In this document: piece after piece, positions 1-64,000 of the stretch
Numbering within the stretch: position 1 is the first letter of the stretch
How the letters are laid out: each line of letters begins with the position of its first letter
Source of the DNA: Nitrospirota bacterium
GTDB taxonomy: Bacteria > Nitrospirota > JACRHL01
Assembly: GCA_016212085.1 (NCBI GenBank)
Contig: JACRHL010000016.1
Location: 1-64,000 of the forward strand
DNA: 64,000 nt
Reading direction: 5' to 3'
The notes under the pieces: generated by a model
Database searches by the model: none
Told to the model about the DNA's origin: nothing
What the model saw: the letters and a program-made list of their open reading frames with translations, nothing else
Made by a program: the position numbers and the translations under genes

Positions 1-210
1 GTACTCGATGTGCGACGTCGAGATCGTGATCCCGCGCTCCCGCTCCTCCGGCGCGTTGTCGATCTGGTCGTACGCCGTCGCCTTCGCGCCGCCCGCCACC
101 GCCAGTACCGTCGTGATCGCCGCCGTCAGCGTCGTCTTGCCATGGTCCACGTGACCAATCGTGCCCACGTTCACGTGGGGCTTGCTCCGATCAAACGTCT
201 CTTTGGCCAT
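1..210 (-). CDS. tuf: Elongation factor Tu, N-terminal part (cut by window edge)
   Basis: The first 70 codons of EF-Tu, the GTPase that delivers aminoacyl-tRNA to the ribosome. The start ATG is at 208-210 and the rest lies beyond position 1. The N-terminus reads [20 protein letters not shown], followed by the P-loop GHVDHGKT and the switch I segment with EERERGITI, all typical of bacterial EF-Tu. It sits 66 bp downstream of four tRNA genes, as tufB does in E. coli, so it is probably co-transcribed with them from the promoter at 699-727. Identity is certain; whether a second tuf copy exists elsewhere cannot be seen here. Confidence 0.97.
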
Positions 211-276
211 ACCCGAAACCCCTTAACCTAGCGCGTCCCAAAAACCCGCCCGCCCATGGCGAGCAGAGGAAAAAAC

Positions 277-352
<76 letters not shown>

Positions 353-371
353 CTTAAGCCCGCCCAGTGAG

Positions 372-448
372 TGGAGCGGGAAACGGGACTCGAACCCGCG
401 ACCCCCAGCTTGGAAGGCTGGTGCTCTAGCCAACTGAGCTATTCCCGC
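372..448 (-). tRNA. tRNA-Gly (anticodon UCC)
   Basis: A 77-nt cloverleaf including CCA. Acceptor stem GCGGGAA pairs with TTCCCGC, the anticodon loop is CTTCCAA (anticodon TCC), and the T loop is TTCGAGT. Third gene of the tRNA-tuf operon, in the position of E. coli glyT. Confidence 0.97.
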
Positions 449-462
449 AAGCCGGGCATTTA

Positions 463-547
463 TGGTGGGGAGGGAAGGATTTGAACCTTCGTAGGCGTAG
501 CCGACGGATTTACAGTCCGCTCCCATTGACCGCTCGGGCACCTCCCC
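463..547 (-). tRNA. tRNA-Tyr (anticodon GUA)
   Basis: An 85-nt class II tRNA with a long variable arm. Acceptor stem GGGGAGG pairs with CCTCCCC, the anticodon loop is CTGTAAA (anticodon GTA), and CCA is encoded. Second gene of the tRNA-tuf operon, in the position of E. coli tyrU. Confidence 0.97.
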
Positions 548-591
548 TGAAACCGCTTCCCTCGCCCCCGCACCCGCGCACCGCCGCGCCC

Positions 592-667
592 TGGAGCCGG
601 CGGAGGGGCTCGAACCCACGACCTGCTGATTACAAATCAGCTGCTCTACCAACTGAGCTACGCCGGC
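592..667 (-). tRNA. tRNA-Thr (anticodon UGU)
   Basis: A 76-nt cloverleaf with acceptor stem GCCGGCG/CGCCGGC, anticodon stem GCTGA/TCAGC around TTTGTAA (anticodon TGT), and encoded CCA. It is the first gene of the operon, about 25 nt downstream of the expected transcription start, and corresponds to E. coli thrU. With the GGU isoacceptor it covers most Thr codons. Confidence 0.97.
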
Positions 668-698
668 GTGAGCACATGCCCAAAACGAAAGACCGCAT

Positions 699-727
699 AC
701 TATATGGCCTTCGACTTGCACTGTCAA
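699..727 (-). promoter_or_regulatory. Sigma-70 promoter of the tRNA-tuf operon
   Basis: Read on the minus strand: consensus -35 TTGACA (722-727), 17-bp spacer, -10 TATAGT (699-704). The bases just after the -10 are GCGGTC, a GC-rich discriminator of the kind seen in stringently controlled stable-RNA promoters. Transcription would start near 692, about 25 nt before the first tRNA. Confidence 0.88.
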
Positions 728-823
728 GGCGCGGTGCCCGTTTTGTGGTGGATAATTTTTTCGGGGGGGTGGCCGCCGCGGCAAAAACCGTTGCGGCGGC
801 GGCACTTCCCGCCACCCTTGGGA

Positions 824-1453
824 TCAGTCCTGGCGTTGCGCCAGCACCTCGCGCGCCTGCCCGCGCACCATGGCGGAATGGACCAGGGTGAAGCCCGCGA
901 ACAGTTGCGCCACCTGGCTATTGGTGGTCACCGCCACCGCCTGGCCCAGGGCCCCGGTGGGCTCGGCACGCACCAGGCCATCGGCCGCCACGCGGAAACG
1001 GTGGACCCCGGCCGGGGCGGTGGTGTTGAACACCGCCAGCACCCACCCCTTGGGAACCAGCCAGCGGGACATCACCGCCAGCGCCTCCTGCGCCACGGCA
1101 AACGGCAGCACGTCGAACAGTTCCCAGGCGCACATCACGTCGATCGTGGCGGGGGCAACCCGAACGGCGCCGAGCAGCCGCCCGATGTCGGGCGCACCCC
1201 CGTCCGGCGCGGCGCGCAGCCGCGACACGATGTCGTGCACATGCACGCGGGCGCCCGCCTCGGCAAAGGTGGTGAGCGTGTCGCCGGAGAGCACCCCCAG
1301 GTCGAGCACGGCCCCCCCGCCCACCCGTGCCAGCCGCTCCAGAATGCGCTTGACGGACGGGCTGGCGTACTGCTCCGGCACCTCCGCCGGAGGCGGCGGG
1401 GCAAGGGGGGAAGTGCCGGCGTAGGCGCGCCGGTGGGTCAGTTTTAGGAACAT
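824..1453 (-). CDS. Class I SAM-dependent methyltransferase-like protein
   Basis: A 209-residue protein with a Rossmann-type methyltransferase core. Motif I is VLDLGVLSGDTL around residues 49-60, where a normal family member has a GxGxG-type loop; it is followed by an acidic strand end (VHVHDI) and a later strand ending in CAWELFDVLPF. The C-terminal third is less typical. It starts 20 bp after the bactofilin stop, so the two are probably co-transcribed. Such proteins are often annotated only as methyltransferase domain proteins. The relaxed motif I leaves open that it binds SAM without methylating. Substrate unknown. Confidence 0.7.
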   Translation of the reverse strand: MFLKLTHRRAYAGTSPLAPPPPAEVPEQYASPSVKRILERLARVGGGAVLDLGVLSGDTLTTFAEAGARVHVHDIVSRLRAAPDGGAPDIGRLLGAVRVAPATIDVMCAWELFDVLPFAVAQEALAVMSRWLVPKGWVLAVFNTTAPAGVHRFRVAADGLVRAEPTGALGQAVAVTTNSQVAQLFAGFTLVHSAMVRGQAREVLAQRQD

Positions 1454-1473
1454 GCCGTCACGGCATCAGCGGG

Positions 1474-1968
1474 TCAGACAACCCCGACGATGGCCTTCCC
1501 GAGAGGCTGCTCCGATACCTTGGAGGCTATCGGCCTCACCTCGGCCACCTTCTGCATCTCGACGCTGCCCTGGAAGAACGCGCCGTCGGCGATCACCAGG
1601 CGCGGGGTGCGGATGTTGCCCGTCACCGACCCTTTTTCGGTGATCTCGACGCGGTCGTTGGCGGTGATGTCCCCCTCCAGCCGGCCGGTCACGGTGACCA
1701 CCTGGGCGTGCACGTTGGCCAGCACGCGGCCATCGGCGCCAACCAGCAGGTTGTTCTTGGTGAGGGTGATCCGGCCCTCCACCGTTCCCTCGACGGTCAG
1801 GTCCTCGTCGCCCGACAGCTCACCCTTGATGACGATCGATTTTCCGATGACGGCGGCATTCATTGGCACACTCCTGTTCGACTGGATCGGTTCCTGGGAC
1901 GGCCGGGCGGGCGCCGGCGTCCCGCCGGTCACGCCGCCCGCGCCGGGCGGCGCCTTGCGATTCCACAT
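1474..1968 (-). CDS. Bactofilin (polymer-forming cytoskeletal protein, DUF583)
   Basis: A 164-residue protein with a disordered Pro/Gly-rich N-terminus (about 40 residues), then the bactofilin beta-helix core with repeated short strands: IGKSIVIKGELSGDEDLTVEG, GRITL, LEGDITANDRVEITEKGSVTGNIRTPRLVIADGAFFQGSVEM. Bactofilins self-assemble into nucleotide-free filaments or patches that organise cell-wall or envelope proteins. A Shine-Dalgarno AGGAG lies about 9 nt before the ATG. It probably forms a short operon with the downstream methyltransferase-like gene. The C-terminal tail after residue 140 is variable, as in the family. Confidence 0.92.
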   Translation of the reverse strand: MWNRKAPPGAGGVTGGTPAPARPSQEPIQSNRSVPMNAAVIGKSIVIKGELSGDEDLTVEGTVEGRITLTKNNLLVGADGRVLANVHAQVVTVTGRLEGDITANDRVEITEKGSVTGNIRTPRLVIADGAFFQGSVEMQKVAEVRPIASKVSEQPLGKAIVGVV

Positions 1969-2135
1969 AACGGCAACTCCTCGTTGGCAACCACCGGGCG
2001 CGCCAGACTTCCGGTCCGGCGCTTGGGGCCCGGCCTCTCTCCCCTCGGACTCATGTGCCGACGCTCATTGTGCGGCAAAAATGCTGTTTTTTCAAGGTTG
2101 ATACAGCGGTGGTCGAAAATTCCGACCGGAACACC

Positions 2136-2621
2136 CTAAATGGCCTCCATCTTCCAGGCGATCTCGCGCAGCCGCTCCGCCGGCAGCACCCCGCGCGCGG
2201 CGGCGAACAGGAAGTGCTCGTCCTTGAAGAAGTGGCTTTTCTTGGCCCACACCAGCCGGTTGCCGATGTCCAGCAGCTCCAGCACGTTGGGATCGGTGCC
2301 GTCCAGGGCCGACAGGTCGATCTTGCCCAGGGTCTGATTGAAGCGCTTGCGCAGCGAGTCGAGCTGGCGGTGCTCCTTCTCCACCATCTCCAGGGGGCCG
2401 ATCTTGCCACCCATCAATTTTTCCAGCTCGTTGACCAGGATGGCCTCGCGCCGCTCGTGCTGCACGAAGTCGTGATTGATGAGCTGGATCGCGTTCTGGA
2501 TCGCCGACTCCCACTCGGCGGGGTTGTCGAGCAGGTTCGAGAAATTGACGATGTACCGGCTGATCTTGCGGTGTTCCTCGAGCAGGATATCGACCGGGTG
2601 AACGAAATCAGGCGCGTCCAT
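2136..2621 (-). CDS. Hemerythrin-like (HHE) protein
   Basis: A 161-residue all-helical protein. Likely iron ligands are a histidine early in helix 1 (ILLEEHRKI), HDFVQHERRE in helix 2, KEHRQLD in helix 3 and KDEHFLF near the C-terminus. This matches the His/Glu pattern of hemerythrin HHE domains that hold a di-iron centre and bind O2 or NO, or serve iron storage or sensing. It has no signal peptide, so it is presumably cytoplasmic. It stands alone between bactofilin and rnpB, 167 bp upstream of the bactofilin gene. The exact ligand set should be checked by alignment. Confidence 0.85.
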   Translation of the reverse strand: MDAPDFVHPVDILLEEHRKISRYIVNFSNLLDNPAEWESAIQNAIQLINHDFVQHERREAILVNELEKLMGGKIGPLEMVEKEHRQLDSLRKRFNQTLGKIDLSALDGTDPNVLELLDIGNRLVWAKKSHFFKDEHFLFAAARGVLPAERLREIAWKMEAI

Positions 2622-2762
2622 GGGGCTAGCCTTTCGAACGGTGGACCGGGAAGCGGCAGGAGCGGGAGCGGGCGGCGTGCGCGCAAAGGCTGATTATAAC
2701 TTTTTTCCGCCATTGGCCAAGCCCGGCCACGATTTCCCGGGGCGCGGGGCGGCGGCGTGCGG

Positions 2763-2768
2763 TAGAAT
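2763..2768 (+). promoter_or_regulatory. Probable -10 element of rnpB
   Basis: TAGAAT on the plus strand, about 10 bp before the predicted 5' end of the RNase P RNA. The -35 position (around 2740-2745) holds GC-rich sequence with no consensus match, so only the -10 is supported. Confidence 0.5.
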
Positions 2769-2777
2769 GAAAGGCTT

Positions 2778-3163
2778 GGGCCCAAGTCGACCGGATGGCC
2801 GCCGGTGCCGCTCGCGGCACGGGAGGAAAGTCCGAGCTCCACAGAACGGGGTGCTGGGTAACGCCCAGGCGGGGCAACCCGACGGAAAGTGCCACAGAGA
2901 ACAGACCGCCAGCGGCCCCTCTCGGGGGGTGCGGGCAAGGGTGAAACGGTGGGGTAAGAGCCCACCGCTCCGCCGGTGACGGCGGGGGCACGGTAAACCC
3001 CACCCGGAGCAAGACCAAATAGGGAAGCGCTACCAGGGCTGTTCGCCCGATGCTTCCGGGTTGGTCGCTAAAGGGCCGGGGCAACCCGGTCCGTAGATAG
3101 ATGGTCATCCCCCCTCCGCCCTTGGTGGGGGACAGAACTCGGCTTACAGGTCGGCTTGGGCCC
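2778..3163 (+). ncRNA. rnpB: RNase P RNA (bacterial type A)
   Basis: Catalytic RNA of ribonuclease P, which matures tRNA 5' ends. About 386 nt. Diagnostic conserved blocks are present: GAGGAAAGTCCGAGCTCCACAG near the 5' end (P4 strand and J3/4), GGTAACGCCCAGG, the CAGAGAACAGACCGCC segment, GGTAAACCCCACCCGGAGCAAGACCAAATAGG, and the 3' P4 strand ACAGAACTCGGCTTACAG. The 5' and 3' ends close a long P1 helix, GGGCCCAAGTCGACC with GGTCGGCTTGGGCCC, which sets the ends used here. It converges on the zinc-ribbon gene with 39 bp between them. Confidence 0.97.
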
Positions 3164-3202
3164 CGACCCGCGGCTTGGGAGGCGCCGGACGACCGGAGCC
3201 CG

Positions 3203-3958
3203 TCAACCGGCGGCCGTCTCCTCGACGGGCGGCGCCGGAACATACAGCAGGCGCTGACAGTGCGGGCATTGGTGGATGCCATTGCCGCGCTTCACCTCCG
3301 ACACCAGTTGCGGCGGAACGTTCATGTTGCAGCCGGCGCAGTTGTACCCCTCCACCGCCACCACCGCGCGGCGCACGCTCTGGGTGATGCGCTCGTAGCG
3401 ACGCAGCAGGAGCGGCGGAACCAGGGCGGCGCGCTCCACCTTCTTGCCCTGGAACGCGCTCACCTGCGCATCGAGCGTCGCCAATTCCACGTCCACCTTG
3501 GCGCGCTCGGCGTTATAGACCGCCCGGCGCTCGTCGAACACGGTGCGGTGTCCGGCGATTTCCTCCTTCACGGTATCGATGTCGGCAAGGGCCTGAAGGA
3601 CTTCCTCCTCCAGCTTCGAGATGGCGCGCTGGGCGGTGTCCATCTCCTGGATGTGGGCCTGGTATTCGCGGGTGTTGGTGATTTCCTTGAGGCGCCCCTT
3701 CAGGCGCTCGATGTGCGCCTCCTGGTCGGCCAGCTCCCCCTCGCGCTCGCGCTTGAAGGCCTCGTGCTTGGCCAGCAGCACCTCGGCGGCCTGCAACTGG
3801 GCCGTCGCCTCCTGGAAGGCCGTCAGTTCCGCCGCCACAACCTGCGGCAATTTTTTTTGCTTCACCCGTGCCTCGGCGATGAACTCGTCCACCTCCTGCA
3901 AGTCCAACAGCCGTCGCAAATCGTCGTTCAATGCCCTCGCACCCACATTTTGTTGCAC
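3203..3958 (-). CDS. C4-type zinc-ribbon, coiled-coil protein (DUF164 family)
   Basis: A 251-residue protein with a long antiparallel coiled coil (about residues 10-180, rich in Glu, Lys, Gln and Ala) and a C-terminal zinc ribbon with two CxxC pairs, NCAGCNMNVP and HQCPHCQRLLY. This architecture is the widespread bacterial zinc-ribbon family thought to act as a nucleic-acid or protein scaffold; several members are linked to translation or cell-division functions, but the role is not settled. The start is GTG at 3956-3958, with AGGGA 7 nt upstream as ribosome binding site. The nearby tRNA-CAU gene is on the same strand, 34 bp upstream. Confidence 0.88.
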   Translation of the reverse strand: MQQNVGARALNDDLRRLLDLQEVDEFIAEARVKQKKLPQVVAAELTAFQEATAQLQAAEVLLAKHEAFKREREGELADQEAHIERLKGRLKEITNTREYQAHIQEMDTAQRAISKLEEEVLQALADIDTVKEEIAGHRTVFDERRAVYNAERAKVDVELATLDAQVSAFQGKKVERAALVPPLLLRRYERITQSVRRAVVAVEGYNCAGCNMNVPPQLVSEVKRGNGIHQCPHCQRLLYVPAPPVEETAAG

Positions 3959-3992
3959 CAGATCATCCCTATCGTTGTTGCACGCACTTGGT

Positions 3993-4069
<77 letters not shown>

Positions 4070-4149
4070 AAGCTCACCCAAGGCAGCCGGCCACGCCGGT
4101 GCCCCTGGCGGCCGGAACCGGGCCGGAGGGGGCCCCCCGGCCCGGCCCA

Positions 4150-5952
<1,803 letters not shown>

Positions 5953-6001
5953 AGATACGCTTCCTCTTTGGGGGTTTGCAGTCTTGTCCCGTGATAATCC
6001 G

Positions 6002-7765
6002 TTAACCGGCCAGCATCCGCTGCTTGCTCTTGGCCAGGGCGTTTTTTTGCTGTAGAAGCGCCATCAACCGCGCCGTGTCGCCCGTCCGTTCCGCATCGCG
6101 AATGTCATCCAACAGGCGCCGGTCCACTTCCTTGGACTCGCGCCGAACCAATGCCGCCACGCACGCCTCGGCGCAGGCCGTCGGGTCGCCCTCGGCGGTC
6201 ACGTCGCGGGCCAGCCAGCCGGCCACCAGGCCGGCCAGGGCGGCGTTTTCCTGAAACCAGTCCAACGCGCCCCGACCGGCCAGGGCCGCGGCGATCAACA
6301 CCTCGGCAATGCGCCGCGCGCGCGGGTCGCTGAACTGGGAGGGCGACACCCGGTCCGCCAGCCAGCCGGCGTCCACCTTGCCCTGCACCACCAGGTGCAA
6401 GAGCAGGTCCTCGCCGTGGGGCAGCGGCGCCGGCGGCGTGGCCGGCCGCGCACCGCGCGCCTCCCGGGGCTGGACGTTCCGGCGCCGCGCGAAATGGCGG
6501 CGCAGGTCGCCCTCGTCCACGCCGAGCGCCTCCGCGAGCCGTCCCAGGTAATGCCCCTTGCGCAATGCGTCGGGGATGCGCTCCAGCACATCAAGGATGG
6601 GCTCGGCCGCCGCGATGCGGCGCTCGATGGGCGCGCCGGACACCGGGTCCAGGCACGCCTTGAACAGAAAATCCATCAGCGGCCGCCCCGCGTCCAGGCG
6701 CGCGGCCAGGCCCTCGGCCCCCTCCCCGGCCAGCAGGGAGTCCGGATCCTCGCCGGCGGGCAGCGTCACCACGCGCACGTCCAGCGGGTGGGGCGCCAGC
6801 ACCAGGGCCGCCTTGCGCGCCGCCGCCAGCCCCGCCGCGTCGCCGTCGAACACCAGGTCCACCCGGTCCGTGTAGCGCGCCAGCAGCGCGGCGTGGGACT
6901 CGGTGAGGGCGGTGCCCAGGGGGGCCACCGCCCAGTCGATGCCGGCGCGGTGGCAGGCGATCACGTCCAGGTAGCCCTCCACCACCGCGATGCGGTCCAG
7001 CCGGCTTTTGCCCTGCCGGGCCGGGTACAGGCCGTACAGCACCACGCCCTTGTGGTACAGGGGCGTCTCCGGCGAGTTCATGTACTTGGGCGAACCGTCG
7101 CCCAGCACCCGGCCGCCGAAGCCGACCACGGTGCCGTCGGCACTGCGGATGGGAAACATCAGGCGGCCGCGGAACCGGTCATACACCCCCTTGCCCCGGG
7201 CGCTCTGGACCGCCATGCCCGACAGCAGCAGGTCGTCCTCGCGCACGCCACCCTGGCGCAGGGCCTTGAGCAGCCCGTCCCAGCCGTCCGGCGCCCAGCC
7301 CAACTCGAAGCGGCGGGCGGTGCCCTGGTCCAGGCCGCGCCTGGCCAGGTAGGCGCCAACCAGCCCCGAGCCGTCCACCGGGAGCTGGGCCTGGAAAAAG
7401 GCCAGGGCGCGCTCGTTCACCTCACGCACCCGCGAACGCTCGTCCTTGGCGCGGGCCGCCCGGCGCCCCTCCTCCACGGACAGGGTGATGCCGTACTTCT
7501 GGGCGACCTGACGCACCGCGTCGGGGAAATCGAGCCCTTCCATCTTCATCACGAAGGAGAACACGTTGCCCCCCTCGCCGCAGCCGAAGCAGTGGAAGAT
7601 CTGCTTCTGCTCATGCACCGTGAAGGACGGCGTCTTTTCCGAGTGGAACGGGCACAATCCCCAATAATTCTGGCCCTTTCGGGTCAGCGGAAGCTGGGCG
7701 GAAACCACCTCCAGGATGTTGGCGGCCGCGCGCACCCGCTCGATCTGTTGCTCGGGGATCTGCAT
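6002..7765 (-). CDS. dnaG: DNA primase
   Basis: Synthesises RNA primers for replication. 587 residues from the ATG at 7763-7765 ([11 protein letters not shown]), a typical DnaG start; the frame is open to a TTG at 7801, which would add an unlikely 12 residues. The N-terminal CHC2 zinc finger has CPFH and CFGC (about residues 40-65). A TOPRIM core follows with VVEGYLDV and FDGDAAG. The C-terminal helicase-binding domain is shorter and less conserved. No strong ribosome binding site is visible before either start. It lies between yqeY and rpoD as in the classical operon, 54 bp after yqeY. Confidence 0.97.
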
Positions 7766-7819
7766 GGCGTCAGGTAAGTTGGTTACGCTCGCTCGAAACA
7801 AGGAAAAGCCGGGGACCCG

Positions 7820-8263
7820 TCAACCCAGCCGGGCACGCACCTTGGCGCTCACCACCGAACCCTCGGCGCGGCCTGCGCTGGCGGCCAGCACGTGCTTCAT
7901 CACCGCGCCCATGTCCTTGGGGCCGGTGGCCCCCACCGCCGCCACCGCCTGCGCCACCAGCCCGTCCAGGTCGGCGTCGGAGAGCTGGGCTGGCAGATAG
8001 GCCTGGAACTGCTCGATCTCGGCCAGCTCCTTGGCGGCCAGCTCGTCGCGGCCGGCGTCGGCGTATTGCTGGGCGGAGTCCTTGCGCTGCTTGATGGCGC
8101 CCTGCACCACCCGCACCACGTCCTCGTCCGCCAGGGGGCGCTGCAACTCGATCTGCTTGTTCTTGAGCGCCGAACTGAGCATGCGCAGGGCGCCAACGGC
8201 GTCCCTGCGGCCCTCCTTCATGGCCGATTTAATATCTTGTTGAATTTTTTCCGAGAGCAGCAT
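7820..8263 (-). CDS. yqeY: GatB/YqeY-domain protein
   Basis: 147 residues from the ATG at 8261-8263 (MLLSEKIQQDIKSAMKEGRR), the usual family start; an upstream in-frame start would add 11 unrelated residues. The protein is entirely helical, with LRMLSSALKNKQIE and the C-terminal PKDMGAVMKHVLA...GRAEGSVVSAKV, both diagnostic of YqeY. The family resembles the tail domain of GatB, which contacts tRNA, but its function is unproven. It is the first gene of the dnaG-rpoD transcription unit here. The rpsU gene that usually leads this operon in gammaproteobacteria is absent. Confidence 0.94.
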   Translation of the reverse strand: MLLSEKIQQDIKSAMKEGRRDAVGALRMLSSALKNKQIELQRPLADEDVVRVVQGAIKQRKDSAQQYADAGRDELAAKELAEIEQFQAYLPAQLSDADLDGLVAQAVAAVGATGPKDMGAVMKHVLAASAGRAEGSVVSAKVRARLG

Positions 8264-8291
8264 AGACTTTCTGGTGTTTGTGCACGTATAT

Positions 8292-8310
8292 TGCAACCAC
8301 GTCGGTTGCA
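8292..8310 (-). repeat. Leader hairpin upstream of yqeY-dnaG-rpoD
   Basis: A perfect 7+7 inverted repeat, TGCAACC-GACGT-GGTTGCA on the minus strand, within the transcribed leader between the promoter at 8347-8375 and the yqeY start. It could be an operator or an RNA hairpin affecting translation or transcript processing. No T-run follows, so it is not an intrinsic terminator. Confidence 0.5.
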
Positions 8311-8346
8311 GGCCCCATCTTCTTTAGAATTACCCGAAAATCCCCA

Positions 8347-8375
8347 AATATAGCGGGCTTGGCCGATTGTGTCAA
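8347..8375 (-). promoter_or_regulatory. Sigma-70 promoter of yqeY-dnaG-rpoD
   Basis: On the minus strand: -35 TTGACA (8370-8375), exact 17-bp spacer, -10 TATATT (8347-8352). This is a near-consensus promoter, giving a leader of about 75 nt before the yqeY ATG. It lies in the 239-bp space after the upstream phosphatase gene (8503), so the operon has its own start. Confidence 0.88.
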
Positions 8376-8502
8376 CCAACGCCGCAGCTATCCATATAAG
8401 TGTAGCCGCTCTGCACACGCACGTCTGCAACCGCGCGTAAACAAGCTCGGAATGCGCTGATTCTTGTGCTGTTTTTTTCGGCTTCGCGCCGTCCGGCGCG
8501 GA

Positions 8503-8997
8503 CTACCCGGCGGGGTTTTCGGGCAGGTTCAGGGCGTCCAGCACCCGTTTGACGCGGTGCCGGCCCAGGTAGCAGTGCAGGTAGCGCAGCGATACCGGGT
8601 TGGCGCGGATGTGCCCGGCGGTGCGCGCTTCCCAGCCGCCATCACCGGCCAGCAGCGCGCCGACCGGCACCGGAATGTTCACGAAACGCATGCCGAGGCG
8701 CTCCACCAGGTTCCGCTCCCGGACCACCAGCTCCCCCTCCACCGGCGATGCGGCGTCGAGCAGGCTGAGCACCTCCACCACGCCCATGCGCTTCAGGCGC
8801 AGCAACTCCGCCTCCACCGGATAGGGGCCGACGATCAGGTCCGGGGCCGGTCGGGCCACCGGCCCCCGCGCGAAATTCATGGGAAAGCGGTCCGGCGTGA
8901 ACAGCACGAACACGCCGTAACCGAAGGCCGCGAGACACAGGGCCGTGACCACCAGGATGGTGCGGCTGCGCGGCCGGTTTTCGGCGACGGCGGTCAT
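8503..8997 (-). CDS. Membrane-anchored dual-specificity/tyrosine phosphatase-like protein
   Basis: 164 residues. An N-terminal membrane helix (about residues 13-33, ILVVTALCLAAFGYGVFVLF) is followed by a compact domain with the motif LHCYLGRHR. That is a CX5R active-site loop preceded by His, as in cysteine-based phosphatases. The general-acid Asp is not obvious, and the loop has only one glycine, so activity may be altered. It starts directly on the stop codon of the barrel gene (TAG-ATG), so it is the last gene of the long operon that starts at 25237. It may tune polysaccharide export or dephosphorylate an envelope component; substrate unknown. Confidence 0.65.
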   Translation of the reverse strand: MTAVAENRPRSRTILVVTALCLAAFGYGVFVLFTPDRFPMNFARGPVARPAPDLIVGPYPVEAELLRLKRMGVVEVLSLLDAASPVEGELVVRERNLVERLGMRFVNIPVPVGALLAGDGGWEARTAGHIRANPVSLRYLHCYLGRHRVKRVLDALNLPENPAG

Positions 8998-11900
8998 CTA
9001 GAAACGCCACTCCAAGGTGCCCGCCACACGCACGTCCCGCTCGGCGAAGGCGGGCGCGACGCCGTACCGGGCGTCCAGGGCCGCGCTCAGGTGGCGGCCG
9101 GCGGCGCGCGCCACCCGGCCCCGCACCAGGTGCCGGCCGTAATGATCGCTGGCGGGATCCTCGTCCCAGCGCACCCCCCACTCGTAGCGTAGCAGGTACT
9201 CCCAACAAGGGCGGTCCCGGTCGGCCAGCTCCAGGAACAGGGTGGGCCCGGCGCCAGTGACCGTGTCGTAGGCGTAGGCGTCCTTCAGGAAATTCACGGC
9301 ATCGAAGCGGATGCCGAACGCCAGCGGCGCCAGCGCCGGGTGGGCGTAGGCCGCCTCGGCGGCGAACGCCAGCTCCCGGTTGGCGGGGGACACGCGGGCC
9401 AACGGCGGATCGCCCGGATTGGCGCCGAGTTGGGTAAAGGTGTTGGCGGCATAGGCGCGCACCAGGCCGGACACCTCGAAGCGGAACGGGAACGGCCGGG
9501 CCCAGCGGTCGGCAACGCGCAGCTCGCGGGTGGGCACGAACACCAGGGCCAGGTCGGCGCCGCCCTCGTCCAGGAAGCGGCCGAGCCGGTGGTCCAGGGC
9601 GGCACGGGCCGTCAGGTGGTGGTCCCCGGCGCGCTTCTCCGCCTCCAGCGCCAGGTCGGCGATGGTGTGGCCATCGCTGTAGTCGCTCACGGCGGCGCTG
9701 CCGCGCAGCCACAGGTCCGGCGCGACCTGCGCGCCGCGTTCACCGCCCAGGCGCCGCTCGCGGAACAGGCGGAACGCCTGCTGGGTGGCAAGGCCGCGCC
9801 CCAGGAACGGCCCCTGGGCCAGGCTCAGGTGCGATTCCCGGTTCCACGCCACCCGGTCCCACGCCAGGCGCGCGCGGCCGAAGTCCCGATCGGCGATGGA
9901 GTTGGCGTCGTTGGGCCGGTAGCGGGTGGCGCCCAGCGCCAGGCTGACCGTGTGCCGGTCGCCCAGGTGGCGGGTGGCCGCCACCCAGCCGGTGAGGGCG
10001 TCGAAGTCGTACACGGGCACGCCGGTCACCCGGTTCACCAGGGAACTGTCGGCGAAATCCACCCAGGTGGCCAGGGTGAGGGCGCGGCTCACCCGGTCGC
10101 GGGCGCCCAGGTGCCAGCCCAGCGTGCGGTAGCGCACCGGGGCGGGGGTGACGATGCGGTCGGAGCGGCCATCCAGGTCGTGGCTGACGGCGTAGGAGAA
10201 GGTGGCGTCCAGCACCGGCCTGCGCTGCTCCCGCGCGGCGATCCAGCCGCCGCACGGGGCGCAGTCCCCCGGCCGCTCCCGGTGCAGGTCGCGGAAGCGC
10301 GCCTCCGCATCGGCGAAGTCCATGTCGCGCAGGGTCAGCCGGGCCAGGGCGAGACGGCCGTCGAAATGGCCGGGGTCGTCCGCCAGCAGCCGCGCCAGCC
10401 AATGGCGGGCACCCCAGGCCGATGTGTCCCCCATTGCCGGCGCGGCCCGGGCCGCGCCCGGCGCGCTGCCCGTGTCCGCGCCCGCCGCAACCTCGGCCAC
10501 GGCGCCGGGTTCCGCCGGGATGGGCGGCACGGCACCCGGCGCCCGGGGCAGAACCAGCACCTGGCCCGGATGGATGCGATCCGGATCGGTGATATGCGGG
10601 TTGGCCGCCAGGATGGCGCGCCAGCGGTCGGTGGCGCCCAGCTCGCGCAGGGCGATCAGGCTGAGCGACTCCCCGGCCAGCACCGTGTGGGTGGCCGGCG
10701 CCGGGGCGGATTTTTCATCTGTTTTCAACGGCAGCTCGCCGCTTTCCGGCGCTTCGGACGCCACCACGGGCGCGGCCGGTGCGGCGACCGCCGGCACCCA
10801 CAGGGTCTGCCCGGGGGCGATGCGATTCGGATCGGCCATGTCCGGGTTGGCGCGGCGCACCAGCGGCCACAGGGTGGCGTCGCCCAGGTAGGTGCCGGCG
10901 ATGGTGCCCAGGGTATCCCCGGGCGCCACCACGTGCCGCACCCGCGACGCGCCAGACCCCGCCAGCACCGGCGGGATGGGGACGCGCAGCAGCTGGCCCA
11001 CGGTCAGGCGGTGCGGGTTGTCCAGCTCCGGGTTGGCGTTGCGGACATAGGCCCACAGGGCCGGGTCGCCCAGGTAGCGGCTGGCGACGGTGCCCAGGGT
11101 GTCGCCCGGAGCCACCGCGTGGCGGACCACCCGCACCGGCGCGGTGAGCCAGCGCGGGGCGTCCGCCGCCGTGGGCCGCGCGTCCGCTCGTGGCACCGCG
11201 GGCGTCTCCGCCATGGCGGCTGCGGTCGGCGCGTCCACCGGCGGCGCGGCGGCGGGTTCCGTTGCGGCCGGAGCCACGTCCCCGGCCGGCTCGGCGACGG
11301 GCAGGGCCCGGCCGGTGCCCAGGTTGTCCCGGTCCATCTCCACGTAGGCGCGGGCGAGCAGGGCCTCGGGGTGGTCCGCCACCCGTTCCAGCACCCGTTC
11401 GAACTGGCTTGCGGCCAGGTCGCGCTCGTGCAGCGCCCGGTACACCACCCCCAGCCGCAGGGCCAGGTCGGTGTGCTCCGGAAAGCGCTCCAGATTCGAC
11501 CGGTACAGCCGTGCCGCATCGCCCAGGTAGCCCATGCGCTCGTAGGCGCGGCCCAGGGCCAGCACCAGTCCGGCATCGTCCGGGTGGCGGCTCAGCAGTT
11601 CGTTGAGGTGGGTGGCCTCGCGCCGGTACCACATGAGCGCCTCGGCCGCCTCGGCCTTGCGGCGCAGCGCCTCGTCCCCGGCAAAGGCCCGGTCGGCCCA
11701 ATGATAGGCCGCGCGCGGCTTGTGCTGGCGCAGGTAGGCGGTGAACAACAGCGCGCGCGCCTCGGCGTCGTCGGGCCTGGCGGCCAGCAGGCGCGTCAGG
11801 TCCGCCTCGGCGCGGGCGGGCAGGCCCTGGGCCAGGGCCACGCGGGCGTCGCCCAGCAGCCCGTCGGCGTGGTCCGGGACCATGCGCAGCAGGCGCTGGA

Positions 11901-12123
11901 AGGCCTCGCCCGCCCCGTCCGGGTCACCGTTCCAGCGCAGCACCGTGCCCAGCCAGAACAGGGCGTCCGGCTGGTCGCCCGCCGCCCGGTAGAGGGCGAT
12001 GGCGGCCGGATAGTCCGCGGCCTGCCGCGCCTGGTGGGCCGGTTCCAGATCCAGCGGCCATGCCGCTCCCGGCGCAAGCAGGGACAGCAGCGCCGCCACG
12101 GACAGGGCGCGCAACCACCTCAT
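8998..12123 (-). CDS. TPR / triple LysM / outer-membrane beta-barrel protein, probable polysaccharide export
   Basis: 1041 residues. A signal peptide (MRWLRALSVAALLSLLAPGAAW) leads into about 300 residues of TPR-like helical repeats. Three LysM domains follow near 331-380, 395-443 and 477-525; each has the APGDTLGTVA- or AGESLSLIA-type start and a PGQ(L/T/V) end. After a further TPR-like stretch comes a roughly 400-residue, aromatic-rich beta-strand domain ending in TLEWRF, a terminal Phe typical of outer-membrane barrels. TPR plus barrel is the plan of BcsC, PgaA and YaiO/NfrA-type exporters. The LysM insert suggests peptidoglycan or glycan binding in the periplasm. Its ATG overlaps the stop of the GT2 synthase gene (ATGA), implying coupled translation and a joint function. 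Confidence 0.82.
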   Translation of the reverse strand: MRWLRALSVAALLSLLAPGAAWPLDLEPAHQARQAADYPAAIALYRAAGDQPDALFWLGTVLRWNGDPDGAGEAFQRLLRMVPDHADGLLGDARVALAQGLPARAEADLTRLLAARPDDAEARALLFTAYLRQHKPRAAYHWADRAFAGDEALRRKAEAAEALMWYRREATHLNELLSRHPDDAGLVLALGRAYERMGYLGDAARLYRSNLERFPEHTDLALRLGVVYRALHERDLAASQFERVLERVADHPEALLARAYVEMDRDNLGTGRALPVAEPAGDVAPAATEPAAAPPVDAPTAAAMAETPAVPRADARPTAADAPRWLTAPVRVVRHAVAPGDTLGTVASRYLGDPALWAYVRNANPELDNPHRLTVGQLLRVPIPPVLAGSGASRVRHVVAPGDTLGTIAGTYLGDATLWPLVRRANPDMADPNRIAPGQTLWVPAVAAPAAPVVASEAPESGELPLKTDEKSAPAPATHTVLAGESLSLIALRELGATDRWRAILAANPHITDPDRIHPGQVLVLPRAPGAVPPIPAEPGAVAEVAAGADTGSAPGAARAAPAMGDTSAWGARHWLARLLADDPGHFDGRLALARLTLRDMDFADAEARFRDLHRERPGDCAPCGGWIAAREQRRPVLDATFSYAVSHDLDGRSDRIVTPAPVRYRTLGWHLGARDRVSRALTLATWVDFADSSLVNRVTGVPVYDFDALTGWVAATRHLGDRHTVSLALGATRYRPNDANSIADRDFGRARLAWDRVAWNRESHLSLAQGPFLGRGLATQQAFRLFRERRLGGERGAQVAPDLWLRGSAAVSDYSDGHTIADLALEAEKRAGDHHLTARAALDHRLGRFLDEGGADLALVFVPTRELRVADRWARPFPFRFEVSGLVRAYAANTFTQLGANPGDPPLARVSPANRELAFAAEAAYAHPALAPLAFGIRFDAVNFLKDAYAYDTVTGAGPTLFLELADRDRPCWEYLLRYEWGVRWDEDPASDHYGRHLVRGRVARAAGRHLSAALDARYGVAPAFAERDVRVAGTLEWRF

Positions 12124-13562
12124 GACACCTCCCCCGTGCGCGCCGGCGCATCGAATCCGCGCTTGTGCACCGTGTCCCACTGGCGCCGGGCCGACAGGAA
12201 CTGGAACAGGCCGCGCACCCGCCAGATCACGTTGAGTTGCCGGTAACCGAAGTTCTCCAGCACCGCCATGGCCATCAGCACGGCCAGATCCTGCCAACGG
12301 TTGTAGGAGCGTGCCGACATCTCCTCGAGCAGCACCGAACCCACCGACAACAATACCCCCAGCAGCAGCGACAGGACCAGGTACAGCACCAGGAACTGCA
12401 CCGACAGGATCCCCATCAAGGCGCACGCCGCCACCACCCCGTAGCCGACCAGTTCCACCAGGGGGCCCCACAGCTCCACCCACTGGAACGGCATGCCGAA
12501 CAGCCCCACGGCGCCGTGGCGGGGGTTCAGGGTGAGGAAGGCGTGGCGGATCAGCGTCTCGCCCAGCCCCTGGTGCCAGCGGCGCCGCTGGCGGCCCAGT
12601 TGCGCCAGGGTGGTGGGCGCCTCGGTCCAGCAGATGGGATCGGCGATGAAGGTCACCCGGTAGCGTTTGCCGCCGCGCCGCATGTGGTGGTGCAGGCGCA
12701 CCACCAGCTCCATGTCCTCCGCCACGGTGCGGGTGCTGTAGCCGCCCAGCTCCAGCACCGGGTGCTTGCGGAACAGGGAGAACGCGCCGGACAGGATCAA
12801 CAGCGAGCCGAAATTGCTCCAGCCGGCGCGCCCGAACAGGAAGCAGCGCAGGTACTCCACCACCTGCAACCTGGACAGCAGGTCCTTGGGCAGGCGCACG
12901 TCGGCGATGCGGCCGTCCTCCACCGTGGAGCCGTTGCCGATGCGCACGATGCCGCCGGTGGCCACCACCTCGTCCGGGTCGGCCATGATCGGCCCCATCA
13001 GGCGCAACAGGGCGTCGCGCTCCAGGATCGAGTCGGCGTCCACGGAGCAGAAGTAGGGGCAGCGTGACAGGTTGATGCCCACGTTCAGCGAGTCGGCCTT
13101 GCCGGAATTGGCCTTGGTGACCACCGTGAGCCCCGGCAGCTGCGGGTTGACGAAAAAGCGCCGCACCGGCTCGGTGGGGATGTGGGCCCGGTAGATGAGG
13201 TCGACCTCGGTGAGCGCGAAGGCGTCGATCAGGCGGGCCAGGGAGTCGTCGGTGGAGCCGTCGTCCACCACGATCACCTCGTGGCTGGGATAGTTCAGGG
13301 ACAGCAACGCGGAGACGCCCTGCACAAGGTTCGCCGCCTCGTTGAAGGCGGGCACGATGACCGTGACCGGCGGCGCGGTGGGCAGCGCGGACAGGTCCTC
13401 GAAGCTGTCCGTCCCGTGGCCACGGCGGTGGCGCACGGCGCCCACGCCGGCCGCGAACAGCAGCGCGAAGTAGACACCGTTCACCACGACGTAATACACC
13501 AGGATGAACAGGTTCACCCACGGCAGCGCGGCCGCGAACCAGATTTGCAGTTGTTGCGCCAT
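12120..13562 (-). CDS. Processive family-2 glycosyltransferase (polysaccharide synthase)
   Basis: 480 residues. An N-terminal membrane segment is followed by a GT-A domain with VVDDGST (about 96-102), VDADS (about 173), the catalytic-base region TVAEDMEL (about 281) and QRRRW (about 325), the D,D,D,QxxRW set of processive synthases such as PgaC/IcaA, BcsA and YaiP. At least three C-terminal membrane helices follow (GVVAACALMGIL, FLVLYLVLSLLLGVLLSVG and others). There is no PilZ domain, so c-di-GMP control, if any, must act through a partner. It would polymerise a sugar nucleotide and pass the chain through the inner membrane to the barrel protein encoded next. The polymer cannot be predicted. 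Confidence 0.9.
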   Translation of the reverse strand: MAQQLQIWFAAALPWVNLFILVYYVVVNGVYFALLFAAGVGAVRHRRGHGTDSFEDLSALPTAPPVTVIVPAFNEAANLVQGVSALLSLNYPSHEVIVVDDGSTDDSLARLIDAFALTEVDLIYRAHIPTEPVRRFFVNPQLPGLTVVTKANSGKADSLNVGINLSRCPYFCSVDADSILERDALLRLMGPIMADPDEVVATGGIVRIGNGSTVEDGRIADVRLPKDLLSRLQVVEYLRCFLFGRAGWSNFGSLLILSGAFSLFRKHPVLELGGYSTRTVAEDMELVVRLHHHMRRGGKRYRVTFIADPICWTEAPTTLAQLGRQRRRWHQGLGETLIRHAFLTLNPRHGAVGLFGMPFQWVELWGPLVELVGYGVVAACALMGILSVQFLVLYLVLSLLLGVLLSVGSVLLEEMSARSYNRWQDLAVLMAMAVLENFGYRQLNVIWRVRGLFQFLSARRQWDTVHKRGFDAPARTGEVS

Positions 13563-13589
13563 GTCCCCCTACATCCCGTCGGCTCCCCT

Positions 13590-14951
13590 CTATGCCACCT
13601 CGGTATCCGGCGCCCGTTCCTTGAGGGCATGGGCGGCGTCGTGGCGCACCAGCATGTCCGGGTCGTTCGCCGCCGCGCGCGCCAGGGCGGCGTCGATGCG
13701 GGGGTTGGGCAGGGGCGCGACCACGCGTACCAGCACCCGCCGCACGTGGGCGCTGCCGTGCCCGGCCAGGGCCGCCAGCATCACGCTCACCGCGCCGCCC
13801 TTGGCCACGGCGGTCAACAGGGCCGCCTCCGGCGCGGTGGGCACGTCCTCCAGCGCCAGGCGCTGCAACCGGTCGATGGTGTCCCGCAGCAACGGCGTGC
13901 GTTGCAGCTCCTCGACCACCTGCTCGCGGGCGAACCGGTCGGGGCTGGCGAGCACCGTCTCGGTGAGGGCCGCCAGGGCCGCGCCGCCGGAGGCCGCCAG
14001 GGAATGGGCGGCCTCCTGGCGCACCCGCCAGTGGCCGTCGGTGAGGCAGCGGGCGAGGGCCGCGATGGCGGCGGGGTCGGCCAACCGCCCCAGGGCCCGC
14101 GCCGTGTGCATGCGCACCAGCCACGATGGGTCCTCAAGCCGTCCCAGCAGCGGGAACAGGGCGCCGCGCGCCGCCAGCTTGCCCAGGGCCTGGGCGGCCT
14201 TGGCGCGCACGTCCGGCTCCGCGTCGGCCAGGCACGCGATCATGGCGCCCGTGTGGTGGGCGGCCACCACCTCGCCCAGCACGAACAGGGCCGCGCCGCG
14301 CACCCGCCACACCGGATGGGACAGCAGCGGCACCACCCGTTCCCCCGCCTCCGGGCCGAACCGGGCCAGGTTGCCGGAAATCACCCGCACCGACAGCCGG
14401 TCGGCGCCGCCGTGCACCCGCGCCAGCACGTCCGCCAGAACCTGGATGGCCGCGTCGTCGCCCAGGCGCCCCAGGGCGCGCACGGCGGCGGTGCGCACCG
14501 CCGGGTCCGGGTCCTCGGTGGCGTGCAGCAGGTCGTCCAGCGCCTCCGCGCAGCGGTAATCCGCCAGGCGGGCGGCGGCGCGGGCGCGCTCCCAGCCGCC
14601 CCCGTGACGCAGCTGGTGACGGCAGCGCTCGGCGAGGCCGGACGCCGCCGCGAACCGCGTCAGCCGCGCCGCCGCGTCCGGCTCCGCGGCCTGGATGGCC
14701 GCGCGGACCAGCTCGTCCAGCGCCTCCCAGCCGACGCCGTCCGTCCGCAGCTTCAGGTCGGGGCGTTCCGGGCGCGCCGTGCCGGCGGCCACGTGCGCGA
14801 CCAGCCCCCGGTAGACCCGCTCCACCCGGCGCCGGGCGCGCCGCCGGAAATCGCCCGCCAGGCGCCTCCCCGTCAGCGTGGCGACGAACAGCACCAGCGC
14901 CACGGCCAGCGTGCCGATCGCCCAGGTCACGATGAGGTAGGCGTTATACAT
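13590..14951 (-). CDS. Membrane-anchored HEAT-repeat protein
   Basis: 453 residues. One N-terminal transmembrane helix (about 5-28, LIVTWAIGTLAVALVLFVA) and then at least eight HEAT/PBS-lyase-type repeats, for example DPDPAVRTAAVRALGRLGD, HPVWRVRGAALFVLGEV, EPDVRAKAAQALGKLA and DPSWLVRMHTARALGRLAD. The repeats most likely form a cytoplasmic protein-binding scaffold. It lies 27 bp after cheB and 27 bp before the GT2 synthase gene. HEAT proteins recur beside GT2/YaiO-type loci in other bacteria (from memory), so it may bridge the Wsp output and the synthase. No enzymatic motif is seen. Confidence 0.8.
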   Translation of the reverse strand: MYNAYLIVTWAIGTLAVALVLFVATLTGRRLAGDFRRRARRRVERVYRGLVAHVAAGTARPERPDLKLRTDGVGWEALDELVRAAIQAAEPDAAARLTRFAAASGLAERCRHQLRHGGGWERARAAARLADYRCAEALDDLLHATEDPDPAVRTAAVRALGRLGDDAAIQVLADVLARVHGGADRLSVRVISGNLARFGPEAGERVVPLLSHPVWRVRGAALFVLGEVVAAHHTGAMIACLADAEPDVRAKAAQALGKLAARGALFPLLGRLEDPSWLVRMHTARALGRLADPAAIAALARCLTDGHWRVRQEAAHSLAASGGAALAALTETVLASPDRFAREQVVEELQRTPLLRDTIDRLQRLALEDVPTAPEAALLTAVAKGGAVSVMLAALAGHGSAHVRRVLVRVVAPLPNPRIDAALARAAANDPDMLVRHDAAHALKERAPDTEVA

Positions 14952-14978
14952 GGCGATGGGCGGCGCCGGCGGCCGGGG

Positions 14979-16064
14979 TCAGCCCCCGGAGTGGCCCAAC
15001 TCCTCGCTCACCGCCCGCGCGATGCGTTGCAGGGGCAGCACGCGCGCCGCGGCGCCGATGTGCACCGCGTGACCGGGCATGCCATACACGGTGGCGCTCG
15101 CCTCGTCCTGGACCAGGGTGGGCGCGCCGGCCTGGCGCAGGGCCAGCAGCCCTTCGGCGCCATCCTTGCCCATGCCGGTGAGGAGCACGCCGATGGCGGC
15201 CCCGCCCAGGGCCCGCGCCGCGCCGTGGAACAGCACGTCCACCGCCGGGCGCATCCCGTGCATCGGGGCATCCTGGGTGAGCACCACCCTGCCGCCGCGC
15301 ACGGTCATATGGTGATCGTTGGGGGCCAGCAGGAACTGCCCGGCGGCTTCCGCCAGGGGCTCGCCGTGGCGGGCCAGACGCACCGGCTTGCCCGTCTCGC
15401 GGGCCAGCCAGTCGGCCATGGCGTCGGCGAGCCGCTCGCCGACGTGAATGACGATCAGGGTGGGAATGGGCAACGGCTGGGGCAGCTGCTTGAGCAGCGC
15501 CACCACCGCCTGCGGCCCGCCGGTGGAGGCGCCGACGAGCAGCGCCCTGGGGCTCTCCGGACGCGGCGCGGCGACCGGCTCCGGCACCGGACAGGCCATC
15601 GCCGCGAGGCCGGCCGGCGCCCCGACGGGCGTCCGCCGCCGCCCCCCGCCCACGGCACGGATGTTGGCGATCAGCGTATCGTTCCAGGAACGGTCTCCGT
15701 CACCCCCCTTCTTGAGCACGGTGACCACCTCGCCCGGCCGGCCGTCGAATTCCGCCAGGGCGTCGTCATAGGCGGACACGATGATCACGCGGGAGGGAAC
15801 CCCACCCTGAACCATGCGGCGCAACGCGGCGCGGCCGTCCAGCCCGGGCATCCGCAGGTCCAGGACCACCACGTCGGGCACCAGCGCCGCCACCCGCTGG
15901 GCCGCGTTGTAGCCGTTGCCGGCCTCGCCCACCACCTGCATGTCGGGTTGCGTGCCGATCAGTTCGCGCAGGAAGGTCCGGTAGGCGAAGCTGTCGTCCG
16001 CCACGAACACGCGGATGGGGCGCAGCCCGTCGGGTGCCTTGGGCATGGTGCCGGAGCGGGTCAT
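14979..16064 (-). CDS. cheB: CheB-type methylesterase response regulator (WspF-like)
   Basis: 361 residues. The receiver domain has VFVADDS, phosphoacceptor Asp in VVVLDLRMPG and a Lys in LKKGG. A linker leads to the methylesterase domain with catalytic Ser in VGASTGGP, His in VIHVGE (the usual QHM is IHV here) and Asp in LLTGMGKDG. It removes methyl groups from MCP glutamates and so adapts the pathway. The ATG at 16062-16064 overlaps the stop of the GGDEF gene (ATGA). A longer reading from TTG 16100 is less likely. In Pseudomonas wsp, WspF has this place in the system and its loss locks the pathway on. Confidence 0.95.
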   Translation of the reverse strand: MTRSGTMPKAPDGLRPIRVFVADDSFAYRTFLRELIGTQPDMQVVGEAGNGYNAAQRVAALVPDVVVLDLRMPGLDGRAALRRMVQGGVPSRVIIVSAYDDALAEFDGRPGEVVTVLKKGGDGDRSWNDTLIANIRAVGGGRRRTPVGAPAGLAAMACPVPEPVAAPRPESPRALLVGASTGGPQAVVALLKQLPQPLPIPTLIVIHVGERLADAMADWLARETGKPVRLARHGEPLAEAAGQFLLAPNDHHMTVRGGRVVLTQDAPMHGMRPAVDVLFHGAARALGGAAIGVLLTGMGKDGAEGLLALRQAGAPTLVQDEASATVYGMPGHAVHIGAAARVLPLQRIARAVSEELGHSGG

Positions 16065-17077
16065 GCCGGGATCCCGTCGCGATCCGGCGGAGAGCCGCAA
16101 ATGCGGTTGCGCCCCCCCTCCTTGGCCCGGTACAGCGCCTGATCGGCCACGGCCACCAGCTCCTCCCAGGATGCCATTTGCGGCGTCCAGGAGGCGACGC
16201 CGCCGCTCAGCGTGACGTGCACGTCGTGGTGCGGCGCGAAGTCCAGGGCGGCGACACGCTGCCGGATGCGCTCACCCAGCACCATGGCGCCCGCCGCGTC
16301 GGTTTCCGGGAGCACCAGCAGGAACTCCTCGCCGCCGTAACGCCCCACCTTGTCGATGCGCCGCACCGACTCGGCCAGCACGCGCGACACCTCGCGGATG
16401 ACCCGGTCGCCAAACGGGTGGCCGTGGGTGTCGTTGAGCCGCTTGAAGTGGTCGATGTCGACCATCGCCACGGTGAGCCTCTCGCCAAAGCGGGCCGCAC
16501 GGGCGGCCGAATCCCCGATGAATGCCTCGATGTGGCCGCGGTTGGCGATGCCGGTCAGGGGGTCGGTGGTGGCCATCACCGCCAACTGCTCGTTCTTGGC
16601 CTCCAGCGCGCCGAGCAGCTGGGCCTTTTCCTCGTTGGCCCGGGTCAGGGCGGCGTTGTGCGCCGTGAGCTGGTCCTGGAGCCGCTTGATGCGCAGCTGC
16701 ACGCGCACCCGCGCCAACAGCTCATTCGCCTCGAAGGGCTTCGAGATGTAGTCGTCGGCGCCCTGGTCCAGGCCACGCACGCGGTCGTTCACGTCGTCCA
16801 GGGCGGTGAGCAGGATCACCGGGGTGAACCCGTGCTCCTGGCGCGCCTTGATCCAGCCCAGCACCGTGATGCCGTCCACCCCCGGCATGATCAGGTCGAG
16901 CACCACCAGGTCGGGCCACTTGGGCGCCGATTCCAGGAAGGCCATGCACGCCTCGCCGTCGGAGAAGGCGGACACCTGGTAGCCCGCCGTCTCCAGATGC
17001 TGCTTCAGCATCATGCGCACGGTGAGGCTGTCATCGGTGACGATGACGTGAACGTCGTGGTTCTCAGCCATTGGCAT
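16061..17077 (-). CDS. wspR: Response regulator diguanylate cyclase, REC-GGDEF (WspR-like)
   Basis: 338 residues. The receiver has VIVTDDS, Asp in VVLDLIMPG and Lys in YISKPF. A coiled-coil linker (about 125-165) joins a GGDEF domain with the catalytic signature GGEEF and an RxxD inhibitory site (RRID) five residues before it. It should make c-di-GMP from two GTP when phosphorylated, with product inhibition at the I-site. It begins inside the end of the cheA gene (ATG 17075-17077, or 17069-17071) and overlaps cheB at its other end. In the classic wsp operon this gene comes after wspF; here it lies between the kinase and the esterase. Confidence 0.95.
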   Translation of the reverse strand: MPMAENHDVHVIVTDDSLTVRMMLKQHLETAGYQVSAFSDGEACMAFLESAPKWPDLVVLDLIMPGVDGITVLGWIKARQEHGFTPVILLTALDDVNDRVRGLDQGADDYISKPFEANELLARVRVQLRIKRLQDQLTAHNAALTRANEEKAQLLGALEAKNEQLAVMATTDPLTGIANRGHIEAFIGDSAARAARFGERLTVAMVDIDHFKRLNDTHGHPFGDRVIREVSRVLAESVRRIDKVGRYGGEEFLLVLPETDAAGAMVLGERIRQRVAALDFAPHHDVHVTLSGGVASWTPQMASWEELVAVADQALYRAKEGGRNRICGSPPDRDGIPA

Positions 17078-19451
17078 TACCTATCAGCCTGGCGACGGTT
17101 TGCAACAGGGAGACCTGGTTCAGTTCGCCCTTCACCAGGTAGGCGTCCGCGCCCACGTCCAGACCCCGCTTGCGGTCCACCTCGGACCCCAGGGAGGAGA
17201 GGATCACCACCGGCAGGTGTTGGCTGGCGCCCTGGCCACGGAGATGGCGGACCAGCTCCAGCCCGGTCATGTGGGGCATCTCCACGTCGCTCAGCACCAG
17301 GTCGATGCCCCCCTGGGCGATCTTTTCGAGGGCCTCGGCGCCGTCGCTCGCCAGCACCACCCGGTAGCCGCCCGCATCGAGCATCCCCTTTTCCATCATG
17401 CGCGCGCTCAGGCTGTCGTCCACCACCAGCACGGTGAGGGCGGGGGCCTGCTCCGGCCCGCGCCGAGCCGCCTGTGCCGGCGCCACGGCGCCCCCACGGG
17501 GCGCGCGCGGCTCGCCGCCGCCCAGCCGCGACGACTCCATGAACAGGTGTTCCACGTCCAGCACCACCGCCGGGCGGCCGCTGGACAGCATGGTGATCCC
17601 GGATACCCATGGCAGCGTGCCGACGTGCTCCACGAGCGGCTTCACGATCATGGTGCGCACGCCGACCACCCGGTCGACACCCAATGCCACCTGGTCACCG
17701 GCCCAGTGCAGGATGACCGCGTCGGCCGCCGGCTCGTCCATGTCGGCGCCCAGCAGCCGCTGCATGGAGACATAGGGCAGCGAACGCCCCTCGACCTGGA
17801 TGACCGGCTGCTGCGCGCAGATCCCGCGGTCGACCTGCTGGAGGTGGCGGATCTGCACCACCGCCTCCAGCGGCACCCCGTAGGTGCGGTGCCCGCACAC
17901 GAACAGGAACCCGTCCAGGGTGGACAGGTTGACCGGAAAGCGCAGGTGCACCGTGGTGCCCCGCCCCGGGGCGCTGGCGAACTCCACGTTCCCCTTCAGG
18001 CCCTTGAGCGCGGCGGCCACCACATCCAGGCCCACGCCGCGGCCGGAGACCTCGGTCACCCGTTCGGCGGTGGACAGGCCCGGGCGCATCATATAACGGA
18101 ACAGCTCCGACGGCCGCATCGACTCGGCCTCGGCCGGTTCCAGCATGCCCAGCGCCACCGCCTTGTCGCGCACCCGCTCCAGGTCGATGCCGCGGCCGTC
18201 GTCGGCCACCGAGACGTGCAGCATGGCGCCGTGGCGCAGGAACGACAGGCGGATGGTGCCGGTGGCGGGCTTGCCGGCGCGGGCGCGTTCCTCCGGCGAT
18301 TCCAGGCCGTGATCGACGGCGTTGCGCAGCAGGTGCGCCAACGGCTCCTTGATGCCCTCGAGCAGCGCCTTGTCGATCTCGATATGCTCGCCCTCCACCT
18401 CGAGCCGGGTGGGGCGCCCCAGGTGCAGCCCCGTCTCGCGCACCACCAGGTGCAGGGCGGTGCTCAGGGTGGACGCGGGCAGCATGCGCAGGTCCATCAC
18501 CCCCTCGTGCAGGGTCGACACCAGGTTGTCGAGCTGGGCCGCATGCGCCTTGGCATCCGCCAGCAGGCCCTTGAACCCCTCCTGCAGGGCCACGGTGCGG
18601 GTGCGCTGAAGGATGGTGGCGAGGGCCTCGCCCTGGGCGGTGCCGTGCAGCAGGTGGCGCACCTCCTTCGACTGGAACCAGGCGCGGACGTCGTTGACCG
18701 CACGGATGCTGCGGAGGATGTCGTTCGCCAGCCCCTGGACGCGGGCGTTGTGATCCGCCAGGCGGATCTTGCTGATCACCAGCTCGCCGGTGAGGTTGGC
18801 CAGGTGGTCGATCTTGACCAGGTCCACCCGCAGCATGCCCTTGTCGCCCGCCGGGCGGGGCGCCGGGCGCGGCTCCGGCGCGGCCACGGCCGCCTCGGGT
18901 TCGGGGCGCGGCGGCCCGGCCGGAACGGTGGGGGCGAGGGCGGCAGGCGCGGGGGTGGGCGCGGGGGCGAGCGCAGGGGCGGGGGTGGGCGCGGCGGGAA
19001 CCGCGGGCGCCACGGGGCCATCGCCCTTCACCGGCGGCGCGGCGCGCCGCGCCGCCGCCTCGGGAGCACCGGCGCGGGCGGTTTCCAGCGCCCCCTGCAA
19101 GCGGTTGATCACGGGCGCGGTGTCGGGGGCGGGAACGGCGGCATCGTCCAGCACCGACAGCATCTGCTCGATGACGTGGACCGCCTCGAGCATGGCGGTG
19201 ATGACCGTTTCGCCGGTGGCGGTGCCCCCCTCGCGCAGGACGCCCAGCACGTCCTCCATCTTGTGTGCCACCGCGCCCACGTCGTTCAGCGCCACCATGC
19301 GCGCGGAGCCCTTCAGGGTGTGGGCGAGACGGAACAGGGTCTTGAGCGTCTCCCGGTCGCCGGGTTCGCATTCCAGGTGCAACAGCCCGGCGTTCAGGCC
19401 CTCCAGGTGCTCCTGGGCCTCGATGCGGAAGTATTTGATGGCGTCCTTCAT
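17064..19451 (-). CDS. cheA: Hybrid chemotaxis-type histidine kinase, CheA-REC (WspE-like)
   Basis: 795 residues. An Hpt domain has its phospho-His near residue 44 (LAHTLKGSARM). A long Ala/Pro linker (about 140-215) follows, then a dimerisation helix region and the HATPase with LLRNAVDHGLE, DDGRGID and SGRGVGLDVV. A CheW-like P5 domain comes next, and then a C-terminal receiver (about 670-790) with VVDDS and LSDVEMP. A terminal receiver is the hallmark of WspE-type kinases rather than flagellar CheA. It should phosphorylate the WspR-like and CheB-like proteins encoded immediately downstream, with its own receiver acting as sink or brake. Confidence 0.95.
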   Translation of the reverse strand: MKDAIKYFRIEAQEHLEGLNAGLLHLECEPGDRETLKTLFRLAHTLKGSARMVALNDVGAVAHKMEDVLGVLREGGTATGETVITAMLEAVHVIEQMLSVLDDAAVPAPDTAPVINRLQGALETARAGAPEAAARRAAPPVKGDGPVAPAVPAAPTPAPALAPAPTPAPAALAPTVPAGPPRPEPEAAVAAPEPRPAPRPAGDKGMLRVDLVKIDHLANLTGELVISKIRLADHNARVQGLANDILRSIRAVNDVRAWFQSKEVRHLLHGTAQGEALATILQRTRTVALQEGFKGLLADAKAHAAQLDNLVSTLHEGVMDLRMLPASTLSTALHLVVRETGLHLGRPTRLEVEGEHIEIDKALLEGIKEPLAHLLRNAVDHGLESPEERARAGKPATGTIRLSFLRHGAMLHVSVADDGRGIDLERVRDKAVALGMLEPAEAESMRPSELFRYMMRPGLSTAERVTEVSGRGVGLDVVAAALKGLKGNVEFASAPGRGTTVHLRFPVNLSTLDGFLFVCGHRTYGVPLEAVVQIRHLQQVDRGICAQQPVIQVEGRSLPYVSMQRLLGADMDEPAADAVILHWAGDQVALGVDRVVGVRTMIVKPLVEHVGTLPWVSGITMLSSGRPAVVLDVEHLFMESSRLGGGEPRAPRGGAVAPAQAARRGPEQAPALTVLVVDDSLSARMMEKGMLDAGGYRVVLASDGAEALEKIAQGGIDLVLSDVEMPHMTGLELVRHLRGQGASQHLPVVILSSLGSEVDRKRGLDVGADAYLVKGELNQVSLLQTVARLIGNANG

Positions 19452-19468
19452 GGCTCGGCCGGCCCCGC

Positions 19469-21364
19469 CTATCTGCCCACCAGGCGCGACAGGCTCTGGG
19501 CGGTGCGTTGCAGCTCCTCGGCGGTGCCGAGGCTCTGGGCGGTGCGCTCCGACACCCGGCCGGCGGTGTCCGCCGCCTCCTTGGCGAAGCGGTCCACGTC
19601 GCCAATGGCGTGCTCCTGGGCCTGGGTGGCCAGGAAGATGCTGCCCGCCACGTCGGACACCTGGCTGACCGCGCCCACGATGATGTCGAGGCGCTCGGTC
19701 ACCACATTCATGAGATTTTCGCCCTCGCTCACCGCGCGGGTGCCGCGTTCGGTGGCCTTCCTGGTTTCCTCCGTGGTCTCCTGCACCTTCTTGATCATGG
19801 CGCGGATCTCCTGGGTGGCCTCCTGGGCGCGGGTGGCCAGGCGCCGCACGTGCTTGGCCACCATGGCGAAGCGGGTGCCGGACTTGCCGGCGCCGGCGGC
19901 CTCGATGGTGGCGTTGAAGGAGAGCAGCTTGGTCTGGTCCACCAGCTCGTCGAGGATGGCCAGAATGCCGTCCATCTGCTTGGTCTGGAGCTTGGTTTCC
20001 TCCATGGCGTGGGAGATTTCCATGGTGTGGGTGAGGATGGCGCCCATGCGCTCCTGGGAGTTGGAAAGCACCTCCATGCCCTGCACGCACTCCAGGCTCG
20101 CCGAGTCGGTCTGCTGGGCCATGACCTCGGTCTGCGCGCGGATCTGCGACAGGGCGCCGCGGAACTCGGTGAGGGTGCGGTGCACGCCGCCGATGACCTC
20201 CACCTGGCTGCCGGCCTCCCGGGCGTGCTGCTCGGTCTCCCGGCGCAACTGCTCCGACAGCTCGTTGAGCTGCACGCTGGCCTCGCCGATCTGGCGGGTG
20301 AAGACGCCCACGCAGCGGTAGATCCAAAGCCCCAGGCCACCGCCGATCAGGGCGATGATCAAGGCGCCGATCAGCGCGCCCTGCTTCAGCAGCTGGCTGT
20401 ACCGCATGGACTCGTTGGAGATCTGGGTGATCTCCTGGCCGGTGCTGTCGGACAGGGTGTACAGCGCCCACTTGAGCGATTCCAGGGTGGGGTTGATCTG
20501 GGTCTGGTAATAGTCGAAGTCGCGCCGCCAGCCGGTGCTGTCGCGCTCGGCGAAGCCACGCTCGAACACCTCGAGCAGGTGGGTGCGGGAGGCGTCCAGC
20601 ACGTGGAAGAACGCCGCCGCGCCGTCGTCGCCCTCGCGCAGGCGCTGCTCGATGATGCTGTAGATCGTCTCGTTGCGCTTGAGCTCCTTGAGGTAGCTCT
20701 CGCGGAACGCCGGCTCGCGCATGAACAGATAGCCGCGCACGCCGCTCATCATGCGGTTCAGGCTGTCCTGATAGCCCATCAGGGCGGACAGGAACAACAC
20801 GTCCAGCTCGCGGTCGCGGGACATGCGCACCTCGACGATCAGGTCGAGGAACAGGTTCGTGCGCGTCAGCAGTTTTTCGCCACGGGTGTTGATCAGGTGG
20901 GCGGACGGCACGTTGTCCGGCTGCTCCCTGAGCTCGAACACCTCCTGGGCCTGGATCTCGAGCTTCTGCACCAGGTCGCGCACGCCGTTGATGTGCGCCG
21001 CCACGTCGGCGCCGTGGCGGAAGCCCGCGCTGACATCCTCCGAGGCCAGCATGGCCAGGGTGAGGTGCACCGTCTCCACCGCGTCGTTGAAGCGTTCCCG
21101 CTCCACCTCGTCGCCGGTCAACAGATAGGCCTCCAGGCCGCTGCCGGCCTCGAGCACCGTTTTCACCAGCGTCGTCACCCGGTTCGCGGTGGGCACCAGG
21201 TCCTCCGACACGTGCGCGGCCATGCGCGCGTTCTTGTCGAGCCCGCTCACCAGCGGCACGGCGGCCAGCAGCAGCAGCGCGCCCATCACCACCACGGCGG
21301 CGATGATGCGGCCGCTCTGGCCGAGCTGAAATGCGGAAAAGAGCTGTCCGGGGCGCAGTTTCAC
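19469..21364 (-). CDS. Methyl-accepting chemotaxis-type receptor 2
   Basis: 631 residues from GTG at 21362-21364, with a purine-rich ribosome binding site about 6 nt upstream. TM1 lies at about 20-42 and TM2 at about 330-352; between them is a roughly 285-residue all-helical periplasmic domain with two four-helix-bundle-like halves, carrying the membrane-proximal ELREQP and YYQTQINPT segments. The cytoplasmic signalling helix has a hairpin tip around [20 protein letters not shown] instead of the usual EAARAGE. The heptad class and methylation sites were not resolved by eye. It follows the first MCP by only 3 bp, so the two may form mixed receptor arrays. Confidence 0.93.
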   Translation of the reverse strand: MKLRPGQLFSAFQLGQSGRIIAAVVVMGALLLLAAVPLVSGLDKNARMAAHVSEDLVPTANRVTTLVKTVLEAGSGLEAYLLTGDEVERERFNDAVETVHLTLAMLASEDVSAGFRHGADVAAHINGVRDLVQKLEIQAQEVFELREQPDNVPSAHLINTRGEKLLTRTNLFLDLIVEVRMSRDRELDVLFLSALMGYQDSLNRMMSGVRGYLFMREPAFRESYLKELKRNETIYSIIEQRLREGDDGAAAFFHVLDASRTHLLEVFERGFAERDSTGWRRDFDYYQTQINPTLESLKWALYTLSDSTGQEITQISNESMRYSQLLKQGALIGALIIALIGGGLGLWIYRCVGVFTRQIGEASVQLNELSEQLRRETEQHAREAGSQVEVIGGVHRTLTEFRGALSQIRAQTEVMAQQTDSASLECVQGMEVLSNSQERMGAILTHTMEISHAMEETKLQTKQMDGILAILDELVDQTKLLSFNATIEAAGAGKSGTRFAMVAKHVRRLATRAQEATQEIRAMIKKVQETTEETRKATERGTRAVSEGENLMNVVTERLDIIVGAVSQVSDVAGSIFLATQAQEHAIGDVDRFAKEAADTAGRVSERTAQSLGTAEELQRTAQSLSRLVGR

Positions 21365-21367
21365 GGC

Positions 21368-22888
21368 CTATCCCTTCCCGTTGGACACGCCCGCCAGGCC
21401 CTGGAGTTCGCTGGCGGTCCATGCCAGCGATTCGACCGTGGACAGGGTGTTGGTGGAGTGGCGCTCCGTTTCCGATGAAATGGTGGTCAGGGACTCCACC
21501 GCCTCGCTCACCTGGACCACCGCGTTGCCCTGCTCGCGGGCGGTGGCCTCGATGGTCTGCACCGCGTCCACGGTCTGGGTCACCAGGGTGAGCAGGGCGT
21601 TGAAGTTCTCCGCCACCCGGGCGGCATCTTCCAGGCCGCGGTCCACCGCCTGCTCGCCCTCCAGGGTCACCGCGTTGGTCACCCGCGCGGTCTCCTGGAT
21701 GTCCTCGATGAGCGTGCGGATCTCCTCCGTCGACTCCACCGCGCGCTCCGCCAGCAGGCGGATCTCCTCGGCCACCACGGCGAAGCGGCGCCCCGCCTCG
21801 CCCGCGCCCGCCGCCTCGATGGTGGCGTTGATGGACAGCAGGTTGGTCTGCGAGGCCATCTCGTTGATGATCTCGAGCACGCTGTTGATCTGGTGGGTCT
21901 TCTCCTCGAGGCTGCGCATGTGCTCGGTGATGCGCTCCACCTCCACCTTGATCTGGCCGATGCCCTGCTGCGACTTGCTCAGGAACGCATGGCCCTTGCG
22001 GCACTCGTCGGCGGCGGCCTTCGAGGTCTGCACCATGTCGCGGCTGCGCTCGGTGAGGTTCTTGTACGAGGCCAGCAACTCCTGCATGGTGGTGGAGATC
22101 TGGATCGCCGCCGAGGCCTGCTCCATGGCGCTCTTGACCTGGTACTGGGCGGCCTCGGTCAGCTGCACGGTGGAATCGGAGATGCGCGTGATGGGCCGCG
22201 ACAGGCCGCTCATCACCCGGCGCACCACGAACGCGGCGAGCAGCATCCACAGCAACAGGCCGGCGGCCCCGAGCGTGGCGTTGCGAAGCACCAGGCCGTG
22301 CACGGTGTCGCGCCCCTCGCGCGAGCGCGCCTCCATCAGCGCGTCAGCGCGTTTTTCCAGGTCGGCCAGCGCCACGTCGAGGGACTGCTGCGCCGCCACC
22401 AGGCGCGCGCGCTCCTCGGCGCCGGCCTGCTCCGCTCCCGCCTTGAGGTAGACCCCCATCATGTCCTGTAACTGGTCATACTGCTCGCGCAGGGAGGCGA
22501 TCTCCACCGGATCCACCAGGCCCGCCTCCTGCACGCGGGCCACCTGGGCGCGCACGTCGGCGCTGGCCTCGCGCAACACCCGCTGGGAGGCGAAGGAATC
22601 GCCCACCATCGCCAGGTCCATCGCCCAGTTGCCCTTGAGGCTGCCCATGTTGATTTCCATGACGCCGTCCGCGTGGCTCCAGGCCGTGTCCAGCCGGTCG
22701 AAAACGGCGTCGGCCTGGCGGATGCCGTACCAGCCCGACACCGCGGTCATCAGAAAGCCGGCGGCCATCACGGCGGCGCCCGCCACCACCAGACGATAGA
22801 GGGGCCCGCGCAACGACGCGGCACCGGCGGTCGGTTTCTTGGGAGCGGTGGCATCGGTCATTGGTGTTACCCTGTTGTTTGATTCCAT
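21368..22888 (-). CDS. Methyl-accepting chemotaxis-type receptor 1 (WspA-like)
   Basis: 506 residues with a Shine-Dalgarno AGGAG 8 nt before the ATG. TM1 is at about 34-55 ([20 protein letters not shown]) and TM2 at about 205-225 ([18 protein letters not shown]). The 150-residue periplasmic domain between them is a predicted four-helix bundle, the size found in WspA. After a short HAMP-like segment ([13 protein letters not shown]) comes the signalling domain with the tip [20 protein letters not shown] and [15 protein letters not shown]. In Pseudomonas, WspA senses surface contact or envelope stress; the same is likely but unproven here. Confidence 0.93.
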
Positions 22889-22899
22889 GGATTTGGCTC

Positions 22900-23448
22900 C
22901 TAGCCCCTCGCGTCCAGCTGCGTGAACAGCTGATCCAGGTCGAGAAACAGCAGCAGCCCCCCTTCGTGGTAGGTGGTGCCGCGGACGATCTGACGTATGG
23001 CTCCGGGAACGGTGCGGGGCACCGCGCCGACCCGCTCCGGGTCGACGGCGATCAGCCGGCCGATGTCGGACACCACGATGCCCACGTTGAACGCCTCGCC
23101 CTTCAACACCACGATGTTGGAGGTGGGCTGGCGGTCACCGCCATAACCGAACATGCGCGGCAGGTCGTACACGGCGATCAATTCGCCACGCAGGCTGCTG
23201 AGGCCGAGCAGGTGCGGGGGGGACCCGGGCAGCGGCATCACGTCGACGCCGCGGACCAGGCGCTTGACGTGGGTGATCGGCAGGGCGAGGCGCTCCGTCG
23301 CCAGCGTCACCGTCAGGTACAGCGGCAGGTCGCTGTGCTCCTCGTCGGCACCCTTCGCGAAGCTGGCGTCGAAATCCTCCTGCAGCAGCCGAATCCGTTC
23401 GTCCAGTCCCTGTGCGCTCACCCCTGCTCTCCCCGCTGTAGCCGTCAT
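22900..23448 (-). CDS. cheW: CheW-type adaptor (WspD-like)
   Basis: 182 residues. A 45-residue N-terminal extension precedes a CheW domain: [19 protein letters not shown], then [20 protein letters not shown] (the usual LRGxIxPVxDL), then [19 protein letters not shown]. CheW couples receptors to CheA. The start ATG (23446-23448) overlaps the cheR stop (ATGA). The longer open frame upstream overlaps cheR and is not coding. It is the second of two CheW genes in the operon; with cheR between them the order W-R-W matches wspB-wspC-wspD. Confidence 0.93.
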
Positions 23449-24833
23449 GCGCCGCTCCGCGCCATGCATGCCTGGCGGAACGCCGCCACGTCGAAGCCGC
23501 CGAAGAATCGGTAAATCCGTTGCGCGTCCCGCTCCGCCGCCACCTCCGCATTGCGCCACGACAGGCGCGCCGGCCCGTGCCACCCCTGCGCCCATTGCAG
23601 TTCGGCCAGGTGATAGTGGGCGACCGCGAACGAAGGGTCCAGGAACAGGGCCCGCTTGAAGGCCGTAAGCGCCGCCGGGCAGTCGTTCATGGCCTGGTCG
23701 ATCATGCCGCCGATGAAATGCGGCTCCGGGCACCGCGCCGCGTCGGCCTGGTGCGCGGCCAACTGGCGGCGGGCCGCCGTCAACTGGCGCCGGCGGTAAT
23801 GGATCCAGGCCAGCAGGCAGGCGGCTTCACCGCCCTTGGCATGGCCCCGAAGCAGGGCCTCGGCCCGCCCGAATTCCTCGCGCACCACCAGCTCCCACGC
23901 GGCGGACAACGGGTCCGTCCTGGGTGCCTGGGGGATGGCGGGCCGGGCCGTGGCATGGCCGCGGGGATAGCTTTCCCCGGCCTCCGCCAGCGGCTTCCGA
24001 AAACAAAACGTATCGCCGATGGTGGCAACCGCCAGGCCCGGCGGCGGCGCCATCACCTCCGAGTACCCCATGACCAGGTATCCCCCGGGGCGCAGCGCGG
24101 CGGACATGGCGCCGACCAGCCGCTGGGTGGTGGCCGCGCTGAAATAGATGACCACCTTCTGGCACAGGATCAGGTCGAACTCGGGCACGATCCGGGCCGC
24201 CTCCGCCCATGCGATCAGGTTGTCGGACTCGAACCCCACGTGGCGCCGGTAACGGTCGCGCACGCGCCACTTTCCCGGCCCGGCGGGCTCCAGCAGCGCG
24301 TCGCGCTCCGCATCCGACATGCCGCGCAGGGCATAGTCCGTGTAAATCCCCTCCCGCGCGAACGCGACGGCGCGCCGGTTCAGGTCGGTCCCGGCGATGC
24401 GCGCCGGCACGCCGGCACGGTCCACCAGGGCGGCCAGGCTGTAGGCCTCCTCGCCGGTGGCGCAGCCGGCGGACCACAGTTGCAACGGTCTGCCGCCGGC
24501 GCGCTCAAGCAGGCTGGGCAGCACGTGCCGCTCCAGCGCCTCCCAGCGCGCGCGGTCGCGGAAAAAATGGGTCTCGCCGATGGTCACCACCGCCATGTAA
24601 CGCTGCCACTCGTCCGCGTCGTCCAGCAGGGTGTCGAGATAGCGCATGGGATCGGTCACGCCACGGGTCACCAGGCGCTCCGCGTAGAGCCCGCGCAGCG
24701 CCTTGGTGCGGCTGGCGCGCCCGTCGATGCCCGTGTGGGCCGCGATCATGGCCAGCAGGCGATCGAACGCCGCGGTCGCGGGGACCGCGGGCGCGCCGCC
24801 GCCGGCCGAGGTCAGGCCGCCTGGCGCGCGCAT
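23445..24833 (-). CDS. cheR: CheR-type receptor methyltransferase with TPR tail (WspC-like)
   Basis: 462 residues. An N-terminal helical CheR domain is followed by the SAM-binding fold with ETHFFRD, WSAGCATGEEAYS, TDLNRRAV and the LILCQKVVIYF segment (normally FCRNVLIYF). After about residue 285 a linker leads to a TPR-like C-terminal half, for example AALTAFKRALFLDPSFAVAHYHLAELQ. TPR-tailed CheR is typical of WspC. It methylates MCP glutamates, opposing CheB. The ATG at 24831-24833 overlaps the end of the first cheW by 22 bp; an upstream extension to 24971 overlaps cheW and lacks CheR similarity. Confidence 0.95.
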   Translation of the reverse strand: MRAPGGLTSAGGGAPAVPATAAFDRLLAMIAAHTGIDGRASRTKALRGLYAERLVTRGVTDPMRYLDTLLDDADEWQRYMAVVTIGETHFFRDRARWEALERHVLPSLLERAGGRPLQLWSAGCATGEEAYSLAALVDRAGVPARIAGTDLNRRAVAFAREGIYTDYALRGMSDAERDALLEPAGPGKWRVRDRYRRHVGFESDNLIAWAEAARIVPEFDLILCQKVVIYFSAATTQRLVGAMSAALRPGGYLVMGYSEVMAPPPGLAVATIGDTFCFRKPLAEAGESYPRGHATARPAIPQAPRTDPLSAAWELVVREEFGRAEALLRGHAKGGEAACLLAWIHYRRRQLTAARRQLAAHQADAARCPEPHFIGGMIDQAMNDCPAALTAFKRALFLDPSFAVAHYHLAELQWAQGWHGPARLSWRNAEVAAERDAQRIYRFFGGFDVAAFRQACMARSGA

Positions 24834-25237
24834 AACAGATCCGGGGTCAGCAGGTGCACCAGGGTGCCTTGCAGATCCAGCGCGCCCAGGGCGGCCGGAC
24901 CGTTGGCGGGAATCACCTGGCTCGGGTCGTAATCGACGATGTCCTCCACGGAGTCGACGCGCCAATGGCACTCACCGTCCCCGTCGCGGCTGACCACCAG
25001 CCAGGAACGGGTGCCCTCGGTTTCCGCCGGCGCGCCGCCCTGTTCCTTGAGCAGGGTGGCCAGGTCGAACAGCCGGACGGGCCTGCCGTGCATGCGGATC
25101 ATGCCCAGCAGCCACGGGGGCCCGTCGGGGATGCGCTCCACCAGCGGCATCCGGCCCACCTCCTTGAGGTGCAGGATGTCCATCGCGTAGCGGTTCCGCC
25201 CCACCGTGAAAACCAGTGCCTGTTGTGAATGGTCCAA
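24812..25237 (-). CDS. cheW: CheW-type adaptor, first gene of the Wsp-like operon (WspB-like)
   Basis: 141 residues. The CheW fold reads ALVFTVGRNRYAMDILHLKEV, LLGMIRMHGRPVRLFDLATLL (the LRGxxVPVxDL element) and a C-terminal LVHLLTPDLLC. The start is set at TTG 25235-25237 because a perfect GGAGG lies 6 nt upstream (25244-25248) and the product then has a normal CheW length. The frame stays open further upstream, but that part runs through the promoter region of the divergent ybeZ gene. An AT-rich palindrome (25251-25268) sits just before the ribosome binding site and may control the whole operon. Confidence 0.88.
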   Translation of the reverse strand: MDHSQQALVFTVGRNRYAMDILHLKEVGRMPLVERIPDGPPWLLGMIRMHGRPVRLFDLATLLKEQGGAPAETEGTRSWLVVSRDGDGECHWRVDSVEDIVDYDPSQVIPANGPAALGALDLQGTLVHLLTPDLLCARQAA

Positions 25238-25250
25238 TGCGCCCCTCCGT

Positions 25251-25268
25251 ACAAATACGGTTATTTGT
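25251..25268. repeat. 18-bp palindrome ahead of the Wsp-like operon
   Basis: ACAAATA-CGGT-TATTTGT, a perfect 7+7 inverted repeat, strikingly AT-rich in a 70 % GC region. It lies 2 bp upstream of the GGAGG of the first cheW and about 80 bp from the ybeZ promoter. It could be a repressor or activator operator, or an RNA hairpin close to the ribosome binding site. No consensus -35/-10 pair for the minus strand could be placed with confidence. Confidence 0.6.
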
Positions 25269-25346
25269 CGGCCAACGGTGGACGCCACTTGAGCGGCTTT
25301 GTCCGGTCCGTCGGCCGGGATCGGCGCGCGCCGGGCAACACCGTTC

Positions 25347-25375
25347 TTGTCACCTTTGTGGGGGGCCCATATACT
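25347..25375 (+). promoter_or_regulatory. Sigma-70 promoter of ybeZ-pgpH-ybeY-ftsY
   Basis: -35 TTGTCA (25347-25352), 17-bp spacer, -10 TATACT (25370-25375). Transcription should start near 25382, almost exactly at the ATG at 25383. Either the transcript is leaderless or translation begins at the in-frame ATG 25398. Confidence 0.8.
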
Positions 25376-25382
25376 CGAAGGC

Positions 25383-26327
25383 ATGGTCACCCACACCATG
25401 CTTCTGGAAGATCGCCTCGACACCGCCCGCCTGTTCGGCCTGTACGACGCCAACCTGAAGGCCATCGAAAAAGCCCTGGGCGTCGCCATCTACGCCCGTG
25501 GCCAGCAGCTGGTGATCGAGGGGCCGGACGGCTTCGCCGACGACGCCAAGCAGGTGCTGGAGCAGCTCGCCAGGATGCTGCTGGCCGGCACCAAGGTGGG
25601 GCCGGACGACGTGCGCTACCTGCTGGCGCGCCTGGGCGACGGCGCCGCGCCCGAGGCGGGCGAGGTGCTGCTGCCGGGGCTGTCCAAGCGGCTGGTGGCG
25701 CGCACCCTCAACCAGGCCCACTACATGCGCGCCATCGCCGGCAACGACCTGGTGGTGGCCATCGGCCCCGCCGGCACCGGCAAGACCTACCTGGCCATGG
25801 CGGCGGCGGTTTCCGCCTACAACCGCAAGGAGGTGCGGCGCATCGTGCTGACCCGCCCGGCGGTGGAGGCGGGTGAGCGCCTGGGCTTCCTGCCCGGCGA
25901 CCTCATCGAGAAGGTCAACCCCTACCTGCGCCCCCTGTACGACGCCCTCTACGACCTCATGCCGGGGGAGACCGCCCAGCGCCTGCTGGACCGGGGCGAC
26001 ATCGAGATCGCCCCGCTGGCCTTCATGCGCGGCCGCACCCTGAACGACGCGTTCATCATCCTCGACGAGGCCCAGAACACCACCGCCGACCAGATGAAGA
26101 TGTTCCTCACCCGTTTCGGCGAACATTCCAAGGTGGTGGTGACCGGCGACACGACCCAGATCGACCTGCCCGCCGGCGAGATCTCGGGCCTCAAGCAGGT
26201 GGCGACACTGCTCCGGGACATGGACGGCGTGGTCATCTGCCGCTTTTCCGACGCGGACGTGATCCGCCACCCGCTGGTGGCCCGCATCATCCGCGCCTAC
26301 GCGGCGCTCGACAACAAGTCCGAATAG
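25383..26327 (+). CDS. ybeZ: PhoH-family ATPase
   Basis: 314 residues from ATG 25383 (or 309 from ATG 25398). An N-terminal KH-like segment precedes the PhoH ATPase with Walker A GPAGTGKTYLAM and Walker B IILDEAQN, plus the family marks LTRPAVEAGERLGFLPGD and VTGDTTQIDLP. PhoH/YbeZ proteins are found beside the rRNA-processing nuclease YbeY, encoded two genes downstream here, and are thought to work with it on RNA. Neither start has a well-spaced ribosome binding site (GAAGG is 1 nt from the first ATG), and the promoter predicts a near-leaderless message. The next gene follows after 6 bp. Confidence 0.95.
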   Translation: MVTHTMLLEDRLDTARLFGLYDANLKAIEKALGVAIYARGQQLVIEGPDGFADDAKQVLEQLARMLLAGTKVGPDDVRYLLARLGDGAAPEAGEVLLPGLSKRLVARTLNQAHYMRAIAGNDLVVAIGPAGTGKTYLAMAAAVSAYNRKEVRRIVLTRPAVEAGERLGFLPGDLIEKVNPYLRPLYDALYDLMPGETAQRLLDRGDIEIAPLAFMRGRTLNDAFIILDEAQNTTADQMKMFLTRFGEHSKVVVTGDTTQIDLPAGEISGLKQVATLLRDMDGVVICRFSDADVIRHPLVARIIRAYAALDNKSE

Positions 26328-26333
26328 GGCACC

Positions 26334-28634
26334 ATGGCCAAGACGCGCCCCCCATTGCGCCTGTTGCAACGCAATCCACCCCTGGCGGGGCCCGACGCGG
26401 CGCGCCTGCGCGCCACCCCGTGGCGCATCGCCCTGGTGGCCGCGTTCGCCCTGGCGTTCTGCATGATCCTGGTGATTCCGCACCCGGCAACCCTGCCCGC
26501 CCTGAAGGTGGGCGACACGCCGCTGACGGACGTGGTGGCGCCCAGCACCGTGTCGCTGATCGACCGCTCCGCCACCGACGCGGCGCGCGCCCAGGCCAAG
26601 GCCCAGGTGCCGCTGGTGCACGACCTGGCACCGGCGGACATCGACCGGCTGGAACAGCGCATCCACGACGCCTTCACCTCCATCCGCGCGGTGCGCTTCA
26701 GCGGGGCCCCGGCCCCCGGCGCCGAAGCCGCCGGCCCGCCGGCCGTGGACGAGCTGCTGCGCACCCGGCTTGGCATCCTGCCGCCGAGGGACCTGGCGGG
26801 GGTGGCGCCACGCCAGTTCACGCGGCAACTGGAACGGGAACTGGTAAGCGCCCTGCGCCTGGTCCTGGAACGCGGCGTGCTGTTCGACCGGGACGACCTG
26901 GGCACCAACCGCCATGCCGAGATCCTCGTCCGCACGGTGGGCGAGCCGCGCGAGAGCTACATGCGGTTGCGCGACCTGCCGGACCTGCCGGCGGCCCGCA
27001 CCACCATGGCCCAACTGGCCATGCAGGCGTACCCGCAGGACGACGTGGCACGCGGCCTGATGACCTTCCTGGGCCAGTCGCTGTTATACGCCAACCTGGT
27101 GGAAAACCCGGTGGAAACCGCGCTGCGCCGCGAGGCGGAGGCCTCCCGGGTGCCCGCCCTGTACCGGGAGATCCAGCGCGGCGAGGTGATCATCCCCGCC
27201 GGCACACAGGTGCTGCGCGCCCACGAGGACACCCTGAAGGCCCTGGCAGTCGAGGCGGACTGGGTCACCTACGCCAAGCGGGTGGCGGGCCTGGCACTGC
27301 TCTGCGCCATGATCTTCCACGTGTTCTTCCTGGACCTGCGCATCGTCCAGTCGCGGGTGCTCACCGACCTGCCGCGGGCACTGCTCACCGCCCTGGTGCT
27401 GGTGGGCACCCTGGCCCTGTGCCGACTCACCCTGTTCCTGCTCGATTTCAAGGCGGTGGACTCCCTGGCGGTGCCCTACGCGGTGCCCATCGCCGCCGGC
27501 GCCATGCTGCTGACCCTGCTGCTCAGCGTGCGCACCGCCCTGGTGTTCTCGATGATGGCCAGCATCCTGCTCGGCCTGATGGTTCCGGACGCGCCGCTGC
27601 TCACCCTGTACGGCTTCGTGGCGTCGCTCACCGGCGTGTTCGCGGTGGTGAACGTGCAACGCCGCTCGCAGCTCGCCCGCGCCGGGCTGTGGGTGGGGTT
27701 CATCAGCGCCGGCGTGGCGGCGGGCATCGACCTGCAACAGGCCGCCCTGTGGACCCCGGGCCGGCTGTACGACCTGCCGTTCGCGTTCGCCGGCGGGCTG
27801 CTGTCGGGCATCGTGGTGTCGGCGGCGCTGCCGGTGATGGAGCTGGTCTTCAACGTGCCCACCAACATCCGCCTGCTGGAGCTGTCGGACCTGAACCACG
27901 CGCTGCTCCGGCGCCTGCTGGAACGGGCGCCGGGAACCTATCACCACAGCATGATCATGAGCAACATGGCCGAGCAGGCGGCCAAGGAGATCGGCGAGAA
28001 CGCCCTGCTGGCGCGCGTGGGGTGCTACTACCACGACATCGGCAAGATGCTGAAGCCCGCCTACTTCATCGAGAACCAGTGGGGCGGCGAAGGCAACGTG
28101 CACGACAGCCTCACCCCGTCCATGAGCCGCCTGGTGCTGATATCCCACGTCAAGGACGGCATCGACCTGGCGCGCAAGTACAAGCTGCCGCAGGAGATCA
28201 TCGACGTGATCCCGCAGCACCACGGCACCCGCGTCATCAACTATTTCTATGCCAAGGCCAAGGAGGCGCAGGCGGCGGACAACCGGCCGCCGGAGGAGGA
28301 CACCTTCCGCTATCCGGGCCCCAAGCCGCAAACCAAGGTGGCCGGCATCATCATGCTGGCGGACACGGTGGAGGCCTCGTCCCGGGTGCTGGAGGACCCC
28401 TCGCCGTCGCGCATCGCCACCCTGGTGGACAAGGTGGTCAACACCATCTATCTGGACCAGCAGCTGGACGAGTGCGACCTGACCCTGAAGGAGCTGCGCC
28501 TCATCGCCAACGCCTTCGTGAAGGCCCTCACCGGCACCTTCCACCACCGCATCCAATACCCGGGGATGGCCATCCCGCACCCGACCGCCCATGCCAATCC
28601 ACCTGACCAACCGCCAGCGGCGCTTTCCCATTGA
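26334..28634 (+). CDS. 7TM-HD protein (PgpH family, possible cyclic-dinucleotide phosphodiesterase)
   Basis: 766 residues. One N-terminal membrane helix (about 28-50) and a roughly 250-residue extracytoplasmic helical domain are followed by a block of about seven membrane helices (about 320-510) and a cytoplasmic HD domain. The HD domain has HHSMIMSNMAEQA, CYYHDIGK (the HD pair), ISHVKDG, QHHGTRVI and MLADTVEASSR. In Listeria, PgpH of this architecture degrades c-di-AMP. The gene sits between ybeZ and ybeY, an order common in Firmicutes, cyanobacteria and deltaproteobacteria but unusual in well-studied gammaproteobacteria. Its last 44 bp overlap ybeY. The substrate here is not proven. Confidence 0.9.
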   Translation: MAKTRPPLRLLQRNPPLAGPDAARLRATPWRIALVAAFALAFCMILVIPHPATLPALKVGDTPLTDVVAPSTVSLIDRSATDAARAQAKAQVPLVHDLAPADIDRLEQRIHDAFTSIRAVRFSGAPAPGAEAAGPPAVDELLRTRLGILPPRDLAGVAPRQFTRQLERELVSALRLVLERGVLFDRDDLGTNRHAEILVRTVGEPRESYMRLRDLPDLPAARTTMAQLAMQAYPQDDVARGLMTFLGQSLLYANLVENPVETALRREAEASRVPALYREIQRGEVIIPAGTQVLRAHEDTLKALAVEADWVTYAKRVAGLALLCAMIFHVFFLDLRIVQSRVLTDLPRALLTALVLVGTLALCRLTLFLLDFKAVDSLAVPYAVPIAAGAMLLTLLLSVRTALVFSMMASILLGLMVPDAPLLTLYGFVASLTGVFAVVNVQRRSQLARAGLWVGFISAGVAAGIDLQQAALWTPGRLYDLPFAFAGGLLSGIVVSAALPVMELVFNVPTNIRLLELSDLNHALLRRLLERAPGTYHHSMIMSNMAEQAAKEIGENALLARVGCYYHDIGKMLKPAYFIENQWGGEGNVHDSLTPSMSRLVLISHVKDGIDLARKYKLPQEIIDVIPQHHGTRVINYFYAKAKEAQAADNRPPEEDTFRYPGPKPQTKVAGIIMLADTVEASSRVLEDPSPSRIATLVDKVVNTIYLDQQLDECDLTLKELRLIANAFVKALTGTFHHRIQYPGMAIPHPTAHANPPDQPPAALSH

Positions 28635-29088
28635 CATGGCGCGCCTGCGGGCGCGGGCAGAGGCATGCCTGAAGCACCTGGGCATCGACCACGCCACGCT
28701 GTCGGTGCTGCTGGTGAACGACCGGGCCATGCGCCGGCTGAACCGCGACTTCCGGGGCATCAACCGGCCCACCGACGTGCTCTCCTTTCCCATGTTCGAG
28801 GGCTCGCCGGCGGTGGTGGCCGCCACCGTGGCGGGCGTCGCGGAGGCGCACGCGGAACTGGGCGACGTGGTCATCTCGGTGGAGACGGCCCACCGCCAGG
28901 CGGCCGCCCTGGGCATCCCGGAGGACGGCGAGCTGGCCCTGCTGCTGGCCCACGGCACCCTGCACCTGCTAGGGTACGACCATGAAACCGGTCCGGCCGG
29001 CGCGGCGCGCATGGCGGCGGAGGAGGGCAGGCTGCTCACGGCCCTGGGCCTCACCCACCCGGGGCTGATCGCCCGGGCCGATGGCTGA
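28591..29088 (+). CDS. ybeY: Endoribonuclease YbeY (16S rRNA maturation)
   Basis: 165 residues. The zinc site HGTLHLLGYDHE (HxxxHxxxxxH) is intact, and the upstream strand NRPTDVLSFPM is diagnostic of the family. YbeY is a single-strand endonuclease needed for 16S rRNA 3' processing and ribosome quality control. It overlaps the end of the 7TM-HD gene by 44 bp, which suggests translational coupling, and precedes ftsY by 30 bp. The residues after the motif (TGPAGAARMAAEEGRLL) form the usual terminal helix. Confidence 0.95.
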   Translation: MPIHLTNRQRRFPIDMARLRARAEACLKHLGIDHATLSVLLVNDRAMRRLNRDFRGINRPTDVLSFPMFEGSPAVVAATVAGVAEAHAELGDVVISVETAHRQAAALGIPEDGELALLLAHGTLHLLGYDHETGPAGAARMAAEEGRLLTALGLTHPGLIARADG

Positions 29089-29118
29089 CGACAGAGAATC
29101 CTGGGAGAAGGCGAACCC

Positions 29119-30036
29119 GTGTCGGGCATTTTCAAGCGGTTTTTCGGTGGCCTCACCCGCAGCCGCCAGGCGGTGGGCGGACGCATCGCGGAGGCGGTGG
29201 CGGCACACCCGGTCATCGACCCAGATCTCCTGGAGCGGGTGGAGGAGATCCTCATCACGGCCGACCTGGGCACGGCCACCAGCCTGCGCCTGATGCGCGC
29301 CATCGACGACGAGATCCGCTACAACAAGCTGACCGACCCCGCCCGCCTGTGGGAGATCCTCAAGGGGCAGCTGCTCCGCGCCATCCAGCCCGCCGCCAAC
29401 GCCGCCCTGCGGGTGGACCACAAACCCACGGTGGTGCTGGTGATCGGCGTCAACGGCGCCGGCAAGACCACCACCATCGGCAAGCTGGCGGGCCGCTTCG
29501 GCGCCCAGGGCAGGAAGGTGATGCTGGCCGCCGGCGACACCTTCCGCGCCGCCGCCGGCGAGCAGCTCACCCTGTGGGGCCGGCGGCTGGGGGTGGAGGT
29601 GGTGCGCCACCAGGACGGGGCCGACGCCTCGGCGGTCGCCTTCGACGCCTGCCAGGCGGCCCTGGCGCGCGGGGTGGACCTGCTGCTGGTGGACACCGCC
29701 GGGCGCCTGCACACCAACGTGAACCTGATGGCCGAGCTGGAAAAGGTGAAGCGCACCATCGGCAAGGTGATCCCCGGCGCCCCCCACGAGGTGATGCTGG
29801 TGCTGGATGCCAACACCGGCCAGAACGCCCTGTCCCAGGCCAGGACCTTCTCCGCCGCCATCCCGGTCACCGGCCTGGTGCTCACCAAGATGGACAGCAC
29901 GGCCAAGGGCGGCATCCTGGTGAACCTGACCACGGAACTGAAGGTGCCGGTCTACTTCATCGGCATCGGCGAGGGGGTGGACGACCTGCAACCGTTCGAC
30001 CCGGAGGCCTACGTGGCCGCCCTGTTCCAGCACTAG
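29119..30036 (+). CDS. ftsY: Signal recognition particle receptor FtsY
   Basis: 305 residues from GTG 29119, preceded by GGGAGAAGG. The NG domain is complete: P-loop VIGVNGAGKTTTIGKLA, DTFRAAAGEQL, DTAGRLH, LVLTKMDSTAKGG and the C-terminal GIGEGVDDLQPFDPEAYV. The acidic A domain of E. coli FtsY is missing, leaving only a short basic, amphipathic N-terminus (IFKRFFGGLTRSR) for membrane contact. FtsY docks ribosome-SRP complexes at the translocon. The stop codon is part of a downstream hairpin stem. Last gene of the ybeZ group. Confidence 0.96.
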   Translation: MSGIFKRFFGGLTRSRQAVGGRIAEAVAAHPVIDPDLLERVEEILITADLGTATSLRLMRAIDDEIRYNKLTDPARLWEILKGQLLRAIQPAANAALRVDHKPTVVLVIGVNGAGKTTTIGKLAGRFGAQGRKVMLAAGDTFRAAAGEQLTLWGRRLGVEVVRHQDGADASAVAFDACQAALARGVDLLLVDTAGRLHTNVNLMAELEKVKRTIGKVIPGAPHEVMLVLDANTGQNALSQARTFSAAIPVTGLVLTKMDSTAKGGILVNLTTELKVPVYFIGIGEGVDDLQPFDPEAYVAALFQH

Positions 30037-30082
30037 GGCCAACACAAAAGGCCCTAGCGTGAACCGGGGCGCCCCGGTTCAC
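30033..30082. other. Two adjacent hairpins between convergent ftsY and arsM
   Basis: Hairpin 1 is CTAGGGCC-AACACAAAA-GGCCCTAG (30033-30057), and its first strand contains the ftsY stop TAG. Hairpin 2 is the perfect 24-bp palindrome GTGAACCGGGGC/GCCCCGGTTCAC (30059-30082). Neither is followed by a T-run, so they may act as RNA-stabilising or Rho-assisted ends rather than classical intrinsic terminators. The first 14 bp belong to a short repeat also found at 31528 and 37216. Confidence 0.7.
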
Positions 30083-30101
30083 GCCCTTGCGCCGGGAGCG
30101 C

Positions 30102-31094
30102 TCAGCAACAGCCGCCGGTGGGCGCCATGCCGTCCGGGTCGGTGACCAGAAAATGCCCCGGATAGGGCTCGGCGCGCAGCCTGTCCGCCGTGTCGGTGCA
30201 CACCGCCACCGCCTCGCCCCGCGGGAAGGTGTGGCCGTCGTCGTCCGTGAACGCCCGGCCCGGCCCCAGGTAGGTGGCCGCGTGGCCCCGGTGGTCGCAG
30301 GCGGCCCCCTTGTCGAAGCGGTAACCGCGGAAGGTGGTGGAATAAAAGGCGATGCCGTTCACCGTCTGCCACAGGTACTCGCGCGCCAGGGTGACGCCGT
30401 GAAAGCCGGCCGCCTCCGCCGCCCGCGCGAATTCCGCCTCGGTCATGGCGCCGGACAGGCACTCGCCCCACAATTCCGGGTCGCGGCGCATGGCCTCGGG
30501 CACCGGCCGCTCGGACACGATGTCGGAGATCACGAAGCGGCCGCCGTGCCTGAGCGCCCGGTGGATCTCGCCGAACACCCGGCCCTTGTCGGTGGACAGG
30601 TTGAGCACGCAGTTGCTGGTCACCAGATCCACCGTGCCGTCCGCCACCGGCACCGCCTCCAGGAAGCCCTTGCGGAACTCCACCACCGCGTACCCCAGGT
30701 TACGGGCCACCTGGCGGGCGCTGGCGGTGGCCCGGGCCAGCATGTCGTCGGTCATGTCGACGCCGATCACCCTGCCCCCCGGCCCCACGTGACGGGCGGC
30801 GATGAAGCAGTCGATGCCGCCGCCGGAGCCCAGGTCCAGCACCGTGTCGCCACGGCGCGGCCGGGCCTTGCCCATGGGGCTGCCGCAGCCGTAGGAGATT
30901 TCCATGACCTCGGCGGGGATGTGCGCCACGTCGGCGGGATCGTGGACGGTGGGGCAGCACAGCTGCTCCTGGGGCGCCCGCGCCGCCGCCGCGTAATAGT
31001 CCCGAACCTGGTCGCGGCTGACGGCCGCCGGCGGCTCGGCGCACTCCGCGCCGGGTCCGCAGCAGCCCCCCGCCATCGGCAAACGATCACTCAT
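30102..31094 (-). CDS. arsM: Arsenite S-adenosylmethionine methyltransferase
   Basis: 330 residues from ATG 31092-31094 with GGAGGAG ahead. SAM fold: VLDLGSGGGIDCF and VIGVDMTDDML. The cysteines used by ArsM for As(III) are recognisable in QLCCPTV, SYGCGSPMG, TSNCVLNLS and WGECLSGAM. It should methylate arsenite to methylated species, giving volatile or less retained products. The N-terminus (GGCCGPGAEC) and extreme C-terminus (TGGCC) carry extra Cys clusters that could hold arsenic. No arsR, arsC or pump gene is adjacent. It is flanked by the converging ftsY gene and a divergent small membrane protein gene. Confidence 0.92.
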   Translation of the reverse strand: MSDRLPMAGGCCGPGAECAEPPAAVSRDQVRDYYAAAARAPQEQLCCPTVHDPADVAHIPAEVMEISYGCGSPMGKARPRRGDTVLDLGSGGGIDCFIAARHVGPGGRVIGVDMTDDMLARATASARQVARNLGYAVVEFRKGFLEAVPVADGTVDLVTSNCVLNLSTDKGRVFGEIHRALRHGGRFVISDIVSERPVPEAMRRDPELWGECLSGAMTEAEFARAAEAAGFHGVTLAREYLWQTVNGIAFYSTTFRGYRFDKGAACDHRGHAATYLGPGRAFTDDDGHTFPRGEAVAVCTDTADRLRAEPYPGHFLVTDPDGMAPTGGCC

Positions 31095-31261
31095 GCCAGT
31101 CTCCTCCCCGTTCAAGAAAAGCCCCGCGCCCCGCTGTCTAAAAAAATCCCCGGCCCGTCGGATGCGCCAAAACGGGCGTGGTAACATAACCCGAGAATCG
31201 CGATCGGCACGCGGCTATTCCCGCCGCGCGCGGTCCAAGCCGCCCGTCACCACCCGGAACC

Positions 31262-31531
31262 ATGGCCCTGATCCGCAAGACCAATTCGCTGCTCGCCGCC
31301 TTCGCGTTCTGCGGCGGCCTGCTGGGCGGCGTGCTGGCGGAGGCGCTGCGCCACTTCTCGGCGGAGGGGCTGCTGCGCGACGTGTTCCTGCGCGGGTTCG
31401 ACATCGGCATCAACCCGCCCTTCGTCCTCGACCTGCACCTGTTCACGTTCACCGTCGGCTTCACCGTCGAGATCAACCTGTTCGTGCTGCTGGGCATGCT
31501 GACCGGCTACTTCACCTTCAAGCAGATCTAG
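31262..31531 (+). CDS. Small two-helix membrane protein (DUF4321-like)
   Basis: 89 residues with two hydrophobic segments, about 9-27 (LLAAFAFCGGLLGGVLAEAL) and 62-85 (FTVGFTVEINLFVLLGMLTGYF). The GxxxG-rich first helix and the NLFVLLGMLTGYFTFK ending fit the DUF4321 family of unknown function, an assignment from memory of the pattern. It lies 167 bp upstream of and divergent from arsM, and its stop nearly meets the rlmN stop. No partner is evident. Confidence 0.7.
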   Translation: MALIRKTNSLLAAFAFCGGLLGGVLAEALRHFSAEGLLRDVFLRGFDIGINPPFVLDLHLFTFTVGFTVEINLFVLLGMLTGYFTFKQI

Positions 31532-31545
31532 GGCCTGTTAACACA
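31528..31545 (+). repeat. Short stop-codon-associated repeat, copy B
   Basis: CTAGGGCCTGTTAACACA, starting with the last base before the TAG of the DUF4321-like gene. It matches 37216-37233 at 17 of 18 positions and 30033-30046 with a 4-base gap. The rlmN stop TAA (31538-31540, minus strand) also lies within it. Confidence 0.6.
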
Positions 31546-32599
31546 CAGACAGGGGCAGCCCCTGCTCCTGGGCGCGGCGCAGCTGGCCGCAGGCCGCCAG
31601 CACGTCCTGCCCGCGCGACTTGCGGATGATGGTGCGCAGCCCGGCGTCGGACAGCATCTTCTGGAACGCCAGCACCGTCTCCGGGTCGGGCCGCTCGTAG
31701 GGCAGGCCCGGCGAGGGGTTGTAGGCCATCAGGTTGATCTTGCAGCGCACGCCGTGCACCAGGCGGATCAGTTCGCGGGCGTCGGCGCGGCCGTCGTTCA
31801 CGCCCTTGATGAGGATGTACTCGAAAAAGACGCGGCGGCGCGGCGGCAACGGGTAGGCGCGGCAGGCGGCCATCAGCTCCCCCAGGCGCCACCCCTTGGC
31901 CACCGGAATGAGCGCCTCGCGCACCGGGTCGCGGGAGGCGCCCAGGGACACGGCCAGGTTCACGTAGGGCGCACGCGCCCCCAGCTCGGGGATCCTGGGG
32001 ATCACCCCCACGGTGGACACGGTCACCTTGCGCGGCGCCAGGCCGATGCCCTGGTCGTCCACCAGCTTTTCGAGGGCCGGCACCACGCTGTCCAGGTTCA
32101 TCAGGGGCTCGCCCATGCCCATCATCACCACGTTGGTGATGGGCGGCTGCGGCGGCGCCAGGCGGCGCACCGCCAGCACCTGCTCGACGATCTCCCAGCT
32201 TTCCAGGTTGCGGGTGAAGCCCCCCTGGGCGGTGAGGCAGAACCGGCACCCCATGGCGCACCCCACCTGGGACGAGATGCACAGCGTGGTGCGGTCCGCC
32301 TCCGGAATCCACACCGTCTCCACCGTCTCCCCGTCCGGCAGGCGGAACAGGTACTTGCGGGTGCCGTCCGCCGACACGGACTCGTGCGCCAGTTCCAGGG
32401 TGGGCAACATCGCCCGCTCGGCGAGCAGCGCGCGGGTCTCCCTGGAGAGATCGGTCATCTCCTCGAAGGTGGTCGCGCCACGGGCGTAGATCCAGCGGTA
32501 GACCTGCCGCGCGCGAAACGGCTTCTGGCCCCATTCGGCCAGGCGTGCGGCCAGTTCCGCGAACGGGTATGCTTTGAGATTATCCAGGTGCATCGCCAT
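31538..32599 (-). CDS. rlmN: 23S rRNA A2503 / tRNA A37 C2-methyltransferase (radical SAM)
   Basis: 353 residues from ATG 32597-32599 (MAMHLDNLKAY; the next ATG at 32593 is also possible). The radical-SAM cluster motif is CAMGCRFC, preceded by SSQVG. MGMGEPLMN and the C-terminal RKSRGQDVLAACGQL are diagnostic of RlmN, and the two catalytic Cys are in the C-terminal ACGQL and the cluster region. It methylates C2 of A2503 in the peptidyl-transferase centre and A37 of some tRNAs. The frame stays open far upstream, but similarity begins here. It is transcribed divergently from the REC/DUF4388 gene. Confidence 0.96.
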   Translation of the reverse strand: MAMHLDNLKAYPFAELAARLAEWGQKPFRARQVYRWIYARGATTFEEMTDLSRETRALLAERAMLPTLELAHESVSADGTRKYLFRLPDGETVETVWIPEADRTTLCISSQVGCAMGCRFCLTAQGGFTRNLESWEIVEQVLAVRRLAPPQPPITNVVMMGMGEPLMNLDSVVPALEKLVDDQGIGLAPRKVTVSTVGVIPRIPELGARAPYVNLAVSLGASRDPVREALIPVAKGWRLGELMAACRAYPLPPRRRVFFEYILIKGVNDGRADARELIRLVHGVRCKINLMAYNPSPGLPYERPDPETVLAFQKMLSDAGLRTIIRKSRGQDVLAACGQLRRAQEQGLPLSVC

Positions 32600-32752
32600 C
32601 AGGCAGATTACCACGGGCCGGCGCTCCCAGGCATCCCGCCCGCGCGGGAAAAGCCGGCGGGTAACGGCGGGCCGCGTCGGCGCCGATAGGAGGAAAGCGC
32701 CCCCGCGGCGTGAACGGCCCGTTGCGGCCGAAGAGGACCGGAGCAGACCCGC

Positions 32753-33544
32753 ATGCACGCCCCGCACATACTGATCCTGGACCCCGCCCCCGCTCGCGCC
32801 GGGGTGTGCGCGGTCCTGCGCGCGGCGGGCTACCTGGCGGACACGGCTGCCGGCCTGCACGACGCCATGGTGCAGTGCATCATCCGCAACCCGGCCCTGA
32901 TCGTGGCCGACCTGACCACGCCCAACCCGTCCGGTTCCGCTTGCCGGGAACGGCTGCAAGCGCTTCCCCCGCTGCGCGCGGTTCCGTTCCTGACCATCGG
33001 CGGGCCGGCCCCGGACCTTCCCGACGACGTGGACGACACGGCGCTGCTGGCCGCCATCCGCTTGCGCCTGCCCGCCCAACCGCCGCCAGCGGCCGAGCCC
33101 GCCGAACCGGGACCGGCCGCCGAACCGCCGGAAGCGGGGGCACACCCCCCCCCGCTTGACGACGTGCTGGAACGCCTTGCCCGTGACGGCACCGACGCCA
33201 CCCTGGCCGTGACCGCCCGCCACGGCGCCCAGGGCGAGGTGCTGGTACGCGCCGGCACGCCCATTCACGCGGTCACCACCGACGGCCGCTCCGGCCCCGC
33301 CGCCATGGCGGCCATCCGCGGCTGGCGGATGGAACGGATCGACGTGGGGCCGCCGCCGCGCGCGGAAACTCCCACCACCCTCGTGGCGCCCACCACCGGC
33401 GCGGCGGCCTCCGATGCACCGGCAACGGCCACCGCCCAGGCTCACGGCGACACGTCCGCCACCGTGCCGGCCGACGCGCCGGACCTGGCGCCCCTGCTCG
33501 GCGAGCTGGCGGCCCTCGGCATCATCCGCAAGGCGCGGCCGTGA
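32753..33544 (+). CDS. Degenerate receiver plus DUF4388/PATAN-like domain protein
   Basis: 263 residues. The N-terminal ~105 residues look like a receiver (ILILDPAP...PALIVADLTTPNPSG...VPFLTIGG). They keep a phosphoacceptor-like Asp, but the usual acidic pair is reduced to one Asp and the Lys is missing. A Pro/Ala linker leads to about 60 residues (GEVLVRAGTPIHAVTTDG...AAMAAIRGWRMERI) that match the DUF4388/PATAN pattern, a non-enzymatic protein-interaction module in signalling proteins. The C-terminal 80 residues are low-complexity and then a short helix. Its stop overlaps the GTG of the next gene, so the two are coupled. Confidence 0.65.
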   Translation: MHAPHILILDPAPARAGVCAVLRAAGYLADTAAGLHDAMVQCIIRNPALIVADLTTPNPSGSACRERLQALPPLRAVPFLTIGGPAPDLPDDVDDTALLAAIRLRLPAQPPPAAEPAEPGPAAEPPEAGAHPPPLDDVLERLARDGTDATLAVTARHGAQGEVLVRAGTPIHAVTTDGRSGPAAMAAIRGWRMERIDVGPPPRAETPTTLVAPTTGAAASDAPATATAQAHGDTSATVPADAPDLAPLLGELAALGIIRKARP

Positions 33545-34353
33545 ACCTGCCCGCCAACGCCCACGGCGCCCCCCTGGTGCGCACGGTCCTGGTGGGGGGC
33601 GACCCGCAGGCGCTGGCCCTGATCCCGGCCCTGGCGCGGGATCCCCAGTTCAACCTGGTGGGGGTGCTGCCCACCCACCCGGCGGACCTGCTCCGCAACC
33701 TGGCGGACCACGGCTACGAACTGGCCGATCCCTGCCCCATCGCCATCTACGCCGATGTGGCGCAACTGGTGGATGTGGCGCCGGACCTGATCGTCGACGC
33801 CAGCGCCCATCCAGGAACCGCGCGGGTCCTGGAAGAGGCGGGCCTGGGGGCGGTGCCGCGCGTCAACCCGGCGGCGCTGCACACCCTGATGGCACGCCAC
33901 CCCGCCACCGCGCCGGCGCCGCCCGCCCCCCCGGAGGCGTTCGCCGAACGCCTCGCCAAGGAGGTGGGGCGCGCCTATCGGCACGGCCAGAAGGTGGCGC
34001 TGGTGCTGTTCCGCTTCCAGCCGGCGAACCCGGTGACGGCGCTGGAGCACGGGCAACTGGAGCGCGTGCGCCAGGTGCTGGCGGAGTCCGTGCGGCTGGA
34101 GGACACGGTGACGCCCTGGGGCGAGCGCGGCGTGGCGCTGCTGCTGCCGGAGACCGGAGACACGGTGCGCCATGTGGTGGCGCGTTTGACTTCCAACCTG
34201 GCCGACCATAGAATCCGCCAAGGGGTATTTGGCGGCCCGGTGCCGCGCTCGTCCGTCGGGTGGGCCTGGTTTCCGCAGGATGCCAAGACCGCGTCCGCCC
34301 TGATGGACCAGGCCTTGGCGCGCATGGGCCCGCACTTGCCTCTTGGCAGCTGA
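33541..34353 (+). CDS. Rossmann-like domain plus degenerate GGDEF domain protein
   Basis: 270 residues from GTG 33541 (GTGA overlap with the previous stop). Residues 10-115 resemble an NAD(P)-binding dehydrogenase-type domain (RTVLVGGDPQALALIPALAR...LVGVLPTHPADLL...PDLIVDASAHP). From about 135 the pattern is that of a GGDEF domain (VALVLFRFQ, VLAESVRLEDTVTPWGERGVALLLPET). The signature is WGERG instead of GGDEF, so no cyclase activity is expected. It could be a c-di-GMP or GTP sensor, or a purely structural remnant. I know no characterised protein with this combination. Confidence 0.6.
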   Translation: MNLPANAHGAPLVRTVLVGGDPQALALIPALARDPQFNLVGVLPTHPADLLRNLADHGYELADPCPIAIYADVAQLVDVAPDLIVDASAHPGTARVLEEAGLGAVPRVNPAALHTLMARHPATAPAPPAPPEAFAERLAKEVGRAYRHGQKVALVLFRFQPANPVTALEHGQLERVRQVLAESVRLEDTVTPWGERGVALLLPETGDTVRHVVARLTSNLADHRIRQGVFGGPVPRSSVGWAWFPQDAKTASALMDQALARMGPHLPLGS

Positions 34354-34397
34354 CACCACCCCCGGCCGCCGGCCGCAAACCCAAAAGGCTGTGTCTG

Positions 34398-34805
34398 ATG
34401 GATCGGATTGACCTGCTCGAATCCAAGGTACGCGACATGCTCGGGGCCGTGCAGCGCCTGCACGCCGAGAACGCGTCGCTGCGCACCCAGCTGGCGGAGG
34501 CCGAGCAGCGCCTGAGCGCCCTCGCCCAGGAACGCTCGGTGCTGGACCAGGAACGCGACGTGGTGCGCGACCGCATCGAGCAGCTGTTGGGCGACATTGC
34601 GCGTGTCGGCGCGGCCGACCCGGGCACGCCGGCCGAAACCCGCGCCAGCGTGGTTCAGCCCGCCGCCGCCACCCACCCGCCGGTGGAAGCCGCCGCCGGC
34701 CGGCGCCCGGAGACCGTGTCCACGCCGTTCCGCGCCCTGGACGGGGGCCGCGCGGGCCATGGCGGCGACTACCCGGTCAACCCGGTGCTGCCGGGCCTGG
34801 GCTAG
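34398..34805 (+). CDS. zapB: ZapB-like coiled-coil protein
   Basis: 135 residues. The first 75 form an uninterrupted coiled coil (MDRIDLLESKVRDMLGAVQRL, LHAENASLRTQLAEAEQRLSAL), as in ZapB/TIGR02449-type partners of ZapA. The last 60 are disordered and Ala/Pro/Gly-rich, making the protein longer than E. coli ZapB (81 residues). AAAGG lies 9 nt before the ATG. ZapB-like proteins bridge ZapA-FtsZ rings to other division factors. The zapA gene follows almost immediately, which supports the call. A frame extending upstream to 34260 overlaps the previous gene and is not used. Confidence 0.78.
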   Translation: MDRIDLLESKVRDMLGAVQRLHAENASLRTQLAEAEQRLSALAQERSVLDQERDVVRDRIEQLLGDIARVGAADPGTPAETRASVVQPAAATHPPVEAAAGRRPETVSTPFRALDGGRAGHGGDYPVNPVLPGLG

Positions 34806-34820
34806 GTGGAGGGGGGGACG

Positions 34821-35129
34821 GTGGAGGACGGCGCCACCACCCGCATTCATATTCACGGCCACACCCTGACGGTCAAGGGCGGCCATGTGGACGACGGCTA
34901 CGCCCGGACGCTGGCCGCCCATGTGTCGGCCCACATGGAGAGGCTCACCCGGGAAGCGCCGCTCACGCCGCTGGCGCAGGTGGCCATGCTGGCCGCCATG
35001 AACATCGCCCACGAGCTGTTTCAGCTGCGCGACCAGAGCGCCGCCCGCGAGGCGGACCTGGACAGCCGCACCCGCGACCTGCTGGAATGCATCGACGCCG
35101 AATTCCACTCCGTGCGCCGCGACGCCTAG
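34821..35129 (+). CDS. zapA: Cell division protein ZapA
   Basis: 102 residues from GTG 34821, chosen because a strong GGAGGGGGGG lies about 8 nt upstream; GTG 34806 would add five residues. The short beta part (TRIHIHGHTLTVKGG) and the long coiled-coil helix (VAMLAAMNIAHELFQLRDQ) match ZapA, which bundles FtsZ filaments at midcell. It directly follows the ZapB-like gene. 6S RNA, often found downstream of zapA in gammaproteobacteria, is absent; dapC starts 25 bp later. Confidence 0.9.
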   Translation: MEDGATTRIHIHGHTLTVKGGHVDDGYARTLAAHVSAHMERLTREAPLTPLAQVAMLAAMNIAHELFQLRDQSAAREADLDSRTRDLLECIDAEFHSVRRDA

Positions 35130-35154
35130 GCGCCGCGCCATCCCGAACATCGCC

Positions 35155-36333
35155 ATGAATCCGCGCATCGACCAGTTGCACCGCTACCCGTTCGAACGCC
35201 TGCGCGACCTGCTGGCCGACATCACCCCCGCCGACCTGCCGCCCATCTCGCTGGGGGTGGGCGAGCCGCGCCACCCGGCGCCCAAGGTGTTCCTTGAGGC
35301 CCTGACGGGCGCGCTGGAGGATTTCGCGCGTTATCCAAGCACCGCCGGCAGCCCGTTTTTGCGCGAGGCGTCCGCCGCCTGGCTGACGCGCCGCTTTCAG
35401 CTTCCGGGCATCGACGCGGAGCGGCAGGTGATCCCCTGCGCCGGCACCCGCGAGGCACTGTTCTCCATCGCCCAGGCGGTGGTGGGGCGCAAGGCGAACC
35501 CGGTGGTGCTGATGCCGAACCCCTTCTACCAGATCTACGAGGGGGCCGCCCTGTGGGCCGGCGCCACCCCCTACCTGGTGCCCGCCACGGAGGCGAGCGG
35601 CTTCCTGCCGGACTACGCGGCGGTGCCTCCGGAGGTTCTGGCGCGCACGGAGCTGCTCTATGTCTGCTCCCCCGGCAACCCCACCGGGCGGGTGGCCCCG
35701 GCGGACTACCTGGAGCGGCTGATCGCCCTGGCGGACGCATACGACTTCGTGCTGGCCTCGGACGAGTGCTACGCCGAGATCTACCCGGACGAGGCCCACC
35801 CGCCGCTGGGCCTGTTGCAGGTGGCCGCCGCCCTGGGCCGCGCCGACTACCGCCGCTGCCTGGTGTTCCACTCCCTGTCCAAGCGCTCCAACCTGCCCGG
35901 CGCGCGCTGCGGCTTCGTGGCCGGCGACGCGGACGTGATCGCCGCCTACCTGCGCCTGCGCACCTACACCGGCTGCGCGGTGCCCCCGCCCATCCAGCAG
36001 GCGGCGGTGGCCGCCTGGAACGACGAAACCCACGTGCGCGCCAACCGCGACGCCTACCGAGCCAAGTTCCGCGCGGTGACCGGGATCCTGGGGCCGCACC
36101 TGCCCATCACCCAGCCGGACGCAGGGTTCTACCTGTGGCTGACGGTGCCCGGCGGCGGCGAGGCGTTCTCGCGCATGCTGTTCGAACGGTGTAACATAAC
36201 CGCGCTCCCCGGCGCCTACCTGTCCCGCACCGTGGACGGCGTGTGCCCCGGCCGCGACTTCGTGCGCGTGGCCCTGGTGGACCAGCTGCCCCGGTGCATC
36301 GAGGCGGCGGAGCGCATCCGCGGCGTGCTGTAA
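35155..36333 (+). CDS. dapC: Succinyldiaminopimelate transaminase
   Basis: 392 residues, fold-type I aminotransferase. The PLP lysine lies in [12 protein letters not shown], with [18 protein letters not shown] and a C-terminal Arg in FVRVALV. The motif [11 protein letters not shown] separates DapC from general aspartate aminotransferases. It converts N-succinyl-2-amino-6-ketopimelate to N-succinyl-LL-diaminopimelate, giving DAP for peptidoglycan and lysine. It is followed by dapD, the enzyme of the preceding step, 58 bp downstream. The asd gene of the same pathway is at 62.5 kb. Confidence 0.94.
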
Positions 36334-36391
36334 GGGCTCACCCCCGGACCCGGCGCGGGCCGCCCGACACCCATTTGAACCAGAAGGACCA

Positions 36392-37219
36392 GTGACCGTG
36401 CAGGACATCGAGAAGATCATCAACGAGGCGTGGGAGGTTCGCGACCAGGTCGGTCCGGGAAGGGCACCCGCCGAGGTGGAACGGGCGGTCCTGCACGCCA
36501 TCGACGCCCTGGACCGGGGCGAGGCGCGGGTGGCCAGCAGGGAGAACGGCGACTGGGTGGTGCACCAGTGGCTGAAGAAGGCGGTGCTGCTCTACTTCAA
36601 GATCCACAACAACGTGCTGATGGACGGCGGCGAGACCCGCTACTTCGACAAGGTGCCCCTCAAGTACGCCGGCTACACGGAGGACGACTTCCGGCGCGAC
36701 GGCGTGCGCGTGGTGCCCCCGGCCACCGTGCGCAAGGGGGCCCATGTCGCCCCGTCCTGCATCCTCATGCCCAGCTACGTCAACATCGGCGCCCACGTGG
36801 GGTCCGGCACCCTGGTGGACACCTGGGCCACGGTGGGCTCCTGCGCCCAGATCGGCGAGCGCGTGCACCTGTCCGGCGGCGCCGGCATCGGCGGCGTGCT
36901 GGAGCCGTTGCAGGCCAATCCGGTGATCATCGAGGACGACTGCTTCATCGGCGCCCGCGCCGAGGTGGCGGAGGGGGTGATCGTGGAGAAGGGCGCGGTG
37001 CTGTCCATGGGCGTGTACCTGGGCGCCTCCACCAAGATCGTCAACCGCCACACCGGCGAGGTCGTCACCGGCCGGGTGCCCGCCTACTCGGTGGTGGTGC
37101 CCGGCACCCTGCCGGGCCGGGACGGCGGGCCGGGGCTGTATTGCGCGGTGATCGTCAAGCAGGTGGACGCGGGCACCCGCGCCAAGACCAGCATCAACGA
37201 GCTGCTGCGCGAGTTCTAG
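36392..37219 (+). CDS. dapD: Tetrahydrodipicolinate N-succinyltransferase
   Basis: 275 residues. The N-terminal helical domain has [13 protein letters not shown] left-handed beta-helix of hexapeptide repeats follows ([38 protein letters not shown]), with the DapD signatures [17 protein letters not shown] and [11 protein letters not shown]. It transfers succinyl from succinyl-CoA in the DAP/lysine pathway. The start is GTG 36392 with AGAAGG ahead. The TAG stop merges into copy C of a short repeat, followed by a strong terminator. Confidence 0.97.
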
Positions 37220-37233
37220 GGCCTGTCAACACA
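37216..37233 (+). repeat. Short stop-codon-associated repeat, copy C
   Basis: CTAGGGCCTGTCAACACA, again starting one base before a stop TAG (dapD). It matches copy B (31528-31545) at 17 of 18 positions. Confidence 0.6.
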
Positions 37234-37256
37234 AAGGCAAGCCCGGCCGGCCGGGC

Positions 37257-37299
37257 AAAAAAGGGGGCGGCGCCCAGCGCGGGCGCCGCCCCCTTTTTT
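37257..37299. terminator. Bidirectional intrinsic terminator between dapD and pheT
   Basis: A6, then a perfect 13-bp GC stem (GGGGGCGGCGCCC / GGGCGCCGCCCCC) with loop AGCGC, then T6. The A- and T-runs allow it to end both the dapC-dapD transcript and the converging def-to-pheT operon. A second palindrome, GCCCGGCCGGCCGGGC, lies just before it at 37241-37256. Confidence 0.95.
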
Positions 37300-37309
37300 G
37301 TTGGCGTCG

Positions 37310-38998
37310 TCAGCCCGGCAGCAGGGCACTCAGGTCCACCTCGAAGGCGGCGCAGGGCACGGTGATGCCCCAGTGCCCCAGCACCTCCGGCGACAGCTCG
37401 CCGATGAGGCCGATGCTCACGCCGCCCACGGTGATGCGGCCGGCGCGGCCGGGGATGTAGGAGGCGTGATCCACCGGCTCCAGGGTGTGATCCACGTTCA
37501 GGTAGTAGGACAGCATCTCCAGGCGCGCCGCCAGCTCCGAGAAGTTGGCCTCGGGGTGGGCCACCAGGGCGGCCATCTGGGTGCGTGTCTCGCTGCCCAT
37601 GGGCGCGTCGGGCCGGGGCAGGGCCACCTCGCCCACCTCGAACAGCTGGTGCGGGTAGAACGCCTTGCCGCTCTCCCGCTCCACGCGCAGCAGCGACGGC
37701 AGCACCGCGTTGCGCAGCACGCTGTAGGAGGCGGACATGACGTTGGCCACCTCCACCAGGCTGGCGCCGTGCAGCTCCATGTGGTCGGTCAGCTCCTCGC
37801 GGCTCACCAGGATGTTGCTCAGCACCTCCTGGAAGCCCAGCCCCACCATGTGCTCGCGCACCCGGTCCGCCAGGGACTCGATGGGCAGCAGGCCGCCCAC
37901 CGTGAACTCCTGCGGCATCAGCGCCGCAAAGCTGTCGTAGCCGCGGGCAATGGCGAAATCCTCGATCACGTCCACCGTGTGCAGCAGGTCGTCGCGGTAT
38001 TCCGGGGCATGCACGGTCACGGCGCCGCCGTCGGCCCGCACGGAGAAGCCATAGGCGGTGAGCTCGCGGGCCACCTCGTCCGCGTCCACCGCATCGCCCA
38101 GGGCGCGGGTGAAGGCGTCCAGCTCCACCCGCAGCTCGCGGGCGATGGGCCGGGGCATGGTGACCTCGGCGCCAAACTCGGTGGCCTCCGGGTAGCGCAC
38201 CCGCACCGGCTCGATGCGGGCGCCCCGGTCGGCCATGTTGGTCGCCAGGATATTGACCACCAGGGTGACCATGCGCAGGTTGGTGCCGGTGACCTCCAGG
38301 AACAGCTCGCTGTCGCCCACCTTCACCTCGCCCACGGCGCGGCTGTTGATGACCGGCGGGAACGACAGCACGGTGCCCGCGTTGTCGGCGAGCAGCGGCC
38401 ATCGGCCATGATCGGCGACGATGGGGGCATACTGCTGGCCCTTGGGGTGCATGGCGGCGATCTCCGCCAGGGTGAGCGGCTCGTCCATGCCCAGGGGCAC
38501 GAAGCGCACCTCGGTGGGCGACACCGCCTTGTAGTGCAGCGGCCACGCCAGCTTGCCCGCCGCGTAGATGCCGATGGCGATGCTCCGGCGCTTGCGGCCG
38601 AACACGTCGCAGACCTTTTCCTGGGTCTGGATGAGCTGGGCCAGCAGCGTGTCGTCCACGGTGACGCCGCGCGCCACGCAGGCCCCCACGAACGGGCGCA
38701 CCTCGCTCACCGACGGGTCCACGATCAGCTCGTGGGGGGTGTCTCTGCCCTCCCGGAAGAACGGATAGACGTCGCCCCGGCCCTGGCGGCGGGCGCGGAT
38801 CTGGCGGACGACACCCTCCACGCACCACAGGTCGGGACGGTTGGTGTCGTTGAGCTCGACGCGGATCTCGCCGGACTTGGGGTCGAAGTCGTCCAGCTCG
38901 CCCTTGACCAGCGCCAGCTGCTCCTCGAACACGTCGGGGGAGAACGGCTCGCCCAGCAGGGCTTCAACATCGGCTTGGTGTACGGTGATGGTCGGCAT
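37310..38998 (-). CDS. pheT: Phenylalanyl-tRNA synthetase beta subunit, archaeal/eukaryotic type
   Basis: 562 residues, the size of archaeal and eukaryotic cytosolic PheT; the common bacterial form is about 800 residues. It lacks the N-terminal EMAP/tRNA-binding domain and the C-terminal anticodon-binding (FDX-ACB) domain of the bacterial type. Domains seen are an N-terminal B1-like part (ELNDTNRPDLWCVEGVVRQIR), a B3/B4 editing region (PINSRAVGEVKVGDSELFLEVTGT as the core), B5 (EYRDDLLHTVDVIEDFAIARGYD) and a catalytic-like core ending in GLIGELSPEVLGHWGI. It follows pheS by 27 bp and ends at the strong terminator. Both subunits are the same type, so the pair probably moved together. Confidence 0.93.
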   Translation of the reverse strand: MPTITVHQADVEALLGEPFSPDVFEEQLALVKGELDDFDPKSGEIRVELNDTNRPDLWCVEGVVRQIRARRQGRGDVYPFFREGRDTPHELIVDPSVSEVRPFVGACVARGVTVDDTLLAQLIQTQEKVCDVFGRKRRSIAIGIYAAGKLAWPLHYKAVSPTEVRFVPLGMDEPLTLAEIAAMHPKGQQYAPIVADHGRWPLLADNAGTVLSFPPVINSRAVGEVKVGDSELFLEVTGTNLRMVTLVVNILATNMADRGARIEPVRVRYPEATEFGAEVTMPRPIARELRVELDAFTRALGDAVDADEVARELTAYGFSVRADGGAVTVHAPEYRDDLLHTVDVIEDFAIARGYDSFAALMPQEFTVGGLLPIESLADRVREHMVGLGFQEVLSNILVSREELTDHMELHGASLVEVANVMSASYSVLRNAVLPSLLRVERESGKAFYPHQLFEVGEVALPRPDAPMGSETRTQMAALVAHPEANFSELAARLEMLSYYLNVDHTLEPVDHASYIPGRAGRITVGGVSIGLIGELSPEVLGHWGITVPCAAFEVDLSALLPG

Positions 38999-39025
38999 GG
39001 GTCACATTCCGTTGGGTCGGGCCGG

Positions 39026-40585
39026 TCAGACCGGCATGCGCATGGTGCGCACCAGTTCCAGGTCGCTGGAGAACAGGTCGCGGATGTCGTGCAGGCCCAG
39101 CGCCACCATGGCCATGCGGTCCAGGCCCAGGCCCCAGGCGATGACCGGCACGTCCACGCCCATGGGCAGGGTCACCTCGGGGCGGAACAGCCCGGCGCCG
39201 CCCAGCTCGATCCAGCCCAGCCGGGGGTGCCTGGCGTGCATCTCCACGCTGGGCTCGGTGAACGGGAAGTAGGCGGGCAGGAACTTCACCTCGGTGGCCT
39301 TGGCCAGCTCGCGGGCGAACAGTTGCAGCAGCCCCAGGAGGGTGCGGAAGTTGATCTGGTGGCCGAGCACGATGCCCTCCACCTGGAAGAAGTCCGGCGC
39401 GTGGGTGGCGTCCACCTGGTCGTAGCGGAAGCAGCGGGCGATGGAAAAGTACTTGCCCGGCACGGCGGGCCCCTCGGCCAGCTTGTGGGCCGAGTCGGCG
39501 GTGCCCTGGCTGCGCAGCACCAGGCGCCGCGCCTGCATCTCGCGGAAGGTGTAGTTCCAGCCGGTGGAGCCGGTGCCGCCGCCGTTGGCGTGAACCGCCG
39601 CCACGTTCGAGAAGAACGGCTCCTCCACCGGTCTGGAGTGCTTGGGATCGGCCACGAAGTAGGCGTCGTGGATGTCGCGCGCGGGGTGGAACTGGGGCAT
39701 GAACAGGGCGTCGTTGTTCCAGAACTCGTTCTGCACCAGGCTGGACGACATCTGCTGGAAGCCCATGGCCACCATCTTGGCCTTCACCACGTCCAGGAAC
39801 TGCCGGTACGGATGCTTGCGCCCCATCGCCACCCGGGCGGGCTTGAGCATGATGTTATAGCGGCGGAACGCCTTGCCCTTCCAGGCGCCGCTGGCGAGCA
39901 GGTCGGCGGTGAGCTGGCCGAGCTGGTCCCCCGTCACGCGGCCGGCCACGCGCTGGGCGACCTCCATCCCCAGGCGGGTGAGCAGGTAGCTGCGGCTGCG
40001 CCGCTCGTCCACCCGGAACACCCCCTTGGCCTTGCCGCGCTTGCGGTGCAACCCCGCCAGCAGCTCCTGCTGCTCGGCTGAAAGGGACGACTGCTCCAGG
40101 CGGCCCGCCGACTCCACGGTGGCGATGAGCCCGGTCACGGCCTCGACGGCCGACAGGTCGGCGCCGGGCACCAGTTCCAGCGCGCCGCCGGCGCCGCTGG
40201 TGACGATGGTGGCCTTCTTCAGGGTGCCCACGGCGGTGCCCGCCTCCGCCTGGTCCAGCTCCAGCAGTTCCGCCAGGTTGGCCAGGGTCACCTCGCTCCC
40301 CGTTTGCAGCAGGGTGATGATGCGCGCCTCGGGGGTGCCCCGCTCCGCGTAGCGCTGGCCGGTCTCGGTGAGGGCCACCGTGTGGCTGACCGACTCCCGC
40401 GAGCACTCGATGATGCCCTTCTCGACCAGCCAGCCGCAGGCCATGTCACGCCGGGCGCCATCCAGCCCGGCGGCCTCGGCCAGGGCGGCGTCGGTGGTTT
40501 CGGCGCTGCCGGACAGGGCGTTGACCACCGCGATTTCCAGTGGGTGCAGGCTGGCGGTGAGGGACTCAAGATTGGACAGGGTCAT
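39026..40585 (-). CDS. pheS: Phenylalanyl-tRNA synthetase alpha subunit, archaeal/eukaryotic type
   Basis: 519 residues, against about 330-350 for the usual bacterial PheS. The N-terminal 210 residues contain winged-helix-like DNA/tRNA-binding modules (LTLSNL..., EARIITLLQTGSEVTLANLAE), the hallmark of the archaeal/eukaryotic alpha chain. The class II catalytic core follows: MGRKHPYRQFLDVVKAKMVAMGF, FMPQFHPARDIHDAYFV, RCFRYDQVDATHAPDFFQVEG (motif 2) and GVDVPVIAWGLGLDRMAM (motif 3). Motif 2 has LRSQGTADSAHKL where archaeal enzymes have LRTHTTAVSA-type sequence, which places it in a distinct subgroup. It is co-operonic with rpe and rsmB. Confidence 0.94.
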   Translation of the reverse strand: MTLSNLESLTASLHPLEIAVVNALSGSAETTDAALAEAAGLDGARRDMACGWLVEKGIIECSRESVSHTVALTETGQRYAERGTPEARIITLLQTGSEVTLANLAELLELDQAEAGTAVGTLKKATIVTSGAGGALELVPGADLSAVEAVTGLIATVESAGRLEQSSLSAEQQELLAGLHRKRGKAKGVFRVDERRSRSYLLTRLGMEVAQRVAGRVTGDQLGQLTADLLASGAWKGKAFRRYNIMLKPARVAMGRKHPYRQFLDVVKAKMVAMGFQQMSSSLVQNEFWNNDALFMPQFHPARDIHDAYFVADPKHSRPVEEPFFSNVAAVHANGGGTGSTGWNYTFREMQARRLVLRSQGTADSAHKLAEGPAVPGKYFSIARCFRYDQVDATHAPDFFQVEGIVLGHQINFRTLLGLLQLFARELAKATEVKFLPAYFPFTEPSVEMHARHPRLGWIELGGAGLFRPEVTLPMGVDVPVIAWGLGLDRMAMVALGLHDIRDLFSSDLELVRTMRMPV

Positions 40586-40644
40586 GGCAATTCGTCAGTT
40601 TCGGGGTGATGCCCCGCGCGCGCGGCATGGGGTCATGGGGCCGC

Positions 40645-41328
40645 TCAGATCACCGCCTTCATGGCGCCGATCCGGGCCGCGTAGTCCTGGCCGCCGAAGA
40701 TGGCCGAGCCGGCCACGAACACGTCGGCCCCGGCCTTGGCCACCTCGGCGATGTTGTCGGCCTTGATGCCGCCGTCCACCTCCAGGTAGAGGGACAGGCC
40801 GCGCGCGTCGGCCATGCGACGCACCTTGCGGATCTTCTCCAGGGCGCCGGGGATGAAGCGCTGGCCGCCGAAGCCGGGGTTCACGCTCATCACCAGCACC
40901 AGGTCGCAATCCGGCAGGATCTCGGACAGGGTTTCCACCGGCGTGGCGGGGTTGACGGACACGCCGGTCATCACCACCCGGCCCGCCCGGGCCCCCTCCT
41001 CGCGGATCAGTTGCAGGGTGCGGTGCAGGTGCGGGCAGGCCTCCTGGTGCACGGTGATGCAGTCGGCCCCGGCGGCCACGAACTCGGGGATGTAGCGGTC
41101 GGGATCGGTGATCATCAGGTGGCAGTCGAGCGGCAGGTCGGTGACCTTGCGCAGCCACTCCACCACCACCGGGCCCATGGTGAGGTTGGGCACGAAGTGG
41201 CCGTCCATCACGTCCACGTGGATCACGTCGGCGCCGGCGGCCTCGACCCGGCCCACCTCGTCCGCCAGGCGGGCGAAGTCCGCGGCCAGGATCGACGGGG
41301 CGATCAGCTTATGGTCCTTGGTAAACAC
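40645..41328 (-). CDS. rpe: Ribulose-phosphate 3-epimerase
   Basis: 227 residues, a TIM barrel interconverting ribulose-5-P and xylulose-5-P in the pentose phosphate or Calvin pathway. Motifs are IAPSILAADFARL, VIHVDVMDGHFVPNLTMGP, LDCHLMI, MSVNPGFGGQRFIP and LEVDGGIK; the two catalytic Asp and the His metal ligands are present. GTG start at 41326-41328 behind GGGAGTGG. It lies 36 bp after rsmB and 59 bp before pheS in the same operon. Confidence 0.97.
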   Translation of the reverse strand: MFTKDHKLIAPSILAADFARLADEVGRVEAAGADVIHVDVMDGHFVPNLTMGPVVVEWLRKVTDLPLDCHLMITDPDRYIPEFVAAGADCITVHQEACPHLHRTLQLIREEGARAGRVVMTGVSVNPATPVETLSEILPDCDLVLVMSVNPGFGGQRFIPGALEKIRKVRRMADARGLSLYLEVDGGIKADNIAEVAKAGADVFVAGSAIFGGQDYAARIGAMKAVI

Positions 41329-41364
41329 GCACCACTCCCGGTAACCGGATGAAAGGGCCGCATT

Positions 41365-42726
41365 TTAGCACGATTTTTTGGTCAGATGCGCGGCGAAGAA
41401 GCCGTCCATGCCCAGGGCGTTGCCATTGCTGTCCAGAAACCCGGCGGCGGTGGTGAGCGGCCGCGCCTGCTCGCCCAGCAGGAGGTCGGCGCGCACCACG
41501 GCAAAATCGGGCCGGGTGGCGAGGAAGTCCGCCACCACCCGCACGGTTTCCGACCGCTCGCCGGTGCAGACCGCGTACACCAGGCTCCCGCCCGGCCGCA
41601 CCATGGCGGCCACGTGGGCCAGGATGGCGCCCTGGGAGGCCGCGCAGGCGGCCACCGCCTCCGCCGATTTCCACCACTTGCCCTCCGGGTGACGGTTCAA
41701 CACCCCCAGGCCGGAGCAGGGGGCGTCCAGCAGCACCCGGTCGAACGGGGCGCCCAGGGCGGCGCCGTCGATGGTGGCCGCATCGCCCCGCGCCACGGTC
41801 ACGTTGCCCAGGCGCAGCCGGTCCAGGTTGGCGCGCAGGCGCTCCATGCGCCGCGCGTCCTGCTCCAGGGCCACCACCTGGCCGGAGGGCCCCACCGCCT
41901 CCGCCAGTTGCGAGGCCTTGCCGCCCGGCGCGGCGCACGCATCCAGGATGCGCTCGCCGGGCCGCGCCCCGACCAGCTCGCCCACCAGCTGGCTGGCCTC
42001 GTCCTGCACGTAGAACGCCCCCTCGGCGAAACCGGGCAGCTCCGGCACCGGCCCGCCGCCACGCACGGTCAGGCCGTGGGCGGCCACGGCGGTCCCGGTC
42101 ACCTCGCAACCGGCGGCACACAACCGCTCCGCCAGCGCCTCGCGGCGGGTCACGGCGCCGTTCACGCGCAGGGTGAGGGGGGCCGGACCGTTGGCCTGGG
42201 CGGCGCGCGCCGCCGCCCCCTCGGGCCCGAAATCCGCCAGCCAGCGCTGGGCCAGCCAGCCGGGCAGGGCGTGGTCCCGGGCGAAACGTTCCGTCTCGTC
42301 CGCCGCCGGCGGTGCCTGGGCGCCCCCGTCGGCGGCGCGCAGCACGCCGTTGACGAAGCCCCGGCGGCGCGCGTCACCCGCCAGGCGCACGGTTTCCGCC
42401 AGGGCCACCCGCGCCGGGGTGCGGTCCATGTAGAGCAGTTGGTAGAGCCCCAGGCGCAAGAGGGTGCGCGTGGCCCGGTCCAGGTCCTTGAGGCGGCGCC
42501 CGGTGAGGTGGCGGATGAGGGGGTCGATGGCGAAGCGCCGGCGCGCCACGCCAAAGGTGAGCTCGGTGGCCAGGCGCCGGTCACGCGGGTCCCAGGCGCC
42601 CTGCCGGAACGCCTGGTCGAGGGCGGCCTGCAGGTCCACCGGCTCCCGGTCCAGGCGCTGGAGGACGGCGAACGCGGCGCGGCGCGGCGTGGCATCCGCC
42701 TCCGCGCCGCGCGGGGTTGGGCTCAC
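41365..42726 (-). CDS. rsmB: 16S rRNA m5C967 methyltransferase
   Basis: 453 residues. An N-terminal NusB-like helical domain (residues 1-140) is joined to a Nol1/Nop2/Sun-type SAM domain. Motifs are ILDACAAPGGKASQLA, VVALEQDARRM, FDRVLLDAPCSGLGVLNRHP (one catalytic Cys) and VYAVCT (second Cys). It methylates C967 of 16S rRNA. GTG start at 42724-42726. The order fmt-htpX-rsmB-rpe is a variation on the common def-fmt-rsmB block. Confidence 0.96.
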   Translation of the reverse strand: MSPTPRGAEADATPRRAAFAVLQRLDREPVDLQAALDQAFRQGAWDPRDRRLATELTFGVARRRFAIDPLIRHLTGRRLKDLDRATRTLLRLGLYQLLYMDRTPARVALAETVRLAGDARRRGFVNGVLRAADGGAQAPPAADETERFARDHALPGWLAQRWLADFGPEGAAARAAQANGPAPLTLRVNGAVTRREALAERLCAAGCEVTGTAVAAHGLTVRGGGPVPELPGFAEGAFYVQDEASQLVGELVGARPGERILDACAAPGGKASQLAEAVGPSGQVVALEQDARRMERLRANLDRLRLGNVTVARGDAATIDGAALGAPFDRVLLDAPCSGLGVLNRHPEGKWWKSAEAVAACAASQGAILAHVAAMVRPGGSLVYAVCTGERSETVRVVADFLATRPDFAVVRADLLLGEQARPLTTAAGFLDSNGNALGMDGFFAAHLTKKSC

Positions 42727-42742
42727 CGCGTCGCCGGCCGGA

Positions 42743-43600
42743 TCAGGCCCGGCCCCAGGCGGCGGCCATCTCCTCCAGGCGCTGGACGCGCAGCTCCATG
42801 GGCGGATGGGTGGAGAACAGGGAGCCGATACCGCCCGCGGACAGCGGGCTGACGATGTACATGTGGGCGGTGCTCGGGTTCACGTCCATGGGGCGCATGG
42901 CCACCCCGCGCTGCAACTTGCGCAGGGCGTTGGCCAGCCACATGGGGTTGCCGCAGATCTTGGCGCCGCCCGCGTCGGCCCCGAACTCCCGCGAGCGGGA
43001 GATGGCCATCTGCACCAGCATGGCGGCGATGGGCGCCAGGATCATCATGAGGATGGCGGCGACGGGGTTGCCCCCCTGTCCCTCGTTGTCGCGGTTATGG
43101 CCGAAGATCATCGCCCACTGGGCCATGTTGGCCAGCATGGATATGGCGCCGGCGATGGTGGCGGCGATGGAGCCGATGAGGATGTCGCGGTTGCCCACGT
43201 GGGCCAGCTCGTGGGCCATCACGCCCGCCAGCTCATCGCGGCTGAGGATGCCCATGATGCCGGTGGTGGCGGCCACGGCGGCGTGCTGCGGGTTGCGCCC
43301 GGTGGCGAACGCGTTGGGCGACGGGTCGTCGATCATGTACACCTTGGGCATGGGCAGGCTGGCCCGCTGGGCCAGCTCGCGCACGACGCCGTGCAGTTCC
43401 GGGGCCTCCGCCTCGGACACCTCGCGGGCGTGGCTCATGCGCAGCACGATCTTGTCGGAAAACCAATAGGCGCCGAGATTCATCACCGCGGCGAGCACCA
43501 ATGCGACGGTCATGCCACCCTGGCCGGCCAGCGCACCGCCGCCAAGCACCAGGATCAGCGTGAGCACGGTAAGCAGGAAAGTGGTCTTCATCGCGTTCAT
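42743..43600 (-). CDS. htpX: Membrane zinc metalloprotease HtpX (M48)
   Basis: 285 residues with membrane helices at about 6-25, 31-50, 145-165 and 178-198. The zinc motif is [12 protein letters not shown] (HExxH), and the third ligand lies in [29 protein letters not shown] is typical of HtpX. It takes part in quality control of membrane proteins together with FtsH, usually under envelope-stress control. Here it is embedded between fmt and rsmB instead of standing alone, so expression may be constitutive. Confidence 0.96.
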
Positions 43601-43644
43601 CTATGCGTCTCTCCAGTATGGTTCACGGGGTCGGAGCCGGGGGC

Positions 43645-44607
43645 CTATCCGCCCAGCACCTCGCCCTTTTGCACCGGGCGCCCGTTCAAGAAGTCGCGCA
43701 CGCTCATGGCGCGCTTGCCGGGCACCTGAAGCTCCGTGATGCGCACCCCGCCCTCGCCGGCGGCCACCAGGATGCTGTCGCCATCCACCCGGGCCACGGT
43801 GCCGGGCGCGGCGCCCCGCAACGGACCATCACCCGCCTGGGCGGCGATCACCTTCCAGCGCTCGCCCCGGCAGCTGGTGAAGCTGCCGGGCCAGGGCACG
43901 AAGGCGCGCAGCCGGTTGACGATGTCCCGCGCGGGGCGGCGCCAGTCGATCTCGCCATCCTCCTTGCGCAGGATCGGCGCCAGGGTGGCGCGGGCGTCGT
44001 CCTGCGGCGCGGGGCGCATGCCGTCCTGCACCCGCTCCAGCGTTGCGACGATCAGCGGCCCGGCCATCCCGGCCAGCCGCGCCGCCAGCGACACGGCGTC
44101 GTCATCGCGGTGGATGGGGGTGACCGCCTCCAGGTAGGTGGGGCCGGTGTCCAGCCCCGCGTCCATGCGCATGGTGGCCAGGCCCGTCTCCTTGTCGCCG
44201 TTGGCGATGGCCCAGTTGATCGGCGCCGCGCCCCGGTACCTGGGCAGCAGGCTCGCATGGATGTTTATGCAGCCGAATCTGGGGATGTCAAGGATGGCCT
44301 GGGGCAGAATCTGGCCGAAGGCGATCACCACCGCCACGTCCGGCGCCAGCTCCTTGAGCTGGCGGGCAAAGCCCTCGTCGCGTCGCACCCGCTCCGGCTG
44401 CGCCACCGGGATGCCGTGGGCCTCGGCCGCAAGCCTCACCGGCGGCGCCGCGAGCTTGCCGCCGCGCCCCTTGGGGCGGTCGGGCTGGGTGACCGCCAGC
44501 ACCACCCGGTGGCCGGCGGCGATCAGCGCCTCGAAGGGCGGCACGGCGATCTCCGGCGTGCCCATGAACACGACGCGCAGCGGCCGATCGGTTTTAAACG
44601 ACCCCAT
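43645..44607 (-). CDS. fmt: Methionyl-tRNA formyltransferase
   Basis: 320 residues. The formyl-transferase core has VFMGTPEIAVP, HASLLPRYRGAAPINWAI (catalytic Asn/His region) and TYMRMDAGLDTGP-like ATMRMDAGLDTGP. The C-terminal OB-like tRNA-binding domain runs from about 210. It formylates initiator Met-tRNA using 10-formyl-THF. It follows def by 21 bp, the usual functional pair (formylation and deformylation). Confidence 0.97.
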   Translation of the reverse strand: MGSFKTDRPLRVVFMGTPEIAVPPFEALIAAGHRVVLAVTQPDRPKGRGGKLAAPPVRLAAEAHGIPVAQPERVRRDEGFARQLKELAPDVAVVIAFGQILPQAILDIPRFGCINIHASLLPRYRGAAPINWAIANGDKETGLATMRMDAGLDTGPTYLEAVTPIHRDDDAVSLAARLAGMAGPLIVATLERVQDGMRPAPQDDARATLAPILRKEDGEIDWRRPARDIVNRLRAFVPWPGSFTSCRGERWKVIAAQAGDGPLRGAAPGTVARVDGDSILVAAGEGGVRITELQVPGKRAMSVRDFLNGRPVQKGEVLGG

Positions 44608-44628
44608 GTGGGTTCCCTGCTTGAGAAT

Positions 44629-45144
44629 TCAGGCCGGCGCCTGGGCGGCCTGGGCCTTCCTGAGGCGGCGCTTGAGGATGCCGCGCTTCAGGGCGCTGAT
44701 ATGGTCGATGAACAGCTTGCCGTCCAGGTGATCGGTCTCGTGCTGCAACAGGCGGGCGTGCAGGCCGGCCACGTCCAGCTCGACGGGCTTGCCGGCGCGG
44801 TCCTGGCCCCTCATCACCACCCGCGCGGCGCGCTTCACGTCGGCGGTGAAGCCGGGCACCGACAGGCACCCCTCCTCGTCCACCTGGCTGCCTTCCATCA
44901 GGGTGAACTCCGGGTTGCACACCACCCGCACCTTGGCGGGGTCGCCGGATACCTCCATGTCGTACACGAACAGGCGCAGCCCCACCCCCACCTGGGGGGC
45001 GGCGAGGCCGATGCCGGGCTCGTCCCACATGGTCTCGGCCATGTCGCGGATCAGCGCGTCCAGGGATTCCCCGAACCGGGTGACGGGCTCGGCCACCTGG
45101 CGCAGGAACGGATCGGGATAGGTGAGGACCTTTCGAATCGCCAT
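44629..45144 (-). CDS. def: Peptide deformylase
   Basis: 171 residues from ATG 45142-45144 (MAIRKVLTYPDPFLRQVAEP). All three family motifs are present: EPGIGLAAPQVG, EEGCLSVPG (Cys metal ligand) and QHETDHLDGKL (HExxH). It removes the N-formyl group from nascent proteins. It is the first gene of the seven-gene operon ending with pheT; the frame extends upstream, but family similarity starts here. It is divergent from gpmI, with 139 bp between the two starts. Confidence 0.97.
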   Translation of the reverse strand: MAIRKVLTYPDPFLRQVAEPVTRFGESLDALIRDMAETMWDEPGIGLAAPQVGVGLRLFVYDMEVSGDPAKVRVVCNPEFTLMEGSQVDEEGCLSVPGFTADVKRAARVVMRGQDRAGKPVELDVAGLHARLLQHETDHLDGKLFIDHISALKRGILKRRLRKAQAAQAPA

Positions 45145-45283
45145 ATCACCTAATTTTATCGGATAGGCACCACGGTGCTCCAGCAAAACCGTGCCGGGCG
45201 CGCCCCATGGCCGGCTGTGATACCCTACCGGCATCCGGCGCCGGGCGCGGAACGATCTGCCAACCTGCCACTGGGAGCGGCCG

Positions 45284-46951
<1,668 letters not shown>

Positions 46952-46973
46952 GACCCTGGCGCCCGGAACTCCG

Positions 46974-49019
46974 ATGAGCGCCGCCCCCCCGTCCTGGATC
47001 GTCGTGCTGGCCGCCGTGGTGGCCGTCGGGCTGGGCGTGTTCGTGCTGTCCCGCAACCCGCGCAGCACCATAAACCGGGCCGGCTTCGGGCTGTTCGCGC
47101 TGCTCGCCGCATCCCACGGCGGCTGGCTGCTGATACCCTGGCCGGAAGGGGTTTCCGCCTGGCTGCTGGCGGAGGGCTGGCTGCCGGGGGCGCTGTTCTT
47201 CTTCTGCCGCCGGTTGGGCCACGGTCCGGGTGGCGGCACGGCCGTGTTCCGCTGGGCCGGGCGCCTGGCGGTGGCCTTCGGCGCGTGCGCCTCGGCGGCG
47301 GCGGCCCTGCCCGCCTGGGTGCTGCGCATCGACATGGGCGGCAACCTGCCGCTGTCCGTCCCCGCCACCTGGGGCATCTCCGCCCTCCTGCTGCTGTACG
47401 TGGTTGCGCTGCTCAACCTGGAAAACCTCTACCGCGCCACCGAGGGCGAGCTGCGCTGGCGCGTCAAGTATCTGCTGCTGGGCCTGATGACGCTCATCGC
47501 CATCCGCCTCTACGTCCTCACCTTGAGCAGCCTGTACGGCATGGTGCCGGCCGGCGCCGGGGCGGAGCTGGCCCTGGGCACCCTGGCCGGCGGCATGATG
47601 GCCGCCTACGCGCTGGTGCGCCACCGGCTGCTGGACGTGGACGTGTTCGTGTCGCGCTACGTCATCTATCACTCCATCACCCTGGCGGCGGTGGGCACCT
47701 ACCTGCTCGTGGTCGGGCTGGCGGTGCTCGGGCTGCGCCAACTGGGCGACCGGATGCCGGTGGTGCTGGTCACCACCGTGGTGTTCCTGGCGCTCACCGC
47801 CCTGAGCGTGGCGCTGCTGTCGGACACCCTGCGCTGGCGGCTGCGGCACTTCGTGGACAGCCACTTCTACCGCAACCGCCACGACTACCGGGCGGCGTGG
47901 CGCCAGACCACCCGCGCGGTGGCGGCGGAGCGCACCCTGGCCGGGCACGTCATCGCCCTGTCGCGCATGGTCAAGGCGGCACTGGGGGCGCACTTCGTGG
48001 TCACCCTGCTGGCGGAGGGCCGCTCCGGGCGCTGCGTGGCGCCACCGGACGGGCGCGACGGCACCGACATCTCACCCCTGGTGGAGACAGAGCTGGTTCC
48101 CGACCCCAGCCCAGCCTGGGGCGGCGGCGCCGGCAGGGTGCCCGTGCACCGCCACGCGGGGCGCCACGACCGGGCCCTGTTCCTGCCCATCGAGGTGGGC
48201 GCCAAACGCATCGGCTGGCTGGCGCTGGGGCCGCGCGTGGCGGCCACGCCCTACCACCTGGAAGACCTGGAGCTGGCCCGCGACATGGCGGCGCAGACGG
48301 CGGTGGCGGTGCGCAACCTGCAACTGGCGGAGGAGCTGGCCGAATCCCGCGAGCAGACCGCCCTGCACCAGATCTCCACGTTCTTCATCCACGACATGAA
48401 GAACACCGCCAACTCGCTGGGCATGCTGGCCCGCAACATCCGAAAAAACCAGGACAACCCGGCGTTCTGGGCCGACGCGGAGGCGGGCATCACCCGCGCG
48501 GTGGAGCAGATGAACGCCCTCATGGCGCGGCTGCGCGAGCTGCGCGCCCAGGCGCCGCCCCGGGCCATGCGCATCCCGCTGGGCACCCTGCTCGAACGCT
48601 GGTCGGGCAAGTGGCGCCGCGCGGTGTCGGCGGCGGTCGATCTGGAACTGGAGGGACCGCTGCCGTGCCTGGGCGATTCCGTCCTGCTGGAGAGCGTGTT
48701 CACCAACCTAGTGCTGAACGCGGCGGAGGCCGGCGCGGGCCACATCCGCATCGAGGCGGCCCATGCCGACGGCGTGGTGCGGGCCCGGGTGACCGATGAC
48801 GGCTGCGGCATGGACGCGGCGTTCGTCACCCAGGAGCTGTTCAAGCCGTTCACCAGCACCAAGCCGCTGGGCATGGGCATCGGCCTGTTCCAGTCGCGGC
48901 GCGCCGTCGAGCAGTTGGGCGGGGCGCTGACCGTGACCAGTACCAAGGGCCGGGGCAGTTGTTTTACCATAACCCTGCCGGTCGCGCCGGACGGGCCGGA
49001 CCTTCCCGCCGACGGGTGA
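46974..49019 (+). CDS. prsK: PrsK-type sensor histidine kinase of the PEP-CTERM system
   Basis: 681 residues. About eight N-terminal membrane helices (residues 8-275) are followed by a GAF-like domain (about 320-455), a DHp region with FFIHDMKNTANSLGML (phospho-His in IHDMKN) and an HATPase with NLVLNAAEAG, DDGCGMD, PFTSTKPLGMGIGL. The multi-helix N-terminus and HDMKN box match the PrsK family, which accompanies PEP-CTERM/exosortase systems. The partner regulator starts 7 bp after its stop. The stimulus is unknown. The exosortase gene itself is not in the window. Confidence 0.9.
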   Translation: MSAAPPSWIVVLAAVVAVGLGVFVLSRNPRSTINRAGFGLFALLAASHGGWLLIPWPEGVSAWLLAEGWLPGALFFFCRRLGHGPGGGTAVFRWAGRLAVAFGACASAAAALPAWVLRIDMGGNLPLSVPATWGISALLLLYVVALLNLENLYRATEGELRWRVKYLLLGLMTLIAIRLYVLTLSSLYGMVPAGAGAELALGTLAGGMMAAYALVRHRLLDVDVFVSRYVIYHSITLAAVGTYLLVVGLAVLGLRQLGDRMPVVLVTTVVFLALTALSVALLSDTLRWRLRHFVDSHFYRNRHDYRAAWRQTTRAVAAERTLAGHVIALSRMVKAALGAHFVVTLLAEGRSGRCVAPPDGRDGTDISPLVETELVPDPSPAWGGGAGRVPVHRHAGRHDRALFLPIEVGAKRIGWLALGPRVAATPYHLEDLELARDMAAQTAVAVRNLQLAEELAESREQTALHQISTFFIHDMKNTANSLGMLARNIRKNQDNPAFWADAEAGITRAVEQMNALMARLRELRAQAPPRAMRIPLGTLLERWSGKWRRAVSAAVDLELEGPLPCLGDSVLLESVFTNLVLNAAEAGAGHIRIEAAHADGVVRARVTDDGCGMDAAFVTQELFKPFTSTKPLGMGIGLFQSRRAVEQLGGALTVTSTKGRGSCFTITLPVAPDGPDLPADG

Positions 49020-49026
49020 ACTGAGG

Positions 49027-50397
<1,371 letters not shown>

Positions 50398-50497
50398 AAC
50401 ACCGGGAACGCCGCTGTAAAATTTCCAGACGGCCCCATGGGCCCGCAAGCCGCTGTTTTTCCTTAAAACACCCGTCAGACCGACCGCCCCGGCAAAA

Positions 50498-50516
50498 GTG
50501 TCAGCATTCTTGACAC
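50498..50516. promoter_or_regulatory. Candidate PrsR-binding dyad, box 1
   Basis: GTGTCA-GCATTCT-TGACAC, a perfect 6+6 inverted repeat with 7-bp centre, about 200 bp upstream of the sigma-54 promoter, the distance of an enhancer site. Its role as a PEP-CTERM box is inferred from the adjacent prsR gene. Confidence 0.65.
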
Positions 50517-50580
50517 CTCGCCCGGCATGCCGCATGGCGTTGTTTTCACTAAGGTTCTGGCGAAAACCCGCAACGGGCCC

Positions 50581-50599
50581 GTGTCAGGATTTTTTACAA
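50581..50599. promoter_or_regulatory. Candidate PrsR-binding dyad, box 2
   Basis: GTGTCA-GGATTTT-TTACAA. It has the same half-site as box 1 and the same 7-bp spacing, with a degenerate second arm. It lies 65 bp downstream of box 1. Confidence 0.45.
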
Positions 50600-50708
50600 T
50601 CCGTTGCCCCGCACGCCGCCGCCGCCATGGCGAATCCAATCGATGCCCAACGAATAACCACATGTTTTTGTTCTGTTTTTGTGCATTATGCCGCGCATGC
50701 CCAAATGT

Positions 50709-50725
50709 GCGGCACGCATTTTGCT
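50709..50725 (+). promoter_or_regulatory. Sigma-54 promoter of the PEP-CTERM gene(s)
   Basis: GCGGCACGCATTTTGCT: GG at 50711-50712 and GC at 50723-50724, with the exact 12-bp register of -24/-12 elements and only one mismatch to TGGCACN5TTGC. It lies about 70 bp before the ATG at 50795 and downstream of two dyad boxes. PrsR is a sigma-54 activator encoded just upstream. Confidence 0.82.
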
Positions 50726-50794
50726 CGCCTTCTTTGGCAGAACCGGGTGGGCTTGGTGCCTGCCCCCTCAGAAAAACGGAAAGAAGGTGCAACC

Positions 50795-51424
50795 ATGAAA
50801 GACACCATGAAGAAACTGACTGTGTTCGTGGCCGTCGGTCTCTTCGGGGCACTGCTCGCGGCGCCGCAAAACGCCGGGGCCACCCCCTTCCAGTTGGGCG
50901 CCATCGACGTGGAAGGGTATGTCGACCCGGTTAACGCCACCGTGGTGGACAACGGCGACGGCACCAGCACGTTCAGCGACCTGGCATATCGCTTCGACGT
51001 GGTGGCCACCAACAACTCGCGGGTGCACTTCGTGCAGATCGGCTTCGAGACGGACGTGTTCGACCTGTCCGGCTACAGCCTCACGTCGACCGATCCGGCC
51101 GACTGGATGCAGCTGCCCGATTCCGCCGTGGGTGACTTCCACAACCTGGCGTTCATCGCCGGGTTCTTCGGCACCCTGCTCGACGCGGGCGACCGCTTCG
51201 CCTTCACCCTCGACGACGTGATCGTGCAGAACGCCGCCCTCGGCGACCCTGCCTTCTGGAACGAGGGGCAGATCTGGGCGCAGCCGTGGGTGGCGGCGGG
51301 CACCCACTTCGCCTTCGACGGCGGCTCCACCGCCCCGGTGCCCGAGCCCGGCACCATGCTGCTGCTGGGCAGCGGCCTCCTGGGCATGGCCCTTTGGGGC
51401 CGGCGCCGCGCGCCGCGGGCGTAA
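50795..51424 (+). CDS. PEP-CTERM sorting-signal protein 1
   Basis: 209 residues. A signal peptide (KKLTVFVAVGLFGALLAAPQ, cleavage near NAGA-TP) is followed by a beta-rich extracellular domain of about 150 residues. The C-terminal sorting signal is VPEPGT, then the hydrophobic MLLLGSGLLGMALWG and the basic RRRAPRA. Exosortase/EpsH-type enzymes recognise this tail. AAGAAGG lies about 8 nt before the ATG. The body has no recognised catalytic motif. Such proteins are thought to be exported with or attached to extracellular polysaccharide. Probably the direct target of PrsR. Confidence 0.9.
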   Translation: MKDTMKKLTVFVAVGLFGALLAAPQNAGATPFQLGAIDVEGYVDPVNATVVDNGDGTSTFSDLAYRFDVVATNNSRVHFVQIGFETDVFDLSGYSLTSTDPADWMQLPDSAVGDFHNLAFIAGFFGTLLDAGDRFAFTLDDVIVQNAALGDPAFWNEGQIWAQPWVAAGTHFAFDGGSTAPVPEPGTMLLLGSGLLGMALWGRRRAPRA

Positions 51425-51430
51425 CCATAA

Positions 51431-51458
51431 CGGGCGCCCTCCAAAGGGGGGGCGCCCG
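51431..51458 (+). repeat. Hairpin between the two PEP-CTERM genes
   Basis: CGGGCGCCC...GGGCGCCCG with inner pairs closing a small AAAG loop, about a 12-bp stem and no T-run. It likely acts as an RNA-processing or stability element separating the two messages, or as a weak attenuator. Confidence 0.55.
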
Positions 51459-51511
51459 GTACAACGGGTCCGGCTCGGCAACGCGGCCGGGCCGGAACGC
51501 GAGACAACACT

Positions 51512-52153
51512 ATGAAACACAAAGCGATTTTTCACCTTGCCAGCCTGCTGATCGCGACCCTGATCGCGCTCCCCGCCTGGGCGGTGCCAGCGGGCGGGCC
51601 GCACCTGTGGCTCTCCACCACCATGCCGGCGGACCCGGCCACCTACATGGGGGCCGACGACGATCCCTGGCTTAGCGAGAGCTACCTGACCTCCGACGCC
51701 GCGTTCGACCTCTGGATCCAGAACGCCAGCCACCAGGGCACGGCCACCGACCTGTCGCTGCTGCTGACGGTCCACGACGGCGAAAGCGGGTCGGTCACCG
51801 TGGATGGCACCACCTACACCGGCTTCGGGCTGACGCTGCTGCCGGCCGAGTATGGTGGCGGCAACCACGGCATCTACAACGACCCGCCCACCACCGGGCA
51901 CGACGGCGTCTACACGCTGGCGGACCTGGACCTGGACCTGGCGCCGCTGGCGGCGGCGAGCGTGGCGGTGTCGTTCACCGGATTCAGCCAGGTGCACTTC
52001 GACGTGATCTCCGCCAACGGCTTCTGGAACCCGGCCTCCCACGACGTGACCGCCGGGGCGCCGGTGCCGGAGCCGGGCACCCTGCTGCTGCTTGGCAGCG
52101 GCCTCCTGGCCATGGGCCTCTGGGCCCGGCGGCGCGCGCGGACCGCCGCCTGA
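51512..52153 (+). CDS. PEP-CTERM sorting-signal protein 2
   Basis: 213 residues. Signal peptide (HLASLLIATLIALPAWAVP), then a beta-rich domain with DPWLSESYLTSDAAFDLWIQ, a choice-of-anchor-type pattern seen in PEP-CTERM substrates. The tail is VPEPGTLLLLGSGLLAMGLW and then RRRARTAA, nearly the same as the protein encoded upstream although the bodies differ. It has no own -24/-12 promoter in the 87-bp gap, so read-through from 50709 is likely. No enzyme motif is seen. Confidence 0.9.
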   Translation: MKHKAIFHLASLLIATLIALPAWAVPAGGPHLWLSTTMPADPATYMGADDDPWLSESYLTSDAAFDLWIQNASHQGTATDLSLLLTVHDGESGSVTVDGTTYTGFGLTLLPAEYGGGNHGIYNDPPTTGHDGVYTLADLDLDLAPLAAASVAVSFTGFSQVHFDVISANGFWNPASHDVTAGAPVPEPGTLLLLGSGLLAMGLWARRRARTAA

Positions 52154-52161
52154 ACCCTGCC

Positions 52162-52200
52162 GGCCGCCGGCGCACCGCCCTGGGGGACGCGCCGGCGGCC
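52162..52200 (+). repeat. 12-bp perfect hairpin after the second PEP-CTERM gene
   Basis: GGCCGCCGGCGC, a 15-nt loop and GCGCCGGCGGCC. No T-run follows, so termination would need Rho, or the stem serves to protect the 3' end. The small open frame at 52253 lies beyond it. Confidence 0.6.
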
Positions 52201-52252
52201 TGGCATTCACCGCATGACAAGACGTTTGACAATCCGTGTAGAGGATGGGGAA

Positions 52253-52336
52253 ATGACTCGGACACAATGGAAGCTGATGGTCTACGTGGCCGTGCTGATA
52301 CTCGCGGCAACGGAGGCGTGGACGGCCAACTGGTAA
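52253..52336 (+). CDS. Possible 27-residue single-helix membrane peptide
   Basis: ATG to TAA, 27 residues, beginning MTRTQWKLMVYVAVLILAA and ending TEAWTANW. A polar start, one hydrophobic stretch of about 15 residues and a Trp-rich end give the profile of a small inner-membrane protein. A purine-rich GAGGATGGGGAA precedes the ATG, and an intrinsic terminator follows 45 bp after the stop, so the frame sits in a well-bounded message. Below normal gene-calling length; coding status rests on this context only. Confidence 0.45.
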   Translation: MTRTQWKLMVYVAVLILAATEAWTANW

Positions 52337-52380
52337 CGGCGACCGCGCGCCGTGATCCCGCACGGGGCGAATCGCAGGAA

Positions 52381-52417
52381 GGGCGTCACCCGCACTCCGG
52401 GTGACGCCCTTTTTTTT
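52381..52417 (+). terminator. Intrinsic terminator of the PEP-CTERM block
   Basis: GGGCGTCACCCG, loop CACTC, CGGGTGACGCCC, then T8. This is a strong Rho-independent terminator for plus-strand transcripts. The stop codon of the converging lipase-like gene lies inside it. Confidence 0.95.
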
Positions 52418-53249
52418 CCGCCAGCGCCGCGCACACGGCCTGGGCCACCCGGCCGCTGAACAGCAGGGCGTTGTGGCCCAGCCCGTCCAGCTCCACATTG
52501 GCCGCCCACTCCAGGCGCGCGGTGGGGTACGGCACCACCACCCGGTCGGCGCGGGACAGGATGCAGGTCACGCCACCGTGCCCGGCGAATCCGGCCGCCA
52601 TCAGCGTCTCCCGCAGAAATCCGCTGTCCGGCCGCATCTGCGGGATGGACCGGGAGATGGCGGGCCCCGGCGCCACCGTGCCGTGGAATGGCGTGCCCAC
52701 CGCCACCAGGCGCCGCACCCGCCCGGGGTGGTCCCCCATGCAGCGCGCGGCGATGAGGCCGCCCATGCTGTGGGCCACGATGTCCACCGGGCCGTCCGGC
52801 GCCACCCGCGTAAGCAACCGGGCGAGCTGACCGGCGAAGCCGTCGATCGCCCCCAGGGCGGGCCGGTAATCCAGGAAAAGCACCGGGCCGTGACCGGCGC
52901 GCCGCACCCGGCGGGCCAGCAGCCCCATGCTCCACGGGGTGAGCATGAAGCCGTGCACGAAAATCACCGGCCGCCCGCCGGACGGCGCCAGCGAGGGCCG
53001 CGTGAACGGCCGGGTGAGCCGGCGCAGGGGCGTCTCCACGCACCAGATGGCCGCCACCGCCAGCATGGCCAGCAGCTCGCCCGCCAGCATCCGCAACGCA
53101 CCCCACCCCACGCCGCAACCGCCGAAGCGGCGCCACAGGCAGGACGCCGCCAACCCCCCAAGCAGCACGATAAATGCCCAGAAAACAGCCGCCACGCCCC
53201 TCCGGTCGGTTTGGGCCGGGACCCGCCCCGGCCACCTCGGGCAGATCAT
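52386..53249 (-). CDS. Membrane-anchored alpha/beta-hydrolase, lipase-like
   Basis: 287 residues from ATG 53247-53249; GTG 53193-53195 with GGAGG close upstream is an alternative that still contains the whole membrane part. Two N-terminal hydrophobic helices ([18 protein letters not shown] and [13 protein letters not shown]) precede the hydrolase domain with [14 protein letters not shown] (oxyanion region), AHSMGG (nucleophile Ser in GxSxG) and a C-terminal His in GLGHNALL; the acid is probably the Asp in SRADRVV. It resembles triacylglycerol-lipase/PGAP1-type serine esterases. Function and neighbours give no firm substrate. Confidence 0.82.
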
Positions 53250-53408
53250 AACCCATTGCGCGCGCGGCGCTTTTGCATGGGGGTTCGGCGCGCCGGCCGG
53301 CATGGGTTCCCCTTGACAGCGGCCCGGCCCCGGAATACCGTTTATGGTTTTTCGCCCGGCCCGGCATCCGCCGCTGCCGACCGCGTATCACCAGGGGATC
53401 TGTTTGAC

Positions 53409-54304
<896 letters not shown>

Positions 54305-54308
<4 letters not shown>

Positions 54309-56350
54309 GCCTCGACCTGGTGCTTGAGATCGGCTGCGAGGAGATCCCCCACGACCTGCTGGACGAGGGCATCGCCGGGCTGGGCACCCTGCTGCGCGAG
54401 CGCCTGGCCGCCGCCCGCCTGACCCCCGCCGCCATGGAGGTGGACGGCACGCCGCGCCGCCTGGTGGTGATCGCCCGCGGCCTGCCCAATGCCCAGGACG
54501 ACGTGCGGGTGACCGCCAAGGGCCCCTCCGCCAAGGTGGCCAAGGACGCGGACGGCAACCCCACCAAGGCCGGCGAGGGCTTCGCCCGCGGCCAGGGCGT
54601 CACCTTCGCCGACCTGGTGGAGGTGGACGGCTACATGACCCACGCGCGCCTGGAAACCGGCCGCCCGGCGGCGGCGGCGCTGGCGGAACTGCTGCCCAAG
54701 GCCCTGGCCGACCTGCACTGGGCCAAGGCCATGCGCTGGGGCACGGACCAGGGGCCGTTCGTGCGCCCCATCAAGTGGATCTGCGCGGTGCTGGGCGGCA
54801 AGACGGTGCCCTTCGAATTCGCCGGGGTGCGCGCCGGCAATCAATCGCGCGGGCACCGCTTCATGGCGCCCGAGGCGTTCACCGTGTCCGGGCCGGACGA
54901 CTATCAGAAAAAGCTTTTCGACGCCAACGTGCTGCTGTACCGCGAGAAACGCCGCGAGCGCATCCGAACCCAGGTGGCCCAACAGGCCGCCAGGGCCGGC
55001 GGCCTGCCCCGCGAGGACGCGGAGCTGGTGGCGGTCACCGCCCTCAAGACCGAGTGGCCGGTGGCGGTTCTGGGGCGCTTCGACGCCACCTACCTGGAGC
55101 TGCCGCCGGAGGTGCTGCTCACCTCCATGAAGGAGCACCAGGACGATTTCGGGGTGGAGAAGAACGGCCGGCTGATTCCCTGCTTCGTCGCCGTGGCGGA
55201 CAACGAGGCCACCGACATGGCGCTGGTGGCCCACGGCAACGAGCGTGTGCTGCGCGCGCGGCTGGAGGACGCCCGCTTCTTCTTCCGGGAGGATCGCAAG
55301 CACCGCCTGGAGGCCCTGCTGCCGCGCCTGGATTCCTTCATGTTCCAGAAGGAGCTGGGCAGCGTGGGCGACAAGGCGCGCCGCGTCACGGCCCTCACCC
55401 GCTCCCTGGCGCCGCTGCTGGGCGCCAACGCGGACCATGCGGCGCGTGCCGCCGAGTTGTGCAAGGCCGACCTGGTGTCGAACATGGTGTTCGAGTTCCC
55501 GGAGTTGCAGGGCATCATGGGCCGCGCCTACGCCCTGGCGGACGGCGAGCCGCGGGCAGCCGCCGCCGCCATCGAGGCCCACTACCTGCCGCGCTTCGCG
55601 GGCGACGCCCTGCCGGCCACGGCGGAGGGCCGCGCCGTGGCCATCGCCGACAAGGTGGACACCCTGGCGGGCATCTTCGGCGTGGGCCTGATCCCGTCCG
55701 GCTCCCAGGACCCCTACGCCCTGCGCCGCCAGGGGCTGGGCGTGGCGCTGATGCTGGCCGACGCGCCCAGCGGCGTGCGCCTGGGCGGTTTGGTGAGCGA
55801 GGCGGTGGAACAGCTCGCCGGCCGCCTCACCCGCCCGGCGGCGGAGGTGGCGGCGGAGGTGGCGGCGTTCCTGGCCCAGCGCCTGGCCTACGGCCTGGAG
55901 CAGGACGGCCTGCGCGCCGACGTGGTGAAGGCCACCCTGGCCGGCGCCTGTGACGACGCGCACGACGCCCGCCAGCGGGCCATCGCCCTGAACGCCGTCA
56001 CCGGCGCGGAGGGGTTTGACGACCTGATGACCAGCTTCAAGCGCGTCATCAAGATCATCCCGGACGGTTTCGTGCCGTCCGCGCTGGCGGCGGAGCGGCT
56101 GAAGCCGGGGCCCGAGGCGGACCTGTGGCGGGCGTTCCAGGCCGCGCGGGAGCGCATGGGCGCCGACCGCCCCGCGCCGGACCGGCTGGCCGCCATGGCG
56201 GCCCTGCGCCCGCGGGTGGATGCCTTCTTCGACGGCGTGATGGTGATGGACGCGGACCCGGCGGTGCGCCAGGACCGGCTGTCGATGCTGGCCGCCATCC
56301 GCGACACGTTCCGCGCCTTCGCCGACTTTTCCCAGGTGGCGGCACCCTAA
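54305..56350 (+). CDS. glyS: Glycyl-tRNA synthetase beta subunit
   Basis: 681 residues, normal length. N-terminus [16 protein letters not shown], then [38 protein letters not shown] and an HD-like central domain with [31 protein letters not shown], and the DALR-type tRNA-binding end. It binds tRNA-Gly for the alpha subunit. The ATG overlaps the glyQ stop (ATGA), as in most proteobacteria. A terminator-like hairpin follows. Confidence 0.97.
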
Positions 56351-56361
56351 CGCGCCGGGCG

Positions 56362-56396
56362 CCGGCGGGCGGTGCCCCGCCGGACGCGCATTTTTT
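56362..56396 (+). terminator. Probable terminator after glyS
   Basis: CCGGCGGG, loop CGGTGC, CCCGCCGG, extended by outer CGCG pairing, with T6 starting 7 nt after the inner stem. The stem-to-T-run distance is longer than ideal unless the outer pairs form. Confidence 0.6.
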
Positions 56397-56474
56397 CATG
56401 CCAGGTGGTGAATTTTCGGCGTCCGTCCCCGCCGCGTGCCTGGAAAAACGGCGCGAAATCAACGCCATCTCACT

Positions 56475-56490
56475 TGGCACAGCACGTGCT
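56475..56490 (+). promoter_or_regulatory. Sigma-54-like promoter of the fibronectin-type secreted protein
   Basis: TGGCACAGCACGTGCT: the -24 element TGGCAC is exact and the -12 element is GTGC for TTGC, with GG and GC in the correct 12-bp register. About 100 bp before the GTG start at 56591. No GTGTCA dyad is visible in the 120 bp upstream, so the activator is uncertain. Confidence 0.6.
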
Positions 56491-56590
56491 ATCACCCATC
56501 CGTCCACCGGCCCACGGCCGGCAGGCCGGGTCGGCGTCACCCCACAACCGGACGCCGCCCCGCCACACCACACAGACGAGGAATCGCATC

Positions 56591-57406
56591 GTGCCACGCC
56601 GTATCGCCCCATACGCGCTGGCGGCCGTTCTCGCGTTGTTGCCGCTCCCCGCGTTGGCGGGCGGCGTGACGCTGGGCTGGACCGCCAACAACGAGCCGGA
56701 CCTGGCCGGCTATCGGATCCACTACGGCCCGGCGTCCGGGTCCTACGCCAACGTGCTGGACGTGGGCAACGTCACCACCGCCCAGGTGACCGGCCTGACC
56801 GTCCTGGCGACCTACTATTTTTCCGTCACCGCCTACGACCAGAGCGGCAACGAGAGCGCCCGCGCGCCGGAGGTCTCCGCCCTCATCCCGCGGACCGACG
56901 TCACCCCGCCCGTGGTCACCCCCCCGGCGAACATCGCCGTGGAGGCCACCGGCCCGCTGACACCCGTGGGCCTGGGAACCGCCTCCGCCGTGGACCCGGA
57001 GGACGGTGCCGTGGGGGTGACCGCCAGCCCGACCGGGCCGTTCGCCCCCGGCGCGCACACGGTCACCTGGACCGCCACCGATTCCGCCGGCAACGTGGGC
57101 CGCGCCACCCAGATCGTGACCGTGCGCGACACCCGCGGCCCGACCATCCGCGCCCTGCCGCTCTCCGTGGAGGCCACGGCGCCGCTCACGGCCGTGGACC
57201 TGTCCGCCGTCACCGCCAGCGACCTGGTGGACGGCGCCCTGACGCCAACGCCGGATACCACCGGCCCGTTCGCCCGGGGCACGCACACCATCACCTGGAC
57301 GGCCACCGACACCGCCGGCAACGTGGCCACGGCGGTGCAGACCGTCACCATCACCGATACCACGCCGCCGAGGGCGCCCAATGGCCTGACCATCGCCGCC
57401 CAATAG
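56591..57406 (+). CDS. Secreted fibronectin type III / HYR-repeat protein
   Basis: 271 residues from GTG 56591 with GAGGAA ahead. A signal peptide (APYALAAVLALLPLPALAGG) precedes one FN3 domain (about 25-105; LGWTANNEPDLAGYRIHYG, YYFSVTAYDQSGNES). Two HYR-like beta repeats follow, each ending in the same motif (GPFAPGAHTVTWTATDSAGNV and GPFARGTHTITWTATDTAGNV). There is no PEP-CTERM tail or membrane anchor; the protein stops at NGLTIAAQ. Repeats of this kind mediate surface adhesion or matrix binding. Downstream of a sigma-54-like promoter, 6 kb from prsK/prsR. Confidence 0.8.
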   Translation: MPRRIAPYALAAVLALLPLPALAGGVTLGWTANNEPDLAGYRIHYGPASGSYANVLDVGNVTTAQVTGLTVLATYYFSVTAYDQSGNESARAPEVSALIPRTDVTPPVVTPPANIAVEATGPLTPVGLGTASAVDPEDGAVGVTASPTGPFAPGAHTVTWTATDSAGNVGRATQIVTVRDTRGPTIRALPLSVEATAPLTAVDLSAVTASDLVDGALTPTPDTTGPFARGTHTITWTATDTAGNVATAVQTVTITDTTPPRAPNGLTIAAQ

Positions 57407-57487
57407 CGGCCAATCCCGGACCGGGGAGGCGGCGCGGGGGTAGAATGGTCTTTTTGATCTTCCTCGGGGTAACGGATCGGGCGAGCG

Positions 57488-58573
57488 ATGGCACGGGTTC
57501 TGATCGGCATGAGTGGCGGGGTGGACAGCTCCGTGGCGGCGGCCCTGCTGGCGCGCGCCGGTCACCAGGTGACCGGCGTCACCCTCAAGCTGTGGGACGG
57601 CGCGGACGACCCTGAGGCCCCCTGGCAGGAGCGCTCCTGCTGCAAGGTGGGCATCGCCCGCCACGTGTGCGACGTGCTGGGCATCGCCCACCGGGTGGTG
57701 GACATGCGCGCCCCGTTCCGGCGCCACGTGGTGGACGACTTCCTGGACGGCTACGCCCGCGGCGACACCCCCAACCCGTGCGTGCGCTGCAACGAGGCCG
57801 TGAAGTTCACCGGCCTGCTGGACCACGCGGCCACGGAGGGCTTCGACCTGGTGGCCACCGGCCACTACGCGCGCATCGAGCGCACCGGCTGGGGCGGCTA
57901 CCGGCTGCTCAAGGGGGCCGATCCGAACAAGGACCAGAGCTACTTCCTGTACCGCATCCCGCACCGGGACCTGGCGCGCATCCGCCTGCCCCTCGGGGCC
58001 ATGCGCAAGCCGCAGGTGATGGACATCGCCCGCTCCCTGGGGCTGCCGGCGGACGAGATCGCCGAAAGCCAGGAGATCTGCTTCGTGGGCACCGGCGACT
58101 ACCGTGACTTCCTGCGCGCGGAGCGGCCCGGCATGCTGGCGCCGGGCGACATCGTGGACACCGCCGGCACCCCCCTGGGCCGCCACGGCGGCGTGGCGCT
58201 GCACACCATCGGCCAGCGCCGGGGGCTGAACGTGGCCCTGGGCCGGCGCGCCTACGTGGTGGCCACGGACCCCGCCACCCGCACGGTGACCATGGGCAGT
58301 GAGGATGACCTGCTGACGGACACGGTATATGCCGGCCAGCTGAACCGGTTGGCCCCCCTGGACCACCCCCGCGTGCAGGTGAAGGTGCGCTACCGGGGCG
58401 CGCCGGTGCCCGCCACCGCGGCGCTGGACGGCGACCGGCTGACGGTGCGCCTCGACGCGCCGCAGCGCGCGGTCACCCCCGGCCAGAGCGTGGTGCTGTA
58501 CCAGGGCGACACGGTCATCGGCGGCGGCATCATCGAGCGGGCGGCGCGCGGCGACCGGGAGGCGGCCGGATGA
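57488..58573 (+). CDS. mnmA: tRNA-specific 2-thiouridylase
   Basis: 361 residues. PP-loop GMSGGVDSSVAAALL, catalytic Cys in TPNPCVRCNEAVKF, second Cys in ESQEICFVGTGDY, and the C-terminal beta domain with IGQRRGLNVALG. It thiolates U34 of tRNA-Lys, -Glu and -Gln with sulfur relayed from a cysteine desulfurase; a desulfurase gene begins at 63.6 kb but is of the separate cluster type. TAGAAT at 57441-57446 is a possible -10. Its stop overlaps the next ATG (ATGA). Confidence 0.97.
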   Translation: MARVLIGMSGGVDSSVAAALLARAGHQVTGVTLKLWDGADDPEAPWQERSCCKVGIARHVCDVLGIAHRVVDMRAPFRRHVVDDFLDGYARGDTPNPCVRCNEAVKFTGLLDHAATEGFDLVATGHYARIERTGWGGYRLLKGADPNKDQSYFLYRIPHRDLARIRLPLGAMRKPQVMDIARSLGLPADEIAESQEICFVGTGDYRDFLRAERPGMLAPGDIVDTAGTPLGRHGGVALHTIGQRRGLNVALGRRAYVVATDPATRTVTMGSEDDLLTDTVYAGQLNRLAPLDHPRVQVKVRYRGAPVPATAALDGDRLTVRLDAPQRAVTPGQSVVLYQGDTVIGGGIIERAARGDREAAG

Positions 58574-59205
58574 TCTTCGAGCACCTCACCGTGGGCATGT
58601 TCCAGTGCAACTGCTTCATCTTGGGGTGCGAGCGGACCCGCCAGGCCATCGTCATCGACCCGGGCGACGCCCTGCCCAGCATCGTCGAGCGGGTACAGCG
58701 GCACGGGCTGACGGTCACCCACATCATCGCCACCCACGCCCACCTGGACCACGTGGGAGCCCTGAGCGGCCTGGGCCAGGCCACCGGCGCCCCCACCTGC
58801 CTGCACCGCGACGACCAGCCCCTGTACGACATGCTGGCCACCCAGGCGGCCCTGTTCCGCCTGCCCACGCCGCCCTCGGGCCCCATCGCCCGCCACATCA
58901 AGGAGGGGGACGTGATCGCCTTCGGGCAGCACCGGGCGGCGGTGCTGCACACACCCGGCCACACGCCGGGAAGCGTTTGTTTCTACATGGAGAATGAAGC
59001 GCTCCTGTTCTCCGGCGACACCCTCTTCCAGCGCAGCGTGGGGCGCACCGACCTGTGGGGCGGCGACCACCGCGCGCTGATCCGCAGCATCACCGAAAAG
59101 CTCATCACCCTGCCGCCGGACACCCTGGTGCTGCCCGGCCACGGCGCACGCACGGACATCGGCGCCGAGGCGGCGGAAAATCCTTTTCTCGGCAACGGAT
59201 ATTGA
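58570..59205 (+). CDS. Metallo-beta-lactamase-fold hydrolase (glyoxalase II-like)
   Basis: 211 residues. Metal-binding HAHLDHVGA (HxHxDH), then HTPGHTPGSVC, FSGDTLF and the last ligand in VLPGHGARTDIG. N-terminus VGMFQCNCFILG is typical of the small YcbL/glyoxalase II-like group of hydrolases. Probable thioester (S-lactoylglutathione-like) hydrolase or related esterase; the C-terminal substrate domain of true glyoxalase II is missing. It is translationally coupled to mnmA, which argues for co-expression but not for a tRNA role. The leuC promoter overlaps its stop codon. Confidence 0.9.
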   Translation: MIFEHLTVGMFQCNCFILGCERTRQAIVIDPGDALPSIVERVQRHGLTVTHIIATHAHLDHVGALSGLGQATGAPTCLHRDDQPLYDMLATQAALFRLPTPPSGPIARHIKEGDVIAFGQHRAAVLHTPGHTPGSVCFYMENEALLFSGDTLFQRSVGRTDLWGGDHRALIRSITEKLITLPPDTLVLPGHGARTDIGAEAAENPFLGNGY

Positions 59206-59230
59206 GCGGCCGCGCCGGAAGACCTAAAAT
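59202..59230 (+). promoter_or_regulatory. Sigma-70 promoter of leuCDB-asd
   Basis: -35 TTGAGC (59202-59207), 17-bp spacer, -10 TAAAAT (59225-59230). The -35 overlaps the stop codon of the hydrolase gene. The roughly 85-nt leader contains no run of Leu codons, so no leucine attenuator is evident. Confidence 0.72.
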
Positions 59231-59323
59231 ATATGGTTTTCCGGCCAATGGCCGATTTCCGAACCGTTTCATGGCCGACCCCCGGCGCCCGCGACGGGCC
59301 AGGGGTTGGCGACGAGGCCCGAC

Positions 59324-60724
59324 ATGAGCGCCAAGACCCTGTACGACAAAATCTGGGACGCCCACGTGGTGCGTGCCGACGGCGATGTGACCCTGCTCTA
59401 CATCGACCGCCACCTGGTACACGAGGTGACCAGCCCGCAGGCCTTCGAGGGGCTGCGCATCGCCCACCGGGCGCCGCACCGGCCGGCGGCCGCCTTCGCG
59501 GTGCCCGACCACAACGTGCCCACCACCCAGCGCGCCGCCGGCATCGCCGACCCGGTCAGCCGCCTCCAGGTGGAGACCCTCGACGACAACTGCGCCCAGT
59601 TCGGCATCACCGAGTTCCGCATGGACGACCCGCGCCAGGGGGTGGTGCACGTGATGGCCCCGGAGCAGGGCATCGTGCAGCCCGGCATGACGGTGGTGTG
59701 CGGCGATTCCCACACCGCCACCCACGGCGCGCTGGGCTCCCTGGCCTTCGGCATCGGCACCTCGGAGGTGGAGCACGTGCTCGCCACCCAGTGCCTGATC
59801 CAGAAGAAGTCCCGGAACATGAGCATCACCGTGGACGGCACCCTGGGCCCCGGCGTGGGCGCCAAGGACGTGGTGCTGGCCATCATCGGCCGCATCGGCA
59901 CCGCCGGCGGCACCGGCTACGTGATCGAGTTCGCCGGCTCCGCCATCATGGACCTGTCCATGGAAGGCCGCATGACCGTGTGCAACATGGCCATCGAGGC
60001 GGGCGCCCGCGCCGGCATGATCGCCGTGGACTCGAAGACCATCGACTACGTGGAGGGCCGCCCGTTCGCCCCCAAGGGCGAGCTGTGGGACCAGGCGGCG
60101 GCCTACTGGCGCACCCTGCACTCGGACCCGGACGCCCACTTCGACGAGACGCTGCACATCGCCGCCGAGAGCATCCTGCCGCAGGTCACCTGGGGCACCA
60201 GCCCGGAGATGGTCACCGACATCACCGGCCGCGTGCCCGACCCGGACGCGGAGACCGACCCGGTGCGCCAGGCCTCCATGCGCACCGCCCTGGCCTACAT
60301 GGGGCTGAAGCCCGGCACGCCCATGCGCGAGATCCCGGTGGAGCGGGTGTTCATCGGCTCCTGCACCAACGGCCGCATCGAGGACCTGCGCGCCGCCGCC
60401 GTGGTGGCCCAGGGGCGCCGGGTGGCCCGGGGCGTGAGCGCCATGGTGGTGCCCGGCTCGGGCCTGGTGAAGGCCCAGGCCGAGGCCGAGGGGCTGGACC
60501 GCATCTTCCTGGAGGCGGGCTTCGAGTGGCGCGATCCGGGCTGCTCCATGTGCCTGGCCATGAACGCCGACCAGCTGGCCCCCCGGGAGCGCTGCGCGGC
60601 CACCAGCAACCGCAATTTCGAGGGACGTCAGGGCAAGGACGGCCGCACCCACCTGGTGAGCCCGGCCATGGCCGCCGCCGCCGCGGTGACCGGCCACTTC
60701 ACCGACGTCCGGGAGTTGATCTAG
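59324..60724 (+). CDS. leuC: 3-isopropylmalate dehydratase large subunit
   Basis: 466 residues, aconitase family. The [4Fe-4S] ligands lie in GSCTNGR and [24 protein letters not shown] and [10 protein letters not shown] are diagnostic. It isomerises 2- to 3-isopropylmalate in leucine synthesis with LeuD. Start ATG 59324 with GAGG 7 nt ahead; six extra codons upstream are possible but lack support. First of leuC-leuD-leuB, with leuD adjacent without a gap. leuA is not in the window. Confidence 0.98.
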
Positions 60725-61369
60725 ATGCAACCGTTCACCCAACTGGAAGCCGTGGTGGCCCCCCTCGACCGGGCCAACGTCGACACGGACGCCATCATCC
60801 CCAAGCAGTTCCTCAAGTCGATCCGGCGCACCGGCTTCGGCGTGTTCCTGTTCGACGAGTGGCGCTACCTGGACCAGGGCCAGCCCGACATGGACGTGAG
60901 CGGCCGCCCCCTGAACCCGGAGTTCGTGCTCAACCGGCCCGCCTACAAGAACGCCAGGATCCTGCTCACCCAGGACAACTTCGGCTGCGGCTCGTCCCGC
61001 GAGCACGCCCCGTGGGCACTGCTCGACTTCGGCTTCCGGGTGATCCTGGGCAAGGGCTTCGCCGACATCTTCTACAACAACTGCTTCAAGAACGGCATCC
61101 TGCCCATCGCGCTGCCGGGGCCGGTGATCGACGGGCTGTTCCAGCAGGTGAACCGGGCGCCGGGCATGACCCTCAAGGTGGACCTGCCGACACAGACCAT
61201 CACCACCCCCCAGGGTGAGGTGATCCCCTTCGACGTGGAGCCGTTCCGCAAGGACTGCCTGATCAAGGGCCTGGACGACATCGGCCTGACCCTGGAGAAG
61301 CTGGCGGACATCCAGGCCTACGAGGCGCGCCGCAGGAAGCAGGCGCCGTGGCTGTTCGTCGAGGGCTGA
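60725..61369 (+). CDS. leuD: 3-isopropylmalate dehydratase small subunit
   Basis: 214 residues, the swivel domain that partners LeuC. Motifs are [34 protein letters not shown] and [18 protein letters not shown]. The ATG follows the leuC stop directly. A GGGAG in the leuC end serves as ribosome binding site. Confidence 0.98.
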
Positions 61370-61419
61370 CAGGCGGCCCGCGGGTGCTTTTGAACCGTTT
61401 GATTTCCTAAGGGACTGAC

Positions 61420-62490
61420 ATGGCCTATCGTATCGTGGTGCTGCCCGGCGACGGAATCGGGCACGAGATCGTGCCCCAGGCGCTGCGCGTGCTGGAACGG
61501 ATGGCCCGGCGCCACGACGTGGGCGTGACGCTGGAGCACGCCCTGGTGGGCGGCTCCGCCTACGACGCCACCGGCTCCCCCCTGCCCGCCGCCACCCTGG
61601 CCGCCTGCAAGGCGGCGGACGCGGTGCTGCTGGGCGCCGTGGGCGGCCCCAAGTGGGAGGGGCTGGACTATTCACTGCGCCCGGAACGCGGCCTGCTGGG
61701 CATCCGCAAGGAGCTGGGGCTGTTCGCCAACCTGCGCCCGGCCAAGATCTTCCCGCAGCTGGTGGGGGCGTCGAGCCTCAAGCCGGAGGCGGTGGAAGGC
61801 ATCGACATCATGGTGGTGCGCGAGCTGACCGGCGACATCTACTTTGGCGAGCCGCGCGGGGTCACCGGCGCCGGCGCCGGGCGGGTGGGCGTGAACACCA
61901 TGGTGTACACGGCGCCGGAGATCGAGCGCATCGCCCGCAAGGCCTTCGAGGTGGCCCGGACGCGCGGCAAGAAGCTGTGCTCCGTGGACAAGGCCAACGT
62001 GCTGGAGTGCACGGAGCTGTGGCGTAACGTGGTCAACGAGGTGGCCCGGGACTACCCGGACGTGCAGCTCTCCCACATGTACGTGGACAATGCCGCCATG
62101 CAACTGGTGCGCTGGCCCCGGCAGTTCGACGTGATGGTCACCGGCAACATCTTCGGCGACATCCTGTCGGACGAGGCATCCATGCTCACCGGCTCCATCG
62201 GCATGCTGCCGTCCGCCAGCCTGGGCGAGGGCCACGCCATGTACGAGCCGATCCACGGCAGCGCCCCGGACATCGCCGGCAAGGACCTGGCCAACCCCAT
62301 CGCCACGGTGATGAGCGTGGGCATGATGTTCAAGTACACCTTCGGCCGCCCGGAGGCGGAGGCGGAGATCGAGGCCGCCGTGTCCAAGGTGCTTGACTCC
62401 GGGGCGCGCACCGCCGATATCGCCGCCAAGGGTGCCCCCAGCATCGGCTGCGCCGAGATGGGCGACCGCATCCTGGCGGCCCTGGGCTAG
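61420..62490 (+). CDS. leuB: 3-isopropylmalate dehydrogenase
   Basis: 356 residues. NAD-dependent oxidative decarboxylase of the isocitrate/isopropylmalate family. [59 protein letters not shown] and [20 protein letters not shown] are the LeuB marks, and [13 protein letters not shown] ends the NAD site. It completes the leucine branch begun by LeuCD. It lies 50 bp after leuD. Confidence 0.98.
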
Positions 62491-62532
62491 GCCGGGCCGC
62501 ACACTTTTTTTTCGGGAACGGAGATCCCACCG

Positions 62533-63555
62533 ATGCTCAAGAAGAAGGCCCGCTACAACGTGGCCGTGGTCGGCGCCACCGGCGCCGTGGGCGAGGAGAT
62601 GCGCGAGACCCTGGAGCAGCGCGACTTCCCCGTCGACTGCCTGCGCCTGCTCGCCTCCGAGCGCTCCGAGGGCAAGACCCTGGAGTTCCGGGGCCGCGAA
62701 TACAAGGTGGAGCGGCTCACCCCCAATTCGTTCCAGGGGATCGACATCGCCCTGTTTTCCGCCGGCGGCGGCCGCAGCCTGGAGTTCGCCCCCCACGCGG
62801 TGGCGGCGGGGGCGGTGGTGGTGGACAACTCGTCCGCCTTCCGCATGGACCCCAAGGTGCCGCTGGTGGTGCCGGAGGTGAACGCCCACGCCCTCAGGCA
62901 CCACAACGGCATCATCGCCAACCCCAACTGCTCCACCATCCAGATGGTGGTGCCGCTGAAGCCCATCCACGACCACGCGCGCATCCGCCGCATCGTGGTG
63001 TCCACCTACCAGTCCGTGTCCGGCACCGGCCAGAAGGCCATGGACGAGCTGTTCAAGCAGAGCGGCCAGGTGCTCAACATGGTGCAGGTCAGGCCCGAGG
63101 TGTACCCGCACCAGATCGCCTTCAACTGCCTTCCGCAGATCGACGTGTTCGACACGGACGACTACACCAAGGAAGAGCTGAAGATGGTCAACGAGACCCG
63201 CAAGATCATGGAGGATCCGGACATCCGGGTGACCGCCACCACCGTGCGCGTGCCCGTGTTCCGCTGCCACTCGGAGAGCGTCAACATCGAGCTTGAGCGG
63301 CCCCTGTCCGCCAACGAGGCGCGCGCCCTGATGAGCGCCATGGACGGGGTGGTGGTGCTCGACGACCCGAAGCGCGGCCTGTACCCCCTGGCCACCGAGG
63401 TGGCCGGGTCCGACGCGGTGTACGTGGGCCGCGTGCGGGTGGACCGCACGGTGGAGAACGGCCTGAACATGTGGATCGTGGCCGACAACCTGCGCAAGGG
63501 CGCCGCCCTGAACGCGGTGCAGATCGCCGAGCGGCTGATCCAGGACCTGGGCTGA
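62533..63555 (+). CDS. asd: Aspartate-semialdehyde dehydrogenase
   Basis: 340 residues. NADP-binding VVGATGAVGEEM, catalytic Cys in NPNCSTIQMV, substrate Arg/Gln in YQSVSGTGQKAM and the C-terminal VRVPVFRCHSESVNIE. It reduces aspartyl phosphate to the semialdehyde, the branch point to lysine/DAP, threonine and methionine. It follows leuB by 42 bp, the common proteobacterial leuCDB-asd order. Together with dapC and dapD (35-37 kb) it feeds DAP synthesis. Confidence 0.98.
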   Translation: MLKKKARYNVAVVGATGAVGEEMRETLEQRDFPVDCLRLLASERSEGKTLEFRGREYKVERLTPNSFQGIDIALFSAGGGRSLEFAPHAVAAGAVVVDNSSAFRMDPKVPLVVPEVNAHALRHHNGIIANPNCSTIQMVVPLKPIHDHARIRRIVVSTYQSVSGTGQKAMDELFKQSGQVLNMVQVRPEVYPHQIAFNCLPQIDVFDTDDYTKEELKMVNETRKIMEDPDIRVTATTVRVPVFRCHSESVNIELERPLSANEARALMSAMDGVVVLDDPKRGLYPLATEVAGSDAVYVGRVRVDRTVENGLNMWIVADNLRKGAALNAVQIAERLIQDLG

Positions 63556-63561
63556 CGGCGG

Positions 63562-64000
63562 ATGGGCGTGCCCACCCCCATCTACCTGGATCACGCCGCC
63601 ACCACCCCGGTGCGGCCGGAGGTGGTGGCGGCCATGCTGCCCTACTTCACCACCTACTTCGGCAACGCCTCCTGCACCTACGAACTGGGCAAGGCCTCGC
63701 GCGAGGGGCTGGACCGGGCGCGGGAGCAGGTGGCGGCGGTGCTGGGCTGCCGCCCGCGGGAGGTCACCTTCACCGCCGGCGGCACCGAGGCGGACAACCT
63801 GGCCATACTGGGCGTGGCGCGGGCGCTCTCCGGGCGCGGCCGCCACATCGTCACCTCGGCCATCGAGCACCACGCGGTGCTGTACACCTGCCGGGCCCTG
63901 TCCGAGGACGGCTGGCGCATCACCGAGCTGCCGGTGGATGCCCACGGCCGCGTGAACCCGGCGGACGTGGAAGAGGCCATCACCGACGACACGGTGCTGG
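63562..64000 (+). CDS. Cysteine desulfurase (NifS/IscS family), 5' part
   Basis: The first 146 codons, cut by the window end. YLDHAATTPVRPEVVAAMLPYF is the standard start, followed by FTAGGTEADNLAILGVA (PLP phosphate contacts) and SAIEHHAVL, where the His stacks on PLP. The PLP lysine and catalytic Cys lie beyond the window. It starts 6 bp after the asd stop. Which subgroup (IscS or NifS) cannot be told from this part. Confidence 0.93.
   Translation, partial: MGVPTPIYLDHAATTPVRPEVVAAMLPYFTTYFGNASCTYELGKASREGLDRAREQVAAVLGCRPREVTFTAGGTEADNLAILGVARALSGRGRHIVTSAIEHHAVLYTCRALSEDGWRITELPVDAHGRVNPADVEEAITDDTVL

What the first reader, a model, noticed from the sequence alone, without database searches (positions are those of the whole stretch)
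8503..25237. A complete Wsp-type c-di-GMP pathway fused in one operon with a polysaccharide machine
Twelve minus-strand genes have gaps of at most about 27 bp or overlap: cheW, cheR-TPR, cheW, MCP, MCP, cheA-REC, REC-GGDEF, cheB, HEAT protein, GT2 synthase, TPR/LysM/barrel protein, phosphatase. Seen: order, overlaps, domain motifs (GGEEF with RxxD, CheA C-terminal receiver, TPR on CheR). Established: WspA-F/R in Pseudomonas controls WspR and c-di-GMP-dependent exopolysaccharide encoded elsewhere. Inferred: here sensor, second-messenger enzyme and effector are a single cassette, so c-di-GMP may act locally on this synthase. The GT2 has no PilZ domain, so the c-di-GMP receptor would be unusual.
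Basis: partly seen in the sequence, partly recalled or inferred. Interest (0 to 1): 0.82.

Follow-up and report, generated by a model that had tools for sequence, protein, structure and literature searches.

The report
Wsp-like sensor operon with polysaccharide synthase
In one lineage of Nitrospirota bacteria, a chemotaxis-like sensor that makes the signal cyclic-di-GMP sits in a single tight gene cluster with a machine predicted to build and export a polysaccharide, and relatives without that machine carry a different, well-known polysaccharide operon elsewhere, so sensor and slime-making output look like swappable modules.

Summary
Twelve minus-strand genes (8503-25237) overlap or lie at most 27 bp apart, with no same-strand terminator or promoter match at the cheB/HEAT junction and a strong promoter match only after the last gene. 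The signalling half is Wsp-like by composition (two CheW, CheR-TPR, CheA-REC, CheB, REC-GGEEF with I-site) but has an extra MCP, a different gene order, and a CheA that does not group with proteobacterial WspE. The effector half, HEAT / processive GT2 / TPR-LysM-barrel / membrane phosphatase, is not private to this operon. HEAT-GT2 pairs occur across bacteria and archaea, usually with a receiver protein just upstream, and one archaeal genome with receiver-HEAT-GT2 has no GGDEF match. In the window's family all four genomes keep the Wsp-like operon. Two carry the HEAT-GT2 block inside it. The other two lack it and carry complete pgaABCD elsewhere. This supports exopolysaccharide as the pathway's output. 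It does not show that c-di-GMP acts locally; receiver-HEAT contact is a live rival. New variant of a known kind.

The parts
24812..25237 (-). cheW1 (WspB/D-like coupling protein); TTG start assumed
   Evidence: 45% identical to the CheW at this place in G002; open frame
23445..24833 (-). cheR with C-terminal TPR (WspC-like)
   Evidence: Pfam CheR 138.6 bits plus TPR_11
22900..23448 (-). cheW2 (WspD/B-like)
   Evidence: 47% identical to G002 CheW2
21368..22888 (-). MCP1, chemoreceptor with two TM-like segments
   Evidence: Pfam MCPsignal; TM-like segments at residues 29-48 and 199-217
19469..21364 (-). MCP2, second chemoreceptor with long CHASE3-like periplasmic part
   Evidence: Pfam MCPsignal and CHASE3
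17064..19451 (-). cheA with C-terminal receiver (WspE-like)
   Evidence: Pfam Hpt, H-kinase_dim, HATPase, CheW, REC; Hpt His in HTLKG
16061..17077 (-). REC-GGDEF diguanylate cyclase (WspR-like), GGEEF with RxxD I-site
   Evidence: Pfam; matches WspR structure 3bre over residues 9-326, 162 bits; motif
14979..16064 (-). cheB methylesterase with receiver (WspF-like); absent at this place in G001
   Evidence: Pfam; comparison
13590..14951 (-). HEAT-repeat protein with one N-terminal TM helix, HEAT part predicted cytosolic
   Evidence: Pfam HEAT_2 128 bits; TM at residues 2-29; TM-anchored in 38 of 41 homologues
12120..13562 (-). processive membrane GT2 synthase (D, DxD, ED, QRRRW)
   Evidence: Pfam GT2; invariant motifs across 13 relatives; PgaC model far below its cut-off
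8998..12123 (-). exported TPR / 3 LysM / predicted outer-membrane barrel protein
   Evidence: Pfam TPR and LysM; long antiparallel strands but low-confidence model
8503..8997 (-). membrane-anchored phosphatase with HCYLGRHR (CX5R), DSP fold
   Evidence: invariant motif across phyla; AlphaFold pLDDT 84.8; Foldseek to DUF442 phosphatase, TpbA, laforin
8347..8375 (-). promoter-like TTGACA-17-TATATT for yqeY-dnaG-rpoD, marking the end of the cassette

Best explanation
A Wsp-like chemosensory pathway whose output is an exopolysaccharide made by genes in the same operon. Two membrane receptors, coupled by two CheW proteins, control a CheA-REC kinase; CheR-TPR and CheB adapt the receptors (shown: domains and motifs; inferred: action). 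The kinase phosphorylates REC-GGEEF, which makes c-di-GMP and limits itself through the I-site (inferred by homology to WspR). That switches on a membrane complex of TM-anchored HEAT protein and processive GT2 (inferred). The polymer crosses the periplasm and outer membrane through the TPR/LysM/barrel protein, and the membrane phosphatase, probably facing the periplasm, modifies polymer or complex (inferred). The step from REC-GGEEF to HEAT-GT2 is unresolved: c-di-GMP at the HEAT/GT2 membrane interface, as in PgaC/PgaD, or direct receiver-HEAT contact. The synthase block is a module; relatives without it have pgaABCD elsewhere in the genome.
For: Tight spacing with no same-strand terminator or promoter match at the junction. 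The same cassette in G001, where contigs C243 and C394 share an exact 127-bp end overlap inside the REC-GGDEF gene. Wsp-like genes stand before yqeY-dnaG-rpoD in the family, with the synthase block in G000 and G001 and absent in G002 and G003. G002 and G003 carry complete pgaABCD above curated cut-offs; G000 and G001 have no PgaB or PgaC above them. The HEAT-GT2-barrel-phosphatase order recurs without Wsp genes in MAGs L159-L161, so it is a self-standing block. GT2 keeps the processive-synthase motifs.
Against: No transcript data. The polymer is unknown. The complementary pattern rests on four genomes and may be one or two events. No known c-di-GMP-binding domain was found in the block. None of the 80 closest GT2 loci shows CheA, CheW, MCP, CheR or CheB in the flanks held (G001's own contig is cut before its che genes). 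The genome has 15 GGDEF and 11 PilZ matches, so c-di-GMP from this enzyme may act elsewhere. In G002 and G003 the Wsp-like half survives without any linked synthase.
Confidence: 0.62

Rival explanations
1. The link to the synthase is by protein contact, not by c-di-GMP: the phosphorylated receiver part of REC-GGEEF docks on the cytosolic HEAT solenoid and gates GT2; c-di-GMP made at the same time serves other targets.
For: A receiver protein lies upstream on the same strand in 32 of 48 GT2 loci with full flanks, against 3 of 48 downstream; in 21 a receiver is of single-domain size. An archaeal genome with receiver-HEAT-GT2 (L234/G396) has no GGDEF match; haloarchaeal L115 has response regulator-HEAT-GT2. 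In G001 REC-GGDEF is the direct neighbour of HEAT. Precedent: the Dif chemosensory receiver EpsW activates the EPS enzyme EpsZ, apparently by contact (PMC12802240).
Against: The closest blocks of the same four-gene order (L159-L161) show no receiver upstream within 6 kb. No interaction test was possible. GGEEF and I-site are intact, so the enzyme is built to make c-di-GMP.
Confidence: 0.27
2. Mere neighbourhood: the two halves share a transcript but not a regulatory logic; the diguanylate cyclase feeds the global pool and the synthase is controlled by other means.
For: The Wsp-like half stands alone in G002 and G003 at the same locus; the synthase block stands alone in many phyla.
Against: The junction is kept in two genera whose proteins have diverged to about 50-65% identity; complementary presence of pgaABCD.
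Confidence: 0.2
3. The cassette is an assembly artefact, or two operons with a hidden promoter in the 3' end of cheB.
For: Only consensus sigma-70 sites were scanned.
Against: The independent assembly G001 shows the signalling and synthase genes joined; the window genome is 99% complete with low contamination.
Confidence: 0.06

Closest known systems
Wsp system (WspA-F, WspR) of Pseudomonas and Burkholderiales
   Same: Same component types: MCP, two CheW, CheR-TPR, CheA-REC without a P2 match, CheB, single-REC GGEEF cyclase
   Different: Extra MCP; order cheW-cheR-cheW-MCP-MCP-cheA-wspR-cheB; 27-36% identity to Cupriavidus proteins; CheA outside the proteobacterial WspE clade; synthase in the operon
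pgaABCD / PNAG system
   Same: Processive GT2 plus TPR-barrel exporter; best-scoring curated model of the GT2 is PgaC_IcaA, far below cut-off; family relatives G002 and G003 carry true pgaABCD
   Different: No PgaB, no PgaD; HEAT protein, LysM repeats and phosphatase instead
Widespread HEAT-GT2 cassettes (annotated HEAT repeat protein / glycosyltransferase family 2, often with a YaiO-family barrel)
   Same: Same gene pair, same order, TM-anchored HEAT; barrel often adjacent
   Different: Others are mostly preceded by receivers, not a chemosensory operon; no name or functional study found in the held library
Dif-EpsW-EpsZ of Myxococcus xanthus
   Same: Chemosensory pathway drives exopolysaccharide synthesis through a receiver (PMC12802240)
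   Different: Wzx/Wzy pathway, single-domain receiver, no diguanylate cyclase step described
Halomonas chemosensory cluster 2
   Same: Wsp-like operon with altered order and a diguanylate cyclase (PMC5907407)
   Different: Cyclase has Hpt and two receivers; no linked synthase in the passages read

Membership tests
Wsp system | All component types present (MCP, 2 CheW, CheR, CheA, CheB, REC-GGDEF) | tested here: met
   an additional MCP is present
Wsp system | Conserved wspA-wspF gene order with at least 30% identity (criterion of PMC8552884) | tested here: not met
Wsp system | CheA with C-terminal receiver and no P2; CheR with C-terminal TPR | tested here: met
   (no P2 family found)
Wsp system | WspR-type cyclase: one receiver, GGEEF, I-site | tested here: met
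Wsp system | Common descent with proteobacterial Wsp | tested here: inconclusive
   CheA tree: separate long-branched clade, not nearer to WspE than to other Nitrospirota CheA-REC
Wsp system | Surface sensing and c-di-GMP output | not testable with these tools
   needs experiment
pgaABCD (PNAG) | PgaB, PgaC and PgaD above curated cut-offs | tested here: not met
   window GT2 scores 132 bits on PgaC against cut-off 422 and no PgaD model was hit; no PgaB above cut-off in G000
c-di-GMP-gated synthase with PilZ or MshEN domain (BcsA, NfrB) | PilZ or MshEN domain in synthase or partner | tested here: not met
HEAT-GT2 cassette (unnamed) | TM-anchored HEAT gene directly 5' of a processive GT2 with invariant motifs | tested here: met
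Dual-specificity phosphatase fold | CX5R signature and DSP fold | tested here: met
   activity not tested

The most novel reading that the evidence does not exclude
The membrane-anchored HEAT protein is a receptor, for a phosphorylated receiver domain and/or c-di-GMP at the HEAT/GT2 interface, that gates a processive polysaccharide synthase. This unnamed REC-HEAT-GT2 regulation would run across bacteria and archaea, and here the lone receiver has been replaced by a whole Wsp-like chemosensory pathway in the same operon.
Probability: 0.28. Interest if true: 0.78.

Novelty: new variant of a known kind. Interest (0 to 1): 0.58.

Why it matters
Which polysaccharide a chemosensory diguanylate cyclase acts on is hard to tell when synthase and sensor are unlinked, as in Pseudomonas. 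Here the pathway and a candidate target share an operon, and sister lineages carry pgaABCD instead, so the wiring can be tested by moving one operon. It also draws attention to HEAT-GT2 cassettes, present from Nitrospirota to archaea and apparently unstudied, whose usual partner is a receiver protein. Finally, Wsp-like systems are found outside the beta- and gammaproteobacteria to which a 2021 survey confined them.

Tried and rejected
Single-protein scan of named genomes with the HEAT protein found nothing; an alignment of GT2 proteins worked. The full-length CheA search over the family failed twice for technical reasons and was replaced by a CheB family search and a CheA fragment. Stalk clusters sfz/xag of iron oxidisers were considered and rejected: they pair a BcsB-like protein with a GT2 that has an EpsE-like N-terminal domain, no HEAT protein. 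PNAG identity was rejected by curated cut-offs. The barrel model was too poor to search by fold. The idea that missing cheB in G001 is an assembly gap was rejected: REC-GGDEF and HEAT are about 80 bp apart there on one contig. Other Nitrospirota CheA-REC clusters (L152-L154) showed no linked HEAT or GT2. No sign of recent foreign insertion in base composition.

Full report
What is there. The twelve genes at 8503-25237 are on the minus strand with junctions of -22, -4, 11, 3, 17, -14, -4, 27, 27, -4 and 0 bp. Upstream a PhoH-like gene is divergent; downstream lie yqeY, dnaG and rpoD behind a TTGACA-17-TATATT match. The simple scan shows no minus-strand terminator- or promoter-like site at the cheB/HEAT junction; one weak terminator-like match on that strand lies inside cheR, no more than chance gives. 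Third-position GC is similar over the two halves, so there is no sign of a recent foreign insertion.

Where it is. The window is the start of contig C11 of a 2.7-Mb genome, 99% complete. A same-family genome, G001, is deposited as a Nitrospira sp. MAG, so the lineage is taken as Nitrospirota. Only three other genomes of its family were returned.

Comparison inside the family. G001: contig C243 carries MCP1-MCP2-cheA-REC-GGDEF(start) and C394 carries REC-GGDEF(end)-HEAT-GT2-barrel-phosphatase-dnaG-rpoD. The two contigs share an exact 127-bp end overlap inside REC-GGDEF, so the fused cassette is there too, without cheB. G002: PhoH / cheW-cheW-MCP-MCP-cheA-REC-GGDEF-cheB / yqeY-dnaG-rpoD, with no cheR between the cheW genes and no HEAT, GT2, barrel or phosphatase. 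G003: the same from MCP2 on, cut by the contig end. Neither G002 nor G003 has this GT2 anywhere at E up to 1e-60. Both carry complete pgaABCD above curated cut-offs on other contigs; G000 and G001 do not. A CheA tree puts G001 outside (window,(G002,G003)) with support 91/91. If so, the fused state is older and was lost once, but one branch at that support is weak ground.

Is it Wsp? By parts, yes; by order, no; by descent, undecided. CheA is 32% identical to Cupriavidus WspE over its length, and the family's CheA proteins form their own long-branched clade. Kessler et al. (PMC8552884) found Wsp only in beta- and gammaproteobacteria, by gene order and identity. Wsp-like clusters with the same gene order also appear on plasmids of alphaproteobacteria (L111, L113), and Halomonas has a Wsp-like variant (PMC5907407). 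'Wsp-like' is the safe term.

The effector block. Among the 80 closest GT2 loci in the named-genome collection, HEAT is adjacent in 64 by a single-sequence search, a lower bound. In 48 loci with 4 kb on both sides, a receiver is upstream on the same strand in 32 and downstream in 3. No CheA, CheW, MCP, CheR or CheB match occurs in any of the 80. Of the 66 Nitrospirota genomes with this GT2 I read 20 loci of other families around it: none has a Wsp-like operon; one has an MCP-like gene. An archaeal genome with receiver-HEAT-GT2 has no GGDEF match. The order HEAT-GT2-barrel-phosphatase stands without Wsp genes in L159-L161, where no receiver was seen upstream. HEAT has one N-terminal TM helix, as do 38 of 41 homologues. 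The phosphatase family has an invariant HCYLG[RK]HRV across several phyla; its model matches DUF442, laforin and TpbA phosphatases at fold level only.

Mechanism. Shown: the parts, their spacing, conservation of the fusion in a second genus, and the complementary pga operons. Inferred: phosphorylation of REC-GGEEF by CheA, c-di-GMP synthesis, polymer synthesis and export. Not decided: how REC-GGEEF reaches HEAT-GT2. Pga teaches that c-di-GMP can bind at a GT2/partner interface without a known domain (PMC8461298). Dif-EpsW-EpsZ teaches that a chemosensory receiver can activate an EPS enzyme by contact (PMC12802240). The general company of HEAT-GT2 with receivers, also in an archaeon without GGDEF, is reason to take contact seriously.

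Verdict. A real, conserved arrangement; a new variant of a known kind. Its interest lies in the change of effector under one sensor and in the unnamed HEAT-GT2 family, more than in 'complete Wsp'. Limits: four genomes, no expression data, polymer unknown, barrel model weak, literature search limited to open-licence papers.

Noticed in passing
L238 (G002:C17) and L239 (G003:C113): Complete pgaABCD operons above curated cut-offs in the two family members that lack the HEAT-GT2 block.
   Followed up: yes
L158-L237, L115-L120: HEAT-GT2 pair, mostly with an upstream receiver, recurs across bacterial phyla and in archaea; apparently unnamed.
   Followed up: partly
window 8503-8997; L158-L161, L176, L223, L074, L078-L081: Phosphatase family with invariant HCYLG[RK]HRV, no Pfam or NCBIfam match for the window member, recurrently beside HEAT-GT2.
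   Followed up: partly
L111 (Novosphingobium plasmid), L113 (Hyphomicrobiales plasmid): Clusters in Wsp order (MCP, CheW, CheR, CheA-REC, CheB, REC-GGDEF) in alphaproteobacteria, outside the range given in the 2021 survey.
   Followed up: partly
L094 (G002), L151/L029 (G001): cheR is missing from the operon in G002 and cheB in G001: each has lost one half of the adaptation pair.
   Followed up: no
window 33940-34317 +: Weak GGDEF match (23.8 bits, at cut-off) in a 388-aa frame, possibly a degenerate domain.
   Followed up: no
window 30102-31187 -: Methyltransferase-like frame with cysteine pairs at both ends, resembling an arsenite methyltransferase by eye.
   Followed up: no
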